Shown: one piece after another, positions 1 to 64,000 of the stretch
Position numbering within the stretch: the first letter of the stretch is position 1
How the letters are laid out: every line of letters starts with the position of its first letter
DNA from: a virus
IMG/VR virus record: IMGVR_UViG_3300030099_006944
Coordinates: 62,001 to 126,000 of that record
Length of the DNA stretch: 64,000 nucleotides
Strand: one strand, 5' to 3'
The notes under the pieces: model-generated
The model's database searches: none
What the model was told of the DNA's origin: nothing
What the model saw: only the letters and a program-made list of their open reading frames with translations
Position numbers and translations under genes: made by a program

Positions 1-2
1 TT

Positions 3-3000
3 GACGGAAACTGGAATCATCATGCGGTCACATTGATTACCTCCTCTGTCGGTACACAAGTAAAAGTATATAAAAATAATAAGCTTATAAATTCTTTTGT
101 CTCCGGAGGAGTATCTGATATAGCACCAGTCAATAAAGGATTGATAGCCACCATCGGTGCAGCCTCACGTGATGATCATGTCGGCCATGGAGACATCGGC
201 TTTAATAAACTATCAGCATCATTAGATGAGTTTAGGTTCTGGAAGACCGAACGATCTCACAAAGAAATTGACAATTGCTGGTTCAGGCCAATAGGCGGCG
301 GCTCGAACGAGCATGATTCAAATGTTGATTTGGGAGTATACTATAAATTTAACGAAGGAACAACGTCCAACTCAGTTTACGACGCTACTGTGCTGGACTA
401 TTCTGGCCGTATGGCTGATGGAATGTGGGTTGGATATGCCTCTGGTGCACGTAGTAGTGGCTCCGCCATGGTCGAATCAGGAGTCACAGTTAGAGAATTC
501 CAAGATCCAATAATATATTCTTCACACCCAGAAGTGTCTTCTTCCATTGCTCGATATAAAACTTCCGGAAGTTTATCGGATATTGAGAATCCATCTATGT
601 TTTATCGTCTTTTTCCTTCTTGGATGCAAGAAGAGGACACAGAGCAATCCGGACAATTAAAGACTTTGTCTCATATGATTGGTAGCTACTTTGACACGAT
701 ATGGCACCAAACTAATGAAATAAATAAAATAAAGCACCATCGATACCTTAGTGGATCCAACAAGGCGTATCCCTTTGCTAGTAATATTCTTTATTCACGT
801 GGTTTTGTTTTTCCGGAACTTTTTTCTAGTGCAAAAAATGTAGAACTCTTTTTAAACAGAGACAACAATGAAATATATGAAAAGAACATTGAGGAAGTAA
901 AGAATTCCTTGTATCACAATATAAACCTAGGTCTTGTCTCTATGTACAAGTCCAAAGGGACAATGAAATCGTTCAGAAACTTTTTCAGATCGTTGGGGTT
1001 AAATAAAGAAATTGTTACCCTAAACATGTATGCCGATGAATCTACGCACATATTAAAGGACAATTATTATAACGACACGGTTACAAAGAAATATTTAAAT
1101 TTCTATTCTGAGAATAACATGTCCGCGACAGTATATGGGATGTCTAGTTCCACTAACAGCAATACTTATGTCGCTGCTCCCCAAAACTATTCTTCTATAA
1201 CATTGGAGACGAATCTTTTATTGCCAAAGAAGCGACACCCAAGTGATATCAATTTTTTGGAAACAAACTTTTTAACTTCATCAATAGCCGGGTTTCATAC
1301 CGCTGATACAAATTTAATCTCTTTTCCGGAAACGGATTACGAGATGGGTATATACATATACAAAGAAAAACAAGACAGTTTGTTATTTGAAAAGGAAAAG
1401 CCAAGAATAAAATTTGCTTTGAGTTCTTCCGCCTTGCCTTTTGTATTAACCAGTTCTTATATCGGGGCTCAGTATGACAACAACAAATGGAATCTGGCAG
1501 TCAAAGTAAAACACGACAGTTACCCTTATGGTAATTTTGTTACCGGAGCCACAGGTACCGGTTACACTGTGGAATTTTACGGTGTTGAAGCAGAGGGAAG
1601 AACAAAGCGCAATTCCTTTTCTCTGACTGGATCTGTCACCGGCCATAACTTAGTAGCCTCTGCGAAAAGGTTTTACGTTGGGGCACATCGACAAAACTTC
1701 ACAGGCTCTGTGTTGTGTCAAACAGATATCAAGATAGGGTCTTTACTACACTGGAACAGTTATATTCCAGATCATGTTATCGATGAACACTGCTATGATC
1801 AAGAAAATTATGGATTGAATGATAGCTACACCACAGATGTGATAAGCAACACTGGCATAAAAATACCAAGATCTGATACGTTGGCTTTGCATTGGTCTTT
1901 TGATACCATAACCGGCTCGAACGCAGCAGGTAATATGAGGGTCTATGACTACTCTTCCGGAAGTTCTGATGCAAAGTATGGAGATGTATCTAATGTAATA
2001 TCTAGAATGCATGAGGGCTACGGCGCTTTCTTTGCGAATTCGGACACAAATTGTGTGGATAAGAATTATATATATGTAGCTAAAAAGAGAAACATAGACA
2101 ATCTGTATACAGACGACAAAGTTTCAATTGAAACCGACTACACTGAGCATTTCTTCACAGACAACGATGTTAATGATGTGGTCTACTCCTTTGAGAAAAG
2201 TTTGTACGGCGTGATATCTTCCGAGATGATGAACATGTTTTCGACAGCGGCTGACTTTAATAATTTAATCGGTCGACCGAATCAAAAATATCACACTGAT
2301 TACAACAAGATGGCTGTGCTAAAAAATATGTTCTTCGATAAAGTAGAAAACGATCCGGACATAGAAAGATATTTATCATTCTATAAGTGGATTGACGACT
2401 CTATATCAGAAGCCATAAGGCAGCTAATTCCAGCCGGTGTTAAATTTAACGACAAGATTTATGACGTTATCGAGAGTCATGCGCTAGAAAGAAACAAATA
2501 TTTAAACCAAACAAATCTATTAGTTGAGCGCGCCTTTACAAAAGAAAATTTTGCTGGTCCTATGCGTGGTGTGAAAGAGTTGCTGTATAGTTGGCAAGAT
2601 GGTTCAGCACCTACGGGAAGTTTAGATCGGGAAGATCGAAATTGTCTGTGGCTAAGAGATCGCCAAGTAAAAAATGAGACAACCAGACCAACATCTACTT
2701 CTGCCGTAAGAGAAGCCATAAGAACGATCAAGACTAATCATTCCTTGGCGTCATCTGGTTTGTTGCGCACTGACACCGATGGGTCTACATATATCGGCTC
2801 AACCTATGCCATCAGGAAATTAGCAAAACCTTACAATTTCACGGCTGTACAAAAACAGATCATGCATGGTGGTATAAATTTTAGAACAAACAAGAACAAA
2901 TTTCTTCTTTTGGAAGCATTAGCTCCCCATGGGGAAGAACTATCCGTGCCTCAAAATATCGTAACGATTGGTGTTGGTACCGGTACCGGATTAGAGATAC

Positions 3001-6000
3001 CACAAGATTGCGATGATCCAAACCGATCGGTGATGTCATTCCTCAAAGGTCGAGCATCAAACCAAAAGACTTTTTGGAATTCACAAGCTATTCTTGGTAA
3101 ATTTGCCGGAGACGAATATCGCGAAAAATTAAAGGGCGACCGAATTGTACCTTATAACTTTGTCGAGGATATAGTGCACACCGGTTACAATAAAGAAATA
3201 AAAAGCTTTTTCGGACCAGACGTTGTGGTTACAAATATCCACCCAGATGTAACTTATCTTTCGAATGATATCCCAATGCAAGGTCCATTCACAGAAGCGC
3301 ACGTTGGTGGCCACCAGTCTAGACATGTCGACATCAATTCGTACTCTGCTGATAAAAGCCTCACTGTAAGGTACCATGTTGGGGCTTCACAAGCAACAGG
3401 GTCGATTCGATTTTTGCAAAACGTCATAGCTCCCGGGACATCAGTGACAATACAGGACTCAGATCAAAGCAAAATTGTAGCTACATATAGCAAGTTTTAT
3501 GATCTTAAAGACGGAAACTGGACCTCGGCTGAGGAACTCACGAACATCATAAGTCACCACTTGGATGTCGGTGTCAATGTATATTCAAAGTCTCCGGTTA
3601 TTTTAGGCTTGACGCAGTCTGCTTGGGGTACGGATGGGAATCGAACAATAGTCGCCTCCGCTACAACAATAACAGCCAGCGGCTTTGGTGGCGGAGCTAA
3701 CGCTAGTTCGACAAACACTAGAACCGTAAACTTAGATAGCACAGCGAATAGACCAGAGGCTTGGGCTATCGTCGCCAAAACACACGCAACAGTTAACGAT
3801 ACAGATGGGGCATTAGGTTTCGTCGGACCAGATTATGGAGGTTCTTATCCAAATCAAGTTAAACCTTGGGCTATACGTTTTAGGGACGAGCATGCTAAAC
3901 GACCAGTGAACATAAGAAACATTCAGTTCAATTCAAAAATACAGAAAGTAGGAAATTATCGAAAAGGTTATGAACTTTTCACACTAAACAAGTCCGATCA
4001 GAGACGTTGGTATCGCGATGCCTATGATGCAGGTTTAGATCTACCTGAATTTACTAAGAATTTATTGCCTAATACAACAAACTACATGTCCTTGTTTGGT
4101 CAAGAATTTTTTACCGATTCTACGAAAGGAAAGGGGAACGTCTTTGGGTCTCACCCAAACAATAGGCAACCTGACGGCACTTTGTTGGTTAGCAAGGTTG
4201 ATTCAAAGGGTGAATTTGTTGCAACCGGTTCTTTTTTCGCCGGTAGAGCCGCTAGTGGTAGTTTTGCAGTAACAGGAGCATTCTACCAAATTCATGCAAC
4301 AGGAAGCTTCAAGGTGCTTGGCGCAGGATATCATGCTCCGGCAGATTACTTGACAATAACCACAGCAACTTTGGGGGGAGAGACAAATAAATATGGTGTT
4401 TCTGGCTCACATGATCCCGGGATTGTTAACAGACCTGTTAACAAAGGGGCTTCTGATACGGACTTCTACAATAATTTGTCTTCCTCTATCCACACCCACT
4501 CTGGATTAGCTTCAATATATACATCGAACGCTGCTGTGTATTCGCAGAGTTTGAAAGTCAGTAAAAGAAACACTTCTTTTATGTCCGCTTCGATAACTAG
4601 CCGTCAAATATGGATTGGTGCTTGGACTCTTTCTTTTTGGGTGAACTTAGATGCTGGTACCGGAGGGAGGAGATCTATTTATCTAGAAGGGTCTGACGTC
4701 GGTGTGAACAAAGCCAGAGAAGTGTATATCGATTCGGCTGGGAGACTTAGACTTTTTGTACATTATAGAAAATTCTCTGAGGGCGTGTACACAAACGCTT
4801 ATGATCAATATTATATTGAAGATTTTGATGATTATGCCGGCAAGGAAGCGCACGTTGTGTGGACTCATTCCGGATCTGTTAATTCTACTACCGAGGGTTC
4901 TCTGTATATAGATGGAGTGAAGCAGACCTTGATTACTAATGCCGGAGGTACAGGAGCTTCAAATGTAATAAATCAGCCCACGGAACTCATCATGTTTAAT
5001 GAGGCCACTTCGGCTACTACAACCACTTTGTCAAACGGTGGCAATTCTTACATTGATGAAATAGTCATACTCAACACCACTGCATCACAAGCAGCAGTAA
5101 ATCTACTTTTTAACGACGCTCAGTGGCTCAATCTAAATAAGACAGTATCAGATGGCTGTATAATACCTTCAAGTAGTATCACGCAGTATTACAGTTTTGA
5201 GACAGATGCGAATGTCAATGATGAAGGAACAGTGGATTGTCTTGGCTCTGCTGCATTGGATCTTACAATTAACAATGTTGCAACCAATTTCTCTTTGGCA
5301 TCTGGTAGTGCCGGTGCTGTTTTGTCGGAGCTTCCATATGCCGCGTTCACTCTCCTTGGACCCACTGGATCAGGAGCTAAAAGTAACGGTAATGTTGACG
5401 CTAGCGGGTCTGCATTTTATGCAGCATCTGATATGGCGAACGGAGCCGACAATGGAGCTGTCGACAACGACAGTTTGACAATAGCCGGCACATACGTTTT
5501 TCATATTGACAAGGACGGAACATCAGATTCCGGAAATAACTTTTATATTCAGAATACTGGATCCAGTGAACAGATGTGGCACATTTTAGAGACTAAAATA
5601 GAAGCCTTGGCCGGTGGAGCTTATACGGTTAATCGATCTAGCACCGGTGCACAAATTGCAACTTTTCATATCACCGCTAGCGCAGTTGGAGCCGGGTTGA
5701 ATTCAACGCTGGCAGAATCCGGAACCTCATACAGTTCTTTAAACAACATTGTTGGGGGTCAAGGATCCGGAGGGGCGGTTGATGGTCACAAAGTTATTTT
5801 TACATCAGGATCCGGAGCGGCAGTAAACTTTATTTTTGATGACGATAACACCTCGGATTCTTCCCCAAATTTCTATATTCAGAACACAGGCTCAAACGCT
5901 CAGATATGGCACATGCTAGAAACCAAAATCTTAGCAAACACAGGCATAACCAGTATCTCTCGCGACACTTCGGCCTATCCAAATGCTGCTGTATTTAGAT

Positions 6001-6794
6001 TAACATCTAGTACTCTCGACAGTTACACTTTGACGTACAATAACGGAGGAGTTGGTGGAGCAGCCAGTTTTCATACTTTCACCAACGTCGGCGGCGGCAT
6101 TCATGAAAAACGAGCACGAGACCTTGTAATCACTGTTCCTAGGACGGATTTAACAGCCTCAACGTTTGAGATTAACACTCGTTTCTCGGCTCCCGGAGGA
6201 CCAGAAGTACAAACAGATGGATACTTAGACGTAGCAGGTAAGTCATTCTCAGTGCACAATGCATTGCCATACCGAAACCTTACTGTTAGAGGCTCAGGAA
6301 GCGGTGAAAAAGGCACTATAAGAATGTATGACCATATTGGTCGCCGTAGAGGTTTGAAAAGCCTTCTAGCTATACCTATGGGACGATTTGGGACGGATTC
6401 ACAATTCCCTGATATGAATTCTGATAAATATTCAACATCAGGATCATTTCACAAGTATCACAGAAACACTTCATATCGATATGAATATTCTGGTGACAGC
6501 ATAATTACTGGTAGTAGGAATGATAATGCATATATTGGATCAACTTTACCAAGAAGCGACTTTCAGTATAGCTGGATTAGGAACTCAGTTTCAGGATCAG
6601 ACTGGAAGAGATTACAAAATATCAATGGCTATGCGCCTCGTTCTGGTCTTGTCTCGGCATCACTTAAAGCATGGAAGGTCAACGATGACTTACCAGATGC
6701 CTCAAATAGCTATGTCGGCACACCGATCAGCCCACCAACGGCTTGGATCCCTGCCATCAATTTCCCATCAGCATCAACGATTTACGGAGGTTAA
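3..6794 (+). CDS. Giant LamG-containing virion protein, 5' end cut by window
   Basis: At least 2,263 residues are visible and the frame is open to the window edge, so the true start lies upstream. The first visible residues (WNHHAVT, then VKVYKNNKLINSF) look like the end of a LamG/concanavalin-like domain. A second LamG-like domain lies around residues 1520-1700 (LSFWVNL, a VVWTHSG strand, GSLYIDG, YIDEIVIL). Around residues 190-330 there is a helical region (FYRLFPSWMQEED) that looks like a tail or baseplate core. Around residues 1800-2030 two tandem units of about 110 residues share NFYIQNTGS and a WH(I/M)LETKI motif. LamG domains usually bind sugars, so a role in adsorption or at the tail tip is likely. 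The gene ends three bases before the next start and its last codons supply that gene's GGAGG ribosome site. The exact virion position is unknown. Confidence 0.75.
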   Translation, partial: DGNWNHHAVTLITSSVGTQVKVYKNNKLINSFVSGGVSDIAPVNKGLIATIGAASRDDHVGHGDIGFNKLSASLDEFRFWKTERSHKEIDNCWFRPIGGGSNEHDSNVDLGVYYKFNEGTTSNSVYDATVLDYSGRMADGMWVGYASGARSSGSAMVESGVTVREFQDPIIYSSHPEVSSSIARYKTSGSLSDIENPSMFYRLFPSWMQEEDTEQSGQLKTLSHMIGSYFDTIWHQTNEINKIKHHRYLSGSNKAYPFASNILYSRGFVFPELFSSAKNVELFLNRDNNEIYEKNIEEVKNSLYHNINLGLVSMYKSKGTMKSFRNFFRSLGLNKEIVTLNMYADESTHILKDNYYNDTVTKKYLNFYSENNMSATVYGMSSSTNSNTYVAAPQNYSSITLETNLLLPKKRHPSDINFLETNFLTSSIAGFHTADTNLISFPETDYEMGIYIYKEKQDSLLFEKEKPRIKFALSSSALPFVLTSSYIGAQYDNNKWNLAVKVKHDSYPYGNFVTGATGTGYTVEFYGVEAEGRTKRNSFSLTGSVTGHNLVASAKRFYVGAHRQNFTGSVLCQTDIKIGSLLHWNSYIPDHVIDEHCYDQENYGLNDSYTTDVISNTGIKIPRSDTLALHWSFDTITGSNAAGNMRVYDYSSGSSDAKYGDVSNVISRMHEGYGAFFANSDTNCVDKNYIYVAKKRNIDNLYTDDKVSIETDYTEHFFTDNDVNDVVYSFEKSLYGVISSEMMNMFSTAADFNNLIGRPNQKYHTDYNKMAVLKNMFFDKVENDPDIERYLSFYKWIDDSISEAIRQLIPAGVKFNDKIYDVIESHALERNKYLNQTNLLVERAFTKENFAGPMRGVKELLYSWQDGSAPTGSLDREDRNCLWLRDRQVKNETTRPTSTSAVREAIRTIKTNHSLASSGLLRTDTDGSTYIGSTYAIRKLAKPYNFTAVQKQIMHGGINFRTNKNKFLLLEALAPHGEELSVPQNIVTIGVGTGTGLEIPQDCDDPNRSVMSFLKGRASNQKTFWNSQAILGKFAGDEYREKLKGDRIVPYNFVEDIVHTGYNKEIKSFFGPDVVVTNIHPDVTYLSNDIPMQGPFTEAHVGGHQSRHVDINSYSADKSLTVRYHVGASQATGSIRFLQNVIAPGTSVTIQDSDQSKIVATYSKFYDLKDGNWTSAEELTNIISHHLDVGVNVYSKSPVILGLTQSAWGTDGNRTIVASATTITASGFGGGANASSTNTRTVNLDSTANRPEAWAIVAKTHATVNDTDGALGFVGPDYGGSYPNQVKPWAIRFRDEHAKRPVNIRNIQFNSKIQKVGNYRKGYELFTLNKSDQRRWYRDAYDAGLDLPEFTKNLLPNTTNYMSLFGQEFFTDSTKGKGNVFGSHPNNRQPDGTLLVSKVDSKGEFVATGSFFAGRAASGSFAVTGAFYQIHATGSFKVLGAGYHAPADYLTITTATLGGETNKYGVSGSHDPGIVNRPVNKGASDTDFYNNLSSSIHTHSGLASIYTSNAAVYSQSLKVSKRNTSFMSASITSRQIWIGAWTLSFWVNLDAGTGGRRSIYLEGSDVGVNKAREVYIDSAGRLRLFVHYRKFSEGVYTNAYDQYYIEDFDDYAGKEAHVVWTHSGSVNSTTEGSLYIDGVKQTLITNAGGTGASNVINQPTELIMFNEATSATTTTLSNGGNSYIDEIVILNTTASQAAVNLLFNDAQWLNLNKTVSDGCIIPSSSITQYYSFETDANVNDEGTVDCLGSAALDLTINNVATNFSLASGSAGAVLSELPYAAFTLLGPTGSGAKSNGNVDASGSAFYAASDMANGADNGAVDNDSLTIAGTYVFHIDKDGTSDSGNNFYIQNTGSSEQMWHILETKIEALAGGAYTVNRSSTGAQIATFHITASAVGAGLNSTLAESGTSYSSLNNIVGGQGSGGAVDGHKVIFTSGSGAAVNFIFDDDNTSDSSPNFYIQNTGSNAQIWHMLETKILANTGITSISRDTSAYPNAAVFRLTSSTLDSYTLTYNNGGVGGAASFHTFTNVGGGIHEKRARDLVITVPRTDLTASTFEINTRFSAPGGPEVQTDGYLDVAGKSFSVHNALPYRNLTVRGSGSGEKGTIRMYDHIGRRRGLKSLLAIPMGRFGTDSQFPDMNSDKYSTSGSFHKYHRNTSYRYEYSGDSIITGSRNDNAYIGSTLPRSDFQYSWIRNSVSGSDWKRLQNINGYAPRSGLVSASLKAWKVNDDLPDASNSYVGTPISPPTAWIPAINFPSASTIYGG

Positions 6795-6796
6795 AG

Positions 6797-9700
6797 ATGC
6801 CATTATTTGTTGACTTCATAGGTTTAAACAATTTAGTTAGTAGTAGTGTCGATACGACTACCAACACTATTGAGACTGGTATCAATACTAGTATTAAAAC
6901 AATTGCAACTGCTGATCTCCAAGCAGCTATAAACACACACAGGAACGGGCCATACGGATGGCCATCATGGAAACAAATTAGAATAGGCGAGAACCCTGTA
7001 TCTAGATATCACAGAGCAAATAGTGATTTAACTTATTTTAAGGAGCCCGGAGAATTGTATACTCTTGGGTTTGCTACACAACAAGGGGGAGTTCAAATTA
7101 CTTCTCCAAATTACGGAACAGCTAGAAGATCAGCACTCAGATCCAAGGAAGAACCAGCGGTTTGTCAAATGTCGTACCCGCTAGAACTTAACATGTCCTA
7201 TCGTCCAGTACTGATGAATGGTGCTCGGGGGCAATTAGTATTTGGCACAGAGAAAGTTTCAGTGGGACTGGAACAGCAGTTTTTTGCAAATAAATCAACT
7301 AATGATGATCACAACATAATAAAACCTAATATTCGAGCACCTGGTACACCATATTCTGTCATGACTAGTAAGTATTTGGGTGGTGTATGGGAAAACGGAA
7401 CTAGCCCGTATGATTCTTGGGAATCTTTAACCTATAAAGAAACTATTTTTCCAAAACCTAGAAACATGTTTAGAAAAGAAGTACGAACTCGACAAACTCT
7501 TCCGTCATTTTTTAGACACAACCGATTAGACAGAAACCAAACTTTCTTGACGAACTCTTATGGGTTTCACGTTTTTGATGGTCAATATGATTTGAGAGGT
7601 GTTTATGTATCCGGATCGCACACTCGTGCTTTGACTCAGAGCACTTGGCCACTAGATGTGGAAGATCATTTTTACTATCCTCGTTTCAATGAAATAACCA
7701 AGGGGGCCGATACACAATTTTATGGGGGACTCAGGCCTTTAAATAGGATGGCCGGCAATGGCGGCGGTGCACAACATGTTGTGCTAGCGAAGGCACAGGG
7801 TTTCGGTGGAATTGAGGGTATATCAGACACTAATTATTTTGCCGGTGCATCTGGATCGAAAGGTGGAGCAGGCATATTAATGAATAATTATAGCCAGTTA
7901 TTGGTTAATAATCCTGTTGTTGAATTGTCTATTGGTGATCTTTCTCTGTCAAAAGCGGCTCTTCGATTTATGGATAAGTTTATATCTCCCGCACCGTATT
8001 ATTCTAGAAGGCAAACAAACCGTTTTACTTCTTCTGTTGGGAATCCAACGGGAATGGCTATTCCGGAAACAGCCTCAATAAACCAGCACACTGATGCCAG
8101 CAGTATTAAATGGCAAGCTTTTGGTCTCGGTGGTGCACTCTGGCAAGCTGCTGAACAAGCAAACAAGAAGCCATTCTACGACAGTTACGAGAGCTTCTCA
8201 AAAAATATTAGATTAATTGGAAAAAACTATTCGGTTTTACCAGAATACAGAATAAGCAACCATCTAGATGATTTATTAGTAGGGACTCACTATCGCGATA
8301 TTCAAGACATCTTAGAGGTTACCGGTGGCCAATCAGGAAAATCCCTAAGTAGTCATGAAGGTTTTTACAACACCTATTCTCATTCAGAGTTTATGAAATT
8401 ATTTGAGGTCATAGAAGATGATCATGAAACATTTGGTGATTTCCCTGCTCCATATGTCGGCACTACTAAACAGATGTACCAGAGATTGACGCTTCGTTGC
8501 TCTGTAATTAAGAAATTTTTACCATACGAAGGTTTTTATCCTTGCCAAAGAACTGTACAAATGGCAGAACAATTTTATTCAGATTGCATTGATTTTACTT
8601 CAATTGAGATGGCGGGAGCCACAGCAGAGGATGTGATAGCCAGTCTTCTAGATCATAACCATAATTTTCAGTTTCAAAATTTGATGGCCACATTGTTTGC
8701 GCCCGGAACACTGTTTAATACAATTAAAGCAGGTGTCGCTTGTGATTACCCTATCCGATCGGATACTAATGACTGGGCTTCTAATCTTTTAGGCTACGGA
8801 GAGCCAATGGTCTCCCAACGTTCTTATCCGGCCGACTATCTAAATCCAGCCTCGCCACAGATTCCGGATTATTATTTGTCCGGTGAATTTGACAAAAGAA
8901 TACCTTTTGAAGCACTGGTAGAGCCGGCTAAATATTTAGCAGGATATGATATCATGCCTAGCGAACCACACCCAAGCGGTGCAATGTCTGCATCTGTTTT
9001 GTGGACAGGTCAAACTAAGACCAACAAGTATGTTATGATGATGAATAATTTTTTGGCGGAAGTACCAGAGTTTTTCTTACAAGATCAGAAATTTACAATG
9101 TTGACTAGTCGAACATCTGATGATCCTAGTTTTGGTAACGTTGTGAACGGAAGAATATACGGAATGCGGATAAAAATGTATCGATCGATGAATCAAGCTA
9201 GAAACATGGTCGAGGGTAAAGGAGAAGTGTTTTACAATACTCCACAAGATATTGTGGCAACCAGAACAGCTCAGGACCCAACAACTGGTGTGAACTTCCA
9301 GCAACCGCTTAGAGAAACCTTAACAATGTATTCTAGACCGACTGCTTTCGGTCCGCCTAGTATAGGCTTTAATGTTTTACAGACATCTGGAATGACAGGA
9401 AGTGTCGAGGTGAAACTTTGGGAAAATGAGTCATATGGTATTGCCCTAACAGGAGCAGCCACAACAGGTAAGCAGGCACCTGAATTTCATAAAGATTCTA
9501 GGAACGGTTATAATTTTCCATATACTCCACCTTATTATCATGGAGAGTCATGGATAGATGTGTATTACACTGCTAGTGCAACCGGCAAAAAGAGTGTGCA
9601 TGACATAATTAACAACTTGAATATAGAATACAATCGTTTTGACTATGGTCATTACAAGACTTATGGGTCCACTAGTGGAGAGTGGTATGGTAAATTCGCA

Positions 9701-11506
9701 TATTGCTTTGGTCCACAAGGCATCAAAAACATCAACAGGAACGCTATGCAACTTTCCGCATCGATTGATTTTCAAACAGTAAATTCAATCGCCGGAGAAT
9801 ATCAACGCATAGTTAACAACCAAGACGGCACTCAAAATGTACAGGTTGTTACAGACAATGATGTAGGAAGCCGTTGGGTTATACAAACTAAATTCGAGAC
9901 CCCTATTTTGAATTTTAATAGCATATCGGTTGCTAATGGCACTTTGAAACTACCAGACAACGGCAACAATGTTGCTGCCTCGACACCACGTGGTATGTGG
10001 CATCAGTACGGATCCATTCCTGCGACACAAGAGGGTGTGTTTTTAGAGGTAAATGACATTCCTTCTAATTGGACTCAAAGAATTAGTGCATCGTCACCAA
10101 CCGTATATAGTTTGGCTGATCTGGTGGGATTCGATTCTATTCCGCGGAAACTTGGAAAGGTCGCAACTTCTAAGATTGTACGCGAAGCCGTTGTAGCGGT
10201 ACCTTATTACATGGTGCAAGATCAGAAAATCTACGTACGTTTGAACGAACCAGCAACAAGGGCATATATAAACTCCGGAATTTCTTCTGTTGGTTTCTCT
10301 CAGAATCTTAAAGACCAAATCGATCGAATGAGAAGATATGTATTCCCTCCGGAATTAGATTTTATCAATAACGATTCCCTTCTTCCAATGGCAATGTATA
10401 TTTTTGAATTTAGTATGGAGTTTACTCAAAAAGACCTAGCAGATATGTGGCAAAACCTTCCACCTGATGGGTTCTGTTATACTGGCCCGGGCGAAAATCC
10501 ACATACAGAATTTGAAACTGAAGAGCAGTCTATAACACACGATCTGAACCTATCAGAAATTTTGGGCGGAGGTAATGGTTCTGGTATGCCTTCTCCAAAC
10601 GAAACTCATTCTTTGCACAAAACTTTGGGCTCTTTAGGTGCAGGTGGTCAATCTCCTCTGCGATGGATGGTCTTCAAAGTTAAACAGCGCGCCTCTGGGT
10701 ATTATTATGATAAACTAGCTTCAAAAAATATTGCCGGTCCAAATCAAACTGCTCCGGGTGTTGCCCCGGGACAAAGACAGTCTACTTCAACAAATTCTGC
10801 TATCAAGGACATGGTTGATGCCGGTATACAATCTAACTGGCCCTATGATTATTTCTCAATAGTTGAATTGGCAAAGCTAGATGCGGAAGTTGAATTTAAG
10901 TTTGACGGAGCTTTACCCGGACCAACGGCTGTACTAAACACAGAAGACCCAGAAGAAGCCCCAGAAGATCTTCCGGATGGAGTAGAGACAGCTTTCCAAG
11001 CAGAGTATGATGAAAATAATGCAACCATTGATGATAGCGAAGTAGAGGAGGTCAATCTATCCGGCTTGCCGGACGGTGCCACTTCTGGTGGAGTTATTCC
11101 GTCTGCGAGATGGTATGCATTGTATGAATATCCGACACCTGTTTTAGCAGCCGCCGCCGGTGTTTATACCGATAATGCTGGTGGGCTTTTGTATGGCAAC
11201 GTCTCGTTTATAGATTTCCATCAAAGAGATCTTCCTAATGGTACAACCATAAGATATACAAGATCAGAGTTTTTAGGCTCTGCACAAGAATACCAAGCAG
11301 CAATGGATGCTTACATCGCTCACAGAAAATCTTATCATATGAATTCTGGTCAATATGCAGGATGGCAAATCAACCAAGCACAACAAGCAGCAGAATCCAA
11401 TGCAATAGATAGATTTCGTGGAGAAAGAACTATTGATGGCGTAACTTATAGGGTCATCAGAGACAGAATTAATGACGATGCCCGTCCGGGAGACACAACA
11501 GCATGA
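6797..11506 (+). CDS. Giant virion protein, probable baseplate or tail structural component
   Basis: The protein has 1,569 residues. ATG 6797 (MPLFVDFIGLNN) is chosen because GGAGG sits just upstream. An upstream in-frame start at 6743 lacks a ribosome site and would overlap the previous gene. No domain is recognised. The sequence is rich in Tyr, Asn, Phe and Gly, without a signal peptide or membrane segment, and has an acidic stretch near residues 1385-1450 (EDPEEAPEDLPDG, DDSEVEEVN). It is followed by an ATGA overlap with the next gene. Position and size suggest a tail or baseplate part built with its giant neighbour. Function is inferred from context only. Confidence 0.7.
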   Translation: MPLFVDFIGLNNLVSSSVDTTTNTIETGINTSIKTIATADLQAAINTHRNGPYGWPSWKQIRIGENPVSRYHRANSDLTYFKEPGELYTLGFATQQGGVQITSPNYGTARRSALRSKEEPAVCQMSYPLELNMSYRPVLMNGARGQLVFGTEKVSVGLEQQFFANKSTNDDHNIIKPNIRAPGTPYSVMTSKYLGGVWENGTSPYDSWESLTYKETIFPKPRNMFRKEVRTRQTLPSFFRHNRLDRNQTFLTNSYGFHVFDGQYDLRGVYVSGSHTRALTQSTWPLDVEDHFYYPRFNEITKGADTQFYGGLRPLNRMAGNGGGAQHVVLAKAQGFGGIEGISDTNYFAGASGSKGGAGILMNNYSQLLVNNPVVELSIGDLSLSKAALRFMDKFISPAPYYSRRQTNRFTSSVGNPTGMAIPETASINQHTDASSIKWQAFGLGGALWQAAEQANKKPFYDSYESFSKNIRLIGKNYSVLPEYRISNHLDDLLVGTHYRDIQDILEVTGGQSGKSLSSHEGFYNTYSHSEFMKLFEVIEDDHETFGDFPAPYVGTTKQMYQRLTLRCSVIKKFLPYEGFYPCQRTVQMAEQFYSDCIDFTSIEMAGATAEDVIASLLDHNHNFQFQNLMATLFAPGTLFNTIKAGVACDYPIRSDTNDWASNLLGYGEPMVSQRSYPADYLNPASPQIPDYYLSGEFDKRIPFEALVEPAKYLAGYDIMPSEPHPSGAMSASVLWTGQTKTNKYVMMMNNFLAEVPEFFLQDQKFTMLTSRTSDDPSFGNVVNGRIYGMRIKMYRSMNQARNMVEGKGEVFYNTPQDIVATRTAQDPTTGVNFQQPLRETLTMYSRPTAFGPPSIGFNVLQTSGMTGSVEVKLWENESYGIALTGAATTGKQAPEFHKDSRNGYNFPYTPPYYHGESWIDVYYTASATGKKSVHDIINNLNIEYNRFDYGHYKTYGSTSGEWYGKFAYCFGPQGIKNINRNAMQLSASIDFQTVNSIAGEYQRIVNNQDGTQNVQVVTDNDVGSRWVIQTKFETPILNFNSISVANGTLKLPDNGNNVAASTPRGMWHQYGSIPATQEGVFLEVNDIPSNWTQRISASSPTVYSLADLVGFDSIPRKLGKVATSKIVREAVVAVPYYMVQDQKIYVRLNEPATRAYINSGISSVGFSQNLKDQIDRMRRYVFPPELDFINNDSLLPMAMYIFEFSMEFTQKDLADMWQNLPPDGFCYTGPGENPHTEFETEEQSITHDLNLSEILGGGNGSGMPSPNETHSLHKTLGSLGAGGQSPLRWMVFKVKQRASGYYYDKLASKNIAGPNQTAPGVAPGQRQSTSTNSAIKDMVDAGIQSNWPYDYFSIVELAKLDAEVEFKFDGALPGPTAVLNTEDPEEAPEDLPDGVETAFQAEYDENNATIDDSEVEEVNLSGLPDGATSGGVIPSARWYALYEYPTPVLAAAAGVYTDNAGGLLYGNVSFIDFHQRDLPNGTTIRYTRSEFLGSAQEYQAAMDAYIAHRKSYHMNSGQYAGWQINQAQQAAESNAIDRFRGERTIDGVTYRVIRDRINDDARPGDTTA

Positions 11507-12483
11507 CATTTTTCAATAAAAAAACTGATGTGATCAATTTTGAATTGACCCCTTTGGGGCGAGAATTGCTAGCGCAAGGAAAATTAAAACCCAAGCATTA
11601 CGAGTTTGTCGACGATGATATATTGTATGATATTGCTTATGATGGTACTAGTACGGAGACACAAGAATCGGCGCATAATAGAATTGTTAATGAGACGCCG
11701 CGACTCAAAAACATCTTGATCAAATCCGGTGTTGAGTCGAATTTTATTATCAAGGAAACAGCCGGACATTATAACGACAGGATATATAATAGAAGATTGA
11801 CATACGATCAGAAATCCTACGATGCCTTAGGGCAGAGTTCATATGTTTCAGATATGAGCCCTTCGTTTCAAGTGCAAATGCTTAAGGGAGAGATATCCAG
11901 CAGCGCAAACTATTTGACCAGTTCAGTGGTAACTCACTTGCCGATTCCACAAGTTGAAATAGATGTCGCATTAGTTTTGTCGACTGGGTCAGTTGCACTA
12001 GATGATCGCGACAACCTAGGTATGATTTCAGATATATATCCGGATGGAAAATTTATTATTATGGAAACAGAATTTCCTTTAATACACTTAAAAGAATTCG
12101 GATCTTTTTACGAAAAGGAGAATTTTGAAATCGAAGTATATAGTATAGAGTCGGATACAATAGCAAACCAACAAACTGTGGAGAAATTAGTGCCCCTTTT
12201 ATTCGCAAAAGAACATAATCATATAAAAAATGGTATATATTTAGAAGAAGAGCCAATAGAAGGTGATCCTGAGGTCGTTGCTTTGCATGAAGAAGTTTCT
12301 TATTATTTTGACATACTGGTTGACGACGAAATACCACGTGAAGAAATCTGTGAGGCTGTGGAAGAATTATCTATCAACAGTCAGTTTCTAGATAAAGAAT
12401 TGTTGTGTCCGGATAAGCGCACTGACCGTTTTAACTTGTACGGCACACAAGTTACCGATTCTGACATAGAGGATTGTGATTAA
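11503..12483 (+). CDS. Tail-associated protein with LTxxGRxxLAxG N-terminus (paralogue 1)
   Basis: The 326-residue protein starts inside the stop of the previous gene (ATGA). Its N-terminus (FELTPLGRELLAQGKL, then HYEFVDDDILYD) matches that of the protein at 18414 (VLTDEGRKKLAAGNF, then HFALGDDEINYE), so the two share an N-terminal domain. After about residue 45 they diverge. The C-terminal half is acidic, with several Glu-Glu runs, and contains two or three Cys. This N-terminal pattern is familiar from structural clusters of large marine phages, but no biochemical role is known to me. The gene sits between giant virion genes and is followed by a TAATG overlap. Confidence 0.65.
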   Translation: MTFFNKKTDVINFELTPLGRELLAQGKLKPKHYEFVDDDILYDIAYDGTSTETQESAHNRIVNETPRLKNILIKSGVESNFIIKETAGHYNDRIYNRRLTYDQKSYDALGQSSYVSDMSPSFQVQMLKGEISSSANYLTSSVVTHLPIPQVEIDVALVLSTGSVALDDRDNLGMISDIYPDGKFIIMETEFPLIHLKEFGSFYEKENFEIEVYSIESDTIANQQTVEKLVPLLFAKEHNHIKNGIYLEEEPIEGDPEVVALHEEVSYYFDILVDDEIPREEICEAVEELSINSQFLDKELLCPDKRTDRFNLYGTQVTDSDIEDCD

Positions 12484-15400
12484 TGAGTATTTATGATGTA
12501 GGTGTGGAGAACCTCCCCAATGTATACATTCAGGACGTTAAAGTGGTCGTCGAAGCAAATGAGAAAATTCTTTTAACTTCGGTTTACTTAAAAGATCATT
12601 TGTACAAACCCTCATGGTCCGGAGAAAACCAAATCTTGGAAGACCTTAGAGTCAGATTACTAGTCGTGTATGATGACGGATCCAACTTGGGTGAATACAA
12701 CGCGATTGTAGACTCCTTAAATGCCGGCACAGCTTCTGTGTTGGACTATGAAGATGTCAGTAGTAATTATACAATCGCATCAGAAGAACCCAATACATTC
12801 GTTGGTCCGAAGCCTGATCAAGCCTTGGCTATATATCGCGCGAGTTTTAATATTAGCTTACCTAAAAATTGTTCTGACATTACCCTGTATGTTTGTTCGT
12901 ATTATGACTTTGGAACAACTTTAAAAAATGATTTTTTCAACTATTTTGCCGGACCAGTAGCGTCCGAAAAAATTATGTCTGCCGGAGAAAGAAACCAAAA
13001 CTCAGGATACTTTTATTTTCCAGATACCAATGAACCATATGGAGGCCCAGTTCACTATCATGAAGGCGTTGGGTATATGGAAGGATCCACACACAGAGAT
13101 GCCCCGCATCCTTTGTTGGTTTTTGTCGACAGAAAAGATCCCAAAATAAAATTAGGAGAAAGTATTCTCGACATACCTTCGATTGACAAAAGCGCTTTAC
13201 CATCTAACATGTCGACACAAATTAACGACAACAACATAGCGCACATAGAAACATACACCATGACAAAAAAGTCTAGTGTGCAATCTTTGGTGCACATAAA
13301 TCCAGCAGCTATGATACTTCAAGCAACAGACAGTGCAGCAATTTTGAGACATCTAAATCCGGCAGAATATCAGAGGTTAATCAGCCAGAATTTTCAGATT
13401 TTGTCACTTAAGATATTTCGAAAGCACCACAATTCTAGTGCTCGCAATATGGAATCAGACCCGAATGAATTGATAATCGACGTCCCAGTCATTGGGAATT
13501 CATTTCCTAGAAGCTGTTGTTACGTGTTCGATCCAAACACAGAAACTTCTGCGAAATATTCTTTCACAAATAAATCAATTATAAACGCTAGTCGCCCTCA
13601 AAGCCAAGGAGATATGTTGATAGTCCCCGGGGAAATTTACAAATCAGACTTGGAGAAATCTACGTCACACAAAATTTCTGAGATTCAAGAATTGGGGTTT
13701 ATGCAAGATGCTAGTATAAGAACTTTCCTGTTAGAAGATATGCTGTATGCCTCCTCTGCTCCGCAAATTTCATATGTTGTAAGTGTATCATTTAGGCAGA
13801 CCCTAGACTACTACATTAAGCAGGTACTAAATAATTTGTCTGTTTCGATTAATTTTTTGTCTAGTTTGATATCAGACTGCGGAAGGTCCGCCAATTATAA
13901 TGTGGCCTTCGGGACTTTTACCGAAGCTTACAAGTCTTTTGTTGCAGCGGAAATTGGGATTGATTATAATCCTGCCACTAAAAATGTTTTTTTGAACGCG
14001 TTTCTCTCCAATTTGGATATCTATGATGTCCAACCAGACCCTTATATAAAATTGATAGGGTCTGCTGTTGATGCGCACAAACTATTGTATACTTCCGGTT
14101 CCGACCAAATGATACAATCTCTTGTCGACAGTATACTTCCTTTTACAACCACTGTGGAAACATTAAGAGCACTATATGATGATTTAATGAGAATACAACA
14201 AGAGATAGAATCAATATATGGAATTAGCTCTTCAAACTTTGCAAACAGTAATGAATCTAATACCGGGGAGGTTGTTACTAGTTTGTTTGTTGATAACGGT
14301 GACACTTTCGAAATTCAACCGGTTGATTTAGGATATAATGTTTTCACAAACTTAGAAGGATCAAATATAAAATTTACCAAACAACAACTAAGAAACAGAT
14401 TGTCTTACGAAGAAAAATATTACATGAACTTGAAAAACAATCCCGAGGCCCCTTCTATAGATTCTAGTGTTAGGGATAATTTTGATTACTACAAGATCGA
14501 TCGTCTAAGGTATCTTACTCCGTTAGGGATCAAGATAGAAGACAGCCTCATCGATCTAACGCCTAGCTTTACAGACATCAATTCCTCTGCGATTATGTTT
14601 TTCAGACTACGTGCTATGGGTTTTATATCCGATACTACTCCCAACAATTCATCTGGTGAGAATGCCTTTTCCGGAAAAATGACAGCAACCGACGGTAGTG
14701 TACTTTCTATAACAAATGAAAACTTAGATGAAGAAGAAGATGGCTTAGTAATAATACCATCGACACAGTATACAAATCCGCTTAATGGAAACACTATTAC
14801 AATCGACGGGTTAAAGTTGGGGGACGATGATGACATCTGGCTTCCAAATTCTGAATCGGATATACTTTTGGTATCCGCTTTTTCGACATTGCAAACGGTC
14901 TCTCCAAGCTGGTATCTAGATTATCCGCCGCACCATAAAGCCATGATGTTTGATAATTGGGGTATGTCGGGATATGATTTTTTTACCAACAACAGGTTTC
15001 GTAGAATAATAGCAGAGACTGCCATGAATGTCATGAGGATGGAGTGTATAACTGGTTTTGATAATTCCTCAACTTCTGGTCTTGAAATTTTAAGTAGCCC
15101 AACAATTACAGCACTGTCAGATGACTTGCTGAACTCAAACAAGCCGTTCTTTTGTTTTTGCGAACCACACAGTCCAGACATTGGCTTTGGTTATTTCAAA
15201 TCCACACAGGCTGATTCCGCACGAACAGAACCGGTTCCTGTTTTAAACAACTTGGCTTATACCGTAGGACAAGTAGAAATATCACGAACTGATCCGTTAA
15301 AGATTACAACAAACTTCACATACAATTATAGAGACTTGAAGGAGTATTATAAATCAAACATTGTCTTGCAAGATCCTAATAAGACCGGTGTTTTGTCATA

Positions 15401-16190
15401 TCTTGGATCGCATCCGTTAGATTTAAGCGCAGCAGCACTTTTAGACATTGTTCCACCTAATGTGGTGGGAATAGAAGCGTCTGGTAAGCCCGTTTTGGCA
15501 CCAAGACCATCGGGGTACGGAGTAACTAATTTCCCAATTGATACCAGACCAACAGATGCTAATGACAGACCAGTCGGCACTGGGATAGATCGTGGATTAG
15601 GTGTGGTTGGTCAAGGTAACACAAATGCATACCGTGGTCAACGTAACCGTCAACCGGGCGCGATGGGAAGCATGCCTCAACCCGGATCACCGGTCGGAGC
15701 ATATGGTTCTGGTGGTGCGCGTAGTACCCCAACAGCACCGGGATCAGGTCGTCGTAGTTCATTACCGAACCCTAGAACAACCCCATCATCTCGAACAGCC
15801 CCATCGTTACCCACAGGTGGAAACACCGATAATGCACCAACTGGACGTGGAATAACATCGATGCCCGGACGATCTAGTTCTTCGGTACCAAGAGGCAACA
15901 GCAATTCGCCACATAATGTACCCGGCACTAGATCGGCAAAAGCTCCTAGTCGACCTCCACGACCTTCTGGTCAAAGAAACAGTCCGCCTTCATCGAGGGG
16001 CACACCGCAAAGTTCTCCTAGCGGAAGATCTAGTGGTAATGTGACCGGCGGCAATACAACCGGTGGAACATCTTCACAACCAACTCCTTCATCTCCACAG
16101 AGTTCACCTTCTAGTAGAAGCACTGGAACTCCCAGCAGAAGGTCTAGTGGTAACGTGAGCGGCAGAAACACAGGCGGAGGAAGATATTAA
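12483..16190 (+). CDS. Large virion protein with long disordered Ser/Pro/Gly/Arg tail
   Basis: The protein has 1,235 residues and the start overlaps the previous stop (TAATG). Residues 1 to about 1040 look globular with mixed alpha/beta composition and no recognised domain. The last roughly 190 residues are a low-complexity, positively charged tail of Ser, Pro, Gly, Thr and Arg. Within it a short unit recurs, seen as GRSSGNVTGGNTTGG and RRSSGNVSGRNTGGGRY. The tail looks intrinsically disordered and could be a flexible linker or a sticky surface. The next gene starts in the stop codon. A structural role is inferred from the neighbouring genes. Confidence 0.65.
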   Translation: MSIYDVGVENLPNVYIQDVKVVVEANEKILLTSVYLKDHLYKPSWSGENQILEDLRVRLLVVYDDGSNLGEYNAIVDSLNAGTASVLDYEDVSSNYTIASEEPNTFVGPKPDQALAIYRASFNISLPKNCSDITLYVCSYYDFGTTLKNDFFNYFAGPVASEKIMSAGERNQNSGYFYFPDTNEPYGGPVHYHEGVGYMEGSTHRDAPHPLLVFVDRKDPKIKLGESILDIPSIDKSALPSNMSTQINDNNIAHIETYTMTKKSSVQSLVHINPAAMILQATDSAAILRHLNPAEYQRLISQNFQILSLKIFRKHHNSSARNMESDPNELIIDVPVIGNSFPRSCCYVFDPNTETSAKYSFTNKSIINASRPQSQGDMLIVPGEIYKSDLEKSTSHKISEIQELGFMQDASIRTFLLEDMLYASSAPQISYVVSVSFRQTLDYYIKQVLNNLSVSINFLSSLISDCGRSANYNVAFGTFTEAYKSFVAAEIGIDYNPATKNVFLNAFLSNLDIYDVQPDPYIKLIGSAVDAHKLLYTSGSDQMIQSLVDSILPFTTTVETLRALYDDLMRIQQEIESIYGISSSNFANSNESNTGEVVTSLFVDNGDTFEIQPVDLGYNVFTNLEGSNIKFTKQQLRNRLSYEEKYYMNLKNNPEAPSIDSSVRDNFDYYKIDRLRYLTPLGIKIEDSLIDLTPSFTDINSSAIMFFRLRAMGFISDTTPNNSSGENAFSGKMTATDGSVLSITNENLDEEEDGLVIIPSTQYTNPLNGNTITIDGLKLGDDDDIWLPNSESDILLVSAFSTLQTVSPSWYLDYPPHHKAMMFDNWGMSGYDFFTNNRFRRIIAETAMNVMRMECITGFDNSSTSGLEILSSPTITALSDDLLNSNKPFFCFCEPHSPDIGFGYFKSTQADSARTEPVPVLNNLAYTVGQVEISRTDPLKITTNFTYNYRDLKEYYKSNIVLQDPNKTGVLSYLGSHPLDLSAAALLDIVPPNVVGIEASGKPVLAPRPSGYGVTNFPIDTRPTDANDRPVGTGIDRGLGVVGQGNTNAYRGQRNRQPGAMGSMPQPGSPVGAYGSGGARSTPTAPGSGRRSSLPNPRTTPSSRTAPSLPTGGNTDNAPTGRGITSMPGRSSSSVPRGNSNSPHNVPGTRSAKAPSRPPRPSGQRNSPPSSRGTPQSSPSGRSSGNVTGGNTTGGTSSQPTPSSPQSSPSSRSTGTPSRRSSGNVSGRNTGGGRY

Positions 16191-18394
16191 TGAGAAAATA
16201 TTTTAACGTAAACAACTATCAAACAAACAACGATAGACTAAGAGGTCATTTGGGTAATTTTCCGGCTATAACTGGTTCGGTCAGTTACAGGGATAACAAA
16301 ATCACCAATGAAGTCATAGAGCCACCTGTCATTCACAAGAACAAAATCTTTCCCTCTATAACTCAAAAGGTTTTTGTGTATTCTGATGAAAACGTGTTTC
16401 GTGATGGAGCACAATGGAGAGCGCACATAAACTCTTTGATTCAGCCTAATTTATATGTTGACCACTCTTTTGCAACTAACATAAGGTCTACGGAGTGTAA
16501 TTTTCATCGATTAAGACACATACCAGAGTATGAAGATTTCTGCAAGGGCCTAGATACACGAGAACTCTTAAATTATAATATAGCTTATACAACTAGTGAT
16601 AGTGAGTTGATCAATGACATGGCTACCTTGAGAAACACGTTTGACGGTGATTTATTTTATGGCGATTTCGGAGCGAAAGGGAACAACAAGCACTTACAGA
16701 CAGTGATCGACAATTACGATAGACGCTTGGCACTATCAGAGGTGGGTAGAAGAAATATTGTAGCCAAGAACCAGAACATATACATTATGAACAAAACCAA
16801 AAGTTCTAGAATAAAATTAAAGGATCCAATATTTCCTTGCAACGTAAAGATCACTAGCAACAACCACATCTTACATAACAACGAATTGTTAGATATATTT
16901 GAAGAATATAATTATGAAAAATTAATATTTCAAGCAATAAACAACAACTCTCCTTCGCAAATCATTGAATTTCAAGGCGCATCTATGATAAAGGCTTATG
17001 ATTTGATTGAGTTGTTTTCAAATCTAGATTTTAAGAACTTCCAAGAAAAAGAGAATGAATTGTTTTTGTTAAACGAAAATGATAAAGTAGACAACTTAGT
17101 TAACCGGTTTGTAAATCAAATTAACACAATTAAGGTTTTAGAAAAAATAAACAACTTGATTCAAGAAAATTTAAGAGACTATAATAAGATCATAAACACG
17201 GATCTTTGCAAAAGATATAATCTTGGCTATAAAATAGAGAAATACATTAACAATGACAATGGTGCACCTATACAAACATATTATATAAAAAATGATGAAA
17301 ATCATTTAGAACACATCGACACCCAGCTTAAATTTGGAACAAAATATTTTTACAAGGTGTACAACATCTCTTGTGTTATGGGTAACTCATATACTTATGA
17401 GAACATTGATATATCTAGCTTTGATGATGAAAACGAATTTCTCAATGAGAATTATGACACCACCCATGCATATAGGGCCAGTGCCACCGTCTCTATCGCT
17501 CCATCTATAAAGATTTTAGAGATCCCTATACATTCCTCTGCGAAAATGTTTTTCGATCTCGTGCCTCCGAAACCGTGGGTTGAGTTTTCTTTGAGTAGTA
17601 AAGGAGTAATGATTGACTTGGAGCCTATGGGATACAATAATTTAGAAAAGTTTGAGTACAAGCCAATCCACCCAGATGAAGCTTACGTGCGTGAAAACTT
17701 GGCTATGGCATCGGATGGGTTTGCAGAAAACGACAGAAGTACAGAATATTTCAACGGTACCTATATGATTTATCGATTAACTGAGCCGCCAAAATCTATG
17801 GAAGATTTTTATACTGCTCCGTCAAAAAGAGTTGAGGGACACATGGAGATAATTCAAAACAACAAGGTCGACCAAACAAGTCAACCACAAAAGAAAGTAA
17901 AGATGCTTTATTTATCTCATGATGACAAGATTTTGTCGAATAGAAAATATTATTATATATTCCGAGCAGTATCTCACCATGGTACACTATCAAATCCGTC
18001 CGATATATATGAGGTGGAAGTGGTTAAAACAGCCTCTGATAAACTACTTAATGTGAATTTATACGAATTCAAAACGCATAAGCGACATAAGAAGACAAAG
18101 GATTTTAAGAGACTTTTAAAGATTGAGCCTAGCTTTTTTCACATTCAATTTCCGTGGTCGGTCGACGCTGGTAATGTTGAGGATGCCTTGGATATCATGG
18201 CCGCTCCCGGGGACGGAGGCCACAGAAGTGTTGCAGATATCAGCTCTACTGAGGCACTAGATACAATAGGCGATGCAGGAAAGAAGCTGTTCTCTGAGTT
18301 GGGGAACAAGTTTAAGATCAGATTGACATCGAAGCATACAGGCAAAAAAATTGATTTAAATGTTAATTTTAAAATAATTAAGAAGACTAATTAA
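16190..18394 (+). CDS. Hypothetical virion-cluster protein
   Basis: The 734-residue protein starts in the previous stop (TAATG). The sequence is rich in Asn, Lys and Asp. Around residues 390-415 and 575-605 it has beta-rich stretches (FGTKYFYKVYNI and KYYYIFRAVSHHGTLSNPSD) that resemble fibronectin type III strands, which occur often in phage tail proteins. No catalytic motif is visible. The stop codon lies in an ACTAATTAA sequence shared with the upstream region of the next gene. Its position among large tail genes suggests a structural role. Confidence 0.6.
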   Translation: MRKYFNVNNYQTNNDRLRGHLGNFPAITGSVSYRDNKITNEVIEPPVIHKNKIFPSITQKVFVYSDENVFRDGAQWRAHINSLIQPNLYVDHSFATNIRSTECNFHRLRHIPEYEDFCKGLDTRELLNYNIAYTTSDSELINDMATLRNTFDGDLFYGDFGAKGNNKHLQTVIDNYDRRLALSEVGRRNIVAKNQNIYIMNKTKSSRIKLKDPIFPCNVKITSNNHILHNNELLDIFEEYNYEKLIFQAINNNSPSQIIEFQGASMIKAYDLIELFSNLDFKNFQEKENELFLLNENDKVDNLVNRFVNQINTIKVLEKINNLIQENLRDYNKIINTDLCKRYNLGYKIEKYINNDNGAPIQTYYIKNDENHLEHIDTQLKFGTKYFYKVYNISCVMGNSYTYENIDISSFDDENEFLNENYDTTHAYRASATVSIAPSIKILEIPIHSSAKMFFDLVPPKPWVEFSLSSKGVMIDLEPMGYNNLEKFEYKPIHPDEAYVRENLAMASDGFAENDRSTEYFNGTYMIYRLTEPPKSMEDFYTAPSKRVEGHMEIIQNNKVDQTSQPQKKVKMLYLSHDDKILSNRKYYYIFRAVSHHGTLSNPSDIYEVEVVKTASDKLLNVNLYEFKTHKRHKKTKDFKRLLKIEPSFFHIQFPWSVDAGNVEDALDIMAAPGDGGHRSVADISSTEALDTIGDAGKKLFSELGNKFKIRLTSKHTGKKIDLNVNFKIIKKTN

Positions 18395-18413
18395 GGTAAT
18401 TAAGGAGAATATT

Positions 18414-19352
18414 ATGGGTTTTCAAGATAACAGCGGCGACATTATATTAGATGTGGTACTAACAGACGAAGGCAGAAAAAAGCTAGCAGCAGGGAATTTT
18501 AATGTGACTCACTTTGCTTTGGGAGACGACGAGATAAATTACGAATTGTTTAACGTAGGTGCTTCAACTGCTCTCCAAGATTTGAGTATTTTACAAACCC
18601 CAGTATTAGAAGCATTCACTAATAACACAGCGTCAATGAAAAGCAAATTATTATACGGAATAGGATCTGGTAACGCTGGTATGATGAGTATTTGGTATTT
18701 GCCCACTCTGCTTCTTAATACCCTGAAAACCAACTCCAAAACCGAAGCAAATAAAAATGTATACATGGTGACAGCCGATAGTAACAGCTATACTAATACT
18801 AGTAACACTGGAATAGGAAGGACTGCAAACGGTGCTGTTGCTGGTATTCAAAATGGCGCCTTGACTTCCGGAGGAAGCAATAGCGATGGTCAGATTATAC
18901 GCGTAGATGCCGGTTATAACACCGGAGACACAAATTCGATTGATACTAATGTCTTCGAATCTAGTTTTACAATAACCATGGACGATCGTTTATTAAAACT
19001 GCGAGACACCACTGGTCAAGCACTGGGTTATGTTGATATTGATGATGACGGGTTTGCAATATACAATTCGGTTTCATTATTTAACGCAGCCTCTCAGACT
19101 GTTACTAATAGTGTAGAAACTCCAATCGTCAATGGTGGATATTTGACGGGATTCTTGGCCTTTAAACTTGGTGCGAATACTGCGAATCTAGTGTCCAGTT
19201 ATCTTTTTGATAAAATGGGTAACACCAGCACTATGACAAACGAAGCCGGCGGTACTCAGGATATCAAATATATCGATACTACTGTGAGAGTCACTGGTAA
19301 TGTTTTGGGGTCCTCAATTGATATACCGGTTAGAGTCGTAAAATTAGCTTAA
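18414..19352 (+). CDS. Tail-associated protein with LTDEGRKKLAAG N-terminus (paralogue 2)
   Basis: The protein has 312 residues. The ATG follows AAGGAGA at good spacing. N-terminal residues 10-45 (VLTDEGRKKLAAGNF, HFALGDDEINY) are shared with the product of the gene at 11503. The rest is a Ser/Thr/Asn/Gly-rich beta-type sequence typical of virion surface proteins. It lacks the acidic C-terminus of paralogue 1. A candidate late-promoter motif ACTAATTA lies 20 bases upstream. A tail role is inferred from context. Confidence 0.65.
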   Translation: MGFQDNSGDIILDVVLTDEGRKKLAAGNFNVTHFALGDDEINYELFNVGASTALQDLSILQTPVLEAFTNNTASMKSKLLYGIGSGNAGMMSIWYLPTLLLNTLKTNSKTEANKNVYMVTADSNSYTNTSNTGIGRTANGAVAGIQNGALTSGGSNSDGQIIRVDAGYNTGDTNSIDTNVFESSFTITMDDRLLKLRDTTGQALGYVDIDDDGFAIYNSVSLFNAASQTVTNSVETPIVNGGYLTGFLAFKLGANTANLVSSYLFDKMGNTSTMTNEAGGTQDIKYIDTTVRVTGNVLGSSIDIPVRVVKLA

Positions 19353-19365
19353 AAAAGGATAGAAA

Positions 19366-20481
19366 ATGACAACTTATAAACCATTAAACCAAACAGATCA
19401 AGTCCAAACCCGAACGCTACTTCATGAAGCGATTCCCTTAACAGGATCTATTTCATCCGGATCATATACCGGAAACAACATCAAGAACTTTTCACATGGT
19501 ATGTTCCAATCAGTATATGATTATCCGTACCTCTCTTCTAGTGCCAATCATATATATGATATCACCTTTGGATACCACAGTGATTCTCCGTACTCTGGTT
19601 CTAGTAACACACAGAACGCAAAAAAGATAAACATCTACAATCAAATGGCACAAGTTTTAATGGGATATGATGTCAATGGTAATATTCAAAAATTTGATCA
19701 AGATGGAGATATTGCCGGTGGTGGCTCTAAAATACAGGAGGCAATATTTATAACTTTTTCTAGATTGCTTGTTAAAGATGAAATCAAAAAAGGTTCTTTT
19801 AATTTGACACTTGGAGTAAATCAGGCATATGGTAATCAAGATGGCTCTGTAATGGAGAAAAAGTTGTTGATCCATGATGCTTCTGGCTCTGATAGTTATT
19901 TTACCAACTCCCCAACAGGAGAGTATGGTATCCTGTATGCTACTGGTAGTACCACTGTTGGTACTGCTCCTACCACAAAAGGCATCAATACAGCATACCC
20001 AGTAGGTCTAATATTTTATCAAGCCGGGGTTGCTGTGATTAGTGGGTCTATTTTTATGGACGAAGCCGCAGGTGGTATTTTGCACAACAGCAATGCGGGA
20101 ACAATTCAATTTATGCCTGACAATCTTCACGGTGGTGACAATGGCTTTTTCGATCTGACAGGTTCTTCTATATCTGGTGCCGCGGAAGCATTGAGATTGA
20201 GAATAGATGACTTGTCATTTAACAACACGATCGAGCTTAACTCTTCGATTTATTTCTGTCGCGCATCTCATAATGAATTTAATTTTTCAAGTAATCCAAC
20301 TTATATCGATGGCGCCAAGATCAGAGTTAAAGGAACACAGGAAGACCCTCCTGTTGCCTATATCACAACTATTGGCCTGTATTCAGCAGACAGAGTGCTG
20401 TTGGCTGTTGGAAAACTATCAGAACCAATCCGCAAAGATCCAAGTATCGAACTAACATTTAGAGCCCGATTAGATTACTAA
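19366..20481 (+). CDS. Virion protein, paralogue of the next gene
   Basis: The 371-residue protein starts at an ATG after AAAGGA. Its C-terminal third is related to that of the next gene product. Both have a beta-rich block, a short FSSNPTY or HSNNPTY motif, a YITTIGLY or YISKIKVY strand, a glycine or alanine-containing strand before KLSEPI or MAKPIKK, and an end of the type ELTFRARLDY or IFKLKLDI. The start of the protein is Ser/Tyr-rich (SSSANHIYDITFG). No enzyme motif is visible. A tail or baseplate role is likely from position and the duplication. Confidence 0.65.
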   Translation: MTTYKPLNQTDQVQTRTLLHEAIPLTGSISSGSYTGNNIKNFSHGMFQSVYDYPYLSSSANHIYDITFGYHSDSPYSGSSNTQNAKKINIYNQMAQVLMGYDVNGNIQKFDQDGDIAGGGSKIQEAIFITFSRLLVKDEIKKGSFNLTLGVNQAYGNQDGSVMEKKLLIHDASGSDSYFTNSPTGEYGILYATGSTTVGTAPTTKGINTAYPVGLIFYQAGVAVISGSIFMDEAAGGILHNSNAGTIQFMPDNLHGGDNGFFDLTGSSISGAAEALRLRIDDLSFNNTIELNSSIYFCRASHNEFNFSSNPTYIDGAKIRVKGTQEDPPVAYITTIGLYSADRVLLAVGKLSEPIRKDPSIELTFRARLDY

Positions 20482-21758
20482 TGTATAAGTATGAATTTAC
20501 AGATGAAGAAATATTTACAAATCGAATTAAAACCTATCCGGAGTTTAATTTATTTGTATATCAAGGAAATCTGTATGTAAACAAAGAGGTACCCAAAGCC
20601 GGAACGAAAGGTGGTATAGAGGTATACAACATAAACAGCAATAGATCTGGTGATCTAAAAGTCTACCCTTTTGTACAAGCTAATGGACACAAACAAGATT
20701 TCAGAAAAAGAAATCCGCAACCAATGGTTAAGTTGTTTTCTGAAAATTATGGCTATATTGGTCCGTACGAATTCATATCGAGTAGAAACTTTGCTGGCTT
20801 TCCAGCACAAGGAACAGTCACATCGTCATATTCAGAAGTGGTACCAATAACCCGAAGATCAACTTCGGCAGTTAGCAGCTATACTAGAAGTTATTTTGAT
20901 ATAGGCTCTGGTTCTACTGGTGTTGGTAATATCGCTCTACCAGTTACCATAAATACCACCGCATCGGCTCTTCAAACAGCAGCGAGGAAGTATAAATATA
21001 ATTCTCGACATTTTACTTTCAATTCCCCTGCTAAAGAGCTAAATAGAAACTTACTCACATCAGACATAAATTTTATTTTTATTCCGACGGTATATTACGG
21101 ATCTTCAATCAAACGAGGCTCTGTCATTCTAGACTATTATGTCACTGGATCTAAAATAGCATCATGTCATGACAAGAAAGAGAACGGAGAATTGTATGAA
21201 ACAACTGGGTCTGCTAGTGGGTCTGTTGTTGGTATCGTTCTTTATGATGAGGGAGTTATAATGCTAACAGGTGCAGTAGCCCAAGGCACAAACAACTCTA
21301 TTCAGTATGTTTCAGGTAGTCCCTCTACTAACACTTGGATGCACTATGGAACCACCATGAACGATGGCGTGGTACCTTCTCTTTCCAATAGAACATTGGC
21401 TTCCGCTAGTTTTGGATTGAATTTCAAAGGAACTAGTTATGTCAATACACTAACGATGCTAGCAAAAGCGCCCAAAGGTCATCTTAACCACTCGAACAAT
21501 CCCACGTATAAGAAAAAAACCGCACCAGAAAATACAATAGCAGTGACGGGTAGTGGACTATATTATGAACCCTCATCAAAAATTGCAAATGTTGTGACCT
21601 CGTCATATACGTCTGCTTCTTTTGAAAAAGTAACTTACATATCGAAAATTAAAGTCTATGATGACAATTACAATTTAATTGGGGTTGCAACAATGGCCAA
21701 GCCAATTAAGAAAACAGAAGATAAAGAATATATTTTTAAATTAAAACTTGACATATAA
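20481..21758 (+). CDS. Virion protein, paralogue of the previous gene
   Basis: The protein has 425 residues and its ATG overlaps the previous stop (TAATG). The C-terminal about 110 residues align with those of its neighbour (LNFKGTSYVNTLTMLAKAP, HSNNPTY, YISKIKVYDDN, MAKPIKK, KLKLDI). The N-terminal half differs. It is the last gene of the left structural block. A sigma70-type promoter for the next gene overlaps its final codons and stop. No domain of known function is recognised. Confidence 0.65.
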   Translation: MYKYEFTDEEIFTNRIKTYPEFNLFVYQGNLYVNKEVPKAGTKGGIEVYNINSNRSGDLKVYPFVQANGHKQDFRKRNPQPMVKLFSENYGYIGPYEFISSRNFAGFPAQGTVTSSYSEVVPITRRSTSAVSSYTRSYFDIGSGSTGVGNIALPVTINTTASALQTAARKYKYNSRHFTFNSPAKELNRNLLTSDINFIFIPTVYYGSSIKRGSVILDYYVTGSKIASCHDKKENGELYETTGSASGSVVGIVLYDEGVIMLTGAVAQGTNNSIQYVSGSPSTNTWMHYGTTMNDGVVPSLSNRTLASASFGLNFKGTSYVNTLTMLAKAPKGHLNHSNNPTYKKKTAPENTIAVTGSGLYYEPSSKIANVVTSSYTSASFEKVTYISKIKVYDDNYNLIGVATMAKPIKKTEDKEYIFKLKLDI

Positions 21759-21776
21759 CTGTTAGTATGTTATAAT
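21748..21776 (+). promoter_or_regulatory. Consensus sigma70 promoter, probably giving a leaderless mRNA
   Basis: TTGACA at 21748-21753 and TATAAT at 21771-21776 are both perfect consensus hexamers, separated by exactly 17 bases. A start site about seven bases after the -10 box falls on or next to the A of the ATG at 21783. The spacer contains a short inverted repeat, TAAC-T-GTTA. No Shine-Dalgarno site is present before the ATG. Confidence 0.85.
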
Positions 21777-21782
21777 ATATAT

Positions 21783-22286
21783 ATGATACTCGGAATAGAT
21801 ATAAGCACATCTAAGATTGGATACTGTGTTGTGGACTCACAACAAAATTTAAAGGAAGTTAATTTTCTTAAATTCAAAGACGGAACTCTTGAAGAAAGAG
21901 CACAGAAGTTTTATTTGGGAGAACTGAGAAGACTTAAATATACCTATAATATAACGCACATACGCATAGAAGAACCCTTTACAATGTTCTCAGGTGGTAA
22001 AACGACTGCTGGTACCATGAGTAAGTTGCAACGCTTTAATGGTATGATTTCGGTCCTCGCATACACCCTGTTTAATCTACAACCCGAACTTGTTCCGTCA
22101 AGATCAGCCAGATCAAAGTGCGGAATCAAAATCAAAAGAGGCGAGAACACGAAGAAAAAAATCATTGAATGGGTTGAAAATAAATACCCAAAAGACTTCA
22201 TAGTCGAATTAACCCGCCATGGGAATCCCAAACCCGGCACAGATGACATGGCTGATTCAATTGTCGTTGCTTTGTCTCACTTTTAA
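21783..22286 (+). CDS. RuvC-like Holliday junction resolvase (RNase H fold)
   Basis: The 167-residue protein starts with MILGIDISTSKIGY, the typical first strand of the RuvC family with catalytic Asp6. A second acidic residue lies in IRIEEPF (about residue 64) and the C-terminal acidic pair in DDMADSIVVA. These would form the metal-binding acidic cluster that cleaves four-way DNA junctions. The family acts in recombination and in debranching DNA before packaging, the role of T4 gp49. The start cannot be moved downstream without losing the first catalytic strand, so the ATG directly after the -10 box is real. It is the first of the nucleic-acid gene block. Confidence 0.8.
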   Translation: MILGIDISTSKIGYCVVDSQQNLKEVNFLKFKDGTLEERAQKFYLGELRRLKYTYNITHIRIEEPFTMFSGGKTTAGTMSKLQRFNGMISVLAYTLFNLQPELVPSRSARSKCGIKIKRGENTKKKIIEWVENKYPKDFIVELTRHGNPKPGTDDMADSIVVALSHF

Positions 22287-22297
22287 CATTTTAACAT

Positions 22298-22306
22298 ACT
22301 AATTTA
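22298..22306 (+). promoter_or_regulatory. Candidate late-promoter motif ACTAATTTA
   Basis: This variant of the recurrent AACTA(A/T)TTA motif lies 19 bases before the nucleotidyltransferase start. No -35 consensus is seen near it. Confidence 0.35.
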
Positions 22307-22325
22307 TCATGCACTAGGAGGACAC

Positions 22326-22871
22326 ATGGACATGATTACCGTACTTATACCCGGCGGGTTTAAGCCGCCACACGTAGGGCACTACAAATTTTTTATGCAT
22401 TACATAAACAACCCAGAAGTATCTGAGGTTAGAATTTTCTGTGGAGAACGTCAACGCAAAGTTGGCGATGATTTTGCAGTATCCATAGAGCAAGCAGAAG
22501 CTGTTTTGAAGGCTTATGGTATCTTGGATAACCCAAAGGTCATCTATCAACGCGCGAAGGTCAGAAAGACCCCTAACGGCCATTATACAAACCCTTTTAC
22601 TGATGTGTATGATTGGGCTGAGGAGAATTACAACAAAACAGAGAACCAAATCTCCCTTGGGCTTTCATCAAAAGACACAGGATATCAAGCAGGTTTCTTG
22701 GGCTATTTCAAATCATTTGCCAATATCGTTGAGATCCAACACACCTACGAGCAAGAACACCTCGTTTCCGCGACAGAGTTCCGAGAAGCCCTGGCGGCTG
22801 GTAAACCAATCGGGGAATTTATACCAGATCACGTTTCGGAAGAGGAAATAAAGAAAATTTTTACTAATTAG
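22326..22871 (+). CDS. Nucleotidyltransferase with HxGH motif (NMN adenylyltransferase-like)
   Basis: The protein has 181 residues. The ATG at 22326 follows AGGAGG at ideal spacing. The N-terminus (IPGGFKPPHVGHYKF) carries the HxGH motif at residues 16-19, which binds ATP or CTP phosphates in the cytidylyltransferase-like Rossmann superfamily. A conserved distal block is present as VSATEFREAL near residue 150, corresponding to the ISSTxIR region of the family. Members include NMN adenylyltransferase, pantetheine-phosphate adenylyltransferase and CTP transferases. The substrate cannot be fixed from sequence. NAD-related chemistry is a reasonable guess because large phages often carry NAD genes, but no partner gene is visible here. 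Confidence 0.7.
   Translation: MDMITVLIPGGFKPPHVGHYKFFMHYINNPEVSEVRIFCGERQRKVGDDFAVSIEQAEAVLKAYGILDNPKVIYQRAKVRKTPNGHYTNPFTDVYDWAEENYNKTENQISLGLSSKDTGYQAGFLGYFKSFANIVEIQHTYEQEHLVSATEFREALAAGKPIGEFIPDHVSEEEIKKIFTN
22863..22870 (+). promoter_or_regulatory. Candidate late-promoter motif ACTAATTA
   Basis: The motif overlaps the stop codon of the nucleotidyltransferase and lies 18 bases before the GTG of the first tagged gene. It may allow late expression of that gene. Confidence 0.3.
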
Positions 22872-22888
22872 TAGGACGAGGGGCCGCT

Positions 22889-23299
22889 GTGAAACTAACA
22901 GAAGCAAAATTAAAAGAATTAATCTTAGAAGTAATGGGAGAGCCATTGCCCGAAATGATAACCGATTTACTGGATACCAATGATCCCGAAAATGTAGTGT
23001 ATGCCATTGAGTTATTTCAAGCGTTGGGCGATCCGGATAATAAAGATGAGATTGAGGCTACAATAATCAGTCCGACTTCAATAAGCATAAGTGGGAACTC
23101 TCTCGGGGCAGTTGGCAAACTCTTTAAAAGACTAGGATTAAAAGCAGGCCATGGTGGCCTTGCCGGAGATGATGGGAGACCATTTATAACAGCAGATCTT
23201 TATCCCAACGAACCAGAGCCCGAAGAAGAAGGAGGCGAAGATGCGCCTTATTATGACAGTTCTAGTGAATGGAAATCAAATGTTCGTCCAAAACGGTAA
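22889..23299 (+). CDS. Small protein with N-terminal I12-x-E14 tag
   Basis: The 136-residue protein starts at GTG 22889 after AGGACGAGG. Residues 1-14 (MKLTEAKLKELILE) form the amphipathic tag shared by at least six other proteins in this window. Leu8 and Ile12-x-Glu14 stand at the same positions in all of them. The rest has a Gly-rich middle (GLKAGHGGLAGDDG) and an acidic stretch followed by a basic end (NVRPKR). The body resembles no other tagged protein here. If the tag is a capsid targeting sequence cut after Glu14 by the prohead protease, the mature protein would be about 122 residues. Function of the body is unknown. Confidence 0.6.
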   Translation: MKLTEAKLKELILEVMGEPLPEMITDLLDTNDPENVVYAIELFQALGDPDNKDEIEATIISPTSISISGNSLGAVGKLFKRLGLKAGHGGLAGDDGRPFITADLYPNEPEPEEEGGEDAPYYDSSSEWKSNVRPKR

Positions 23300-23305
23300 A
23301 TAATT

Positions 23306-24598
23306 ATGAAACTAATAGAAGCAAAATTGAGAGAATTGATATGTGAGGTGCTTAATGAATCTAGATTCAATAAGAAAGCTTCCTCGGGAGTATTAGGTAT
23401 GAAACGAGGTGATGATGTTTCTAAGTCTTATTATAAAAAATTAGAAAAAGAAAAAAATGAAAAAATTGTGAGATATAGGCGCAAACTTGAGTTGACGTGC
23501 TCAGGTGGAAAGAAGACTGCTTGTGAAGAATTAAAAAACGTCGATGCCTACTTGGCTAGCCTAGAAGATAAAGGTGCGATGCCTGTTCCGACTCCTAAAT
23601 CAATTCGCAATATTGAAGCATCGACTTTTTCGGCCAAAAGAATTCGCGCTTATATGGAAAAAGTAATGGAAAACCATCCAGACCCAGAATGGCGCGAAGG
23701 ATTTAAATTTTCTTTTCGATTGCGCTTTTCCGCTCAACTTAGTGAACCCCCAAGTGATGGTCAATTGCCTTTCTCTGGTGTCAGACAACCGCCTCATTGG
23801 CTATTCGATCCCGGACTAGTTCGGCCTAAGAAATTTAGACACCTTGAAGAATCGGACTTTAGGCCCGAACTTGATGCAGAAGGTGAGCGTGAAGAAAGAG
23901 AAAGACTAGCGATGGACCAACGAGGCAGGAGAATGAGAGCGTACGCTCGCATCCCAATGTCTGATAAATGGGATGATTGGGAAAACAGGCACAGTTTCTA
24001 CATTGCTAAAGATAAAGAGCGCGGTGAGTTTGGGAAGCATTCTACTTTAGATTACTATTTGTGGTCCCGTATCCCAATGGAAGAATTAACCTTGCATCAC
24101 TTTGGAGACTACTGGGAACTGGATCCCGGCGACACACAAGGCCATGAAGAATATTATGTTGTAAAAAGATTGATTAGTCCAACTGGTGATGAACGTGCTT
24201 ACCAAGATGCAATGGGTGACGCGGGTCTAACAGAGTCAGTTTTAAAACAGTTAATCTATGAAACTCTGGAAGATGAAAGGGGAATCGATGGGCTGATAAA
24301 ATCAGGAGAGTGGGAAAATATTAACACAGCACTATCCCTCACGGTTGATGTCGGTTTGCCATTAGAAGAGTTGCCTTGGGATCTTCTGCCAATGAGTATT
24401 ATGGCAGAAGATGACTTGGTAGAGTTAGCGCGCTATTTATTAGATCTAAAAGGTTGGGAGGAACCAGGTCATAGTGATCCGGTCGGTAGGATGTTGCGCC
24501 ACGGCATCAAGGGAATGGTCGGAAAATTTCCTAGGATAGGCCGACAATATGCAGTCATGGCAATTAAAAAAATATTGGGACTTAGCCTCAGACCTTAA
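23306..24598 (+). CDS. Double-tagged hypothetical protein
   Basis: The protein has 430 residues. It begins with the tag MKLIEAKLRELICE and contains a second internal copy at about residues 308-319 (LTESVLKQLIYE) that keeps the Leu and Ile-x-Glu positions. The segment after the first copy is basic with two Cys (SYYKKLEKEKNEK, ELTCSGGKKTACEELK). The second part, about 120 residues, is helical. An in-frame ATG at 24212 just before the internal copy suggests that two tagged genes have fused, but it has no convincing ribosome site. The start at 23306 has only a weak ribosome site. No enzymatic motif is recognised. Confidence 0.6.
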   Translation: MKLIEAKLRELICEVLNESRFNKKASSGVLGMKRGDDVSKSYYKKLEKEKNEKIVRYRRKLELTCSGGKKTACEELKNVDAYLASLEDKGAMPVPTPKSIRNIEASTFSAKRIRAYMEKVMENHPDPEWREGFKFSFRLRFSAQLSEPPSDGQLPFSGVRQPPHWLFDPGLVRPKKFRHLEESDFRPELDAEGEREERERLAMDQRGRRMRAYARIPMSDKWDDWENRHSFYIAKDKERGEFGKHSTLDYYLWSRIPMEELTLHHFGDYWELDPGDTQGHEEYYVVKRLISPTGDERAYQDAMGDAGLTESVLKQLIYETLEDERGIDGLIKSGEWENINTALSLTVDVGLPLEELPWDLLPMSIMAEDDLVELARYLLDLKGWEEPGHSDPVGRMLRHGIKGMVGKFPRIGRQYAVMAIKKILGLSLRP

Positions 24599-24621
24599 TA
24601 TATTAAATTTTAAAAAAATAC

Positions 24622-24661
24622 TTGACAAATCCTCTCAACGTGTTACATTATAAAAGAGAGG
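24622..24661 (+). promoter_or_regulatory. Sigma70-type promoter with SD-sequestering inverted repeat
   Basis: TTGACA at 24622-24627 is followed at 18 bases by CATTAT (24646-24651), a 4/6 match to the -10 box. CCTCTC at 24631-24636 is exactly complementary to GAGAGG at 24656-24661, which is the primase ribosome site. Read-through mRNA would contain both arms and could hide the ribosome site. mRNA started at this promoter would lack the left arm. Confidence 0.6.
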
Positions 24662-24666
24662 ACAAC

Positions 24667-25602
24667 ATGAATAACAAACGACAGATAATAACCGACATAC
24701 TCGGTTCCTATCGCCGTGCAGGCGATGAACACTTATATCACTGCCCATTTTGCAAACACCACAAGAAAAAGATGTCGGTCAACTTTTCGATCAACTCTTA
24801 CAAATGTTGGGTTTGTGATGCTAGGGGTAAAAACATTTACCGACTTGTAAGAAAGTTTGGCAACTACCAGCAAAGACAAAAGTATCTGGAATTACAAGGC
24901 AGACTCGATCTTACAGAGTTTGAAGATATATTCAAAGAAATCAACGAACAGGAAACAATTCAAAAAATTGATTTACCTTTGGAGTTTATATCACTATGTA
25001 ATAAACACTTGCCACTACATTCTCAGACGCCTTTGGAATACCTCAAAACGAGGGGGATAGGTAAAGCTGAGATTTTACGCTGGAAGATGGGTTACTGCAA
25101 GGAGGGACGTTACAGTGGAAGAATTATTATCCCGTCTATCAACAACGATGGGGATTGTAATTATTTTATTGCCCGTTCTTATGTTGGGCATGGTCGTCGG
25201 TACCTTAATCCTCCGTGCGGTAGAGACATTGTCTTTAACTCTCTTATGGTTGACTGGGATGAGCCTGTTGTACTGGTCGAAGGTGTTTTTGATGCTATTG
25301 TTGTTGGAGACAATGCTATACCTATTCTTGGGTCAACGCTCCGAGAGGATTCCCGCCTTTTTCAGGCGTTAGCAATTCATGATACTCCGGTTTATGTAGC
25401 GTTAGATCCGGATGCTGAAAAAAAAGCACAGTGGATTATCAAGTCTCTTATGAGATACGACTTGGAAGTTAAAAAAATAAATTTAGAGGAATATGAAGAT
25501 ATTGGCTCAATGTCTAAGCAGGTTTTTCTAGAAAAATTACAAAATGCAGAGGAAGTAGACAGTGATATGTACTTCCTAGAAAGAATATTAAAAAGTATAT
25601 AA
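24667..25602 (+). CDS. DnaG-type DNA primase
   Basis: The protein has 311 residues. ATG 24667 follows GAGAGG. Upstream TTG codons in frame overlap the promoter and are rejected. A CPFC...CWVC zinc-binding module uses Cys26, Cys29, Cys47 and Cys50, as in DnaG and T4 gp61. The Toprim core is visible as VVLVEGVFDAI (catalytic Glu) and YVALDPDAEKK (metal-binding DxD) between about residues 195 and 255. The enzyme would make RNA primers for lagging-strand synthesis. It is close to T4 gp61 in size and shorter than bacterial DnaG, with no fused helicase. The replicative helicase and polymerase are not in this window. Confidence 0.85.
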   Translation: MNNKRQIITDILGSYRRAGDEHLYHCPFCKHHKKKMSVNFSINSYKCWVCDARGKNIYRLVRKFGNYQQRQKYLELQGRLDLTEFEDIFKEINEQETIQKIDLPLEFISLCNKHLPLHSQTPLEYLKTRGIGKAEILRWKMGYCKEGRYSGRIIIPSINNDGDCNYFIARSYVGHGRRYLNPPCGRDIVFNSLMVDWDEPVVLVEGVFDAIVVGDNAIPILGSTLREDSRLFQALAIHDTPVYVALDPDAEKKAQWIIKSLMRYDLEVKKINLEEYEDIGSMSKQVFLEKLQNAEEVDSDMYFLERILKSI

Positions 25603-25613
25603 TTGGAGGACTA

Positions 25614-25916
25614 ATGTTATTTTATATTTTCATGGCATGCCATCAGCCATTAGAAACAACAGGGCAAACCGTAGAAATACCCAAAGAAGCATACGAATGG
25701 ACTTGTCGCGACAGACAAGAACATAGCGAGATAGAAATAACAGCAGGGGTATGCAATGAATTTGAAACCTTAGAAGTATCAGTTTCGTTGATCAACGAGG
25801 GTGACTTTCAAGAAGAAATGTATCATGAAGGTGGCTGTTGGTGGTCGGCTTTTATAATACAGGAAGAAAACTGCATAGAAATAGAGAATATTATTATAAC
25901 AGCGAAGGCGTTATGA
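25614..25916 (+). CDS. Small Cys-containing protein, possible lipoprotein
   Basis: The 100-residue protein starts at ATG 25614 after GGAGGA. It begins with a very short hydrophobic run ending in Cys9 (LFYIFMAC), which could be a minimal lipobox, although there is no basic n-region. Four more Cys follow (WTCRD, GVCNE, GGCWW, ENCIE), an even number as expected for a protein that folds with disulfides outside the cytoplasm. It is acidic overall. Its stop overlaps the Smr gene start (ATGA). Export is an inference and function is unknown. A phage-made envelope lipoprotein could, for example, act in superinfection exclusion. Confidence 0.5.
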   Translation: MLFYIFMACHQPLETTGQTVEIPKEAYEWTCRDRQEHSEIEITAGVCNEFETLEVSVSLINEGDFQEEMYHEGGCWWSAFIIQEENCIEIENIIITAKAL

Positions 25917-26125
25917 AAACTTTAGATTTACATGGAATGACGCATTCAGAGGCCGAAGCGGCATGTCATTTCTTTATCAATAACAATTGGGGTGAAGAAA
26001 TGAGAATCATCACAGGCAATTCTTTTTTGATGAAAGAGATTGTATGCCAAGTGCTAATATTTTATAAATTAGATTTTACACTTGACAACCCATACAACAT
26101 GGGTTATATTATAGTAAGAAAGTAA
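25913..26125 (+). CDS. Smr-domain protein (small MutS-related)
   Basis: The protein has 70 residues and starts at ATG 25913 overlapping the previous stop. It carries LDLHG at residues 4-8, the hallmark of the Smr domain, followed by a helix (THSEAEAACHFFINNN) and the strand-turn MRIITGNS, which takes the place of the family's (H/T)GxG loop. Smr domains bind or nick nucleic acids; some cleave RNA and others act on branched DNA. It is a stand-alone single domain next to recombination genes. The promoter of the next gene lies inside its 3' end. It is also shorter than usual, so activity is not certain. Confidence 0.7.
   Translation: MKTLDLHGMTHSEAEAACHFFINNNWGEEMRIITGNSFLMKEIVCQVLIFYKLDFTLDNPYNMGYIIVRK
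26082..26110 (+). promoter_or_regulatory. Sigma70 promoter whose spacer is a perfect inverted repeat
   Basis: TTGACA at 26082-26087 and TATATT at 26105-26110 are separated by exactly 17 bases. The whole spacer is the dyad ACCCAT-ACAAC-ATGGGT. A dimeric repressor bound there would block RNA polymerase. The element lies inside the Smr reading frame and serves the Mre11-Rad50 gene, whose AUG is 25 bases downstream. Confidence 0.75.
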
Positions 26126-26135
26126 TGGAGGACAT

Positions 26136-29100
26136 ATGACTACTTTTGCACACATATCGGACACTCATATCCGAAACGTTAAATATCACGAAGAATACAG
26201 AAAGGTATTTAAAGATATATATGAGAGCTTAGAAAACGACAAACCAGATTATATTATACACACCGGTGACATTGCTCACACAAAGACACAATTGTCTCCG
26301 GAATATTTTGAACTTTGCGCAGATTTTCTCAAAAATTTAGCAGATATTGCGCCAACTTATATTATTTTAGGAAACCACGATGGTAACCTCAAAAACGACA
26401 ATCGACAGGATGCAATTACCCCAGTAATTGAAGCACTACAACATCCAAACTTGTTTTTGTTAAAGAATTCAGGCGAGACCCAATTGACAGACTCGATCTG
26501 CCTAAATGTCCTCTCTGTGTTTGATCGGGACAATTGGGTAACTCCCACTGATAAATCCATGGTAAACATTGCGCTTTACCATGGTGCTATCATGGGGTGT
26601 GAAATAAATGAAGAATGGAATCTCGAAAATGGCGAAGATGATATTAATATATTTACAAACTTCGATTACGCTATGTTGGGCGATATCCACAAAACACAAA
26701 AGTTAGACCCGGACGGTCGAGTTTGGTATGCCGGCTCTACTGTTCAGCAAAACTTTGGCGAGTCTTTGATGAAGGGTTATCTTTTGTGGGATATCCGAGA
26801 TCAAGAAACATTTAGTGTTGAAAAAAGATTATTTATGTCTCCTCGACCATTTTATACTGTTGAGATAAATCAAGACGGAACTTTACCAAAAGTTAACGTA
26901 CCAAAGAACGCTAGACTCAGATTGGTGTCAAACTACAATCTACCGTTGGTAAAATTAAGAATGGCATGTGATTATGCAAATGCAAAATGGAATCCGTATA
27001 CAATAAATTTTGTTAACAGGGCAGGGTACACTGAATCCTCTGTTGTGCAAAACGATGGTAAGAACATTAATATGCGAGACCAAAATGTTCAAGAGAAATA
27101 TATCAAAGCATTTCTTTCCGATAAAGAAATTACCAAGGATGTCTTAGATAGAGTTTTAGAACTTAATCGGGAATATTCTAAGCAAATCAAAGGATCAGAA
27201 GATGTTTCTAGAAATATTGTTTGGAAACTTCGTAAAATGAAATGGAACAATCTATTTAACTACGGCGAAAAGAATGAAATTGATTTTGATAAGCTAAATG
27301 GGCTTGTTGGGATCTTCGGCAAAAACTATTCTGGAAAGTCCAGTATCATTGATGCGGCACTTTTTGGCTTATTTAACACTACGTCCAAAGGAGAGAGAAA
27401 AAATGTTCACATCGTTAATCAAAATCGCGACAAAGCTAAGTGTCAACTTGAGATCGGAGTCGGTGATGATACCTACAAGATTACAAGAAACCTCGAAACC
27501 TACCAAAAGAAACTAAGAGGCAAGGAAACAAAAGAAGTAAAAACTGAATTGGATTTTACTAAATGGGCACTTGGACAACACGCTGAGAGTAAAAACGGCA
27601 CCACTCGTAACGAAACAGACGAGATTATTCGTAAAACATTTGGAAACTACAATGACTTTATGATAACTTCAATGGCCTCTCAGATGGATGCGTTTGGTTT
27701 TATTAACGAGGGATCCACAAAACGCAAAGAGATTCTTGCAAAGTTTCTAGATTTGAAAATGTTCGAAGAGAAACATAAATTAGCGAAGAAAGACTCAGCA
27801 GAAAAGAAAGGCGTAATAAAACACCTCAACTCAACCGATTGGAGAAAGAAGTTAAAATGGAATCAAGAAGCGTTATCTGAGATTTTAGAAGATATAGCAG
27901 ATCAGGCAGATTTGTGTGATAAGCACACTAAAAGAATCAATGTTCTTCGAGAAGAACAAAGGGTAATAAAAGATCAGATTACAACTGTCGGTACCGATTC
28001 GATTGATATAAAACAATTAGAAAAAGACCTCAAAAAGAAGCAAAAACAGCTTGCAACAGCCTCACAAGTAATCGAGAAGGGTCTTGATAGGTTAAGTGCC
28101 CAAGAGAGTCTACAAAAGCAATTACGGTCGTTTATTGAAGACTTTGATATCACAACTTGTGAAGACCAGATCGAAAAACATAAGGGTCTTTTGAAAGATA
28201 TTTCAATTATAGAAAGGAACATTCGTTCAACTAAGATGGAAATAGACAACTATCAGAACAAAATCGATTTACTACATGATCACGAATATGATCCAAATTG
28301 TAAGTACTGTCGCGATAACCAATTTGTCAAAGAAGCGGAACAAGCAAGAACCCTAATCGAAGAGTCACGGAAGACTTTGTGCGCCTTCGAGAGTGATTTG
28401 ACAGAGGCCAACAAGAAGAAACAAGCTATCAATATCACTTATTTAAAAGCTGAATTGGAAGATTACAATTTAAAGTTTAGAGAGGTAAAAACAAATGAAG
28501 TTAAGATCAAAAGTATTAAGTCGGAAGTGTCGGCAAGCAAGAGTAAAAAGGCTCTTACGGAAAAAGAGATCGAAGAGATCAAAACAAAGATCTCACACTA
28601 CTATGAAAACCAAGAGGCGTACGATAATTTGGAATCCTTGCAGAGAGATCTTAAAGCAATCAAATTAACCATATCCATGAAGATGAATGATCTCGAAAGA
28701 TGCAACAAGAAGGTTCTCAAACTAATGTCGGAAGAAGGCACCACTCGTCGCCTGATTGAAGAAGCCAAAGAGCACATTCAACAAATAGTAGATGCTGAGA
28801 ATGAGTTTATTGCTTATGATTTGTACATACAAGCAATGCATGCTAACGGAGTCTCATATCAGGTTATTAAGTCAATGTTGCCAATTATAAATAAAGAGAT
28901 TTCTTCTGTTCTAAATACAATTGTTGATTTCGAGGTTTTCTTTGACAATATCGATAATAAATTGGAAATTTACATTAAACATCCAAAATATGACCCTCGC
29001 CCATTATCAATGGGATCAGGAGCAGAGAAGACAATTGCTTCAATGGCAATACGTCTAGCCTTAATATCAATCACCAATTTACCAAAAAGCGAACTATTTA

Positions 29101-29285
29101 TACTTGACGAACCAGCAACTGCATTGGATCAAGATCACATGGAGGGGTTTATACGACTTCTGCAAATGATTAAAGGTCAATTTAGAACGGTTCTTCTTAT
29201 TTCCCATCTAGAATCTCTCAAAGACATTGTTGATATGACAATCGATATTCAAAAAATAGATGGCTTTGCAAAGGTAAAAGTATAA
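26136..29285 (+). CDS. Mre11-Rad50 (gp47-gp46, SbcD-SbcC) single-chain fusion
   Basis: The protein has 1,049 residues. Residues 1 to about 370 are an Mre11/SbcD calcineurin-like nuclease with its phosphoesterase motifs: ISDTHI, HTGDIAH, LGNHDG, ALYHGA and MLGDIHK. From about residue 370 a Rad50/SbcC ATPase follows: Walker A GKNYSGKSS (about 395-403), long coiled-coil arms, zinc hook CKYC (722-725), signature LSMGSGAEKT (about 957) and Walker B LFILDEPATALD (about 987). In T4 these are two separate proteins (gp47 and gp46) that resect DNA ends for recombination-dependent replication and degrade host DNA. Here one continuous frame joins both. The ATG follows GGAGG and the gene has its own sigma70 promoter. 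The next gene starts in its stop codon. Confidence 0.9.
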   Translation: MTTFAHISDTHIRNVKYHEEYRKVFKDIYESLENDKPDYIIHTGDIAHTKTQLSPEYFELCADFLKNLADIAPTYIILGNHDGNLKNDNRQDAITPVIEALQHPNLFLLKNSGETQLTDSICLNVLSVFDRDNWVTPTDKSMVNIALYHGAIMGCEINEEWNLENGEDDINIFTNFDYAMLGDIHKTQKLDPDGRVWYAGSTVQQNFGESLMKGYLLWDIRDQETFSVEKRLFMSPRPFYTVEINQDGTLPKVNVPKNARLRLVSNYNLPLVKLRMACDYANAKWNPYTINFVNRAGYTESSVVQNDGKNINMRDQNVQEKYIKAFLSDKEITKDVLDRVLELNREYSKQIKGSEDVSRNIVWKLRKMKWNNLFNYGEKNEIDFDKLNGLVGIFGKNYSGKSSIIDAALFGLFNTTSKGERKNVHIVNQNRDKAKCQLEIGVGDDTYKITRNLETYQKKLRGKETKEVKTELDFTKWALGQHAESKNGTTRNETDEIIRKTFGNYNDFMITSMASQMDAFGFINEGSTKRKEILAKFLDLKMFEEKHKLAKKDSAEKKGVIKHLNSTDWRKKLKWNQEALSEILEDIADQADLCDKHTKRINVLREEQRVIKDQITTVGTDSIDIKQLEKDLKKKQKQLATASQVIEKGLDRLSAQESLQKQLRSFIEDFDITTCEDQIEKHKGLLKDISIIERNIRSTKMEIDNYQNKIDLLHDHEYDPNCKYCRDNQFVKEAEQARTLIEESRKTLCAFESDLTEANKKKQAINITYLKAELEDYNLKFREVKTNEVKIKSIKSEVSASKSKKALTEKEIEEIKTKISHYYENQEAYDNLESLQRDLKAIKLTISMKMNDLERCNKKVLKLMSEEGTTRRLIEEAKEHIQQIVDAENEFIAYDLYIQAMHANGVSYQVIKSMLPIINKEISSVLNTIVDFEVFFDNIDNKLEIYIKHPKYDPRPLSMGSGAEKTIASMAIRLALISITNLPKSELFILDEPATALDQDHMEGFIRLLQMIKGQFRTVLLISHLESLKDIVDMTIDIQKIDGFAKVKV

Positions 29286-29551
29286 TGAAAATGACGAAAC
29301 AACAACTAAAACAAATTATAAAAGAAGAGCTCACTGGGGTTCTGAAAGAAATGGGTCCAGAGATTCCTGATGCGGAGCTACCGCAAGGGGACGATCTAGA
29401 TCAGGCACTTAATATTCCGGAAGAAGTACCACCAGAAGTTGCGGAAATGGGAGAGTGGTACGCTGCTAATCCCAATGCTTCTCCGGAGGAAGTTCATATG
29501 GCATGGTCAGAAATTTCTGCAAAATATATGCCGGGAGCCATGGAAGAATGA
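29285..29551 (+). CDS. Small acidic protein with N-terminal I12-x-E14 tag
   Basis: The 88-residue protein starts in the stop of the Mre11-Rad50 gene (TAATG). Its tag is MKMTKQQLKQIIKE, with Leu8 and Ile12-Lys13-Glu14 at the shared positions. The rest is acidic and Pro-rich (PEIPDAELPQGDDLD, EVPPEVAEMGEWYA) with a predicted C-terminal helix. Removal of the tag after Glu14 would leave about 74 residues. No known domain is recognised. A virion-internal role is inferred only from the tag. Confidence 0.6.
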   Translation: MKMTKQQLKQIIKEELTGVLKEMGPEIPDAELPQGDDLDQALNIPEEVPPEVAEMGEWYAANPNASPEEVHMAWSEISAKYMPGAMEE

Positions 29552-29787
29552 AAGAAGAAAACAAAGTTATGATTCAAAATGAACTATACCTTAAAAATGA
29601 AAATAAAGGTATCTTAGATGCTGTTCAAGAAAAACTCGCGAGTAGAAAATTACTAGTTTTTCTGACGGCAACTGCTCTTATGGTTTGGGCAAATCTAGAC
29701 CCAGATATTTGGGGTATGATTGCTATGTGTTATATTGGTGGCCAATCGGCTATCGATTTCGCAAAATCTTGGAAACACGGAGGATAA
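29548..29787 (+). CDS. Small membrane protein with two hydrophobic segments, holin-like
   Basis: The protein has 79 residues. ATG 29548 overlaps the previous stop (ATGA); the alternative upstream start at 29503 lies deep in the previous gene. After a charged N-terminus it has two hydrophobic stretches, LLVFLTATALMVWA and IWGMIAMCYIGGQSAI, and ends with a basic KSWKHGG. Size, two short membrane segments and a charged tail fit class II holins and many unrelated small phage membrane proteins. No endolysin gene is adjacent, so a holin role is only a possibility. Confidence 0.55.
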   Translation: MKEENKVMIQNELYLKNENKGILDAVQEKLASRKLLVFLTATALMVWANLDPDIWGMIAMCYIGGQSAIDFAKSWKHGG

Positions 29788-29894
29788 TGAAAATGAAAGC
29801 GTTTTTACACAGACTAGCAAATTTGTTCAACAGTGCTCACTGTTGTTGCTGTTGTGGATGTTGTGCTTGTGTTAGTTGTAAAGGAACTTGTTAA
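29787..29894 (+). CDS. 35-residue polycysteine microprotein
   Basis: ATG 29787 overlaps the previous stop (TAATG) and GGAGG lies just upstream, so translation is well supported. The peptide has an amphipathic basic helix (KAFLHRLANLFNS) followed by a tail with ten Cys among the last 17 residues, in the pattern CCCCCGCCACVSCKGTC. The next gene starts in its stop codon. It could bind metal ions, be lipid-modified, or form disulfides at the membrane. No family is recognised, and metallothionein-like chelation is only an analogy. Confidence 0.6.
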   Translation: MKMKAFLHRLANLFNSAHCCCCCGCCACVSCKGTC

Positions 29895-30247
29895 TGAAAC
29901 TTACCAAAAACCAACTAACACAAATTATAAAAGAAGAACTCAATACCGTCATGGAATCCTATGGTGATAATTATAAAGATTATATGCTTCGACCAGAAGA
30001 CCCAGAAGTCATGGCCGATATTGAACGTAGAAACAATATGGACCTAGAAGAAAAGGTCAAAGAATGGTACGGTAATGAAATAACTGATCTTTCCCAGATC
30101 ATTTGGATGGAAGGACTCGAAGAAAATCAGATGGAACAAGGTTTTGCCATATTAGGTGAAGACCCGAGATACGTATTGGAATCTATCGAACCAGAGGAGC
30201 TTCCAATAATTTGGAAATTGGCTCTAGAAGAAGCGGAAGATATGTAG
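29894..30247 (+). CDS. Small acidic protein with N-terminal I12-x-E14 tag
   Basis: The 117-residue protein is started from ATG 29894 inside the stop of the polycysteine gene. Its tag is MKLTKNQLTQIIKE. The body is acidic and helical (DIERRNNMDLEEKVKEWYG, SIEPEELPIIWKLALEEAE) with no similarity to the other tagged proteins beyond the tag. The body contains MEGLEENQMEQGFAILGEDP, of unknown meaning. It ends two bases before a 15-residue peptide that resembles the tag alone. Function is unknown. Confidence 0.6.
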   Translation: MKLTKNQLTQIIKEELNTVMESYGDNYKDYMLRPEDPEVMADIERRNNMDLEEKVKEWYGNEITDLSQIIWMEGLEENQMEQGFAILGEDPRYVLESIEPEELPIIWKLALEEAEDM

Positions 30248-30249
30248 TT

Positions 30250-30297
30250 ATGAAACTCTCTAAACAACATCTTAAAAGCGCGTACGGAGCAGAATAG
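30250..30297 (+). CDS. 15-residue ORF resembling a truncated tag
   Basis: The peptide MKLSKQHLKSAYGAE matches the first nine positions of the shared tag, including Leu8, then diverges and stops with TAG. That TAG overlaps the GTG start of the next gene, so the peptide may serve translational coupling. It may also be the remains of a deleted tagged gene. The Ile-x-Glu site is missing. Confidence 0.4.
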   Translation: MKLSKQHLKSAYGAE

Positions 30298-30695
30298 TGA
30301 AGATTGCTTGGGCTAAAATAAAACTATGGTGCTTTCATAATTGGAGAATTCTGGTTATTGTCGGCGCTATTGTTTTAGCCTATCTCTTGGGAGGTAAAAA
30401 AGTCAAAGCGCTTCAAACTCAATTACAGATGGCCAAGGAGCTTTATAAAAAAGAACTTGATGCTGTTGAGTCGGCCTCCGATAAAAAAACAGAATTGCAA
30501 ACCGAAGCCAACATTAAATATAAGCGCGCTTTAGAGATTGCACACAAAACAGCAATGGAGTCAGATGACCATATAGAACTAATCAAAGCAGAGAGAGTTC
30601 GAAGACTTGTTGAGGATAACAAAGACGATCCAGATAAGATCGATCGTATTTTAGCTGAGGAGTTTGGTATCCTTGTATTTCCGAAGGATAAATAA
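30297..30695 (+). CDS. Membrane-anchored coiled-coil protein, spanin-like architecture
   Basis: The protein has 132 residues with a GTG start overlapping the upstream TAG. It has a short basic, Trp-rich cytoplasmic start, one membrane segment (ILVIVGAIVLAYLLGG, about residues 18-33) and a long charged coiled coil (about 38-115). This N-in anchor with a periplasmic coiled coil is the layout of inner-membrane spanins such as lambda Rz. No sequence similarity to Rz is claimed. The gene stands with two other membrane-protein genes, which supports an envelope or lysis role. An unrelated structural role cannot be excluded. Confidence 0.5.
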   Translation: MKIAWAKIKLWCFHNWRILVIVGAIVLAYLLGGKKVKALQTQLQMAKELYKKELDAVESASDKKTELQTEANIKYKRALEIAHKTAMESDDHIELIKAERVRRLVEDNKDDPDKIDRILAEEFGILVFPKDK

Positions 30696-31045
30696 TGAAA
30701 CTTTGGACACCATGGTTTTTTGAAAACAGCAAGATTCCCGTTTGGTTATCTTATGTGTCTCCAATTAATATTGGCGCGATTACTCTTGGGCCGATCGTGA
30801 TTAGTAAAGGAGAAATGTCAGACAAAACCAAGAGACATGAGACGATACATTATCAACAATATATTGACGTGTTGTTTGTTGGGTTTTGGCCTCTTTATTT
30901 GTTTTACTGGATGGTTAATCTTCTCAGAGGTATGAATGGCAGTACAGCGTATAGAAAAATACCATTTGAAGTAGAAGCCTACAATAATGATCATGATGAG
31001 TCCTACTTGCAGAACAGAAAAAGATATGCTTGGTGGGGGCTCTAA
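30695..31045 (+). CDS. HExxH membrane protein, putative metallopeptidase
   Basis: The protein has 116 residues and its ATG overlaps the previous stop. It carries HETIH at residues 48-52, the zinc-binding motif of gluzincin-type peptidases, with candidate third-ligand glutamates in FEVEAY (92-94). A membrane segment (VGFWPLYLFYWMVNLL) follows the motif. The pattern RHE-IH, a hydrophobic helix, AYR-I-FE-EAY resembles a family of small bacterial proteins of unknown function. It may cut a protein or peptide at the host membrane. Catalysis is unproven. Confidence 0.55.
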   Translation: MKLWTPWFFENSKIPVWLSYVSPINIGAITLGPIVISKGEMSDKTKRHETIHYQQYIDVLFVGFWPLYLFYWMVNLLRGMNGSTAYRKIPFEVEAYNNDHDESYLQNRKRYAWWGL

Positions 31046-31452
31046 TGTTACTATTTTTGCTTTCCGCGGCTCTTGCTGAGCCTTTGATGGTTCACCTAGA
31101 AGAAGGCGACGCGGCACCCTTTCACGGTCGTCTAATGAATGATGAAGCGGTAGCCAACATCATTGCTGGGCGAGAGATGTCCGTTGAGCAGTGTGAGATC
31201 CAAAAACAACTCGCGATTTCATTAACAAAAGCGGAATTACAACTGGAAATAGACTATTTAAAAGCAGAGTTGGAAACCGAAACAGAAAAAAATACAACTC
31301 TATTGGCTCTTCGAGATACGGAGATCGAGACTCTTCGAAAACAGATGAAGCCAAATAAAACCATGTGGGCTTTCTTCGGAGGCTTTTTGCTTGCGACAGG
31401 GACATCGTTGGGGACATATTACGCCGTGAGGGAAATCGATGCGAATAACTAA
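31045..31452 (+). CDS. Exported coiled-coil protein with C-terminal membrane anchor
   Basis: The protein has 135 residues starting at ATG 31045 (TAATG overlap). The N-terminus is a signal peptide (MLLFLLSAALAEP). It is followed by LEEGDAAPFHGRLMND, of the APFxGxL type seen in small phage envelope proteins. A coiled coil covers about residues 50-105 and the C-terminus is a membrane segment (WAFFGGFLLATGTSLGTYY). It therefore likely sits in the inner membrane with its coiled coil in the periplasm. Together with its two upstream neighbours it may form a lysis or envelope-modifying complex. Confidence 0.5.
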   Translation: MLLFLLSAALAEPLMVHLEEGDAAPFHGRLMNDEAVANIIAGREMSVEQCEIQKQLAISLTKAELQLEIDYLKAELETETEKNTTLLALRDTEIETLRKQMKPNKTMWAFFGGFLLATGTSLGTYYAVREIDANN

Positions 31453-31774
31453 AGAACAATTAAAACAAATGATCTTGGAAGAACTAAGGGAAATAAGGAT
31501 TGACACCGCAGCAGGGTATCATAGTAACCAAGGAACAACAATGTCTGCCGCTGATGAAGAACCACCAGAATTAATAGCTTGGCTAAGGTCACAACCGATT
31601 GACTTAGAACTAGACCGAGATAGTAATGGCAACTGGGTTGTTTATTATGATGCGTTTGACAATGTAAATTTGGATAACTTGCCACCCGGTTGGAGTTCGG
31701 AAGTTCTGGCTCTCGGTGGATCTGATGAAGACAGTAGTTATGTTATATCGCGCGATGATGTGGAGGTTCGATGA
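31439..31774 (+). CDS. Small acidic protein with N-terminal I12-x-E14 tag
   Basis: The protein has 111 residues and its ATG at 31439 lies 14 bases inside the preceding gene. The tag is MRITKEQLKQMILE, with Leu8, Met11 and Ile12-Leu13-Glu14. The body is strongly acidic (ADEEPPELIAWL, GGSDEDSSYVISRDDVEV) and appears to form one small alpha/beta domain. Cleavage after Glu14 would free about 97 residues. No known family is recognised. The stop overlaps the next gene. Confidence 0.6.
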   Translation: MRITKEQLKQMILEELREIRIDTAAGYHSNQGTTMSAADEEPPELIAWLRSQPIDLELDRDSNGNWVVYYDAFDNVNLDNLPPGWSSEVLALGGSDEDSSYVISRDDVEVR

Positions 31775-32148
31775 AAAAAGAGGATCCAAACTACGCCATA
31801 AAAGTAGAGCAGGCAATTGCAAAAAAATACGGTAAAGAAACCGTTGTGAATCCCAAATCTCAATGGGATGATGAAAAAGAAAAAAAATACCTTGACGAAC
31901 TCAAAGAAGTGTATTATAATGATATAAAGGAAGAAGACCATGACAAAGAAGAGGTTGATGGTGTTTTTATCCCCAAGAAACTACTTAAAGAAGAGTCTGT
32001 TCGTTCTTGTTCGACATGTAAAACATATTCGTTCAAATCCAAAGACGATGTCTATATGACAAAATTTGGCTGCTGTTGGAATTGTTACATACAACACATC
32101 GAGGGCAGAGAGGACAGATGGAAAAAAGGTTGGAGACCAAATAAATGA
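31771..32148 (+). CDS. Zinc-ribbon protein of unknown function
   Basis: The 125-residue protein starts inside the stop of the previous gene (ATGA). The first 70 residues are charged and helical. The C-terminal part contains CSTC (Cys80, Cys83) and CCWNC (Cys101, Cys102, Cys105) flanking TYSFKSKDDVYMTKFG, so it forms a zinc ribbon. The end is EGREDRWKKGWRP. Similar ribbons occur in phage transcription and small regulatory proteins, but nothing in the sequence assigns a target. It could bind nucleic acid or a partner protein. Confidence 0.55.
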   Translation: MKKEDPNYAIKVEQAIAKKYGKETVVNPKSQWDDEKEKKYLDELKEVYYNDIKEEDHDKEEVDGVFIPKKLLKEESVRSCSTCKTYSFKSKDDVYMTKFGCCWNCYIQHIEGREDRWKKGWRPNK

Positions 32149-32699
32149 GTTCAAATACGTTGGAAATTATTCAAGGGCTAGCACAAGCAGCCGCAAACGC
32201 TTATGATGGAGCGCACGACGAACGCTTTGCTTTGGACGGTCAAATTAGAAAAGTTGGCCTGAATCGTGAAGAAGGTTGTCCCATCATGGATCAGAGAGTA
32301 ACAGATGGTTTTTCAGTTAAGTTCTATGGGGATTCCATATGCATTAATTATCAAAGCGACACGCGCCTTAAAGATGTCCATGATCCCAAATACGAACAAG
32401 ATATTGAAAGAATGCTCAACGAAGTAAAAAAGTTTCTACAAAGAGAGTATAAAGCCGTAACCGGAAAAGGAATCACCCTTAAGAAGAAAGGTGAACCTCG
32501 CGTACTAGTACAAAGCACTTCTAGGGTTCGCACATTTGTACAGGCGTACCAGCACTACACCATCTCTGGCCTAGACAAGGTTACGAATTCTGATCCAATG
32601 GTCGACAAAAATAGAGAAATTACTCGAAAATTTCTAGAACAACATTCAACTAAGCGTCCCAAAAATGACACGCGCAAAAAAGGAAACAATGGAAAATGA
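32145..32699 (+). CDS. Hypothetical protein
   Basis: The protein has 184 residues and its ATG overlaps the previous stop. The central part has alternating strands (FSVKFYGDSICINYQSD) and a helix (DIERMLNEVKKFLQREYKA). The C-terminus is basic and disordered (HSTKRPKNDTRKKGNNGK), suggesting contact with nucleic acid or an acidic partner. No domain is recognised. It is translationally coupled to the tagged gene that follows. In position it is just upstream of the terminase gene. Confidence 0.55.
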   Translation: MSSNTLEIIQGLAQAAANAYDGAHDERFALDGQIRKVGLNREEGCPIMDQRVTDGFSVKFYGDSICINYQSDTRLKDVHDPKYEQDIERMLNEVKKFLQREYKAVTGKGITLKKKGEPRVLVQSTSRVRTFVQAYQHYTISGLDKVTNSDPMVDKNREITRKFLEQHSTKRPKNDTRKKGNNGK

Positions 32700-33391
32700 A
32701 GATAACAGAAGAACAACTCAAAGTAATAATTCTAGAAGAATTAGAAAAACTTCATAATGAAGGCTTTTTGGACGATATAGCCCGTAGTGCAAAAAAAGGT
32801 ATGTACAATTTAGGAAGACCACGCAGCGCACCTTCATATGATGAATTGTATACAGAGCTTATAGGCACCCAAGCTGGTTTGCAAGATTTAATGCACACCA
32901 AGCCACAAGAACTAACAAAGTGGACTATGGGGTTTTTCTCAAAACGAGGATGGCCAGAGGGTACAAAAATCAATGAAATGGTTATGCAAATTGATGATCT
33001 AGTTGACCAAACACGCCATGGATCAGATGAAGATGGCGTAGGTATGATGCAAGTCGACAATTTTGAAGAGTTACAACGTTATCTCAAATATTATAGAGAG
33101 AACATCAGAGAAGAAATAAAATCACTAAAAGGCAAATTCCAATCTAACCCAGAACAAGCAAACTCGCAATTGCCCATTCTCGCCCAGCAGTTGTCAGAAG
33201 TTTTATATATTATTTCCGGTCCTAGTCAAGATACTGGTGAGGGGCCAAGTCGATCAGATATTTCCAAAAAGCATTATGCTCCACATATAGAAAGAGCACT
33301 GCGTTCTGTGCAGGAGCACATTACTCAACGTGAAAAATCATACATGTCAGAGTCTAAGCGCTCACAAAGAAAACGCAAAACCAGAGGATAG
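32696..33391 (+). CDS. Protein with N-terminal I12-x-E14 tag upstream of terminase
   Basis: The 231-residue protein starts at an ATG overlapping the previous stop (ATGA). Its tag is MKITEEQLKVIILE. The middle is helical with a long charged helix (YLKYYRENIREEIKSLKGKF). The C-terminus is very basic (SESKRSQRKRKTRG), which would suit DNA contact inside the head. It directly precedes the large terminase, the place where T4-like phages have the small terminase, but no small-terminase signature is seen and the tag argues for another role. Function is unknown. Confidence 0.55.
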   Translation: MKITEEQLKVIILEELEKLHNEGFLDDIARSAKKGMYNLGRPRSAPSYDELYTELIGTQAGLQDLMHTKPQELTKWTMGFFSKRGWPEGTKINEMVMQIDDLVDQTRHGSDEDGVGMMQVDNFEELQRYLKYYRENIREEIKSLKGKFQSNPEQANSQLPILAQQLSEVLYIISGPSQDTGEGPSRSDISKKHYAPHIERALRSVQEHITQREKSYMSESKRSQRKRKTRG

Positions 33392-34975
33392 ATGGGATTT
33401 AAACTCTCAAAACAAGAAATTGTTAAGGAGATTGTGAAGTGCGGGAAGGATCCACAATTCTTCATCGATAATTATTGTCGTATTTCACATCCACTCAAAG
33501 GACTCATTCCTTTCAAAACCTTCGACTATCAGAAAGATCTCCTCAAAGATTTCAATGATTATCGATTCAATATTATATTAAAAGCCAGACAACTTGGTAT
33601 CTCCACAATCTCAGCGGGATACATTGTCTGGTTTATGCTTTTTCACCGAGACAAAAACATTCTTGTTATCGCAACCAAATTTGGCACGGCAGCAAACTTG
33701 GTGAAGAAGGTAAAACAAATAATGAAGCACCTCCCCGAATGGATCAAAATAGCCAAGATCGTCACGGACAACAAAACTTCATTCGAATTATCAAACGGCT
33801 CACAGATTAAAGCCGGAACCACTTCTGGCGATGCGGGTCGTTCGGAGGCATTATCACTGCTCGTTATAGACGAGGCAGCACACGTAGAAGGCCTTGACGA
33901 GTTGTGGACGGGTCTTTACCCTACTTTGTCAACAGGAGGGCGCTGCATAGCTTTATCGACCCCTAATGGGGTAGGAAATTGGTTCCACAAGACATACGTT
34001 GATGCAGAAACATCTGATAATGATTTTCATCCAATAATTCTGCCATGGGATGTACATCCAGAACGTGATCAGCAATGGTTCACAAAAGAAACTAAAAATA
34101 TGTCCCGGAGGCAAATTGCACAAGAGTTGGAATGTAATTTCAATACATCGGGAGATACCGTCATACATCCGGATGATATGCAATGGTTATTTGAAAATTT
34201 AAAGGAACCTCTATACAAAACAGGATACGATCGTAATTTTTGGATTTGGGAAAAGTATATCGAAGGATGTTCATACGTATTGGTTGCTGATGTTGCGCGA
34301 GGAGACGGAACAGATTTTTCTGTATTTCACGTTTTGAGACTGGATACAATGGCAGTAGTTGCCGAATATCAAGGTAAACCCAATTTAGATCTGTATTCGA
34401 ACGTACTATATGATGCCGGCAAGGAATACGGATTTTGTCTTTTGGTCGTAGAAAATAATGGAATTGGTATCTCTGTTTTGGAAAAATTGATTTCTTTGGA
34501 ATATCCAAAACTATATTATTCTATCAAGTCGACTCACGAATATGTCGAGGCCCACCTAGCAGAAGGTAACGATCGATCGGTACCCGGGTTTACTACTTCT
34601 ACCAAAACAAGACCGCTAATCGTGGCGAAATTAGAGGAGTATGTTAGAAACAAACTAATTACATTGCATTCTAATCGTTTATTTCACGAAATGAAAACGT
34701 TCATTTGGTATAATGGTAAACCACAAGCTATGCGTTCCTACAATGACGATTTGGTCATGGCTCTTGCTATTACCTGTTGGGTCAGGGACACAGCACTGGA
34801 AGAGAACAAAAGAGAAATGGAGTACAAAAGGGCAATGTTGGACGGAATAAAAAAATCTACAACCACTATGAACACTCAGATAAAAGGACAGGACGGCTAC
34901 TCTAAAACGTTTAATGAAAAATACGAAGAAGAAATAAAGAAAACAAAAGAATTTCTCTGGATTTATAAAGGATAA
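33392..34975 (+). CDS. Large terminase subunit (gp17-like)
   Basis: The protein has 527 residues, somewhat shorter than T4 gp17 (610). The ATPase domain has a Walker A-like KARQLGIST (about residues 64-72) and Walker B plus catalytic Glu in LLVIDEAAHV (about 155-164), followed by the coupling motif ALSTPNG. The nuclease domain (RNase H fold) begins with VLVADVARGDGTDFSV (about 297-310) and has a second acidic position in LLVVENNGIG and a third near SYNDDLVMAL. This enzyme cuts concatemeric DNA and pumps it into the prohead through the portal. It is directly followed by the portal gene. Confidence 0.92.
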   Translation: MGFKLSKQEIVKEIVKCGKDPQFFIDNYCRISHPLKGLIPFKTFDYQKDLLKDFNDYRFNIILKARQLGISTISAGYIVWFMLFHRDKNILVIATKFGTAANLVKKVKQIMKHLPEWIKIAKIVTDNKTSFELSNGSQIKAGTTSGDAGRSEALSLLVIDEAAHVEGLDELWTGLYPTLSTGGRCIALSTPNGVGNWFHKTYVDAETSDNDFHPIILPWDVHPERDQQWFTKETKNMSRRQIAQELECNFNTSGDTVIHPDDMQWLFENLKEPLYKTGYDRNFWIWEKYIEGCSYVLVADVARGDGTDFSVFHVLRLDTMAVVAEYQGKPNLDLYSNVLYDAGKEYGFCLLVVENNGIGISVLEKLISLEYPKLYYSIKSTHEYVEAHLAEGNDRSVPGFTTSTKTRPLIVAKLEEYVRNKLITLHSNRLFHEMKTFIWYNGKPQAMRSYNDDLVMALAITCWVRDTALEENKREMEYKRAMLDGIKKSTTTMNTQIKGQDGYSKTFNEKYEEEIKKTKEFLWIYKG

Positions 34976-34978
34976 AAT

Positions 34979-36913
34979 ATGGCTCGCAACGATAGAAACC
35001 CAAACAACAATCAGTCTCAATTATTTAAAGCTTTAACTAGGCTTTTTTCTGGTCCGATTGTACAACGAAGAACTCAATCCGGAAGGGAATTGAGAAGAAG
35101 ACATTTGGATATGTACGCTAAAAGATTCAGATCTGCTAGTGGTCAACAATTCAAAAAGACAGAATACAACCCGATGAACATCACAACTCTGAATATGATA
35201 TCCAACAGGAATCGTGCAGAGAGATATATTGATTTTGACCAAATGGAGTACACACCAGAGATCGCATCAGCTTTGGATATATATGCAGACGAAATGACAA
35301 CCCACTCAGGGATCACTCCTATATTAAACATCAAGTGCCCGAATGATGAAATCAAATACATTCTCCATTCATTATATTATAATATAATGAATATTGAGCA
35401 TAATCTTTTTGGCTGGGCTCGAACGATGTGTAAATACGGAGATTTATTTTTATATTTGGATATCGATGAAGGATTGGGAATACGGAATTGTATTGGATTA
35501 CCTTGTGGCGAGATTGAAAGATTAGAGGGCGAAGACCCTACAAATCCAAATTATATTCAATACCAATGGAACAATGGAGGTTTAACTCTTGAAAACTGGC
35601 AGATAGCGCATTTTAGAATACTGGGGCACGATAAACATGCACCATACGGCACTAGTGCACTAGAACCCGCTAGAAGAATTTGGAGACAACTTACCCTTCT
35701 AGAAGATGCCATGATGGCTTATCGTATTGTTAGAGCATCAGAACGTCGAGTTTTTAAAATTGATGTTGGTGGCATCGCACCACAAGATGTTGAACAATAT
35801 ATGCAGAAAGTAATGACGCAAATGAAACGTCATCAAGTTACCGACCCTGCTTCCGGTCGCGTTGATTTACGGTACAATCCTCTTTCAATTGAAGAAGATT
35901 ATTTCATTCCAATACGAGGAGGGCAGTCCTCAACAGATATTAGTAACCTTGCTGGTGGGACTTTCACGGCTCAAATCGAGGACGTAAAGTATCTCCGCGA
36001 CAAACTTTTCTCGGCTCTAAAAGTACCCCAATCTTATTTAGCAATGGGTGAAGGTGCGGCTGAGGATAAGACAACTTTGGCCCAAAAGGATATTCGCTTC
36101 GCCAGAACAATTCAGAGACTACAAAGAGTTGTAGTAGCAGAACTTGAAAAAGTAGGAATCATCCACTTGTATACAATGGGATATCGCGATGATGATCTTT
36201 TAAGTTTCAAATTGTCTCTCAATAACCCGAGCAAGATTGCAGAAATGCAAGAATTAGAACATTGGAGCACAAAGTTTGATATTGCCGGTGCAGCTACTGA
36301 GGGATACTTCTCTCGACGATGGGTTGCTGAAAACCTCCTAGGACTTTCCGAAGATGAATTTATCCGGATGCAAAGAGAAATGTTCCACGATAAGAAATTC
36401 ATGGCGGCGCTCGAAGCAGCAGCCGAACCGGCTGGTGAAGGTGGCGGAGGTGACTTAGGTGGCGGAGGTGACTTAGGTGGTGACCTTGGTGGCGATGAAG
36501 GTGGTGATCTAGACTTAGGCGGTGACGAAGGAGGTGACCTAGACCTAGGAGGCGATGAAGGTGGTGGAGAAGATGCAGGAGGTGATGATGAAGATATCCT
36601 CTTGGCGGAACCACCAGCAAAGAGAGATGACGATGCTAAACCAAACCAGCGAGGTCCATACAAAAGACACAAAAGATCTTATAAAAAAGGTGGACTGAAA
36701 AAACAAATGATAAACACTGGAAATGGTGAAGTAGGCACAGCTAGAAAAACTTGGCCCGGTAAAGTTGGTTTTGGAGGATTAGACTCGCTCGTACGAGGGG
36801 TAACAGAGGGCGTGGATAATGATGCTTTAGAAGAAGACAAACTATTTAATACTGACTTTGAAGTAAAAGCATTAATCGAATCACTAAAAAAGGTAAATAA
36901 AAATGAAACATAA
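34979..36913 (+). CDS. Portal protein (gp20-like) with Gly/Asp repeat insertion
   Basis: The protein has 644 residues (T4 gp20 is 524). It has the T4-type portal core: ALDIYADEMTT, a central VPQSYLAMGEGAAEDK region, then the long channel-type helix segment RFARTIQRLQRVV. The portal is a dodecameric ring at the head vertex that carries the terminase and later the tail. Unusually, residues of about 485-540 form a Gly/Asp/Leu repeat built from GGDLGG and DEGGDLDLGG units, followed by a strongly basic stretch (GPYKRHKRSYKKGGLKK). This explains the extra length. The last codons overlap the next start. Confidence 0.9.
   Translation: MARNDRNPNNNQSQLFKALTRLFSGPIVQRRTQSGRELRRRHLDMYAKRFRSASGQQFKKTEYNPMNITTLNMISNRNRAERYIDFDQMEYTPEIASALDIYADEMTTHSGITPILNIKCPNDEIKYILHSLYYNIMNIEHNLFGWARTMCKYGDLFLYLDIDEGLGIRNCIGLPCGEIERLEGEDPTNPNYIQYQWNNGGLTLENWQIAHFRILGHDKHAPYGTSALEPARRIWRQLTLLEDAMMAYRIVRASERRVFKIDVGGIAPQDVEQYMQKVMTQMKRHQVTDPASGRVDLRYNPLSIEEDYFIPIRGGQSSTDISNLAGGTFTAQIEDVKYLRDKLFSALKVPQSYLAMGEGAAEDKTTLAQKDIRFARTIQRLQRVVVAELEKVGIIHLYTMGYRDDDLLSFKLSLNNPSKIAEMQELEHWSTKFDIAGAATEGYFSRRWVAENLLGLSEDEFIRMQREMFHDKKFMAALEAAAEPAGEGGGGDLGGGGDLGGDLGGDEGGDLDLGGDEGGDLDLGGDEGGGEDAGGDDEDILLAEPPAKRDDDAKPNQRGPYKRHKRSYKKGGLKKQMINTGNGEVGTARKTWPGKVGFGGLDSLVRGVTEGVDNDALEEDKLFNTDFEVKALIESLKKVNKNET
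36433..36590 (+). repeat. Short tandem repeats encoding the portal Gly/Asp block
   Basis: Degenerate units of about 18-30 bases of the type GGAGGTGACTTAGGTGGC and GGCGATGAAGGTGGTGATCTAGAC recur in frame. They encode GGDLGG and GGDEGGDLDL. The repeat number could vary by slippage without changing frame. Confidence 0.75.
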
Positions 36914-37724
36914 TAAGAAAAGAAATACCGCTTTTCTTTACGAATGCCTTATAAAAGAATTAACCAAAGCAATCGTACGAGAAAACAAAGAAAAACAAAC
37001 AATTACAAAAAATATTCTTAAAGAATTTTTTCACAAAGGAAGTATACTTAAAAAAGAATTGGTTTTATATAATTCTTTACTGGAAAGTAAAGGACTAGAA
37101 CCTGAATTTTCTAAGCGACTTCTCGTAGAAACAAAAAAGGATTTTGAGTCCCTCGACAGAAAAAAAGTTTTCAATCAACAGACTCAGCTAATAAATAAAA
37201 TAAACAAACAATTGGGCTTCGGAGCATATTCAAATTTTGTTCCAAACTATAAAGACTTAGCCACACTCGGACTTTTCTTTCAAAATTCAAACCTAAATGC
37301 CAAAAAAAGAATTATGCTGGAAAACAATTTAATTAAATTCCTAGGTAGATCTGATAAAATATTAACCGAAATGAAACATTTGGACAATTTGGAGTACAAA
37401 ACTTTTGTAAAAAAGTTCAACAATGCATATGAGAGAACCCTACAGAAAGAACAAAAAGATCTGTTAACCAATTATATTGTCTCTTTTTCTGACAATGGCC
37501 TAGGTTTGAAAAGTTTTTTAAATGAAGAGATTGGACGTCTCAAAAACGCCGTACAGCAGCAAATTGTAGAAGGGTCAACTACCCCAAATAACGAAAATTT
37601 TAAAAAAGTTAAGGTAAAGCTGGACGGTTACACAAAAAGACCAATAAATCAACAAATGGTTGAGGAGATTTTCTACATTCAAGACTTAATAGCGGAGGTA
37701 ACTAAAAATGAGCGTAAAAATTAA
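36903..37724 (+). CDS. Head-cluster protein of unknown function
   Basis: The protein has 273 residues and starts inside the portal gene. It is highly charged and mainly helical (EKQTITKNILKEFFHKG, ERTLQKEQKDLLTNYI), without Cys and without a membrane segment. It lies between the portal and prohead protease genes, a typical place for head-core or assembly proteins. A core or chaperone role is plausible but rests on position alone. The start overlaps the portal by 11 bases and its end overlaps the next gene by 17. Confidence 0.55.
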   Translation: MKHNKKRNTAFLYECLIKELTKAIVRENKEKQTITKNILKEFFHKGSILKKELVLYNSLLESKGLEPEFSKRLLVETKKDFESLDRKKVFNQQTQLINKINKQLGFGAYSNFVPNYKDLATLGLFFQNSNLNAKKRIMLENNLIKFLGRSDKILTEMKHLDNLEYKTFVKKFNNAYERTLQKEQKDLLTNYIVSFSDNGLGLKSFLNEEIGRLKNAVQQQIVEGSTTPNNENFKKVKVKLDGYTKRPINQQMVEEIFYIQDLIAEVTKNERKN

Positions 37725-38286
37725 CATCACCCCCGAAGAAGAAGCAACTCCGCAAGAACAAGAAAACTCAATTAAGATCGAAATCATCGAGAAAGATGAG
37801 TTGGAATTCAATCTTAACCTGAGGAGTGCCTTAAATGGGGATCTTATGATTTTAGATCACAAGGACATTGATATCGTTGTACAACCAACCTCTAAAAAAG
37901 TAGTCACTTTTGCAAAAGAGATAACATCAGACGCAGTGTATGGTGCCGAATCTAGACTTCTAGAATATTTGAGAAGACAAGGTGTTATAAATTATGATTC
38001 AATTCAAGGTGGAAACGTATATGGATCTTTGGAAGGTCAGATTATGGACTCCAAATCTCATGATCCAATAAAAGTGGCTCTGCTTAAAATTTCTGAATGG
38101 ATGGAAACAGAGAAACCTTATATTTCTGGTACCACGGCATATGACGATATGCAGGATGATGCTTTGATCGATCCGGACAACGAATATTCGACAGAATTAG
38201 GTCAAGTACCACACGCTGCCGAAAAGGGCTCCATTGTTCAGAACAACCTTTTCGCTCCATACCTATATGGAAGATACACTTACTGA
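37708..38286 (+). CDS. Head-cluster protein of unknown function
   Basis: The protein has 192 residues, starting 17 bases inside the previous gene. The N-terminus is acidic and Gln-rich (TPEEEATPQEQE). The middle holds strands and helices (VVTFAKEITSDAVYGAESRLLEYLRR). The C-terminus is Tyr-rich (NLFAPYLYGRYTY). No recognised domain. Its position upstream of the protease suggests a head assembly role. The next gene starts at its stop. Confidence 0.5.
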   Translation: MSVKINITPEEEATPQEQENSIKIEIIEKDELEFNLNLRSALNGDLMILDHKDIDIVVQPTSKKVVTFAKEITSDAVYGAESRLLEYLRRQGVINYDSIQGGNVYGSLEGQIMDSKSHDPIKVALLKISEWMETEKPYISGTTAYDDMQDDALIDPDNEYSTELGQVPHAAEKGSIVQNNLFAPYLYGRYTY

Positions 38287-38996
38287 TGAAAAAACTACTA
38301 GAAAATTTTAAGAGCTTTTTGTCTGAGGACGAAAAAGAACCAATACCTTTACCGGACACTTCTAACATTGGACTTTTTCATGATCCGGATATAGACAATC
38401 ATGAGTTAATATTATATTATCTGACTCCGCGCGGACCCTTTCCATTTGCCGCATGCGGTATAGATCGCCTCAGCGAAAACAAGAAAGGTGAACAATGTAT
38501 ACCTGAGACATGGCATATGTCTTGGATATATGTTCATGAAACCTTTCAAGGTTCGGGTTGGAGTAAAATTTTATACGGACTGTCATTTAATTTGGTTAAT
38601 AAAGAAGGCGCAGGGCTAACATCCGATCATTGGTCTTCCACGTCAGACGATGCAAAAAGCCGCGCTTGGGATAAAATGATATCTCGTAATCAACTGGTTC
38701 CCAGAAAAACTCCGGGTACTCCTCCGACCGGAGGCCACTCTGAATTCGATTATGGTAAGGCCGGATTTAAGAAGACCCCTTTGGATCCCATGGATGACTG
38801 TCGCGAACCCGGAGGCGGAAAAGCAGCAACATCAACTAGTTGGATAATGAAAGGACACAGCTACTTTGATTCGATTTATGATGATCTAACTGAAAATCAT
38901 GATCTGCTTATGTCAGCAGTACCCAATCGTGAACAAGTGGAACGAAGACTATCAGACGTTGCCGCTGATGAATTTGAAGTTGCTTATAGGGGGTAA
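38286..38996 (+). CDS. GNAT-like protein with divergent N-terminal tag
   Basis: The protein has 236 residues. Residues 75-130 (MSWIYVHETFQGSGWSKILY, then LTSDHWSSTSDDAKSRAWDKM) resemble the acetyl-CoA-binding core of GNAT acetyltransferases as found in phages: a strand, a V.....G.G loop and a serine-rich block before a tryptophan helix. The N-terminus MKKLLENFKSFLSE is a divergent version of the shared tag, with Phe8 and Leu12-x-Glu14 in the same positions. It could therefore also be a capsid cargo. The enzyme substrate, if any, is unknown, and the fold assignment is moderate. Confidence 0.5.
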   Translation: MKKLLENFKSFLSEDEKEPIPLPDTSNIGLFHDPDIDNHELILYYLTPRGPFPFAACGIDRLSENKKGEQCIPETWHMSWIYVHETFQGSGWSKILYGLSFNLVNKEGAGLTSDHWSSTSDDAKSRAWDKMISRNQLVPRKTPGTPPTGGHSEFDYGKAGFKKTPLDPMDDCREPGGGKAATSTSWIMKGHSYFDSIYDDLTENHDLLMSAVPNREQVERRLSDVAADEFEVAYRG

Positions 38997-38998
38997 CA

Positions 38999-39328
38999 GT
39001 GGATATAATTAATTTCATCCTAGTTTCTTATGGGATGACCTTCATAGTTGTGTATGGCAAGATATTTGAGAACATAAGACCAACGAAGGATTATAGTAAA
39101 AAATGGAACACCCTTTTTCATTGTCCACTTTGTATGGGTTTTTGGTGTTCTTTATTTTTGTTCTGCATAAACGGTTATACAGAACTATTTACGTTTGAAT
39201 ATTCCCTAGGGAATGCTTTCTGCCTCTCTTGTTTGGGAGCCGGAACTAGTTATTTGCTCTCCATGGTCGTTAACGATTTTGGGTTAAGAGTATCATCAAG
39301 ATCAGGAGGTGATTATGTTGATGATTAA
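38999..39328 (+). CDS. DUF1360-like membrane protein with CPLCMGFW motif
   Basis: The 109-residue protein starts at GTG 38999 after an AGGGGG site. It has hydrophobic segments at about residues 3-22, 48-60 and 72-93, and a central HCPLCMGFWC motif (Cys42, Cys45, Cys50). This C..C.GFW pattern is typical of a small membrane-protein family seen in bacteria and phages whose function is unknown. Its last codons include AGGAGGTGA, which acts as a perfect ribosome site for a short overlapping ORF. Confidence 0.55.
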   Translation: MDIINFILVSYGMTFIVVYGKIFENIRPTKDYSKKWNTLFHCPLCMGFWCSLFLFCINGYTELFTFEYSLGNAFCLSCLGAGTSYLLSMVVNDFGLRVSSRSGGDYVDD

Positions 39329-39374
39329 ACGATGGATGCTTCAACCAGTCCGCCGTTGCTGTAGCGGATCATGA
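39315..39374 (+). CDS. 19-residue ORF behind a perfect Shine-Dalgarno site
   Basis: AGGAGGTGA at 39305-39312 lies directly before ATG 39315. The peptide MLMIKRWMLQPVRRCCSGS is basic with two adjacent Cys. It overlaps the previous gene by 14 bases and ends inside an RNA hairpin. Translation is suggested by the ribosome site alone and no family is known. Confidence 0.35.
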   Translation: MLMIKRWMLQPVRRCCSGS

Positions 39375-39404
39375 AGCGCGCCGGTGACGCCGGCAACAAT
39401 TTTT
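39339..39404 (+). terminator. Structured RNA ending in a rho-independent terminator
   Basis: A two-part stem (GCTTCA with TGAAGC outside, GTCCGC with GCGGAT inside) spans about 39338-39377. It is followed by a GC-rich hairpin GCCGG-TGACG-CCGGC at 39380-39394 and a T-rich tract. The high GC content contrasts with the surrounding DNA. It separates the preceding genes from the prohead protease. Confidence 0.6.
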
Positions 39405-39417
39405 ATTTGAGGAAAAT

Positions 39418-40026
39418 ATGTCTAAAACTTTATTAAGAGAATTCTATGCTTTATGTGAGGGTGGTATTTGTCAAGATCTTTTAACCGAAAGAGAAAAAAG
39501 GGAAATGGAAAATGGCGTTCTTTATTTATCAGGTCGTTTGCAAACTGCTGACAAGCAAAACGGAAATGGTCGGGTCTATCCTCACGAAGTCCTCAAAAGA
39601 GAGGTCAACAACTATATGAATGTAGTCAAAGACAATCGTGCTTGTGGTGAACTTGATCATCCGGATGATTCTGTTGTTAATCTTAAAAACGTTTCCCACA
39701 TCATAACTGATATATGGTGGGAAGGAAAGGATGTTATGGGCAAAATCAAAGTGCTCGATACCCCTTCCGGAAGGATCTTGAAAGATCTAGTGAATGCTGG
39801 TGTTAAACTCGGAATATCATCCAGAGGGTTAGGGTCAGTTAGAGAGAGTGCCGGGCAGACTGTTGTTGAAAATGATTTTCAATTAATTTGTTTTGATATG
39901 GTTTCCGAACCTTCAACTCCAAATGCTTATGTCTATCCAAAAGGGCAACAAAATGTATCTTCTAGGCTCAGAGAAGTTAAAGAAAATAGCATTAATGATC
40001 TATTTAAAAAGATCCTAGGAGATTAA
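39418..40026 (+). CDS. Prohead core protease (gp21-like)
   Basis: The protein has 202 residues. The ATG follows TGAGGAAA. It shows the T4 gp21-type serine protease motifs: GELDHPDD with the catalytic His at about residue 81, and GVKLGISSRGLG with the catalytic Ser at 134 or 135, followed by the FDMVSEPSTP block typical of the family. In T4 this protease is built into the prohead core, activates itself and cuts the scaffold, the capsid protein and the internal proteins after (Leu/Ile)-x-Glu. It begins MSKTLLREF, with its own Leu6-Arg7-Glu8 site. It likely processes the tagged proteins encoded nearby. Confidence 0.9.
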   Translation: MSKTLLREFYALCEGGICQDLLTEREKREMENGVLYLSGRLQTADKQNGNGRVYPHEVLKREVNNYMNVVKDNRACGELDHPDDSVVNLKNVSHIITDIWWEGKDVMGKIKVLDTPSGRILKDLVNAGVKLGISSRGLGSVRESAGQTVVENDFQLICFDMVSEPSTPNAYVYPKGQQNVSSRLREVKENSINDLFKKILGD

Positions 40027-40030
40027 ATAA

Positions 40031-40270
40031 ATGAAAATAAAAAAAGACCGATTGGTACAAATTATCAAAGAGGAGCTTGATGATTATCAAATGTCAATGG
40101 CACAAGATGATCCGCAAGAATTCATGGCAGGAATGAAATCACAAGAAAGAATCAAGCAGATTGATATTCTAATCGCGGAACTACAAAGAGAAAAAGAAAT
40201 GTTGTTGATGAACATTGATTCTGGTGAGGTCACCTTTGATCAATCAAATACGCGGAGCCCAAATGAATAA
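40031..40270 (+). CDS. Small helical protein with N-terminal I12-x-E14 tag, core-type
   Basis: The protein has 79 residues, beginning four bases after the protease gene. The tag is MKIKKDRLVQIIKE. The body is helical and charged (ERIKQIDILIAELQREKEML). The place right after the protease gene is where T4-like phages often encode small prohead-core proteins. The tag and position together support a head-interior protein that is processed during maturation. The next gene starts inside its 3' end. Confidence 0.6.
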   Translation: MKIKKDRLVQIIKEELDDYQMSMAQDDPQEFMAGMKSQERIKQIDILIAELQREKEMLLMNIDSGEVTFDQSNTRSPNE

Positions 40271-40688
40271 GAATGAATTGAAAAAAATCCTTAAACCTTT
40301 AATTAAAGAGTGTATTAAAGAAGTGATTTTTGAAGACGGAACTCTTTCGACTATTATATCTGAGGTTATGAAAGGAACTTCTTCTCAAAATGTCGTTTAT
40401 GAAGCAAAACAACCTAGGTTAGAAACTAAGCAAGAAGCCGATCAGCGACTGCAACGGAAACAGAAACAACTTCAAGAACAAAAACGAAAGATGTTAGACG
40501 CCATAGGAAAAGATTCCTACAATGGCGTTAATATATTTGAAGGAACTACACCAATGGCTGCTAGCAAAGAATCAACAATGTCACCACATGGAGCAAAAGC
40601 GCTGGATGGTGTTGCCCCAAATGATCCCGGAGTTGATATATCTTCGTTCGCATCAAGCGGTATTTGGAAAAAATTGGCAGGAAATTAA
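40263..40688 (+). CDS. Putative prohead core protein with tag-like helix
   Basis: The protein has 141 residues. ATG 40263 is preferred over the upstream start because GCGGAG lies before it. The N-terminal helix (MNKNELKKILKPLIKE) resembles the shared tag but is shifted by two residues (Ile14-Lys15-Glu16). The middle is a charged Gln/Lys-rich helix (QEADQRLQRKQKQLQEQKRK). The C-terminus contains an Asp-Pro-rich stretch and ends SSGIWKKLAGN. Similar small helical proteins near the gp21 gene are core components in other T4-like phages; this is inferred here. Confidence 0.55.
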   Translation: MNKNELKKILKPLIKECIKEVIFEDGTLSTIISEVMKGTSSQNVVYEAKQPRLETKQEADQRLQRKQKQLQEQKRKMLDAIGKDSYNGVNIFEGTTPMAASKESTMSPHGAKALDGVAPNDPGVDISSFASSGIWKKLAGN

Positions 40689-40901
40689 ATGGCTACAAAT
40701 CATATAGAAAAACCTCGAAAGAATGAGGACCCAAATCGATTTATAAAAAGATTTATAAAAAAATGTAAGAAACTTGGCATAATTGACGAGGTTAAAGAGA
40801 GACGATATCACACTAAACCATCCGTAAAAAAACGACTCGCCAAGAAACGAGCGATCGCTAGACATAAGAAAGAACAGCGAAAAAGACAAAGAAGTAACTA
40901 G
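40689..40901 (+). CDS. Phage-encoded ribosomal protein bS21
   Basis: The 70-residue protein is very basic. The central part (RFIKRFIKKCKKLGI, then EVKERRYHTKPSVKKR and AIARHKKEQRKR) matches bacterial bS21 in order and spacing, including RF-KR-CEKAG-like, EVRRR-FYEKP-like and a long basic helix. bS21 sits on the 30S subunit near the anti-Shine-Dalgarno region of 16S rRNA and influences initiation. Phage copies are known, especially in marine phages, and can enter host ribosomes. Its place in the head cluster and before the late motif AACTAGTTA suggests a role in favouring late phage mRNAs with strong ribosome sites. Confidence 0.85.
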   Translation: MATNHIEKPRKNEDPNRFIKRFIKKCKKLGIIDEVKERRYHTKPSVKKRLAKKRAIARHKKEQRKRQRSN

Positions 40902-40904
40902 TTA
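40896..40904 (+). promoter_or_regulatory. Candidate late-promoter motif AACTAGTTA
   Basis: The motif overlaps the bS21 stop codon and lies 20 bases before the next structural gene. It is a one-base variant of AACTA(A/T)TTA. Confidence 0.3.
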
Positions 40905-40924
40905 GGGAAGAAGGAGATTTAGGT

Positions 40925-41395
40925 ATGTCATTTCACAAACATAATAGTTGGGGAAGAACTAGGAGCCCAAAGAATATTGCGGGACCTCCCGGTACCGAAG
41001 TTGTTGTTGAAGCCAACACGAATAGTCTATTATCCGGCGCTACTGATTACAAACTAGCTGGTTATGCTACGCAAAATCAAAGATATTTACATATTCTTAT
41101 AACAGACAAAAACCAAAGCGCCCCAGCCGCTGTTACAATTTTTGGATATTGTCATGCCTTTGAGAGATGGTTTGAGATAGAAGCGCAAACAACAGGGACT
41201 GCTGTTTCAGCAGCATCAGCCAACACTGCTCCCACTGCTGCTTCTATCACTGTGGCGGATTCCGGTCGAGCACCGGGTGCACAAGTACCTAGCGACACAG
41301 AATACCGAACTTACGAAATCGCCGGTATCGATCGAGTGGCTTTTGTTGGAGTAACTGCCAATGTTAGTGTTTTCGCAGCGTGTAGCACCTTCTAA
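40925..41395 (+). CDS. Small virion-type protein, possible head decoration
   Basis: The protein has 156 residues and an AGGAGA ribosome site. The N-terminus is Gly/Pro-rich (SPKNIAGPPGTEVVVEA). The remainder is a beta-rich, Ala/Thr-rich sequence (YLHILITDKNQ, VTIFGYCHAFERWFEIEA, RTYEIAGIDRVAFVGV), consistent with a small beta-sandwich. No enzyme motif. Position before fibre genes suggests a virion surface part. The role is not recognised. Confidence 0.5.
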   Translation: MSFHKHNSWGRTRSPKNIAGPPGTEVVVEANTNSLLSGATDYKLAGYATQNQRYLHILITDKNQSAPAAVTIFGYCHAFERWFEIEAQTTGTAVSAASANTAPTAASITVADSGRAPGAQVPSDTEYRTYEIAGIDRVAFVGVTANVSVFAACSTF

Positions 41396-41398
41396 TTA
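41391..41398 (+). promoter_or_regulatory. Candidate late-promoter motif TCTAATTA
   Basis: This variant of the recurrent motif overlaps the stop of the preceding gene and lies 16 bases before the start of the first fibre gene, with AGGAGGT between. Confidence 0.3.
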
Positions 41399-41414
41399 AA
41401 CTAGGAGGTAGCCA

Positions 41415-44400
41415 ATGGCGGATGGCATAGATTATGGTTGGGCGTATGTAGCGCAGAACATTGTTACCGGAGCAGGTGGAAACCTAGGTTCAATTCAGTT
41501 TAAGTCAAATGATGTTGACATATCTGGGTCAAATGCTCTAACTTATGATTACGCTACAACTACTTTAATATTGTCCGGAACACTTCACGTTTCAGGTACA
41601 ATTAATGCTAACGCTCTCAATTTAGATGTTACAAACAAAACTGTCACCAACTTAACCGCTACGGGTTCAACAAAGTTCGGAGACTCTGCTGACGATACTC
41701 ACATACTAACTGGTAGTACTACTTTAACCGGTTCCAATCCGCTTACATTGTTGGGTTTGGCTTCGGGCTCATTAGCCGGAGCAGGAAGTTTTTTAGGCCT
41801 AAACGCCAATAATCAGTTAGTCTTAACAGCCTCTTCTGATGTCACATTGCCTGTAACAGCCTTAAACAACCAATCAGCTAATCGCTTGGTCTCAATAGGG
41901 TCTACCACCACCGAGTTAGATGGAGAGGCTAATTTGACCTTTGACGGCTCGAAACTGAGTGTTACCGGTGAACTTACATCCTCCATAGGAGTTTCAGCAT
42001 CTATTGGTCGCTATACCGAGCTTACATCCAGTAATATAAAAGCTACCGGAATTACTGCTACCACAATCGCCGGAACACTATCAACGGCTGCACAAACGAA
42101 CATAACATCTGTCGGAGACCTAACAGGACTAACTGTTGATACAACAACATTGGTGGTAAATGGTACCAGCAATAAGGTTGCCATTGGCCGCGCAGCCGCA
42201 GATAAAAAATTAGAGGTAGTCGACAGTTCAGATTCGCAACTAAGATTGACTCACACAACTTCACCAGCCAGATATACCGACTTTCGATCGACATCGGATG
42301 GTTATTTAAATATCTCTCCATCCGGAGGAAGAGTTGGTATTGGAACAACAACTCCAACGGCTGAACTGGCTATAACTGGTGCTGCTCATATTTCTGGTAA
42401 TCTTGGTGTCGGGACAACTTCTCCGGCTTACAAATTAGATGTCGGAGGAAATGCTAGAATAACTGGTAATCTTATTGTCAGCGGAACATTGAACGCCAGA
42501 GTCACAGATTTTCAGGTATCCGCTAATACCTTAACACTAGGGGATGCCTCTGGTGATGCCATCACCATCAACGCGGCAACTGTAGCAGCACCAAATGGTT
42601 TAAATTTTGATTCAAATACTTTTGTCATTGATGCCGGAAATAACAGGGTTGGAATTGGTATCGCAAATCCTACTTATGATCTGGAAGTAGCTGGTAACGC
42701 TGGTATTGATGAGTATATATATCACAATGACGATGCCGATACGTATTTGAGGTTTCAGGACGATGATCTAGAGTTTCAAGTTGGCGGCAAATCTATGATC
42801 AAAATAGACGAGGACACTAAATCTAAAATATTATTCAATAAGGATGGAGATAGTACGAGTGTCGGTATCGGAACAGACAATCCCGAAGCAGAATTACATG
42901 TATCAGGAACAATAATAGCAATTAAAAACGTAGCAGTCACCGGTAGTATTACAGGTAGTGCTTTAACTGATGGCACTGTTAAGGTTACCGGAGGAAACAT
43001 ATTAAGCGTTGGAACTCTGTCAGCCACCAATATAACTGGTACGCTGGGTACTGCGGCACAAACAAATATAACTTCCGTTGGTAACTTATCTGGTTTAACT
43101 GTTGATTCTACAACACTGGTTGTTAACGGAACATCTAACAAGGTCGCGATTGGAAGGGCAGCAGCAGATAAGAAGTTGGAAATTGTTGACTCCTCTGATG
43201 CACAATTAAGATTAACGCACACTACTTCTCCGGCAAAATATGTAGATTTCAGAGCCACTTCCGACGGGAACCTGTACTTGGCGCCGAACGGAAACAAAAT
43301 TGGTATCGGCACAGCTTTACCAACACAAACATTGTCTGTGTCTGGTACGTTTGATATATCAGCTAGTGCTAACCCAATGAAGATACACGGATTGCAATCA
43401 GCAACAGCGACAACTTCAAGCTTCTTAGCTTTGGATTCAAACAATAACTTGATCTTAACTAGTTCTGGAACTGTTGTGACTGAATATGTGTCTGCTTCTA
43501 TCTTGACGTATACTAATCCTGCCAACAATCGATTGGTTACTAGTGTCGATGCCACATCTGTTAACAGCGAGGCCAATCTAACATTCGATGGAACAGATTT
43601 GACAGTTGGTGGTGGTGGATCAATATATGTTGACAAAATCAGAAGATCATCAGATAGCGGAACTACTACAAAAATCCTTCTTGATGATGAACAATTAAAG
43701 TTTTATACCGGACATGCCTCAGATGAAGTTGTAAATGTTCAGAGTGGAGTAGTAACAATCGACGGTAGGATGACAGGACTTTCTTCGTTGACATCCTCTG
43801 TTATTAATAACGATCATTTGACATCTTCCTTTGGTAAGTTCACAACAGTTACCGCTACAAATCTAGCCGGCACCCTAACCACAGCCGCGCAAACTAACAT
43901 AACATCTGTTGGTAACTTAACATCTTTAACTGTCGATTCAACAACCTTGGTAGTAAAAGCTACAACCAGCAGAGTTGGTATTGGTCGTTCAGGTCCGGTT
44001 AAGAAACTTGAAGTCTCGGACAATTCTGCTGCTCAAATGAGATTAACTCACACCAACGATTCAAAGTTCACTGATTTTCACACCACCACGGACGGGTATT
44101 TAATAATTGATCCGAGCCATGACAGGATCGGTATTGGTACAACCACTCCTACTTCCACTCTTGCTCTAAGTGGCACCCTACACATATCAGCTTCAGCCAA
44201 CCCGGTGAAGCTTTTGGGGGTTCAATCCGGATCATTGGCCGGAGAAGGGAGTTATCTGGGCTTGGATGCATCCGGACAGTTAGTGATAACAGCATCCTCC
44301 GGAGGAACAGTCACAATTAACAATGATGCCGACAACCGAGTGGTAACTGCTGGTGGAGACAGTTCTATTAATGGTGAAGCAAATCTTTTATTTGACGGCA

Positions 44401-44717
44401 ACACACTAACAGTTAATGGCGGGGTAACATACAAGAGGAGAGCAGTCACTTCTGCAACTACTGCTTCATTGAATGATTATTATTTGGGTGTCTCTGCTAG
44501 TTCTACTTTGGAGATTAGATTGCCCGGAGCAGAAGGATTAACAGCCGGTCAGACATATACAATCAAAGATGAGGCCGGTAATGCTGGTGATAACAATATT
44601 AAAGTTCTGGCTAGTGGTTCACAAAAAATCGATGGCGGATCATTTATTACTTTGGAATCACCTTATGCTGCTGTCAACATATACACAAACGGTGTCGATA
44701 AATATTTTGTTTTCTAA
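41415..44717 (+). CDS. Repeat-rich fibre protein 1
   Basis: The 1,100-residue protein starts after AGGAGGT. It is built from beta-rich repeats. A long unit recurs three times, beginning about 42070, 43040 and 43870: a TAAQTNITSVG motif, then LTVDSTTLVV, an AIGRAAADKKLE block, LRLTHT and GIGTT(T/L)PT. Shorter HVSGT and NLTFDG strands fill the rest. This is the style of trimeric phage fibres. The C-terminal 90 residues end with a module (GSQKIDGGSFITLESPYAAV) that also closes the next fibre protein and probably forms the distal tip or a folding cap. It lies in the head cluster, so it may be a head fibre or a tail fibre. Confidence 0.75.
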   Translation: MADGIDYGWAYVAQNIVTGAGGNLGSIQFKSNDVDISGSNALTYDYATTTLILSGTLHVSGTINANALNLDVTNKTVTNLTATGSTKFGDSADDTHILTGSTTLTGSNPLTLLGLASGSLAGAGSFLGLNANNQLVLTASSDVTLPVTALNNQSANRLVSIGSTTTELDGEANLTFDGSKLSVTGELTSSIGVSASIGRYTELTSSNIKATGITATTIAGTLSTAAQTNITSVGDLTGLTVDTTTLVVNGTSNKVAIGRAAADKKLEVVDSSDSQLRLTHTTSPARYTDFRSTSDGYLNISPSGGRVGIGTTTPTAELAITGAAHISGNLGVGTTSPAYKLDVGGNARITGNLIVSGTLNARVTDFQVSANTLTLGDASGDAITINAATVAAPNGLNFDSNTFVIDAGNNRVGIGIANPTYDLEVAGNAGIDEYIYHNDDADTYLRFQDDDLEFQVGGKSMIKIDEDTKSKILFNKDGDSTSVGIGTDNPEAELHVSGTIIAIKNVAVTGSITGSALTDGTVKVTGGNILSVGTLSATNITGTLGTAAQTNITSVGNLSGLTVDSTTLVVNGTSNKVAIGRAAADKKLEIVDSSDAQLRLTHTTSPAKYVDFRATSDGNLYLAPNGNKIGIGTALPTQTLSVSGTFDISASANPMKIHGLQSATATTSSFLALDSNNNLILTSSGTVVTEYVSASILTYTNPANNRLVTSVDATSVNSEANLTFDGTDLTVGGGGSIYVDKIRRSSDSGTTTKILLDDEQLKFYTGHASDEVVNVQSGVVTIDGRMTGLSSLTSSVINNDHLTSSFGKFTTVTATNLAGTLTTAAQTNITSVGNLTSLTVDSTTLVVKATTSRVGIGRSGPVKKLEVSDNSAAQMRLTHTNDSKFTDFHTTTDGYLIIDPSHDRIGIGTTTPTSTLALSGTLHISASANPVKLLGVQSGSLAGEGSYLGLDASGQLVITASSGGTVTINNDADNRVVTAGGDSSINGEANLLFDGNTLTVNGGVTYKRRAVTSATTASLNDYYLGVSASSTLEIRLPGAEGLTAGQTYTIKDEAGNAGDNNIKVLASGSQKIDGGSFITLESPYAAVNIYTNGVDKYFVF

Positions 44718-44883
44718 AAACCCGGGTTCTCCGCGAGTTATTAATCGACTCCAAAAAAATATATTTTTTTTCATGACTTTTCGAAAATACTCAAACTAAT
44801 TATACATCGAGGACCCCGAGTGTGTCGGGGTTCTTGGCATTTTTATGCCTTTAAAAACCATAATTCTTAGGAGGAAATAAAAT
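44718..44883 (+). other. Non-coding region between fibre genes 1 and 2
   Basis: The 166 bases start with the palindrome AACCCGGGTT and an A/T-rich run of T. The late motif AACTAATTA is at 44794-44802. After it comes the hairpin GGACCCCGA/TCGGGGTTC (44811-44833) and a second small stem GGCAT-TTTT-ATGCC (44836-44849). AGGAGG precedes the next ATG. The hairpin may be a terminator or a 5' leader structure of fibre 2. Confidence 0.55.
44794..44802 (+). promoter_or_regulatory. Candidate late-promoter motif AACTAATTA
   Basis: A perfect copy of the motif, 81 bases before fibre gene 2. A transcript starting just after it would carry the hairpin at 44811-44833 in its leader. Confidence 0.4.
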
Positions 44884-47694
44884 ATGGCTTATAAATTTCA
44901 ATTAGGTGAATTCCGTGCTTCGGGTTCACTTATTCAAGAAGGATCGATTACTTCTGATGGTACATTGAAGTTGGATGGGGTTGCTGACGCTGCTGCTGAT
45001 GTTTCTGCCGACAGTTTGTACTTTTTAGATGGTGATGGTCTTGTAAAGCGTGAAAGTTTTGCTGATTACGCTGCTTCTGTTGCTGGTGCTGGTTTGGCTG
45101 CTTCGTCCGGTGTTCTTTCCGTAGACATCGATGAGTTGGCTGCTCTTGGTGGAGCTTCTCTTCACCAAACTGAAGACCATTTCATGGTTTCTGACAATGG
45201 TACCGAGAAAAAAGTTACTTTCTCTAACTTAGAAGATTCTATCTTCGCAAACGTTTCTGGTGATGCTACTATCGCTGCTGGTGGTGCTTTAACAATTGCT
45301 GCTGCTGCTGTTGAGCACGGTATGCTCAATGACAACATTATCTCTGGCCAAGATGAATTGGCTCACGCTGATATCGCTGATGCTGATGAGTTGATGATTT
45401 CTGACGCTGGTACAATCAAAAGAGTTGGTGTTGACAGTCTTCGTGATCACTTCTTCGGTGTTGTTAGTGGTGACGCTACAATTGCTGACGGCGGTGCTCT
45501 TACTATCGCTGCTAACGCCGTTGAAGACTCAATGGTTAACGATAACGTCGCAACAGGTCTTGCTGGTGACGGTCTTGCTGCGTCTTCTGGTGTTCTTGCT
45601 GTTCAAGTTTCTGGTGCTCTTAAAATCGAATCCGATAAAGTGGGTATCTCTGGTTCTTTCGCAGACAATGGTCTTAAATATATCGGCGGTGAAGACTCTA
45701 TCTTAGGTGTTGAGTTGGATATCGACGGTATCAAAGATGCTCTCGGCGGGACAGGTATCGCACAAGCTGATAAATTCGCATTTTCTGATGATGGTACTAC
45801 AAAAACTGTTACTTTCTCAAATCTTGAAGACGCAATCTTTGGAAACATTTCTGGTGATGCTACTGTGGCTGCTGGTGGTGCTTTAACAATCGCTGCAAAT
45901 GCTGTTGAAGGATCTATGATCAATTCAAACGCTGCTGGTAATGGTCTTGCTTATGGCTCAAACGCGCTTAACCTCGACCTTAATGAGTTGACTGCTGCTT
46001 CTATTGACGTTTCTGCTGATAGTATCGCTATAATTGATGCTGACGATTCTAACGCATCTAAAAAAGAATCAATTGCTGATCTTGCTACTGCTATGGCTGG
46101 TGGTGGTCTTGTTGCCTCTAACGGTGCTTTCCACCTCGACCACAACGAATTGGGCGCGGCTGCTGTTGATGTTGCTAATGACTCTTTTGCTTTTATCGCT
46201 TCTGGTGATTCTAACAAAACTCGTAAAGAATCAGTTGCAGATTTGATCACAGCAATTGCTGGTGGTGCTCTTTCTGCAACTTCTGGTGTACTTGCTGTTG
46301 CAGTTTCCGGTGCTATTAAGATTGATTCTGATAAGATTGGTCTTACTGGTTCTATTGCTGGTAATGGTCTTAAATATGATGGTGGAGTTAACTCTATCTC
46401 TCAACTAGCTCTTGATGCAAATCCAGACTCTTTTACTGTTGATTCAGATGGTCTTTCTTTGGCCGCTAACGTTGCTGGTGCTGGTATTAATTTAGCTGCT
46501 GGTGTTCTTTCGGTTGATATCGATGAGTTGAGTGCACTTGGTGGTGCTTCTATTGCACAAGGTGACAATCTTTTGGTTTCTGATGCAGGCACTGAAAAGA
46601 AAGTTACTTTCTCTAACTTAGAAGATTCTATCTTCGCAAACGTTTCTGGTGATGCTACTGTTGCTGCCGGTGGTGCTCTTACTATCGCTGCTAACGCTGT
46701 TGAAGGCTCTATGCTTAATACAGATGTTATCTCTGCTCAAACTGCTTTGGCTTCTGGTCTTGCAGCTACTGACGAGTTGATGGTTAGTGATGCTGGAACT
46801 CTTAAGAGAATGGATGTTTCTGTTCTTGGTGATTTCTTAGGTGGTGGTGCTGGTATCACTGTTAGTTCTGGTGAACTTTCAGTTTCTGCTGCTCAAACTT
46901 CAATCACTTCTATCATTAATTCTGGAATCGGTAAGATTGGTACTGCTGCTAATCAAGAGTATATTGATTTCGGTACAGCGGATGAAGTTCATCTTTGTGT
47001 GAACGACGCTCCGGCACTTGTTGCTACTGCAACTGGTGTTACTGTTGAAGGTGATCTTACAGTACTAGGTACTACCACTACTGTAAATTCTACTACAATC
47101 AATATTTCTAGCTCTTTCACGTTTGAAGGCCCAGCAGACGATCATGAGACTATTCTCACTTGTGCTACTCCTGTTGCTGATACTACAATCGAGCTTCCTC
47201 AATTGAGCGCCGGTACTTACTACTTGCCAGCATTGTCTGCTGATCCGGGCACTACTGCAATTGCTGCTACTGTTGCTGAATTAAACATCATGGATGGTGA
47301 TACTTCATTCGCAACTGGTATTACTATTTCTGATTCTGCTGATGGTTTCGTATTTAATGATGGCGGAGTTATGAAGCAACTCAGAGCTGATGAGGTAAAA
47401 GGATATGTTCAAGGTTTGGATATTCAAAACATTGATGATAGCGGTACTCTTAAAAGAGGATTTAACTACTTCTCATCTTTGGGTGGCGCTGAGTCTTGTA
47501 CTCTTCCAGCTAGTCCAGTTGTAGGTGATATTGTATACGTTAAAGCTCCTTCTAATTGTAGCTCGACTAACACTATTACAATCAACAAAGCAGGTTCTCA
47601 AACAATTGACGGTCAAACCGCTCTTGTATTAGAATCTCCTTATGCTGCTGTTTCCTTGTGTTACATCTCTGCTGATCTTTGGAGCATCTTCTAA
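44884..47694 (+). CDS. Repeat-rich fibre protein 2, high-expression codon use
   Basis: The protein has 936 residues and starts after AGGAGGAAA. About four and a half units of roughly 60 residues recur: SDAGTEKKVTFSNLEDSIFA, then NVSGDATVAAGGALTIAANA and VEGSM. A second type of unit (GLAASSGVLSVDIDELAALG) alternates with them. The C-terminus (TITINKAGSQTIDGQTALVL, then ESPYAAV, ending LWSIF) is shared with fibre 1. Codons are strikingly biased to GCT, GGT, TCT and GTT, unlike most neighbours but like the capsid gene, which suggests high expression. A trimeric fibre on the virion surface is likely. Confidence 0.75.
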   Translation: MAYKFQLGEFRASGSLIQEGSITSDGTLKLDGVADAAADVSADSLYFLDGDGLVKRESFADYAASVAGAGLAASSGVLSVDIDELAALGGASLHQTEDHFMVSDNGTEKKVTFSNLEDSIFANVSGDATIAAGGALTIAAAAVEHGMLNDNIISGQDELAHADIADADELMISDAGTIKRVGVDSLRDHFFGVVSGDATIADGGALTIAANAVEDSMVNDNVATGLAGDGLAASSGVLAVQVSGALKIESDKVGISGSFADNGLKYIGGEDSILGVELDIDGIKDALGGTGIAQADKFAFSDDGTTKTVTFSNLEDAIFGNISGDATVAAGGALTIAANAVEGSMINSNAAGNGLAYGSNALNLDLNELTAASIDVSADSIAIIDADDSNASKKESIADLATAMAGGGLVASNGAFHLDHNELGAAAVDVANDSFAFIASGDSNKTRKESVADLITAIAGGALSATSGVLAVAVSGAIKIDSDKIGLTGSIAGNGLKYDGGVNSISQLALDANPDSFTVDSDGLSLAANVAGAGINLAAGVLSVDIDELSALGGASIAQGDNLLVSDAGTEKKVTFSNLEDSIFANVSGDATVAAGGALTIAANAVEGSMLNTDVISAQTALASGLAATDELMVSDAGTLKRMDVSVLGDFLGGGAGITVSSGELSVSAAQTSITSIINSGIGKIGTAANQEYIDFGTADEVHLCVNDAPALVATATGVTVEGDLTVLGTTTTVNSTTINISSSFTFEGPADDHETILTCATPVADTTIELPQLSAGTYYLPALSADPGTTAIAATVAELNIMDGDTSFATGITISDSADGFVFNDGGVMKQLRADEVKGYVQGLDIQNIDDSGTLKRGFNYFSSLGGAESCTLPASPVVGDIVYVKAPSNCSSTNTITINKAGSQTIDGQTALVLESPYAAVSLCYISADLWSIF
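45211..45270 (+). repeat. 60-bp exact direct repeat, copy 1
   Basis: Identical over 60 bases to 46600-46659, in the same frame and 1,389 bases apart inside fibre gene 2. It encodes the KVTFSNLEDSIFANVSGDAT block. Confidence 0.85.
46600..46659 (+). repeat. 60-bp exact direct repeat, copy 2
   Basis: Second copy of the repeat at 45211-45270. Recombination between the two would remove 463 codons in frame. Confidence 0.85.
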
Positions 47695-47732
47695 TCTAAC
47701 GATTGGATTATTATCCTACAAGTTTTACTTGG

Positions 47733-47764
47733 ACGGTCGACCTTCGGGTCGGCCGTTTTCTTTT
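47733..47764 (+). terminator. Rho-independent terminator with UUCG loop
   Basis: A 10-bp stem (ACGGTCGACC with GGTCGGCCGT, one G-U pair) closes a C(UUCG)G tetraloop and is followed by TTTTCTTTT. It ends the fibre 2 transcript. Confidence 0.9.
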
Positions 47765-47771
47765 ATGTTTG

Positions 47772-47778
47772 CTAATTA
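47772..47778 (+). promoter_or_regulatory. Candidate late-promoter motif CTAATTA
   Basis: The motif begins 15 bases after the terminator stem and 24 bases before the next ATG. The first two bases differ from the AACTAATTA consensus (TGCTAATTA). Confidence 0.35.
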
Positions 47779-47795
47779 TTGGGAGGAGAAATTGT

Positions 47796-48977
47796 ATGAG
47801 TTATTTATATTCGAAAGGTAAAAGAATCCTAGGAGACATTGTTGGAGCAGACGATGCAGACCGAGATACTAAGATTGATTTTGAAGACGATCAAATAAAA
47901 CTTGAAACAAGTGGATCAACAAGATTTAAAATATCTGGTTCAAACGGTGCTATAACATTTAACGAAGCATTTACATTCCCAACTACTGACGGAAGTGATA
48001 AGCAGGTTTTGTCGACAGATGGCGCCGGGGCCTTATCTTGGGTTGATCAATCTAGTGGTGGTTCGGGTGGCGGAGGAATGGAATACGCCGTGGGACATGT
48101 TGATCTAACAACCAACAACAAGCCGGTTAACTGGGTTAACGCCTCTTCTATATCTGCTGCGTCTGGTATTAAATCTTGGTTTGTTGTACCCAAAGCAACA
48201 AAGATAGATAAGGTCATCGTTTCAGTCAAGGGCAATAACTTTAGCACAGCAAATGATGGTAATGTAACTTTGAGTATCTACAAGAACCAACAAAATTACG
48301 GATCTACCATAGTCAATCAGACAGTTGGAGCAGATACCTTTACGGAGAAAGTATCAAATTTCTCTGATGGCACAACAGATTGTAATCAAAAGATCTTTTC
48401 TAATTTAAATCAGTCTGTTGCCGAAGGTGATGTAATTCATATCAAAGTTGGTAAATCCGCTGGTAGTGATAAAGAAGCCATAGTCACCTTAGTTTTTGAT
48501 AGTGGCGCAGCAGCAGCAACAGAGCCGCTTGTTTTAATGGCCCACATTTCTTCTGATTTTAATGTTACAACTAGTGACACAAATGAATACTTAACAGTCC
48601 CTTTTGATAGTGTATTGAAATCTACTTTTGCTGATAGTGATTATAACACATCCACTCATACTTTTACAGCGCCGGAGGAAGGTTATTATTTTATAAACTG
48701 TTCGCTTTATCACACTAGTATAAATGATACCCCAACTCAATACCAAGTAAGAATTTCTTCATCTGCTGGTTGGGCTTACGGTGGAGCGATTGCTTTTAGA
48801 AATTACTTTCCGGAAACATCTGTGACGTCCGTGAACACTCATCGACTTGATAGAGTCGCCCATTTAAGCGGTAGTGATCAGGTTAAAGTAACGATTCGAC
48901 CAATCGCCAGCGCGGGGAGTTACGGTAGAATAACCGGTTTACCTCATGTGTCTTATCTGACGATACAAAAACTCTAA
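47796..48977 (+). CDS. Fibre protein 3 with C1q-like C-terminal domain
   Basis: The protein has 393 residues. ATG 47796 follows GGGAGGAG; an upstream in-frame start at 47703 overlaps the terminator and is rejected. The N-terminus (GKRILGDIVGADDADRDTK) is followed by fibre-type strands and a Gly/Ser linker (SSGGSGGGGM). A middle beta domain lies at about 100-260. The last 130 residues (STHTFTAPEEGYYFINCSLY, then a VRISSSAGWAYGG region) match a C1q/TNF-like jelly roll, a trimeric domain found at fibre tips. It would complete or decorate a fibre and may bind the host surface. Confidence 0.65.
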   Translation: MSYLYSKGKRILGDIVGADDADRDTKIDFEDDQIKLETSGSTRFKISGSNGAITFNEAFTFPTTDGSDKQVLSTDGAGALSWVDQSSGGSGGGGMEYAVGHVDLTTNNKPVNWVNASSISAASGIKSWFVVPKATKIDKVIVSVKGNNFSTANDGNVTLSIYKNQQNYGSTIVNQTVGADTFTEKVSNFSDGTTDCNQKIFSNLNQSVAEGDVIHIKVGKSAGSDKEAIVTLVFDSGAAAATEPLVLMAHISSDFNVTTSDTNEYLTVPFDSVLKSTFADSDYNTSTHTFTAPEEGYYFINCSLYHTSINDTPTQYQVRISSSAGWAYGGAIAFRNYFPETSVTSVNTHRLDRVAHLSGSDQVKVTIRPIASAGSYGRITGLPHVSYLTIQKL

Positions 48978-48997
48978 TATTTCATTTATTCCTTTTC

Positions 48998-49027
48998 TTG
49001 ACAACAACACTATTTAATAAGAATAAT
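48998..49027 (+). promoter_or_regulatory. Promoter region of scaffold gene, sigma70-like plus late motif
   Basis: TTGACA at 48998-49003 has a 5/6 -10 match AATAAT at 49022-49027 (18-base spacer). The late motif ACTATTTAATAAGAAT at 49009-49024 overlaps it and is identical over 16 bases to the one upstream of the sheath gene. Confidence 0.5.
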
Positions 49028-49048
49028 AGTCTATTAGGAGATGTGTTA

Positions 49049-50335
49049 ATGTCTAACATGTTAGAACAAGCAATTGTAGATGCTGCGGCTCTACGAGAGG
49101 CTGCTCTCAAAAATGCAGAACAATCAATTATTGAGAAGTATGCACCGCAAATTAAAGAGGCCGTAGAGGCAATGCTTGAAAACGAAGGTGCTCCCCGCAC
49201 CCATATGTATCAAGGGCGAACAGTTAGTGTGATTCACGAAGCGGACGAAGACGGCAATGTTACTGTCGCTGAGGCTGGTGGAAAACCTTTTGTCGTTAAA
49301 GAATCAGATTTGTCTGAGGCGACAGATGAAGAGGTGCTTCAAGAAGAAGAAATGGACGCTGCTGCTGACACAGCAACTGCTCCCCCTACCGAAATAGAAG
49401 CACCCCCTGCATGGGATTCGCGCTACGGAGACACGCAGTCTGTAACCCTTACCGCGATGCTAGACAACGTTGACGAAGATGGAAATATCGAAATCGACTT
49501 GGACGCCATTGAGTTGTCAATGGCCGATGCAGATCAGGGACTAGAAGACACACTTCCAGAAGAGCCCGTAGAGGACATTTCCTTGGCTCCTGAGGAAGAG
49601 GAAGGGGAAACACCCGCTGATGAAACTGGGGAGGAAATAGATGACCTTCTTGGCGATCTAGGAGGGGAAGAAGATACTGATATGCAACTCCAAGAGCTTT
49701 TGGACTTATTATCAGAATATGATGAAGGATTAATTGAAGAAGATATCGATGTCGATATGGGTGAGGCCAAAGATGGCTGGATAGATACCAACGAAGGTTC
49801 TCTGGAATATAAGAGAGACATGGAAGACGCTAAATATACTCATTCTGTTCTCGAAGAAGAGGAAGAAGAGGAAGAAGATTCCGATGAGGAAATACACCAC
49901 GATCGTCTCCATGAAGCCAAACAAGAGATAGACTTACTTCAACAAACATTTTTGGTACTCAAGCAACAAAATGAAAAGCTTGAATCCGTTGTTCATCAAT
50001 TGAACGAAAAACTTGAAGAGACTTTGCTTTCAAACGCAAAGCTTCTTTATCAAAACCGCACTTTAAATGATGCCTCCTTGAATGAGCGACAAAAATCTAA
50101 AATTGTCGAAGCCATCTCTAATGCGGAGTCTCCTAAGGAGGCAAAGAGTTTACATGAGACGTTAAGGGCAACAGTGGGAAGCCAAAAACAAAAGGCTCCA
50201 CAATCACTGAATGAAACCGTAAATCGACGATCGAATCTATCCTCTATGTTGAATTCGAGACAAAACATAAACGAAAGCAAGATTCCTGATGATTCTTTTG
50301 TAAAGAAAATGCAGAAACTTGCAGGCATTAAATAA
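49049..50335 (+). CDS. Prohead scaffold/core protein (gp22-like)
   Basis: The protein has 428 residues. ATG 49049 follows TAGGAG; the upstream start at 48998 lies in the promoter. The sequence is strongly acidic (ETPADETGEEIDDLLGD, EEEEEEEDSDEEIHHD) with a C-terminal coiled coil (DLLQQTFLVLKQQNEKLE) and an end DDSFVKKMQKLAGIK. Position directly before the capsid gene, acidity and helical content fit T4 gp22, the scaffold that shapes the prohead and is then degraded by the protease. Several (Leu/Ile)-x-Glu sites are present (ALREA, SIIEK, QIKEA). It is longer than T4 gp22 (269). Confidence 0.8.
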   Translation: MSNMLEQAIVDAAALREAALKNAEQSIIEKYAPQIKEAVEAMLENEGAPRTHMYQGRTVSVIHEADEDGNVTVAEAGGKPFVVKESDLSEATDEEVLQEEEMDAAADTATAPPTEIEAPPAWDSRYGDTQSVTLTAMLDNVDEDGNIEIDLDAIELSMADADQGLEDTLPEEPVEDISLAPEEEEGETPADETGEEIDDLLGDLGGEEDTDMQLQELLDLLSEYDEGLIEEDIDVDMGEAKDGWIDTNEGSLEYKRDMEDAKYTHSVLEEEEEEEEDSDEEIHHDRLHEAKQEIDLLQQTFLVLKQQNEKLESVVHQLNEKLEETLLSNAKLLYQNRTLNDASLNERQKSKIVEAISNAESPKEAKSLHETLRATVGSQKQKAPQSLNETVNRRSNLSSMLNSRQNINESKIPDDSFVKKMQKLAGIK

Positions 50336-50358
50336 CAATATATAAGGAGGTTAATCTA

Positions 50359-52221
50359 ATGTCTATTGTAGAAAAATTAACCGAAGGTATCGTGAACCGC
50401 GATATGGCCCAAGAAGGCGCTGCTCTTCTTAACAAATGGGGTCAAACTGGTTTGCTTGAAGGCCTTCAAAATGATCACCAGAAGAGCACTATGGCTCGTC
50501 TTTTGGAAAACCAAGCGAAGGAACTTCTTCGTGAGGCTTCTTCATTGGGTGCTGGTGACGTAGAAGGTTTCGCTGCTGTTGCCTTCCCTATCGTTCGTCG
50601 TGTATTCGCCGGACTTATTGCTAACGATCTTGTTAGTGTTCAGCCGATGTCACTCCCTAGTGGACTGATCTTCTTCCTTGACTTCTCTTTTGGAGATCAA
50701 GAAGGTGGAAACGGTGTTTCTGGCTCTCGTATGGGTAACACACAAGGTGGTACTGAATCTATCTATGGTACTGATAAACTTGGTTCAGAAGTTATCACCG
50801 GTGTTGGACTTACAGATAGTCTCAAAGGTGATCTTTCTGGTCCCGGCCGAAGTGGTATGGTCGGATACGCTTACGCTTCTCCAAGTGGAAGTAACGTTGC
50901 TGCTTTTACTAACAGCGATCACATTAAAGTACGCTCTGCTTTCAAACTAGATGGAAGTGTATCTGAGACTCGTGCTAAGTACATTCAATATGATCCGGAT
51001 CTACTAGCATCAACTACTTTGGGTGTTGTCGTTGTCGACGTTAACCAAGCGGAGATTGAAAGTGTTGCAGACGCCGCTGACGCAGATTTTGACAACTTGT
51101 CTGCTTTTGTATTTGATAAAGCAGCACTTCTTACTTACTTAAATGGAGTAACTGGTGGTTCTGCAATTGGCACTATTACTGCTGTTGCTAATATATCTCA
51201 AGTACGTCGTCTAACTAGAAAAGTTGCTGCTGCTGATTCCGCTACTGGTGCCGCTGCTGTGCGTTTTGTCATCTCTTTGGACGAACCAGCACAAATCACA
51301 ACAGAATCTGATACAGCAACTAATGGTGCTGGTGACCTTGCTATTGGAAAACTAAGTTTCCCAATCGTAGACCACCTTCCTGCTGCTGGTACTGTTGGAG
51401 CCGTTGGTTCTTCTAGTAACAACTTTGCTTTGGAAGGCTCCGAGAATATTCCGGAAATCGACATCAAGGTAGATTCAACTGCCATCACAGCGCAAACCAA
51501 GAAGTTGAAAGCCAAGTGGACTCCTGAATTGGGTCAAGACTTGAACGCTTACCACAACTTGGATGCTGAGGTTGAGTTGACTTCTATTCTTTCTGAGCAA
51601 ATCGCTCTGGAAATCGATCGCGAAATTCTTTCTGACTTGGTACGTGGTGCTACCGCTGCTACTTATTACTGGTCTCGTTCTCCGGGTCTCTTCGTTAACC
51701 GTTCAACTGGTGCGGAATTGGGCGCTACTGCTGCTGCTCCTGACTTCACCGGTACTGTTAGTGAATGGTATGAGACTCTCATTGAAACTATCAATGATGT
51801 TTCTGCTCAGATCCACAGAAAGACTCTTCGTGGTGGTGCTAACTATGTTGTTGTGTCTCCTGAGGGCGCTAACATTCTCGAATTCACTTCTGGATTCCGT
51901 GCTAATGTTACTGCTGACGCTGACAAAGGCGACATCGGCGCTGTTAAGGCTGGTTCATTGAGTCGTAAGTTTGACGTTATCGTTGATCCTTACTTCCCAC
52001 GTAACCTTATATTGGTTGGTCGTAAAGGTTCTTCTTTCCTTGAAAGTGGATACGTTTATGCTCCATACGTGCCTCTGCAAACTACACCAACAATCTTCGG
52101 GCCTGAAGACTTCGTTCCTCGTAAAGGGGTAATGACTCGTTATGCCAAGAAGATGGTTCGTCCTGATATGTATGGCCTTGTCATCATTCGCGGATTGCTC
52201 GGTGAGTCCGGTGCTTCCTAA
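50359..52221 (+). CDS. Major capsid protein (gp23-like)
   Basis: The protein has 620 residues (T4 gp23 is 521) and starts after AAGGAGG. Residues 69-105 (VEGFAAVAFPIVRRVFAGLI, then ANDLVSVQPMSLPSGLIFF) match the gp23 signature, placing it in the HK97-fold T4 branch. The N-terminal about 59 residues form a helical delta-like region, ending LLRE59/A60, a predicted cut site for the gp21-type protease close to the T4 position 65/66. The C-terminus (PEDFVPRKGVMTRYAKKMVR) is also typical. An insertion of Ala/Gly-rich sequence around 270-330 accounts for much of the extra length. Codons are strongly biased, as expected for the most abundant virion protein. Confidence 0.92.
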   Translation: MSIVEKLTEGIVNRDMAQEGAALLNKWGQTGLLEGLQNDHQKSTMARLLENQAKELLREASSLGAGDVEGFAAVAFPIVRRVFAGLIANDLVSVQPMSLPSGLIFFLDFSFGDQEGGNGVSGSRMGNTQGGTESIYGTDKLGSEVITGVGLTDSLKGDLSGPGRSGMVGYAYASPSGSNVAAFTNSDHIKVRSAFKLDGSVSETRAKYIQYDPDLLASTTLGVVVVDVNQAEIESVADAADADFDNLSAFVFDKAALLTYLNGVTGGSAIGTITAVANISQVRRLTRKVAAADSATGAAAVRFVISLDEPAQITTESDTATNGAGDLAIGKLSFPIVDHLPAAGTVGAVGSSSNNFALEGSENIPEIDIKVDSTAITAQTKKLKAKWTPELGQDLNAYHNLDAEVELTSILSEQIALEIDREILSDLVRGATAATYYWSRSPGLFVNRSTGAELGATAAAPDFTGTVSEWYETLIETINDVSAQIHRKTLRGGANYVVVSPEGANILEFTSGFRANVTADADKGDIGAVKAGSLSRKFDVIVDPYFPRNLILVGRKGSSFLESGYVYAPYVPLQTTPTIFGPEDFVPRKGVMTRYAKKMVRPDMYGLVIIRGLLGESGAS

Positions 52222-52252
52222 TCTATAACTGATTAGAACACCAAAAAAGACG

Positions 52253-52280
52253 CCCTCGTTCTTCGGAACGGGGGTTTTCT
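52253..52280 (+). terminator. Rho-independent terminator with UUCG loop
   Basis: A 9-bp stem (CCCTCGTTC with GAACGGGGG, one G-U pair) closes a C(UUCG)G loop and is followed by TTTTCTT. It ends the capsid transcript. Confidence 0.9.
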
Positions 52281-52289
52281 TATTCTACG

Positions 52290-52298
52290 AACTATTTA
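52290..52298 (+). promoter_or_regulatory. Candidate late-promoter motif AACTATTTA
   Basis: It starts 15 bases after the capsid terminator stem and lies 55 bases before the next gene. Confidence 0.4.
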
Positions 52299-52353
52299 CA
52301 TATGAATTGGGTGATACCCACATATTTATAATATTATTAAGGAGATTTATATT

Positions 52354-52785
52354 ATGGCTAAATCAGGAAGATACTCTGCTGATAGAAAAAAAGTTCAGTC
52401 AATTACTGCTTCTATTTCGCTGACAAAAGCGGATTGTGGCACTTTTATGATGCTCAATGCAGCGGCTGGCTGTACAGTAACTTTACCTTCAATTGCTGAC
52501 GCTGGTCAGGGATGGTGGTGTCGCTTTATTGTTGCAACAAACTGCTCGTCTAATGAATATATAATTCAAGAAAATGCTTCATACGATACGGATACAATTA
52601 TCGGTGGAATTAACGAACTTGAAGTAGATACCTCAGATGACGGTCCAAGTTCAACCGGTTGTACGTACATTACTATTGCTAACGGAACAGATACTGTTGG
52701 AGACTTCGTAGAAGTCATGACCGATGGAACCAAATGGTATATCGCTGGTCAAACCAAATTAGACGGCGGCATTGGTTTAACATAA
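52354..52785 (+). CDS. Small virion protein related to fibre C-terminal module
   Basis: The protein has 143 residues and starts after AAGGAGA. Residues 15-75 (ISLTKADCGTFMMLNAAAGC, then TVTLPSIADAGQGWW) resemble the beta module near the ends of fibres 1 and 2 (ASLNDYYLGVSASSTLEIRL). The C-terminus continues as short strands (VGDFVEVMTDGTKWYIAGQT). Four to five Cys are present. Position next to the capsid gene suggests a head decoration protein. This is inferred. Confidence 0.55.
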   Translation: MAKSGRYSADRKKVQSITASISLTKADCGTFMMLNAAAGCTVTLPSIADAGQGWWCRFIVATNCSSNEYIIQENASYDTDTIIGGINELEVDTSDDGPSSTGCTYITIANGTDTVGDFVEVMTDGTKWYIAGQTKLDGGIGLT

Positions 52786-52798
52786 TACGAGGTGATCA

Positions 52799-53155
52799 AT
52801 GGGAAAACGTAATAAACGAGCAAGAACAATTCTTAAGAAGGCTAGCATTTTGGGAGAGGAAATTTCTCCCGAAGTTGCTCGTCGTTATGGGATAGAAAAT
52901 TTGCTTCCACAAAAAACAAACACAGAAAAAATTGAAGAATTAAAAACTAAAAATCCTGAACCAATTATCGAAGAACCTGTTGTTCTCGAAGAACCAAAGT
53001 TTGTGACAGAAGCCGAACCGGTGAAAGTTGTGGCTGAGGAACCAAAGGTTGAGGTAAAGAAAACAACAAGAAAACGAGCGCCTCGTAAAACAACAACGAG
53101 GACAAGAAAAACAAATACAAAAGCCAGTTCAAAATCTATCTCCTCCAAGAAATAA
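52799..53155 (+). CDS. Basic protein with histone-like Lys/Arg/Thr tail
   Basis: The protein has 118 residues and starts after GAGGTGATCA. The N-terminus is basic (GKRNKRARTILKKA). A Glu/Pro/Val-rich middle (EPIIEEPVVLEEPKFVTEA) is followed by a tail of about 45 residues rich in Lys, Arg, Thr and Ser (KKTTRKRAPRKTTTRTRK), similar in composition to histone H1 tails. It may bind DNA inside or near the head or neutralise it during packaging. It may instead be an assembly chaperone. No family is recognised. Confidence 0.55.
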   Translation: MGKRNKRARTILKKASILGEEISPEVARRYGIENLLPQKTNTEKIEELKTKNPEPIIEEPVVLEEPKFVTEAEPVKVVAEEPKVEVKKTTRKRAPRKTTTRTRKTNTKASSKSISSKK

Positions 53156-53177
53156 TAAATGTGTGTGTAATGCTTTG

Positions 53178-53210
53178 CCTCCGATGAATCGTCGTCGGAG
53201 GTTTTCCTTT
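53178..53210 (+). terminator. Rho-independent terminator
   Basis: A 10-bp stem (CCTCCGATGA with TCGTCGGAGG, one G-U pair) with loop ATCG is followed by TTTTCCTTTTG. Confidence 0.88.
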
Positions 53211-53216
53211 TGTATT

Positions 53217-53225
53217 AACTAATTA
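53217..53225 (+). promoter_or_regulatory. Candidate late-promoter motif AACTAATTA
   Basis: A perfect copy 15 bases after the terminator stem and 21 bases before the next start. Confidence 0.45.
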
Positions 53226-53246
53226 GGTGTAGCGGAGGATTCCTTA

Positions 53247-54494
53247 ATGTCATTTCCATCTTTAACACCGACATCTTCAACAAGTGCAATTGTTTTACCA
53301 TCAACTGGTTCGACTGACGACGTAGCTTCATCATTGGCTATTGGTTACTATACAGGCAGTGCTGCCTTTATATCCGGAGCGGCTTCACAAGTTGCTTATA
53401 CCTATAAAAGATTAGGAGGAGATGTTCTAGATATTGAAATAAAAGCTGTTAATGTTTACAATCATTATGAAGAAGCTGTTTTAGAATATTCTTATATCGT
53501 AAATCTTCATCAAGCTAGAAATGCTTTGGGAAGCGCTCTCGGTGGCACAACCGGGTCATTCAATAACAAGGGAGAATTGACCGACGGAACTGACGCGGCC
53601 CTGAAATATCCAAAATTTCAATTCGATTACGCATATCGTGTGGCGGATTCTTTTTCATCAGAGGCTGCTGTTGGAGGAACACAACCAATATATTCTGCTT
53701 CGATCGATAGAGTTTCTAATCAATCAGACTATGATTTACAAAATGCTGTGAGTGCCAGTTCAGTGGCAGGTGGAGTACCATACGCTGGCCTAGTTGGAAA
53801 TAAAAGAATCAAGATCAAAGAAATGTATTATAAGACTCCGGAACAAATGTGGAGATTTTATGGATACTATGGCGGGTTAAATGTTGTGGGAGATTTTCAC
53901 AATTATGGACAGTATGCCGACGATTCAACTTTCCAAGTCATTCCTGCTTGGCAAAATAAACTACAAGCCGTGGCATTTGAAGATCACTTGTATACAAGAA
54001 CATCTCACTATTCGTACGAGATTATTGACAACAAGCTAAGACTTTTTCCTACACCCAATGATGTATCTCCGGAGAAGTTCTGGTTTAAGTTTACAATCGA
54101 AGACAATGATGCTTTCGCCACAGGATCCTATGATAGTGGAGTGAACGGCATCAACAATATGAACAACTTGCCGTTTCAAAACCTTCCATTCGAGAGTATT
54201 AATTCCATGGGGCAACAGTGGATTCGTAGATTTTCATTGGCGCTTTCGAAGGAGACTTTGGGCCAAGTTCGAGGAAAATTTGGAGGATCAATTCCGATTC
54301 CGGGAGATAACGTTACCCTGAATGCCTCTGATTTGTTATCACAGGCACAAAATGAACAAACCGCTCTACGAGAAGAACTCAATAAACAATTGGACGAAAT
54401 GTTATATACAAAATTAGCTGAGAACGACAAGGCGTACGTCGACAACACAGATTCCATTGTAGGGAAGACACCTTTGAAGATATTTGTGGGGTAA
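53247..54494 (+). CDS. Neck or head-tail connector protein
   Basis: The protein has 415 residues and starts after a GCGGAGGA site. It lies between the capsid group and the tail terminator-like gene, where T4-like phages carry the neck proteins gp13 and gp14. Internal motifs are EQMWRFYGYYGGLN, YEIIDNKLRLFPTPND and WIRRFSLALSKETLGQVRGK, followed by PIPGDNVTLNASDLL and a helical Gln/Glu-rich end. The C-terminal arrangement is familiar from neck-region proteins in marine T4-like phages. It would form part of the collar that closes the head after packaging. Confidence 0.6.
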   Translation: MSFPSLTPTSSTSAIVLPSTGSTDDVASSLAIGYYTGSAAFISGAASQVAYTYKRLGGDVLDIEIKAVNVYNHYEEAVLEYSYIVNLHQARNALGSALGGTTGSFNNKGELTDGTDAALKYPKFQFDYAYRVADSFSSEAAVGGTQPIYSASIDRVSNQSDYDLQNAVSASSVAGGVPYAGLVGNKRIKIKEMYYKTPEQMWRFYGYYGGLNVVGDFHNYGQYADDSTFQVIPAWQNKLQAVAFEDHLYTRTSHYSYEIIDNKLRLFPTPNDVSPEKFWFKFTIEDNDAFATGSYDSGVNGINNMNNLPFQNLPFESINSMGQQWIRRFSLALSKETLGQVRGKFGGSIPIPGDNVTLNASDLLSQAQNEQTALREELNKQLDEMLYTKLAENDKAYVDNTDSIVGKTPLKIFVG

Positions 54495-54498
54495 ATAA

Positions 54499-54987
54499 AT
54501 GAGCAATAAATGGACAAGACCAGCACAGCCACCCTCACCGTTATTTGTTGGAGAAAAAGAGAAGAATCTTGTTAAACAAGTTAACGATGAGATCATCGAG
54601 CGCGTTGTTGGTCAACAAGTTTTGTATTTTGCAATAGATATGGAAACAACCAACTTCCATCCTCTTTATGGCGAGGCCATAGAAAAAAACTTTTTACACC
54701 CAATTAGGGTTTTTGCCCTAGTAGAGTACGGAGGTATTGAAACTAATTTCATGGATAGTGTTGGTATCGATAAAAAAACTACGATAACAGTGCATTTCCA
54801 CAAAAGAAGGCTAACCGAAGATCAAAATCTCTTCGTAAGGGAAGGTGACTTTGTTAGGTACGGTGATATCTATTATGAAATCACCAAACTCAATGAACCA
54901 AAGCAACTTTTTGGTCAAATTGAGACAAAATATGAAATTACAGCAGACTGCATAAGAGCAAGGGACGGATTATTCAATGGCGAATGA
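54499..54987 (+). CDS. Neck/head-completion protein
   Basis: The protein has 162 residues, starting four bases after the previous gene. It contains VNDEIIERVVGQQVLYFAID, then HPLYGEAIEKNF, a block of strands and FVREGDFVRYGDIYYEITKL. This HPLYGEA and beta-strand pattern is seen in small virion connector proteins of myoviruses. The gene sits between the neck and tail completion genes, matching a head-tail adaptor. The last codons overlap the next gene by 11 bases. Confidence 0.55.
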   Translation: MSNKWTRPAQPPSPLFVGEKEKNLVKQVNDEIIERVVGQQVLYFAIDMETTNFHPLYGEAIEKNFLHPIRVFALVEYGGIETNFMDSVGIDKKTTITVHFHKRRLTEDQNLFVREGDFVRYGDIYYEITKLNEPKQLFGQIETKYEITADCIRARDGLFNGE

Positions 54988-55816
54988 AGAAATAGTTATA
55001 AAAGCCTCATCCATAGAGACGATAGACTTGGCTCTATACGAACTTATTGATAACGGGTTTGATTTACATACTAAAACCAACGCTGGGTTTAAAAAAGTTC
55101 CTGTCTTGTGGATATCTCCGGAGAGAGCCTTTCACATCAAAGAAAAAGAGATCAGAGATAAAGTTGGGAAATTAAAGTTACCCCTGATAACGATAGAGAG
55201 GACTAGTTTTGCGAAGGATCCTACCTTCAAAGGCGCCTTTCAAGCAAATATCTTCCCAAACACAACTGGTCCGCGCGGATATAGAAAACATCAACAAAAA
55301 GTTGCAAAGAAACCCAGCAGTAAAGGTACTAGAAAATTTGCTTCGGCTGATGTGCATAGGGATGAAGGTCAGCACCATTACCCTTCCGAAAACAAGAAAG
55401 TTGTATATGAGGAGATATACACACCTATCCCAACTTGGATCACGGTGACTTACTCAATAACTTTAAGAACTGAGTATCAGCAACAGATGAATGATTTGAT
55501 GACACCATTTGCTACTCGTACAGGAAATATTAATGCTCTATTGATTCGTCAAGAGGGTCATCAGTACGAAGCATTTATTCAACAAGATTTTGCTCAGTCA
55601 AATAATATGTCAAGCCTAGGCGAAGATGAAAGGATGTTCCAAACTAAAATCGACATCAAAGTCCTAGGATACCTTCTAGGGGACGGGGAAAATGAAGAAG
55701 TCCCGAAGGTAATAAAGAAGGAAACAATCGTTGAATTAAAGATTGTCAGAGAAAGAAGCATTGTCGGAGATGAAAAACCGTGGGAAACCGACAACAAGAA
55801 ATATAGAGACATATAA
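54977..55816 (+). CDS. Tail completion/terminator protein (gp15-like)
   Basis: The protein has 279 residues and starts inside the previous gene. It has VYEEIYTPIPTWITVTYSIT, a beta-hairpin with a long helix (YQQQMNDLMTPFATRTG) and IDIKVLGYLLGDGEN, typical of gp15-like proteins. In T4, gp15 caps the tail tube and sheath and binds the head. Its place directly before the sheath gene agrees with this. Assignment is from motifs and order and could be confused with another neck component. Confidence 0.6.
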   Translation: MANEEIVIKASSIETIDLALYELIDNGFDLHTKTNAGFKKVPVLWISPERAFHIKEKEIRDKVGKLKLPLITIERTSFAKDPTFKGAFQANIFPNTTGPRGYRKHQQKVAKKPSSKGTRKFASADVHRDEGQHHYPSENKKVVYEEIYTPIPTWITVTYSITLRTEYQQQMNDLMTPFATRTGNINALLIRQEGHQYEAFIQQDFAQSNNMSSLGEDERMFQTKIDIKVLGYLLGDGENEEVPKVIKKETIVELKIVRERSIVGDEKPWETDNKKYRDI

Positions 55817-55836
55817 TGATTTTAAGAAATTCCACG

Positions 55837-55852
55837 ACTATTTAATAAGAAT
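55837..55852 (+). promoter_or_regulatory. Candidate late-promoter motif ACTATTTAATAAGAAT
   Basis: It is identical over 16 bases to the motif upstream of the scaffold gene. It lies 25 bases before the sheath start. Confidence 0.45.
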
Positions 55853-55877
55853 TAGAATAAGAAAGGAGAATTAGTCC

Positions 55878-58800
55878 ATGGCTAAAAAATTTGATTTCCT
55901 ATCACCCGGAATTGAAATGCGGGAGATTGACCAAAGCGGGATTGCTACCCAAAGAGACGAAGAAGGACCGATCATTATCGGCCGTACTCGCAAAGGGCCA
56001 GCAAACAAGCCGGTTAAAATTAGAAACTTAGATGATTATATCGCTGTTTTCGGTGCACCAGTTGCTGGTGGTACCGGTGATCAAGGCGATATTTGGAGAG
56101 AAGGTAATACTACCGGTCCTACTTATGCTGCGTATGCTGCGCAAGCTTGGTTGGCATCAGAAGAATCACCAATCGTAATGGTTAGAGTTGCCGGCGAGCA
56201 ACACCCAAATGCTGCTGATGCTGGTAAAGCTGGATGGGCTCTTAGTGCATCTGTATCTTCTACTAACAGTACTAACAGTACAGCTTACGGGCTTTTTCTT
56301 TGTGATTCTGGATCCAAAGCAATGGGGACTGGTTCACTGGCTGCTGTAATATACTGTAACAGGGGCTATATGGGGTTGACAGGTAAAGCCGCGGCTGACC
56401 CGGGCGGTTCTGACGTGATTGAAGCAGGGACTTTGATCAAATCTAACGCCTCAAATTATGGATTCTCTCTTAAAGTTTATGATCAAGATGGAACCCTTAA
56501 AGAATCTCCATCGTTTAATTTCAGCAGAAACTCTTCACAATATATTAGAAGCGTCCTCAACACCAACCCTCAGTTGGTCAATGAGACTATGATAAGTAGT
56601 GCCGATAGAAAGACTTACTGGTTGGGTGAAACGTTCAATAGAGCGATCGAAGACAATCTAAGTAACTCTGCTTCCGGTGAAGTATATGGTATCTTGTTGC
56701 CACTAGTTAGTGGATCATTGTCGGGTAACAACTGGGCTGATAGAAAACAAGCAGCACAAGAAGCTAAGTCTGGGTGGGTTTTCTCTCAAAAAGAAACTAA
56801 CCAAGTTTACTTGTTCCGTCTTAAATGTCTGCATGTCGGAGACGACTTCCAAAAGAATCACATGATTGCAATTGAAAACATCAGAGAACCTAGTAACAGA
56901 AACGTTGATGCTTATGGTACTTTCTCTGTTGCGATTCTGGATCTAAACGGAACAGCAATTGAGAGATACAACAACCTTAACTTGAACCCTGCTTCTCCAA
57001 ACTATATTGCAAAAGTTATCGGAGATCAATATCAGTCTTGGGACAACACCAACCGTCGTTACAGAACATATGGTGACTACCCTAATCGCTCTGACTTGGT
57101 TTATGTCGAGGTTAATCAAAATATCGCTGACGGTGGTGGCGGTGGATTATTACCAGCCGGTTTCAAAGGACCAGTTCGTCCGAAAGGATTCACTATCATG
57201 GATGGTCGTGATGGAGCATTGACTTTGGGACACGCTGATCCCGGAAATCCTGCTACCTTACTTTTCATCTGGAACGGAACTGCCGAAGATGATGTAACTA
57301 GTGGAAGACAGGCCGCATTCACAGCTAATGGAACAGCCTATACTATCACCTTTACTGATGGTGCGACGGATGCCACATCTTTTTCTGGTGGCGCTGCTAC
57401 ATTGAAAGCAAACCATACTAGTCAAGCTTCAATCCGGACAGCCTTAACTACTCTTCTAGACTCTATCAGTGGCTATTCTGCCTATGAAGACGGAAACACT
57501 GTTGTTATGATTTCTGATGTTGTTGTCGCTTCGACATACGATTTCAGTTCAGTTAGTGAGAACATAAGTCCACTTTCTATATCAGCGATCGCTGGTTCAG
57601 ATGAAACAGTGGATGGAGGTGTTTTCGCGAAAGGTAACGATGTTACATTGATTACCGGTGGTACCGCCACTGAGTTTGCTGCTGGACCAGTTGGCTACAC
57701 GGCCTCCTTCAATTTCCCAGCAATTCCACTTCGATCTGGTGGTACTGATGGTGGCGCTGCTGATCCATATCGTTGTTACTGGGGGATCCGTCCAAAACTG
57801 TCGGCTACCTCTCCAACAAATGATGCGGACTACTGCGATTACCTTCGTGGGCTTAATGCAATATCTGATAGCTTTGCTCCCGGTAACGATGATTTTGAGC
57901 ACTCCATTTGCTTCTCGTTGGACGATATCCTAGTCAATACTGATGACAACACTGTACGTTACATTAGCGGCTCATATGAGCGCGCTGACAGCGCCAGCAC
58001 TGACCCATCATACACAAAGGGTACCGGATCATTTGGAGACCTTCTAGACCTAAATGTGCGCCAATTCTTGATGCCTATGTGGGGTGGATCTGACGGTCTT
58101 GATATTACTGAGAAAGAACCTCTTCGAAATGGATTGATTGGAACGTCTTGGTCTGAGACTACAAATCATGTACAATACTCTTTGAATAAAGCTATCGATG
58201 CTGTTAAGGATCCAGAAGTAGTACCAGCTAATCTTTTGTTAGCTCCCGGTATCCGCGCTCCTTTGATCACTAACAAATTGATCAGTACTGCTGAGTCTCG
58301 TAAAGATGTTTTGGCTATCATTGATATTGAAAATGATTACATGCCAACACACGAATCTACTGATAGTGCTTCTTCCAGACTAGGTTCTGTTACTAGTGCA
58401 GTATCAACATTGAAAGGTAGAAACCTTAATTCAAGTTATGCTTGTTGCTTCTACCCTTGGGTTCAAATCGCTGACAACCTGAGCGGCGGACATTATGTAT
58501 GGATTCCATCTTCTGTTGCTGGGCTTGGCGCTATGGCTAAATCCCAAGCAAAATCAGATGTTTGGTTTGCTCCCGCTGGTTTCAATCGCGGTGGACTTGG
58601 AAACCTCGGAGGTTCGAGAGGACCAGCCGTAGTACAAGCGCGTCAACGTCTAGACTCTAACGAAAGAGATAAATTGTATGAAGTCAACATCAACCCAATT
58701 GCAACATTCCCAGCAGAAGGGGTTGTAATCTTCGGACAGAAAACACTTCAAGCAGGTACATCTGCATTGGATAGAATCAATGTTCGTAGACTGCTGCTTC

Positions 58801-59084
58801 ATCTTAAATCTAAGGTTAGTACTGTTTCTAGAAACCTTCTGTTCGACCAGAATATAGATTCTACTTGGGCTAGATTTAAGTCACAAGTTAATCCAATCTT
58901 GGCTAACGTACAAGCTAGATTTGGACTTACTGATTACAAACTAATATTGGATGAAACCACTACTACTGCTGACTTGATCGATCGTAACATCATGTATGCT
59001 AAGATTTATATCAAGCCTGCTCGCGCAATTGAATACATTGTCGTAGACTTTGTAATCACCAAAACCGGCGCTGATTTTGTATAA
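55878..59084 (+). CDS. Tail sheath protein (gp18-like), very large
   Basis: The protein has 1,068 residues (T4 gp18 is 659). The N-terminus (FLSPGIEMREIDQS, then IIIGRTRKGPANKPV) and C-terminus (LLFDQNIDSTWARFKSQVNP, then KIYIKPARAIEYIVVDFVIT) are classic sheath sequence. The long middle includes an inserted block of about 110-130 residues near 470-600 with a FTANGTAYTITFTD strand, a helix and a GNDVTLITGG end. Its layout resembles the tandem modules of the giant protein at the window start. The sheath contracts to drive the tube into the host. The ATG follows AAAGGAGAA and codon use is biased. Confidence 0.92.
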   Translation: MAKKFDFLSPGIEMREIDQSGIATQRDEEGPIIIGRTRKGPANKPVKIRNLDDYIAVFGAPVAGGTGDQGDIWREGNTTGPTYAAYAAQAWLASEESPIVMVRVAGEQHPNAADAGKAGWALSASVSSTNSTNSTAYGLFLCDSGSKAMGTGSLAAVIYCNRGYMGLTGKAAADPGGSDVIEAGTLIKSNASNYGFSLKVYDQDGTLKESPSFNFSRNSSQYIRSVLNTNPQLVNETMISSADRKTYWLGETFNRAIEDNLSNSASGEVYGILLPLVSGSLSGNNWADRKQAAQEAKSGWVFSQKETNQVYLFRLKCLHVGDDFQKNHMIAIENIREPSNRNVDAYGTFSVAILDLNGTAIERYNNLNLNPASPNYIAKVIGDQYQSWDNTNRRYRTYGDYPNRSDLVYVEVNQNIADGGGGGLLPAGFKGPVRPKGFTIMDGRDGALTLGHADPGNPATLLFIWNGTAEDDVTSGRQAAFTANGTAYTITFTDGATDATSFSGGAATLKANHTSQASIRTALTTLLDSISGYSAYEDGNTVVMISDVVVASTYDFSSVSENISPLSISAIAGSDETVDGGVFAKGNDVTLITGGTATEFAAGPVGYTASFNFPAIPLRSGGTDGGAADPYRCYWGIRPKLSATSPTNDADYCDYLRGLNAISDSFAPGNDDFEHSICFSLDDILVNTDDNTVRYISGSYERADSASTDPSYTKGTGSFGDLLDLNVRQFLMPMWGGSDGLDITEKEPLRNGLIGTSWSETTNHVQYSLNKAIDAVKDPEVVPANLLLAPGIRAPLITNKLISTAESRKDVLAIIDIENDYMPTHESTDSASSRLGSVTSAVSTLKGRNLNSSYACCFYPWVQIADNLSGGHYVWIPSSVAGLGAMAKSQAKSDVWFAPAGFNRGGLGNLGGSRGPAVVQARQRLDSNERDKLYEVNINPIATFPAEGVVIFGQKTLQAGTSALDRINVRRLLLHLKSKVSTVSRNLLFDQNIDSTWARFKSQVNPILANVQARFGLTDYKLILDETTTTADLIDRNIMYAKIYIKPARAIEYIVVDFVITKTGADFV

Positions 59085-59087
59085 GAC

Positions 59088-59099
59088 ACTATTTAATTT
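59088..59099 (+). promoter_or_regulatory. Candidate late-promoter motif ACTATTTAATTT
   Basis: It lies directly after the sheath stop and 18 bases before the tube start, with AAAGGAG between. Confidence 0.4.
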
Positions 59100-59117
59100 A
59101 AAAAGGAGAAACTTTAA

Positions 59118-59753
59118 ATGTCATTTTGGACCGCAACACACGGAATAGGAAACAAGGAGCCTAAAAGAGCCTTTAGATTCAAGATCATCTTCAATGGTCT
59201 TGCTGATGACTCTGGTTACGTCTGGTTTGCTAAATCCGTAAATAAACCAAAGTACGAAATTTCTGAGGCAGAACACACTTTTTTGACTCATAAGTTTTAT
59301 TATCCGGGACGTGTAACATGGCAACCGATTGACTTAGTTTTAGTTGATCCTGTCTCGCCCGGCGCAACCGCTCAATTGAACGCTATGCTTGATGCCCAAG
59401 GATATGCTATACCTTCTAGCCCAAATGGTTCATATGAAACCATGTCAAAAGGTAAAGGTGCAGCAGCCCTAGGTAACATTCAGATCGAACAATTGGATTC
59501 TACTGGTGCTACTGTTGAAAGATGGACTTTGAATAACCCATTCATTCAGGGAGTTCAATATGGCGACTTGAATTATGAATCAGAAGATCTCATTGAAATT
59601 ACTTTGACTCTTCGTTATGATTGGGCTCAGTGCGAAATCCTTCCGGGTGACACTAGTACTAACGTTGATCAAAACGTTGGCGCTGATACTGGAAAGATCG
59701 GTGCTGCTTCTCCTCCACAATCAACTGATTTCTTCAATCCAGAGGGATCGTAA
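59118..59753 (+). CDS. Tail tube protein (gp19-like) 1
   Basis: The protein has 211 residues. It has the tube fold order: MSFWTATHGIGNKEPKRAFR, VWFAKSVNKPKYEISEAEHT, HKFYYPGRVTWQPIDLVLVD and a late YGDLNYESEDLIEITLTLRY. Subunits of this kind stack as hexameric rings to form the DNA channel inside the sheath. It is somewhat longer than T4 gp19 (163). The gene is followed by a paralogue 11 bases downstream, so the phage encodes two tube-type proteins. Confidence 0.85.
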   Translation: MSFWTATHGIGNKEPKRAFRFKIIFNGLADDSGYVWFAKSVNKPKYEISEAEHTFLTHKFYYPGRVTWQPIDLVLVDPVSPGATAQLNAMLDAQGYAIPSSPNGSYETMSKGKGAAALGNIQIEQLDSTGATVERWTLNNPFIQGVQYGDLNYESEDLIEITLTLRYDWAQCEILPGDTSTNVDQNVGADTGKIGAASPPQSTDFFNPEGS

Positions 59754-59764
59754 GAGAGGTATAA

Positions 59765-60385
59765 ATGACGTTTTGGACATCCGCGGGAACTACTCCCAAG
59801 TTAAAAGATAGGTTTGTCGTGAAGATTGGTGGAGTATTAAATCTCTTCGTTAAATCTGTCGACAAACCTACTTTAACTTTTGATAACAAAGAATATAAAA
59901 TGATAAATCATCATTTTAAATATCCGGGTTTGCCAAAATGGAATACAATAAAAATGACCTTTGTCGACACAACTACGGTTGCTGGTAACAATCAGGATCA
60001 AGAAGGAGCACAGGTTAAAGAGTTTTTAGAAATACTTAACCAAGCCGGTTACTCTCTCCCTTCTGGTCAAGCCGTTGATGCTCGACTTGGTATGGCTGGT
60101 GCTGGTAGTGTTTCGAAGAATGAATCAACCGCTGCCTTAGGAGACGTTCAAATACAACAGATTGGACCTTTCACTCCCGGCGGTGGAGATGACAAAATAA
60201 AAGTTGTTGAAGAATGGAAATTAATCAACCCTATTATTAAATCCTTGTCCTTTGGTGCTCTCGCGTATGGCGAAGACGGCGTTGTTGAGTACACACTGGA
60301 ATTAGACTACGATTATGCAGAGTATTCTGCTGGTCACAGTATTCAAGGGAGTGCTCCGGTGATTGCCCCAAGCAGTCCCGAATAA
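59765..60385 (+). CDS. Tail tube-like protein 2, paralogue
   Basis: The protein has 206 residues and starts after GAGAGG. It follows the same order as tube 1: MTFWTSAGTTPKLKDRFVVK, FVKSVDKPTLTFDNKEYK, HHFKYPGLPKWNTIKMTFVD, a GDVQIQQI strand and FGALAYGEDGVVEYTLELDY. A Gly-rich loop (FTPGGGDDK) differs. It may form the tube end near baseplate or neck, like T4 gp54-type or gp3-type partners, or it may mix with tube 1. The precise site is unknown. Confidence 0.8.
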   Translation: MTFWTSAGTTPKLKDRFVVKIGGVLNLFVKSVDKPTLTFDNKEYKMINHHFKYPGLPKWNTIKMTFVDTTTVAGNNQDQEGAQVKEFLEILNQAGYSLPSGQAVDARLGMAGAGSVSKNESTAALGDVQIQQIGPFTPGGGDDKIKVVEEWKLINPIIKSLSFGALAYGEDGVVEYTLELDYDYAEYSAGHSIQGSAPVIAPSSPE

Positions 60386-60411
60386 CTTTCACACATTATT
60401 TAGAGGTATAA

Positions 60412-61245
60412 ATGAAAAGAAATAATCAAGATCGTATAATGGGCGGTCACAAACCACAGCCAACGGAGGATACTCCAAAGATGGCAAATCCATTAGATTT
60501 CGTGACTCCAACAGAATTCGTTGAGTTACCATCAAAGGGGAGATACCCCACCGGACACCCGCTTTGTGGTCAAGATACTATCGAGATCAAATATATGACT
60601 GCGAAAGACGAAGATATTCTTACGAACAGGTCTTTGTTAAAGAAAGGTTTGGCTATAAATCGTTTGATAACAAATTTAATTAAGAACGATTCAATCAGCG
60701 CAGAATCTTTGTATATCGGAGATAGAAATGCAATCTTGATTTATGCAAGAGCTTCTGCTTATGGAAACATATACAAAACAAAAGTTACTTGCCCAAGTTG
60801 TTCAACAGTCAGTAAGGCTAGTTTTGACTTAAATGATCATACAACTTATCATGGTGATGAGTTTGAGGAATTTGGAATTGAAATGACAGAAAATATGACA
60901 TTCAAAACCACTTTACCCTTGTCGACAATCGAGGCAGAAATTCGTCCACTGGTGGGTAGCGATGAGGTAGCCATGGTTAAGAAAAACAAGAACCTTAGCA
61001 ACATGACGAATCTCGTAACAGATCAGATGAGATACTTTGTTGTGTCTTTTAATGGTTATACAGACAAAAAAACAATTAACATGGTCATTGATAACATGAC
61101 GGCAATGGATTCTAAGCATCTTCGTAATGTTTTTAAAGCAGTTTCGCCGGACTTACAGATAAGAGACTTATTCGAATGCCCAGAGTGTGGCCACGAGGAG
61201 GATATGACCGTGCCATTTGGCACCGACTTTTTTTGGCCTGAGTGA
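60412..61245 (+). CDS. Tail assembly chaperone (T4 gp26/baseplate hub chaperone-like)
   Basis: The protein has 277 residues. ATG 60412 follows AGAGG. It contains FVELPSKGRYP near residue 36, a helical centre (LTNRSLLKKGLAINRLITNL) and a C4 zinc module: CPSC at 127-130 and CPEC at 256-259. This is the T4 gp26-type baseplate protein family, which in many myoviruses lies directly before the tape measure gene and works as a tail chaperone. The last codons read GAC TTT TTT TGG CCT GAG TGA. The seven-T run allows a +1 slip into the next small ORF. Confidence 0.75.
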   Translation: MKRNNQDRIMGGHKPQPTEDTPKMANPLDFVTPTEFVELPSKGRYPTGHPLCGQDTIEIKYMTAKDEDILTNRSLLKKGLAINRLITNLIKNDSISAESLYIGDRNAILIYARASAYGNIYKTKVTCPSCSTVSKASFDLNDHTTYHGDEFEEFGIEMTENMTFKTTLPLSTIEAEIRPLVGSDEVAMVKKNKNLSNMTNLVTDQMRYFVVSFNGYTDKKTINMVIDNMTAMDSKHLRNVFKAVSPDLQIRDLFECPECGHEEDMTVPFGTDFFWPE

Positions 61246-61252
61246 TGAATAT

Positions 61253-61417
61253 ATGGAGAGCATCTATGAGTCGTTCTTCATATTAAAGCATTATGGTGGC
61301 TGGTCTCTTTTCGAATTGTACAATCTTCCTGTCGGTCTACGGCAGTGGTGGCTCAAAAGAACCATCGAGGAATACGAGAAAGAAAAGAAAGCAATGGATA
61401 AAGCTAAACGCAAATAG
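61253..61417 (+). CDS. Small ORF, probable frameshift extension of the tail chaperone
   Basis: From ATG 61253 the peptide is 54 residues (MESIYESFFILKHYGGWSLF, then an LPVGLRQWWLKR motif and a charged Lys-rich end). The frame is already open at 61217 and overlaps the 3' end of the chaperone gene. There is no clear ribosome site at 61253. It ends 61 bases before the tape measure start. The gene order chaperone, small overlapping ORF, tape measure matches the lambda G/GT arrangement. Expression is therefore more likely by a +1 or -2 frameshift at TTT TTT T (61228-61234), giving a fusion that continues FFGLSDEYMES. Independent translation by stop-restart cannot be excluded. Confidence 0.6.
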   Translation: MESIYESFFILKHYGGWSLFELYNLPVGLRQWWLKRTIEEYEKEKKAMDKAKRK

Positions 61418-61421
61418 AATG

Positions 61422-61446
61422 TGCCCATTAATTGGGCATTTTTTAT
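61422..61446 (+). terminator. Rho-independent terminator
   Basis: The hairpin TGCCCA-TTAAT-TGGGCA (61422-61438) is followed by TTTTTTATT. It separates the chaperone group from the tape measure gene. Confidence 0.85.
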
Positions 61447-61450
61447 TGTG

Positions 61451-61459
61451 AACTAATTA
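61451..61459 (+). promoter_or_regulatory. Candidate late-promoter motif AACTAATTA
   Basis: A perfect copy 12 bases after the terminator stem and 19 bases before the tape measure ATG. Confidence 0.45.
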
Positions 61460-61478
61460 AATGTAAAGAGGATTATAT

Positions 61479-64000
61479 ATGTTCGGACCAAAGATATTCA
61501 TGGATCCAACCGAAGGTGGTGGAGGTGGCCCCAACGAGGGAAACAAAAAACTTACCGGCGCCGAAAAAGATCTGGCGGAAGGGATAGCGAGACAAAAAGA
61601 GCTAAAAGACCTCGTTGAAAAAGCAAAAAAAACGCAACAAGAAATCTTGCAAGAAAAAAAAGCCGAACAAGTGATCATGTCGGATATGATCGCAGCTTCT
61701 CAAACCCAATTGGAAATTGACAAAATGCGAAGAGAAGATGCCACTAAAAAATTAATGGAAGAATTGGCAGGTCTGAGAGAGATCACTGACGAGAAAGAAC
61801 AACAAGAACACCTAGAAAAGAGGTTAAGTGAAATCGCTGGTAAACGTGTCGAATTAGGTGAGGATTTCATAGATATATTAAAGGACGATGAAAAGTTTAC
61901 TAAAAAAATAGCAGAATTAACAGAAGCTGCTGAAAAATCCGAGGAAAAAAGAAAGAAAACAATAGAAACCACAAGTCAACTTCACAACAAGATTGCTAAG
62001 AAATTGGGAATTAGCACCAAGTATAGCGATAATATGGTTGTGAGTCTACTAAAAGGGAATGTTAATTTAAGTGACATGTTAGGTACTGTTTTGAGTTTCA
62101 AGAATGTTTTGAATAATGTAGTTGGTACAGCAGCCAAAATGGCTCTCGAAATTGATGACACCGCAAAGGCTCTTGGTAAGGCCACCGGCATGGGAAATCA
62201 GTTTCAAGGTCAAATATTGGCCGTGCACAGCAACACAATAGCCATGGGCGCATCAATTCAAGATGCCAGTAATGCTACTAAAAGTTTAATCGAGAATTTC
62301 TCTGCTTTTAATCCAAATGCTGACGCCGCAAATGAACATATGGCAACGAACATTGTTTTGTTAGAAAAAATTGGTGTTAACGGTGCCGACGCGGCAAAAT
62401 CGATGGATTTTTTCACAAGATCAATGGGTATGTCTGCCAAAGCCGCAACAGACATGACCAGAAACATTGCCATGATGGGCAAGAACATGGGAGTGACTGC
62501 CTCTAAGATGATTTCTGATTTTCAATCTGTATCTGGTGACATTGCAATGTACGGAGCCAGAATGGAAGGTGTGTTCCAAAATTTAGCAGCCCAAGCAAAA
62601 GCAACCGGTATGTCCATGAGTTCTTTGGTTAACTTAGGTAAGCAATTTGATACATTTGACAAAGCAGCCGACACCACAGCAAAGTTAAATGCGGTCTTAG
62701 GCACTAGCTTATCGACGATTGATATGATGAATATGTCATATGACGAAAGAATAAAGTATCTCCAACAAGAACTTCGAAGTGTTGGGGCAAATATGGACTC
62801 TATGGATCCATATACAAAGATGTATATCGCACAATCTTTGGGAGTTAAAGATGTAGCAGAAGCGCAACGTCTACTAAACATGTCTCAAAAGGAAATGGAC
62901 CAAAACAGAAGATTACAAGAAGCAGCCAACACAAGACAAGAAAAATTAAAAGAATTGACAACAGAACTTGTTCCTGTTATGCAACAAATGAAAATTGCTT
63001 TCTCTCAAATTGCTGTTGCTGTATCTCCGGTGGTTGAATTATTCATTGGTTTACTTACAATGATCACTGACCTAAATACAGCGCTCGGTGGAGCACTTGT
63101 CCCAACCTTGATAGGCTTTGTGGCAGTCAAGAAAGCTTTGGCGGGAATTACAGCGCTGTATACTGGTTGGCAACAGTTATCTTTAATCGCAACAGGAGAA
63201 ACAACATTAGCAAAAATGGCAGAACAAGGAGTTACTGCATCCGCGATCACTACAAAATATGCCGATGCTGTTGCTTCACAAGCCCAAGCAGGATCCACGA
63301 CTCTTTTGGGGATAGCAACACGAAACGCTGGTCGAGCCATGGCGAAGTTTGCTCTCTTACTAATGGGGGTTGCTTTGGCTTTCCATTATTCTCAGAGTCC
63401 ACCTTTGTATTTAATTGCTGGTGTTATGGCCATTGGGGTGTTTCTCTTGGCAAGATCATTGAATACAATGGGGCCTGCTGCAATAAAAGGCGCGGCGGTA
63501 CTTATGTTGGTCGCTTTGGCAATGGGGATCATGTTTGGGTCAATGACCATGCTAATCCAATCGATCGTGCTTCTATTTGACACATTGGTCGGTAGTCTTT
63601 TTCAGATTCCGTTAGTGGTTGTTGGTATATACTCAATAGCCGGCGCAATTGCTGTTCTTGCTGCCACTTCGATCGCTGCTCTCGTTCCGATTTTGGCAAT
63701 TTTTTCTACTATGTCTGTAATGGGCGCGGCTCTCCTAGGAGTCACAGCGATGGCTGGTACCGCTGTTTTAGGTGGAATCGGTGAAAGTCTTATGGCCATG
63801 GGAACCGGAATGGAAAAGTTTTCAAATGGCTTGACTCAGGTGTCAAAATTAGCAACGCAAATGTCTGCTGCTGTGGGTGATGGATTCATGGCTATAACCA
63901 GCGATGGTGCTGGTGCCAGTGCTGTAATAGGTACCGGAGATATAATGAAAAACTTTGTTGATGGCAAGATAACTGTGGATGTCAATATACCAGAGATAAA
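61479..64000 (+). CDS. Tape measure protein, 3' end cut by window
   Basis: The frame is open from ATG 61479 to the window end, at least 840 residues. The start MFGPKIFMDP follows AGAGGA. Residues 20-180 are a long charged helical region (EKDLAEGIARQKELKDLVEK, then KKTQQEILQEKKAEQ). The middle is a helical Ala/Met-rich stretch typical of tape measures (GTAAKMALEIDDTAKALGK). From about residue 510 long hydrophobic segments follow (LLMGVALAFHYSQ, LIAGVMAIGVFLLA, IAGAIAVLAATSIAALVPIL). Tape measures set tail length and are later injected, with membrane segments that help DNA cross the inner membrane. The position after tube and chaperone genes fits. Confidence 0.85.
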   Translation, partial: MFGPKIFMDPTEGGGGGPNEGNKKLTGAEKDLAEGIARQKELKDLVEKAKKTQQEILQEKKAEQVIMSDMIAASQTQLEIDKMRREDATKKLMEELAGLREITDEKEQQEHLEKRLSEIAGKRVELGEDFIDILKDDEKFTKKIAELTEAAEKSEEKRKKTIETTSQLHNKIAKKLGISTKYSDNMVVSLLKGNVNLSDMLGTVLSFKNVLNNVVGTAAKMALEIDDTAKALGKATGMGNQFQGQILAVHSNTIAMGASIQDASNATKSLIENFSAFNPNADAANEHMATNIVLLEKIGVNGADAAKSMDFFTRSMGMSAKAATDMTRNIAMMGKNMGVTASKMISDFQSVSGDIAMYGARMEGVFQNLAAQAKATGMSMSSLVNLGKQFDTFDKAADTTAKLNAVLGTSLSTIDMMNMSYDERIKYLQQELRSVGANMDSMDPYTKMYIAQSLGVKDVAEAQRLLNMSQKEMDQNRRLQEAANTRQEKLKELTTELVPVMQQMKIAFSQIAVAVSPVVELFIGLLTMITDLNTALGGALVPTLIGFVAVKKALAGITALYTGWQQLSLIATGETTLAKMAEQGVTASAITTKYADAVASQAQAGSTTLLGIATRNAGRAMAKFALLLMGVALAFHYSQSPPLYLIAGVMAIGVFLLARSLNTMGPAAIKGAAVLMLVALAMGIMFGSMTMLIQSIVLLFDTLVGSLFQIPLVVVGIYSIAGAIAVLAATSIAALVPILAIFSTMSVMGAALLGVTAMAGTAVLGGIGESLMAMGTGMEKFSNGLTQVSKLATQMSAAVGDGFMAITSDGAGASAVIGTGDIMKNFVDGKITVDVNIPEI

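Follow-up and report, generated by a model that had tools for sequence, protein, structure and literature searches.

Seven proteins of the window (the whole 64-kb stretch of DNA analysed) share a short N-terminal sequence, here called the class-1 tag, which is very probably a modular prohead-targeting signal clipped by a gp21-type protease, the bodies behind it being packed in the head and probably entering the host. This reading is backed by co-occurrence with Peptidase_S77, location in and close around the head gene cluster on its strand, enrichment of LxE sites behind the tag, exchange with a second tag (class 2), and published mass spectrometry (MS) of virions that bears on class 2 and on one shared cargo module. 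The seven tagged open reading frames (ORFs) of the original prediction were all present at the predicted starts:

22889..23299, + strand: class-1 tagged protein, 136 aa, GTG start, MKLTEAKLKELILEVMGEPLPE; candidate LxE ends at E14, E18 and E22
23306..24598, + strand: class-1 tagged protein, 430 aa, MKLIEAKLRELICEVLNE; second tag copy at residue 307
29285..29551, + strand: class-1 tagged protein, 88 aa, MKMTKQQLKQIIKEELTGVLKE; LxE at E14 and E22
29894..30247, + strand: class-1 tagged protein, 117 aa, MKLTKNQLTQIIKEELNTVMES
31439..31774, + strand: class-1 tagged protein, 111 aa, MRITKEQLKQMILEELREIRID
32696..33391, + strand: class-1 tagged protein, 231 aa, MKITEEQLKVIILEELEKLHNE; terminase immediately downstream
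40031..40270, + strand: class-1 tagged protein, 79 aa, MKIKKDRLVQIIKEELDD; directly 3' of gp21

All seven fit M[KR]x5[L]x3[I]xE, with L8, I12 and E14 invariant (M-(K/R)-x5-Leu8-x3-Ile12-x-Glu14), and the bodies behind the tag were mutually unrelated, as had been predicted. The start at 29894 is an internal ATG within an ORF listed from 29888. The position matrix used for scoring was derived from other contigs, with the window left out, and gave the seven tags scores of 15 to 47. Random IMG/VR loci held 1 tag start in 988 kb, corresponding to about 0.06 expected per 64 kb, and the Poisson probability of seven or more tags in the window is about 9e-13. The predicted second copy inside the 23306 protein was confirmed at residue 307 (GLTESVLKQLIYETLEDE, score 17.7), and this protein is a probable fused cargo. 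A 15-residue ORF had been proposed as a truncated tag, but no tag-like ORF of 12 to 39 residues reached a score of 8 or more. Homologues of the 31439 protein in two other phages retain L8, I12, E14 and E18. Pfam and PHROG scans of the tagged bodies of the window returned nothing significant. Five more tagged ORFs lie beyond the window, at record positions 8881, 9853 (weak), 12014, 18244 and 31481, giving 12 tagged proteins in the 187-kb virus record.

The class-1 consensus, MK(I/L)TKxQL(K/R)xII(K/R)E(E/A) or MKITKxQLKxIIKEEL, has about 16 conserved residues. The tag was carried by at least 413 non-redundant bodies in viral contigs, with a maximum of 27 tags in one phage (G018), and was nearly absent from cellular genomes. 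Its modularity, also predicted, was borne out: a short N-terminal segment is common to 413 otherwise unrelated bodies, information content collapses past residue 16, and I12-x-E14 is near invariant. The carriers form a large group of aquatic T4-related phages, most of them uncultured. Against cultured phages, tblastn with the tag alone was too insensitive and a tag HMM worked better, yielding 2 matches in Flavobacterium phage immuto (YP_010114603 and, weaker, the protein at record position 111184) and 21 in the huge phage LR756508, and none in KVP40, HTVC008M, Mosig, Syn30, Syn19, S-SM1, S-SM2 or S-CREM2. Tags stand at gene starts in runs of small accessory genes, where shuffling of 5' ends would show, and the shared start might be read as a hitch-hiking 5' gene segment (an expression element or a recombination seam) with no role at the protein level. 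That explanation is already disfavoured and is highly improbable, given that the tag is conserved as amino acids while synonymous codons are free (Thr4 uses four codons and Leu8 six), that twelve internal copies occur within longer proteins and none in shuffled bodies, and that LxE is selected behind the tag.

The prohead-targeting reading draws on the relation of the tag to the head genes, which in the window are as follows:

33392..34975, + strand: large terminase (T4 type), PF03237, 2.8e-8
34979..36913, + strand: portal protein gp20, PF07230, 3.8e-75
39418..40026, + strand: gp21-type prohead protease (Peptidase_S77), PF03420, 1.9e-34; phrog_207, 3.1e-61
40257..40688 (start at 40257 or 40263), + strand: conserved protein downstream of gp21, N-terminal helix LKPLIKECIKEVIFE
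48998..50335, + strand: putative scaffold at the gp22 position, between gp21 and gp23; no family match
50359..52221, + strand: major capsid protein gp23, PF07068, 4.7e-72

The predicted protease at 39418 was confirmed (119 bits against a Pfam gathering cut-off of 27) and lies between the portal and major capsid protein genes. A search of other gp21 phages, as the original prediction had proposed, found 120 tags across the gp21 loci (982 kb in total) versus 1 in the 988 kb of random control, so that tag density around genes for gp21-type proteases exceeds that of random viral DNA about 120-fold. Peptidase_S77 was found in 29 of 50 tag contigs compared to 4 of 50 random contigs (p = 1e-7), and tag contigs without it mostly also lacked gp20 and gp23. 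The largest of these, the 122-kb contig G019 (9 tag starts; S77, gp20 and gp23 all missing), was considered as a counter-example and rejected, as it aligns throughout to the same phage group with the head cluster missing. In the gp21 loci, every tag was on the gp21 strand, with hot spots directly before and directly after gp21 and no tags from +1 to +10.6 kb; of 80 related loci, 11 carried a tag at the position of 40031 (+600 from gp21). The tag clusters of G018 lie far from gp21, which counts against the prohead-targeting reading. Such distant clusters, present in some genomes, would suit a tag that targets elsewhere (baseplate, membrane, or a replication or transcription complex), with the LxE enrichment incidental. 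We regard this as improbable, since a specific LxE signature accompanies the gp21 co-occurrence, insertion hot spots flank gp21, and the tag exchanges with one resembling the T4 capsid targeting sequence (CTS).

To locate the cut, (I/L/M)xE motifs were counted behind the tag against an expectation from column shuffles, which do not fully remove shared ancestry. The motif ended at E18-30 in 272 of 411 tagged proteins versus 155 expected (z about 15), and was followed there by A, G or S in 114 versus 40 expected. Residues 32-43 showed no such excess, and none of the control motifs LxD, LxQ, LxK, LE and LxxxE was enriched at the same place, which argues against ancestry as the cause of the LxE excess. 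Among the tagged proteins of the window, those at 32696 and 40031 lack an (I/L/M)xE in residues 18-30. A cut after residue 14 was rejected as a general rule: P1' is Glu there in about 85% of tags, while the later site is more often followed by G, A or S. Judged from these motif statistics, a gp21-style cut probably often falls at residues 18-30 and not after residue 14, so a mature N-terminus at residue 15 makes a poor test. The capsid-cargo reading of the original prediction is supported as to packaging and trimming, with the cut often likelier at E18-E30 than at E14 and with the protein at 38286 moved to another class. The predicted propeptide of gp23 in the same phages closes with the same kind of site as the tags: it ends LLRE/ASS in the window, and relatives align as LL(K/R)E/(A/S/T), the slash after E marking the predicted cut.

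The conserved protein at 40257 (40263) had been listed as a divergent tag; it is instead a conserved protein of prohead-core type beside gp21, probably a core component, with a helix (LKPLIKECIKEVIFE) that looks like residues 8-22 of the class-1 tag. This likeness, the shortness of many bodies and the presence of tagged genes at core-gene positions would also fit an assembly helix of small prohead-core fillers (gp67/gp68-like) that are broken down and lost from the head, and are neither cargo nor effectors. We consider this unlikely. Some bodies are recognisable enzymes (P-loop kinase, GNAT acetyltransferase, PAP2), the bodies vary between phages, as scaffold genes do not (382 families in 461 tagged proteins), and homologous cargo with the class-2 tag resembles enzymes found in virions. 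When 110 longer bodies were compared with Pfam, only 12 families were matched, with one member each. Most class-1 bodies have no recognisable function.

Head cargo, the preferred reading, is also consistent with the second tag, which is carried in the window by one protein:

38286..38996, + strand: class-2 tagged protein, 236 aa, GNAT-like body, MKKLLENFKSFLSE/DE (slash = predicted cut)

This protein had been predicted to carry a divergent class-1 tag, which its score of -19.5 rules out. Its tag resembles the T4 IPII/IPIII start MKTYQEFIAE and belongs to a T4-like class of the form MKxLxExW/FxxFLxE (family A1 consensus KLIMExWRxFLxE). The class-1 tag of the seven proteins is unlike MKTYQEFIAE, and we therefore describe it as working like a CTS and not as a member of that class. 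In the 38286 model the tag is a floppy helix. The protein itself had no Pfam match; its body (pLDDT 86) is modelled with a GNAT fold and is a predicted acetyltransferase, nearly all top PDB matches being GNAT (best E 2.7e-4) at a TM of about 0.3-0.5, hence covering the fold core only. Nine class-1 cargo families have class-2-tagged relatives, and a P-loop kinase occurs with either tag, the pair being 72% identical over 211 aa with homology from just after the tags.

In the published virion proteome of Synechococcus phage S-CREM2 (PMC10665884), FLxE starts were present on 4 of 25 MS-detected non-structural proteins compared to 1 of 153 undetected (p = 0.0014); its authors caution that detected proteins may have co-purified. 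On its own, an (L/I)xE close to the N-terminus did not predict virion presence in these data (p = 0.17), whereas the F-(L/I/V)-x-E form did. The MS-detected gp160 and a class-1-tagged protein have a module in common (93% identity over 45 aa). The S-SM1 cytidylyltransferase, detected in virions (PMC3037559), starts MKKFSAFLNE. Published MS ties the class-2 tag to virion presence, and class 1 only via the shared gp160 cargo module.

During assembly, the amphipathic tag helix would associate with the inner core next to gp21, possibly by mimicking a contact made by the core-type protein at 40257. As the motif statistics suggest, gp21 would clip at (L/I)xE, usually at residues 18-30 and sometimes at E14. 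If the internal proteins of T4 are a guide, the trimmed body would remain with the DNA inside the head and would probably enter the next host cell. The tag is modular: it is borne by hundreds of unrelated bodies, a few of them recognisable enzymes, and some of the bodies also occur with a class-2 FLxE tag. A wider proposal has about an even chance of being right: that the class-1 tag forms a capsid-targeting code of its own, derived from the gp21-adjacent core-protein helix and not from the T4 CTS, and marks an expanded, fast-exchanged head cargo that aquatic T4-like phages deliver into bacteria at infection, comprising hundreds of families, with about 27 members at most in one genome and gp21-cleavable polyproteins among them. 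If true, proteins that uncultured phages inject could be recognised from their sequence, any gp21 phage could be examined by virion MS under a rule of two tags (class 1, and the FLxE tag of class 2), and hundreds of families of unknown function would become candidate head cargo active as infection begins, the stage of anti-defence and take-over proteins.

The CTS of the T4 internal proteins IPI, IPII, IPIII and Alt is removed by gp21. The class-1 tag is like it in being N-terminal and short, with an M-K start, unrelated mature parts, an (L/I)xE end and a co-encoded gp21 (S77); 38286 has the F-(L/I)-x-E form of IPII/IPIII. The class-1 tag differs in its longer helical sequence, which is not alignable with the CTS, in a probable cut that usually falls further on, at 18-30, and in far larger cargo sets (12 in this record, 27 in G018) with different bodies. 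T4 capsid targeting is already known; the class-1 tag, its extent and the interchangeability of the tags appear to be new. A full-text literature search for tag strings found no description of the class-1 tag, other literature searches returned work on T4, P1 and SPN3US only, and no virion proteome of any class-1 phage was found in the literature.

Phages phiKZ and SPN3US likewise have N-terminal propeptides on several internal or ejected inner-head proteins, with cleavage behind a motif whose last residue is Glu, and gp53 and gp54 have an identical 15-residue start (PMC5694885). Those propeptides are mostly of 100-plus residues, with an AxE/SxE motif and an S80-family protease, whereas the phage of the window has gp21 (S77). 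The N-terminal 30 residues of P1 DarB send a reporter into the capsid (PMC9024508); this is also an N-terminal packaging signal, but was described for one protein, with no shared multi-cargo motif or gp21-type site reported. In cyanophages S-CREM2 and S-SM1, packaged enzymes begin with FLxE tags, and the available parts of the literature on these enzymes and on T4-GC119 do not draw the link between tag and packaging; the class-1 tag was not found in the seven cyanophage and pelagiphage genomes tested. Relatives of several modules in the multi-module protein T4-GC119 exist as separate class-1-tagged proteins in tag phages.

All seven window ORFs predicted to share an N-terminal start (22889, 23306, 29285, 29894, 31439, 32696 and 40031) were present, with L8, I12 and E14 invariant, and the internal second copy was found at residue 307 of the 23306 protein. 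Their scores were 15-47 against a tag matrix trained on contigs other than the window's. Random viral loci yielded 1 matrix-scored tag start per 988 kb; seven in 64 kb are therefore not chance (p ~9e-13 at that rate). The whole virus record has 187,355 bases, the window being bases 62001-126000, and a scan of the remainder revealed more tagged ORFs at record positions 8881, 12014, 18244 and 31481, and a further, weaker match at 9853.

This class-1 tag has the consensus M-K-(I/L)-T-K-x-Q-L-(K/R)-x-I-I-(K/R)-E-(E)-(L/I), with high information content up to residue 15-16 and near-background values beyond, except for a small bump at 19-22. Codon choice is free at T4, L8 and I12, indicating conservation at the protein level. 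We collected 495 tagged ORFs, including 413 with mutually dissimilar bodies as judged by a k-mer filter; 27 tagged proteins in two clusters came from one 242-kb phage (G018). Twelve proteins carried an additional internal copy, compared with 0 shuffled bodies. The degenerate DNA pattern of the tag matched at least 120 stretches in IMG/VR. Among bacterial and archaeal genomes (257 billion bases) it matched only 10 stretches, in eight genomes, of which three also had a gp21-type protease gene.

The window's gp21-type protease (Peptidase_S77), gp20 and gp23 were all confirmed. Peptidase_S77 was encoded in 29/50 tag-bearing contigs versus 4/50 random contigs (p 1e-7), and in 25/44 versus 3/34 when only contigs of at least 20 kb were considered (p 1e-5). 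Taken alone, this co-occurrence could be caused by lineage. A search near other gp21 homologues, as originally proposed, found 120 tags in 982 kb at the 80 closest gp21 loci, all on the strand of gp21. They occurred throughout the 10 kb upstream, with peaks directly before gp21 and, downstream, at +600, the position of window ORF 40031; none was found from +1 to +10.6 kb at these loci. Tag contigs without S77 mostly lacked gp20 and gp23 too, and the largest (G019) aligned to related phages over its length with the head cluster missing.

An N-terminal capsid targeting tag cleaved by gp21 is already known from T4. The class-1 sequence did not resemble the T4 capsid targeting sequence (CTS) when tested, and we therefore class it as working like a CTS, not as a member. 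In the open-access literature searched, coverage of which was incomplete, we found no description of this sequence class, its scale, its internal copies or its exchange with T4-like tags.

T4 gp21 cleaves after (L/I)xE, and the T4 CTS holds targeting information chiefly in residues 4 and 7 and processing information in 8 and 10 (PMC9026906). Among tagged proteins, 272/411 had (I/L/M)xE with E at residues 18-30, versus 155 expected from column shuffles (z ~15), and 114 versus 40 expected had A, G or S next. The same-composition control motifs LxD, LxQ, LxK, LE and LxxxE were not enriched at tagged-protein starts, and (I/L/M)xE was not in excess at residues 32-43. Major capsid proteins of tag phages showed an aligned LL(K/R)E↓(A/S/T) at the expected propeptide end (arrow, putative cut). 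From this site and the enrichment at 18-30, gp21 likely often cuts behind the tag rather than after E14, the site given in the original prediction. The residue after E14 is Glu in ~85% of tagged proteins. E14 is the sole candidate site in some tagged proteins, and in the L288/L125 pair IIRE↓M of one member aligns with YLNE↓M of the other, so E14 may serve there.

The 38286 protein, previously regarded as a divergent class-1 form, begins with MKKLLENFKSFLSE and belongs to a different, second class, with the consensus MK-x-(L/I)-(M/L)-E-x-(W/F)-x-x-F-(L/I)-x-E. The T4 IPII/IPIII start MKTYQEFIAE has the same shape. Class-2 tags were common directly upstream of gp21 (48 matches in 982 kb versus 2 in the control). 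In the predicted structure of 38286 the tag was floppy (pLDDT <50) and the body confident; the best PDB matches of the body were nearly all GNAT acetyltransferases, with the match limited to the core (TM 0.3-0.5). Class-2-tagged relatives existed for nine families of class-1 bodies. The clearest exchange was a P-loop kinase (AAA_33; PHROG polynucleotide kinase, weak match), in which L258 with MKITNKQLRQIIKEELNRVLRE and L393/L394 with MKLLMESWRQFLKE were 72% identical over 211 residues, the homology beginning directly behind the tags. The GNAT family also exists with either tag. Since homologous bodies bear either one, the two tags look functionally equivalent.

A class-2 GNAT-like gene lay upstream of gp21 at loci L364, L402, L407, L385, L386, L428 and L430, often in two or three tandem copies that had diverged to 25-40% identity, an arms-race-like pattern. 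In related phages, ORFs without a class-1 tag over-represented (I/L/M)xE at residues 8-16 (z 11.4), partly owing to class 2. There may be other types of tag, candidates being two Flavobacterium phage starts in L132, NFDLKKFLVENKLT and NFNLRSFLTENKLT.

For Synechococcus phage S-CREM2, we set the genome against the virion proteome published in PMC10665884 (Table 3). Four MS-detected proteins had FLxE starts: the SAM hydrolase (MKDFDSFLEE), the kinase (MKRFDAFLTE), the cytidylyltransferase (MKNFSSFLTE) and gp13 (MKDLHSFLTE). A looser version was present on gp136 and on gp12, which is annotated as a Cas9-like nuclease. Among non-structural proteins, 4/25 detected versus 1/153 undetected had an FLxE start (p 0.0014; p 0.009 for proteins of at least 78 aa), while a bare LxE start did not separate detected from undetected S-CREM2 proteins (p 0.17). 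The S-SM1 cytidylyltransferase, found in virions (PMC3037559), starts with MKKFSAFLNE↓A. For class 1 the virion anchor is indirect: the C-terminal module of MS-detected S-CREM2 gp160 shared 93% identity across 45 residues with the class-1-tagged body of L305:13402. Like gp160, the T4-GC119 proteins of cyanophages consist of modules in series, and relatives of several of these modules stand elsewhere as separate class-1-tagged proteins. The initial stretch of the virion-detected, Cas9-like-annotated S-CREM2 protein (L456:7704-10313) contains RFASFMAE↓A, possibly a capsid tag on an injected nuclease.

The 40257 protein is conserved beside gp21 (76 distinct sequences examined), and its family start, LKPLIKECIKEVIFE↓(D/E)G, is in register with class-1 residues 8-22. 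Scanned with the tag matrix, these non-independent sequences mostly gave p 0.0005-0.03 each, and hhalign gave a probability of 79.5. On one contig (G037), the protein in this position bears a genuine class-1 tag. The register and the tagged G037 protein suggest that the class-1 tag would join the prohead via the same core contact as the 40257 protein. The analysis thus shows that the tag exists, how widely it occurs, that it is linked to gp21, that cut-type sites are enriched behind it and that it is exchanged with class 2; we infer that tagged proteins would bind the core, be cut, be retained and be injected.

Three further ORFs of the window were noted.
22326-22871, + strand, nucleotidyltransferase-looking ORF (GGFKPPHVGHYK), no Pfam match
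26136-29285, + strand, 1049-aa ORF, SbcD/gp47-like phosphoesterase fused to SbcC/gp46-like ATPase
40689-40901, + strand, phage-encoded ribosomal protein bS21 (PF01165, 6.4e-12)

The first adjoins the first tagged genes; cytidylyl/NMN adenylyl-transferases are recurrent in cyanophage virions. The two parts of the second are separate genes in S-SM1. The bS21 gene directly follows the gp21-adjacent core protein, and RpsU occupies the same place in Microcystis phage Mel-JY01 (L131:21155-21382). In a 484-kb phage (L461, LR756508.1), the S77 match of gp21 (156507-158102) fell in two halves of a single 576-aa frame, split by a large in-frame insert that is either intein-like or a domain insertion.
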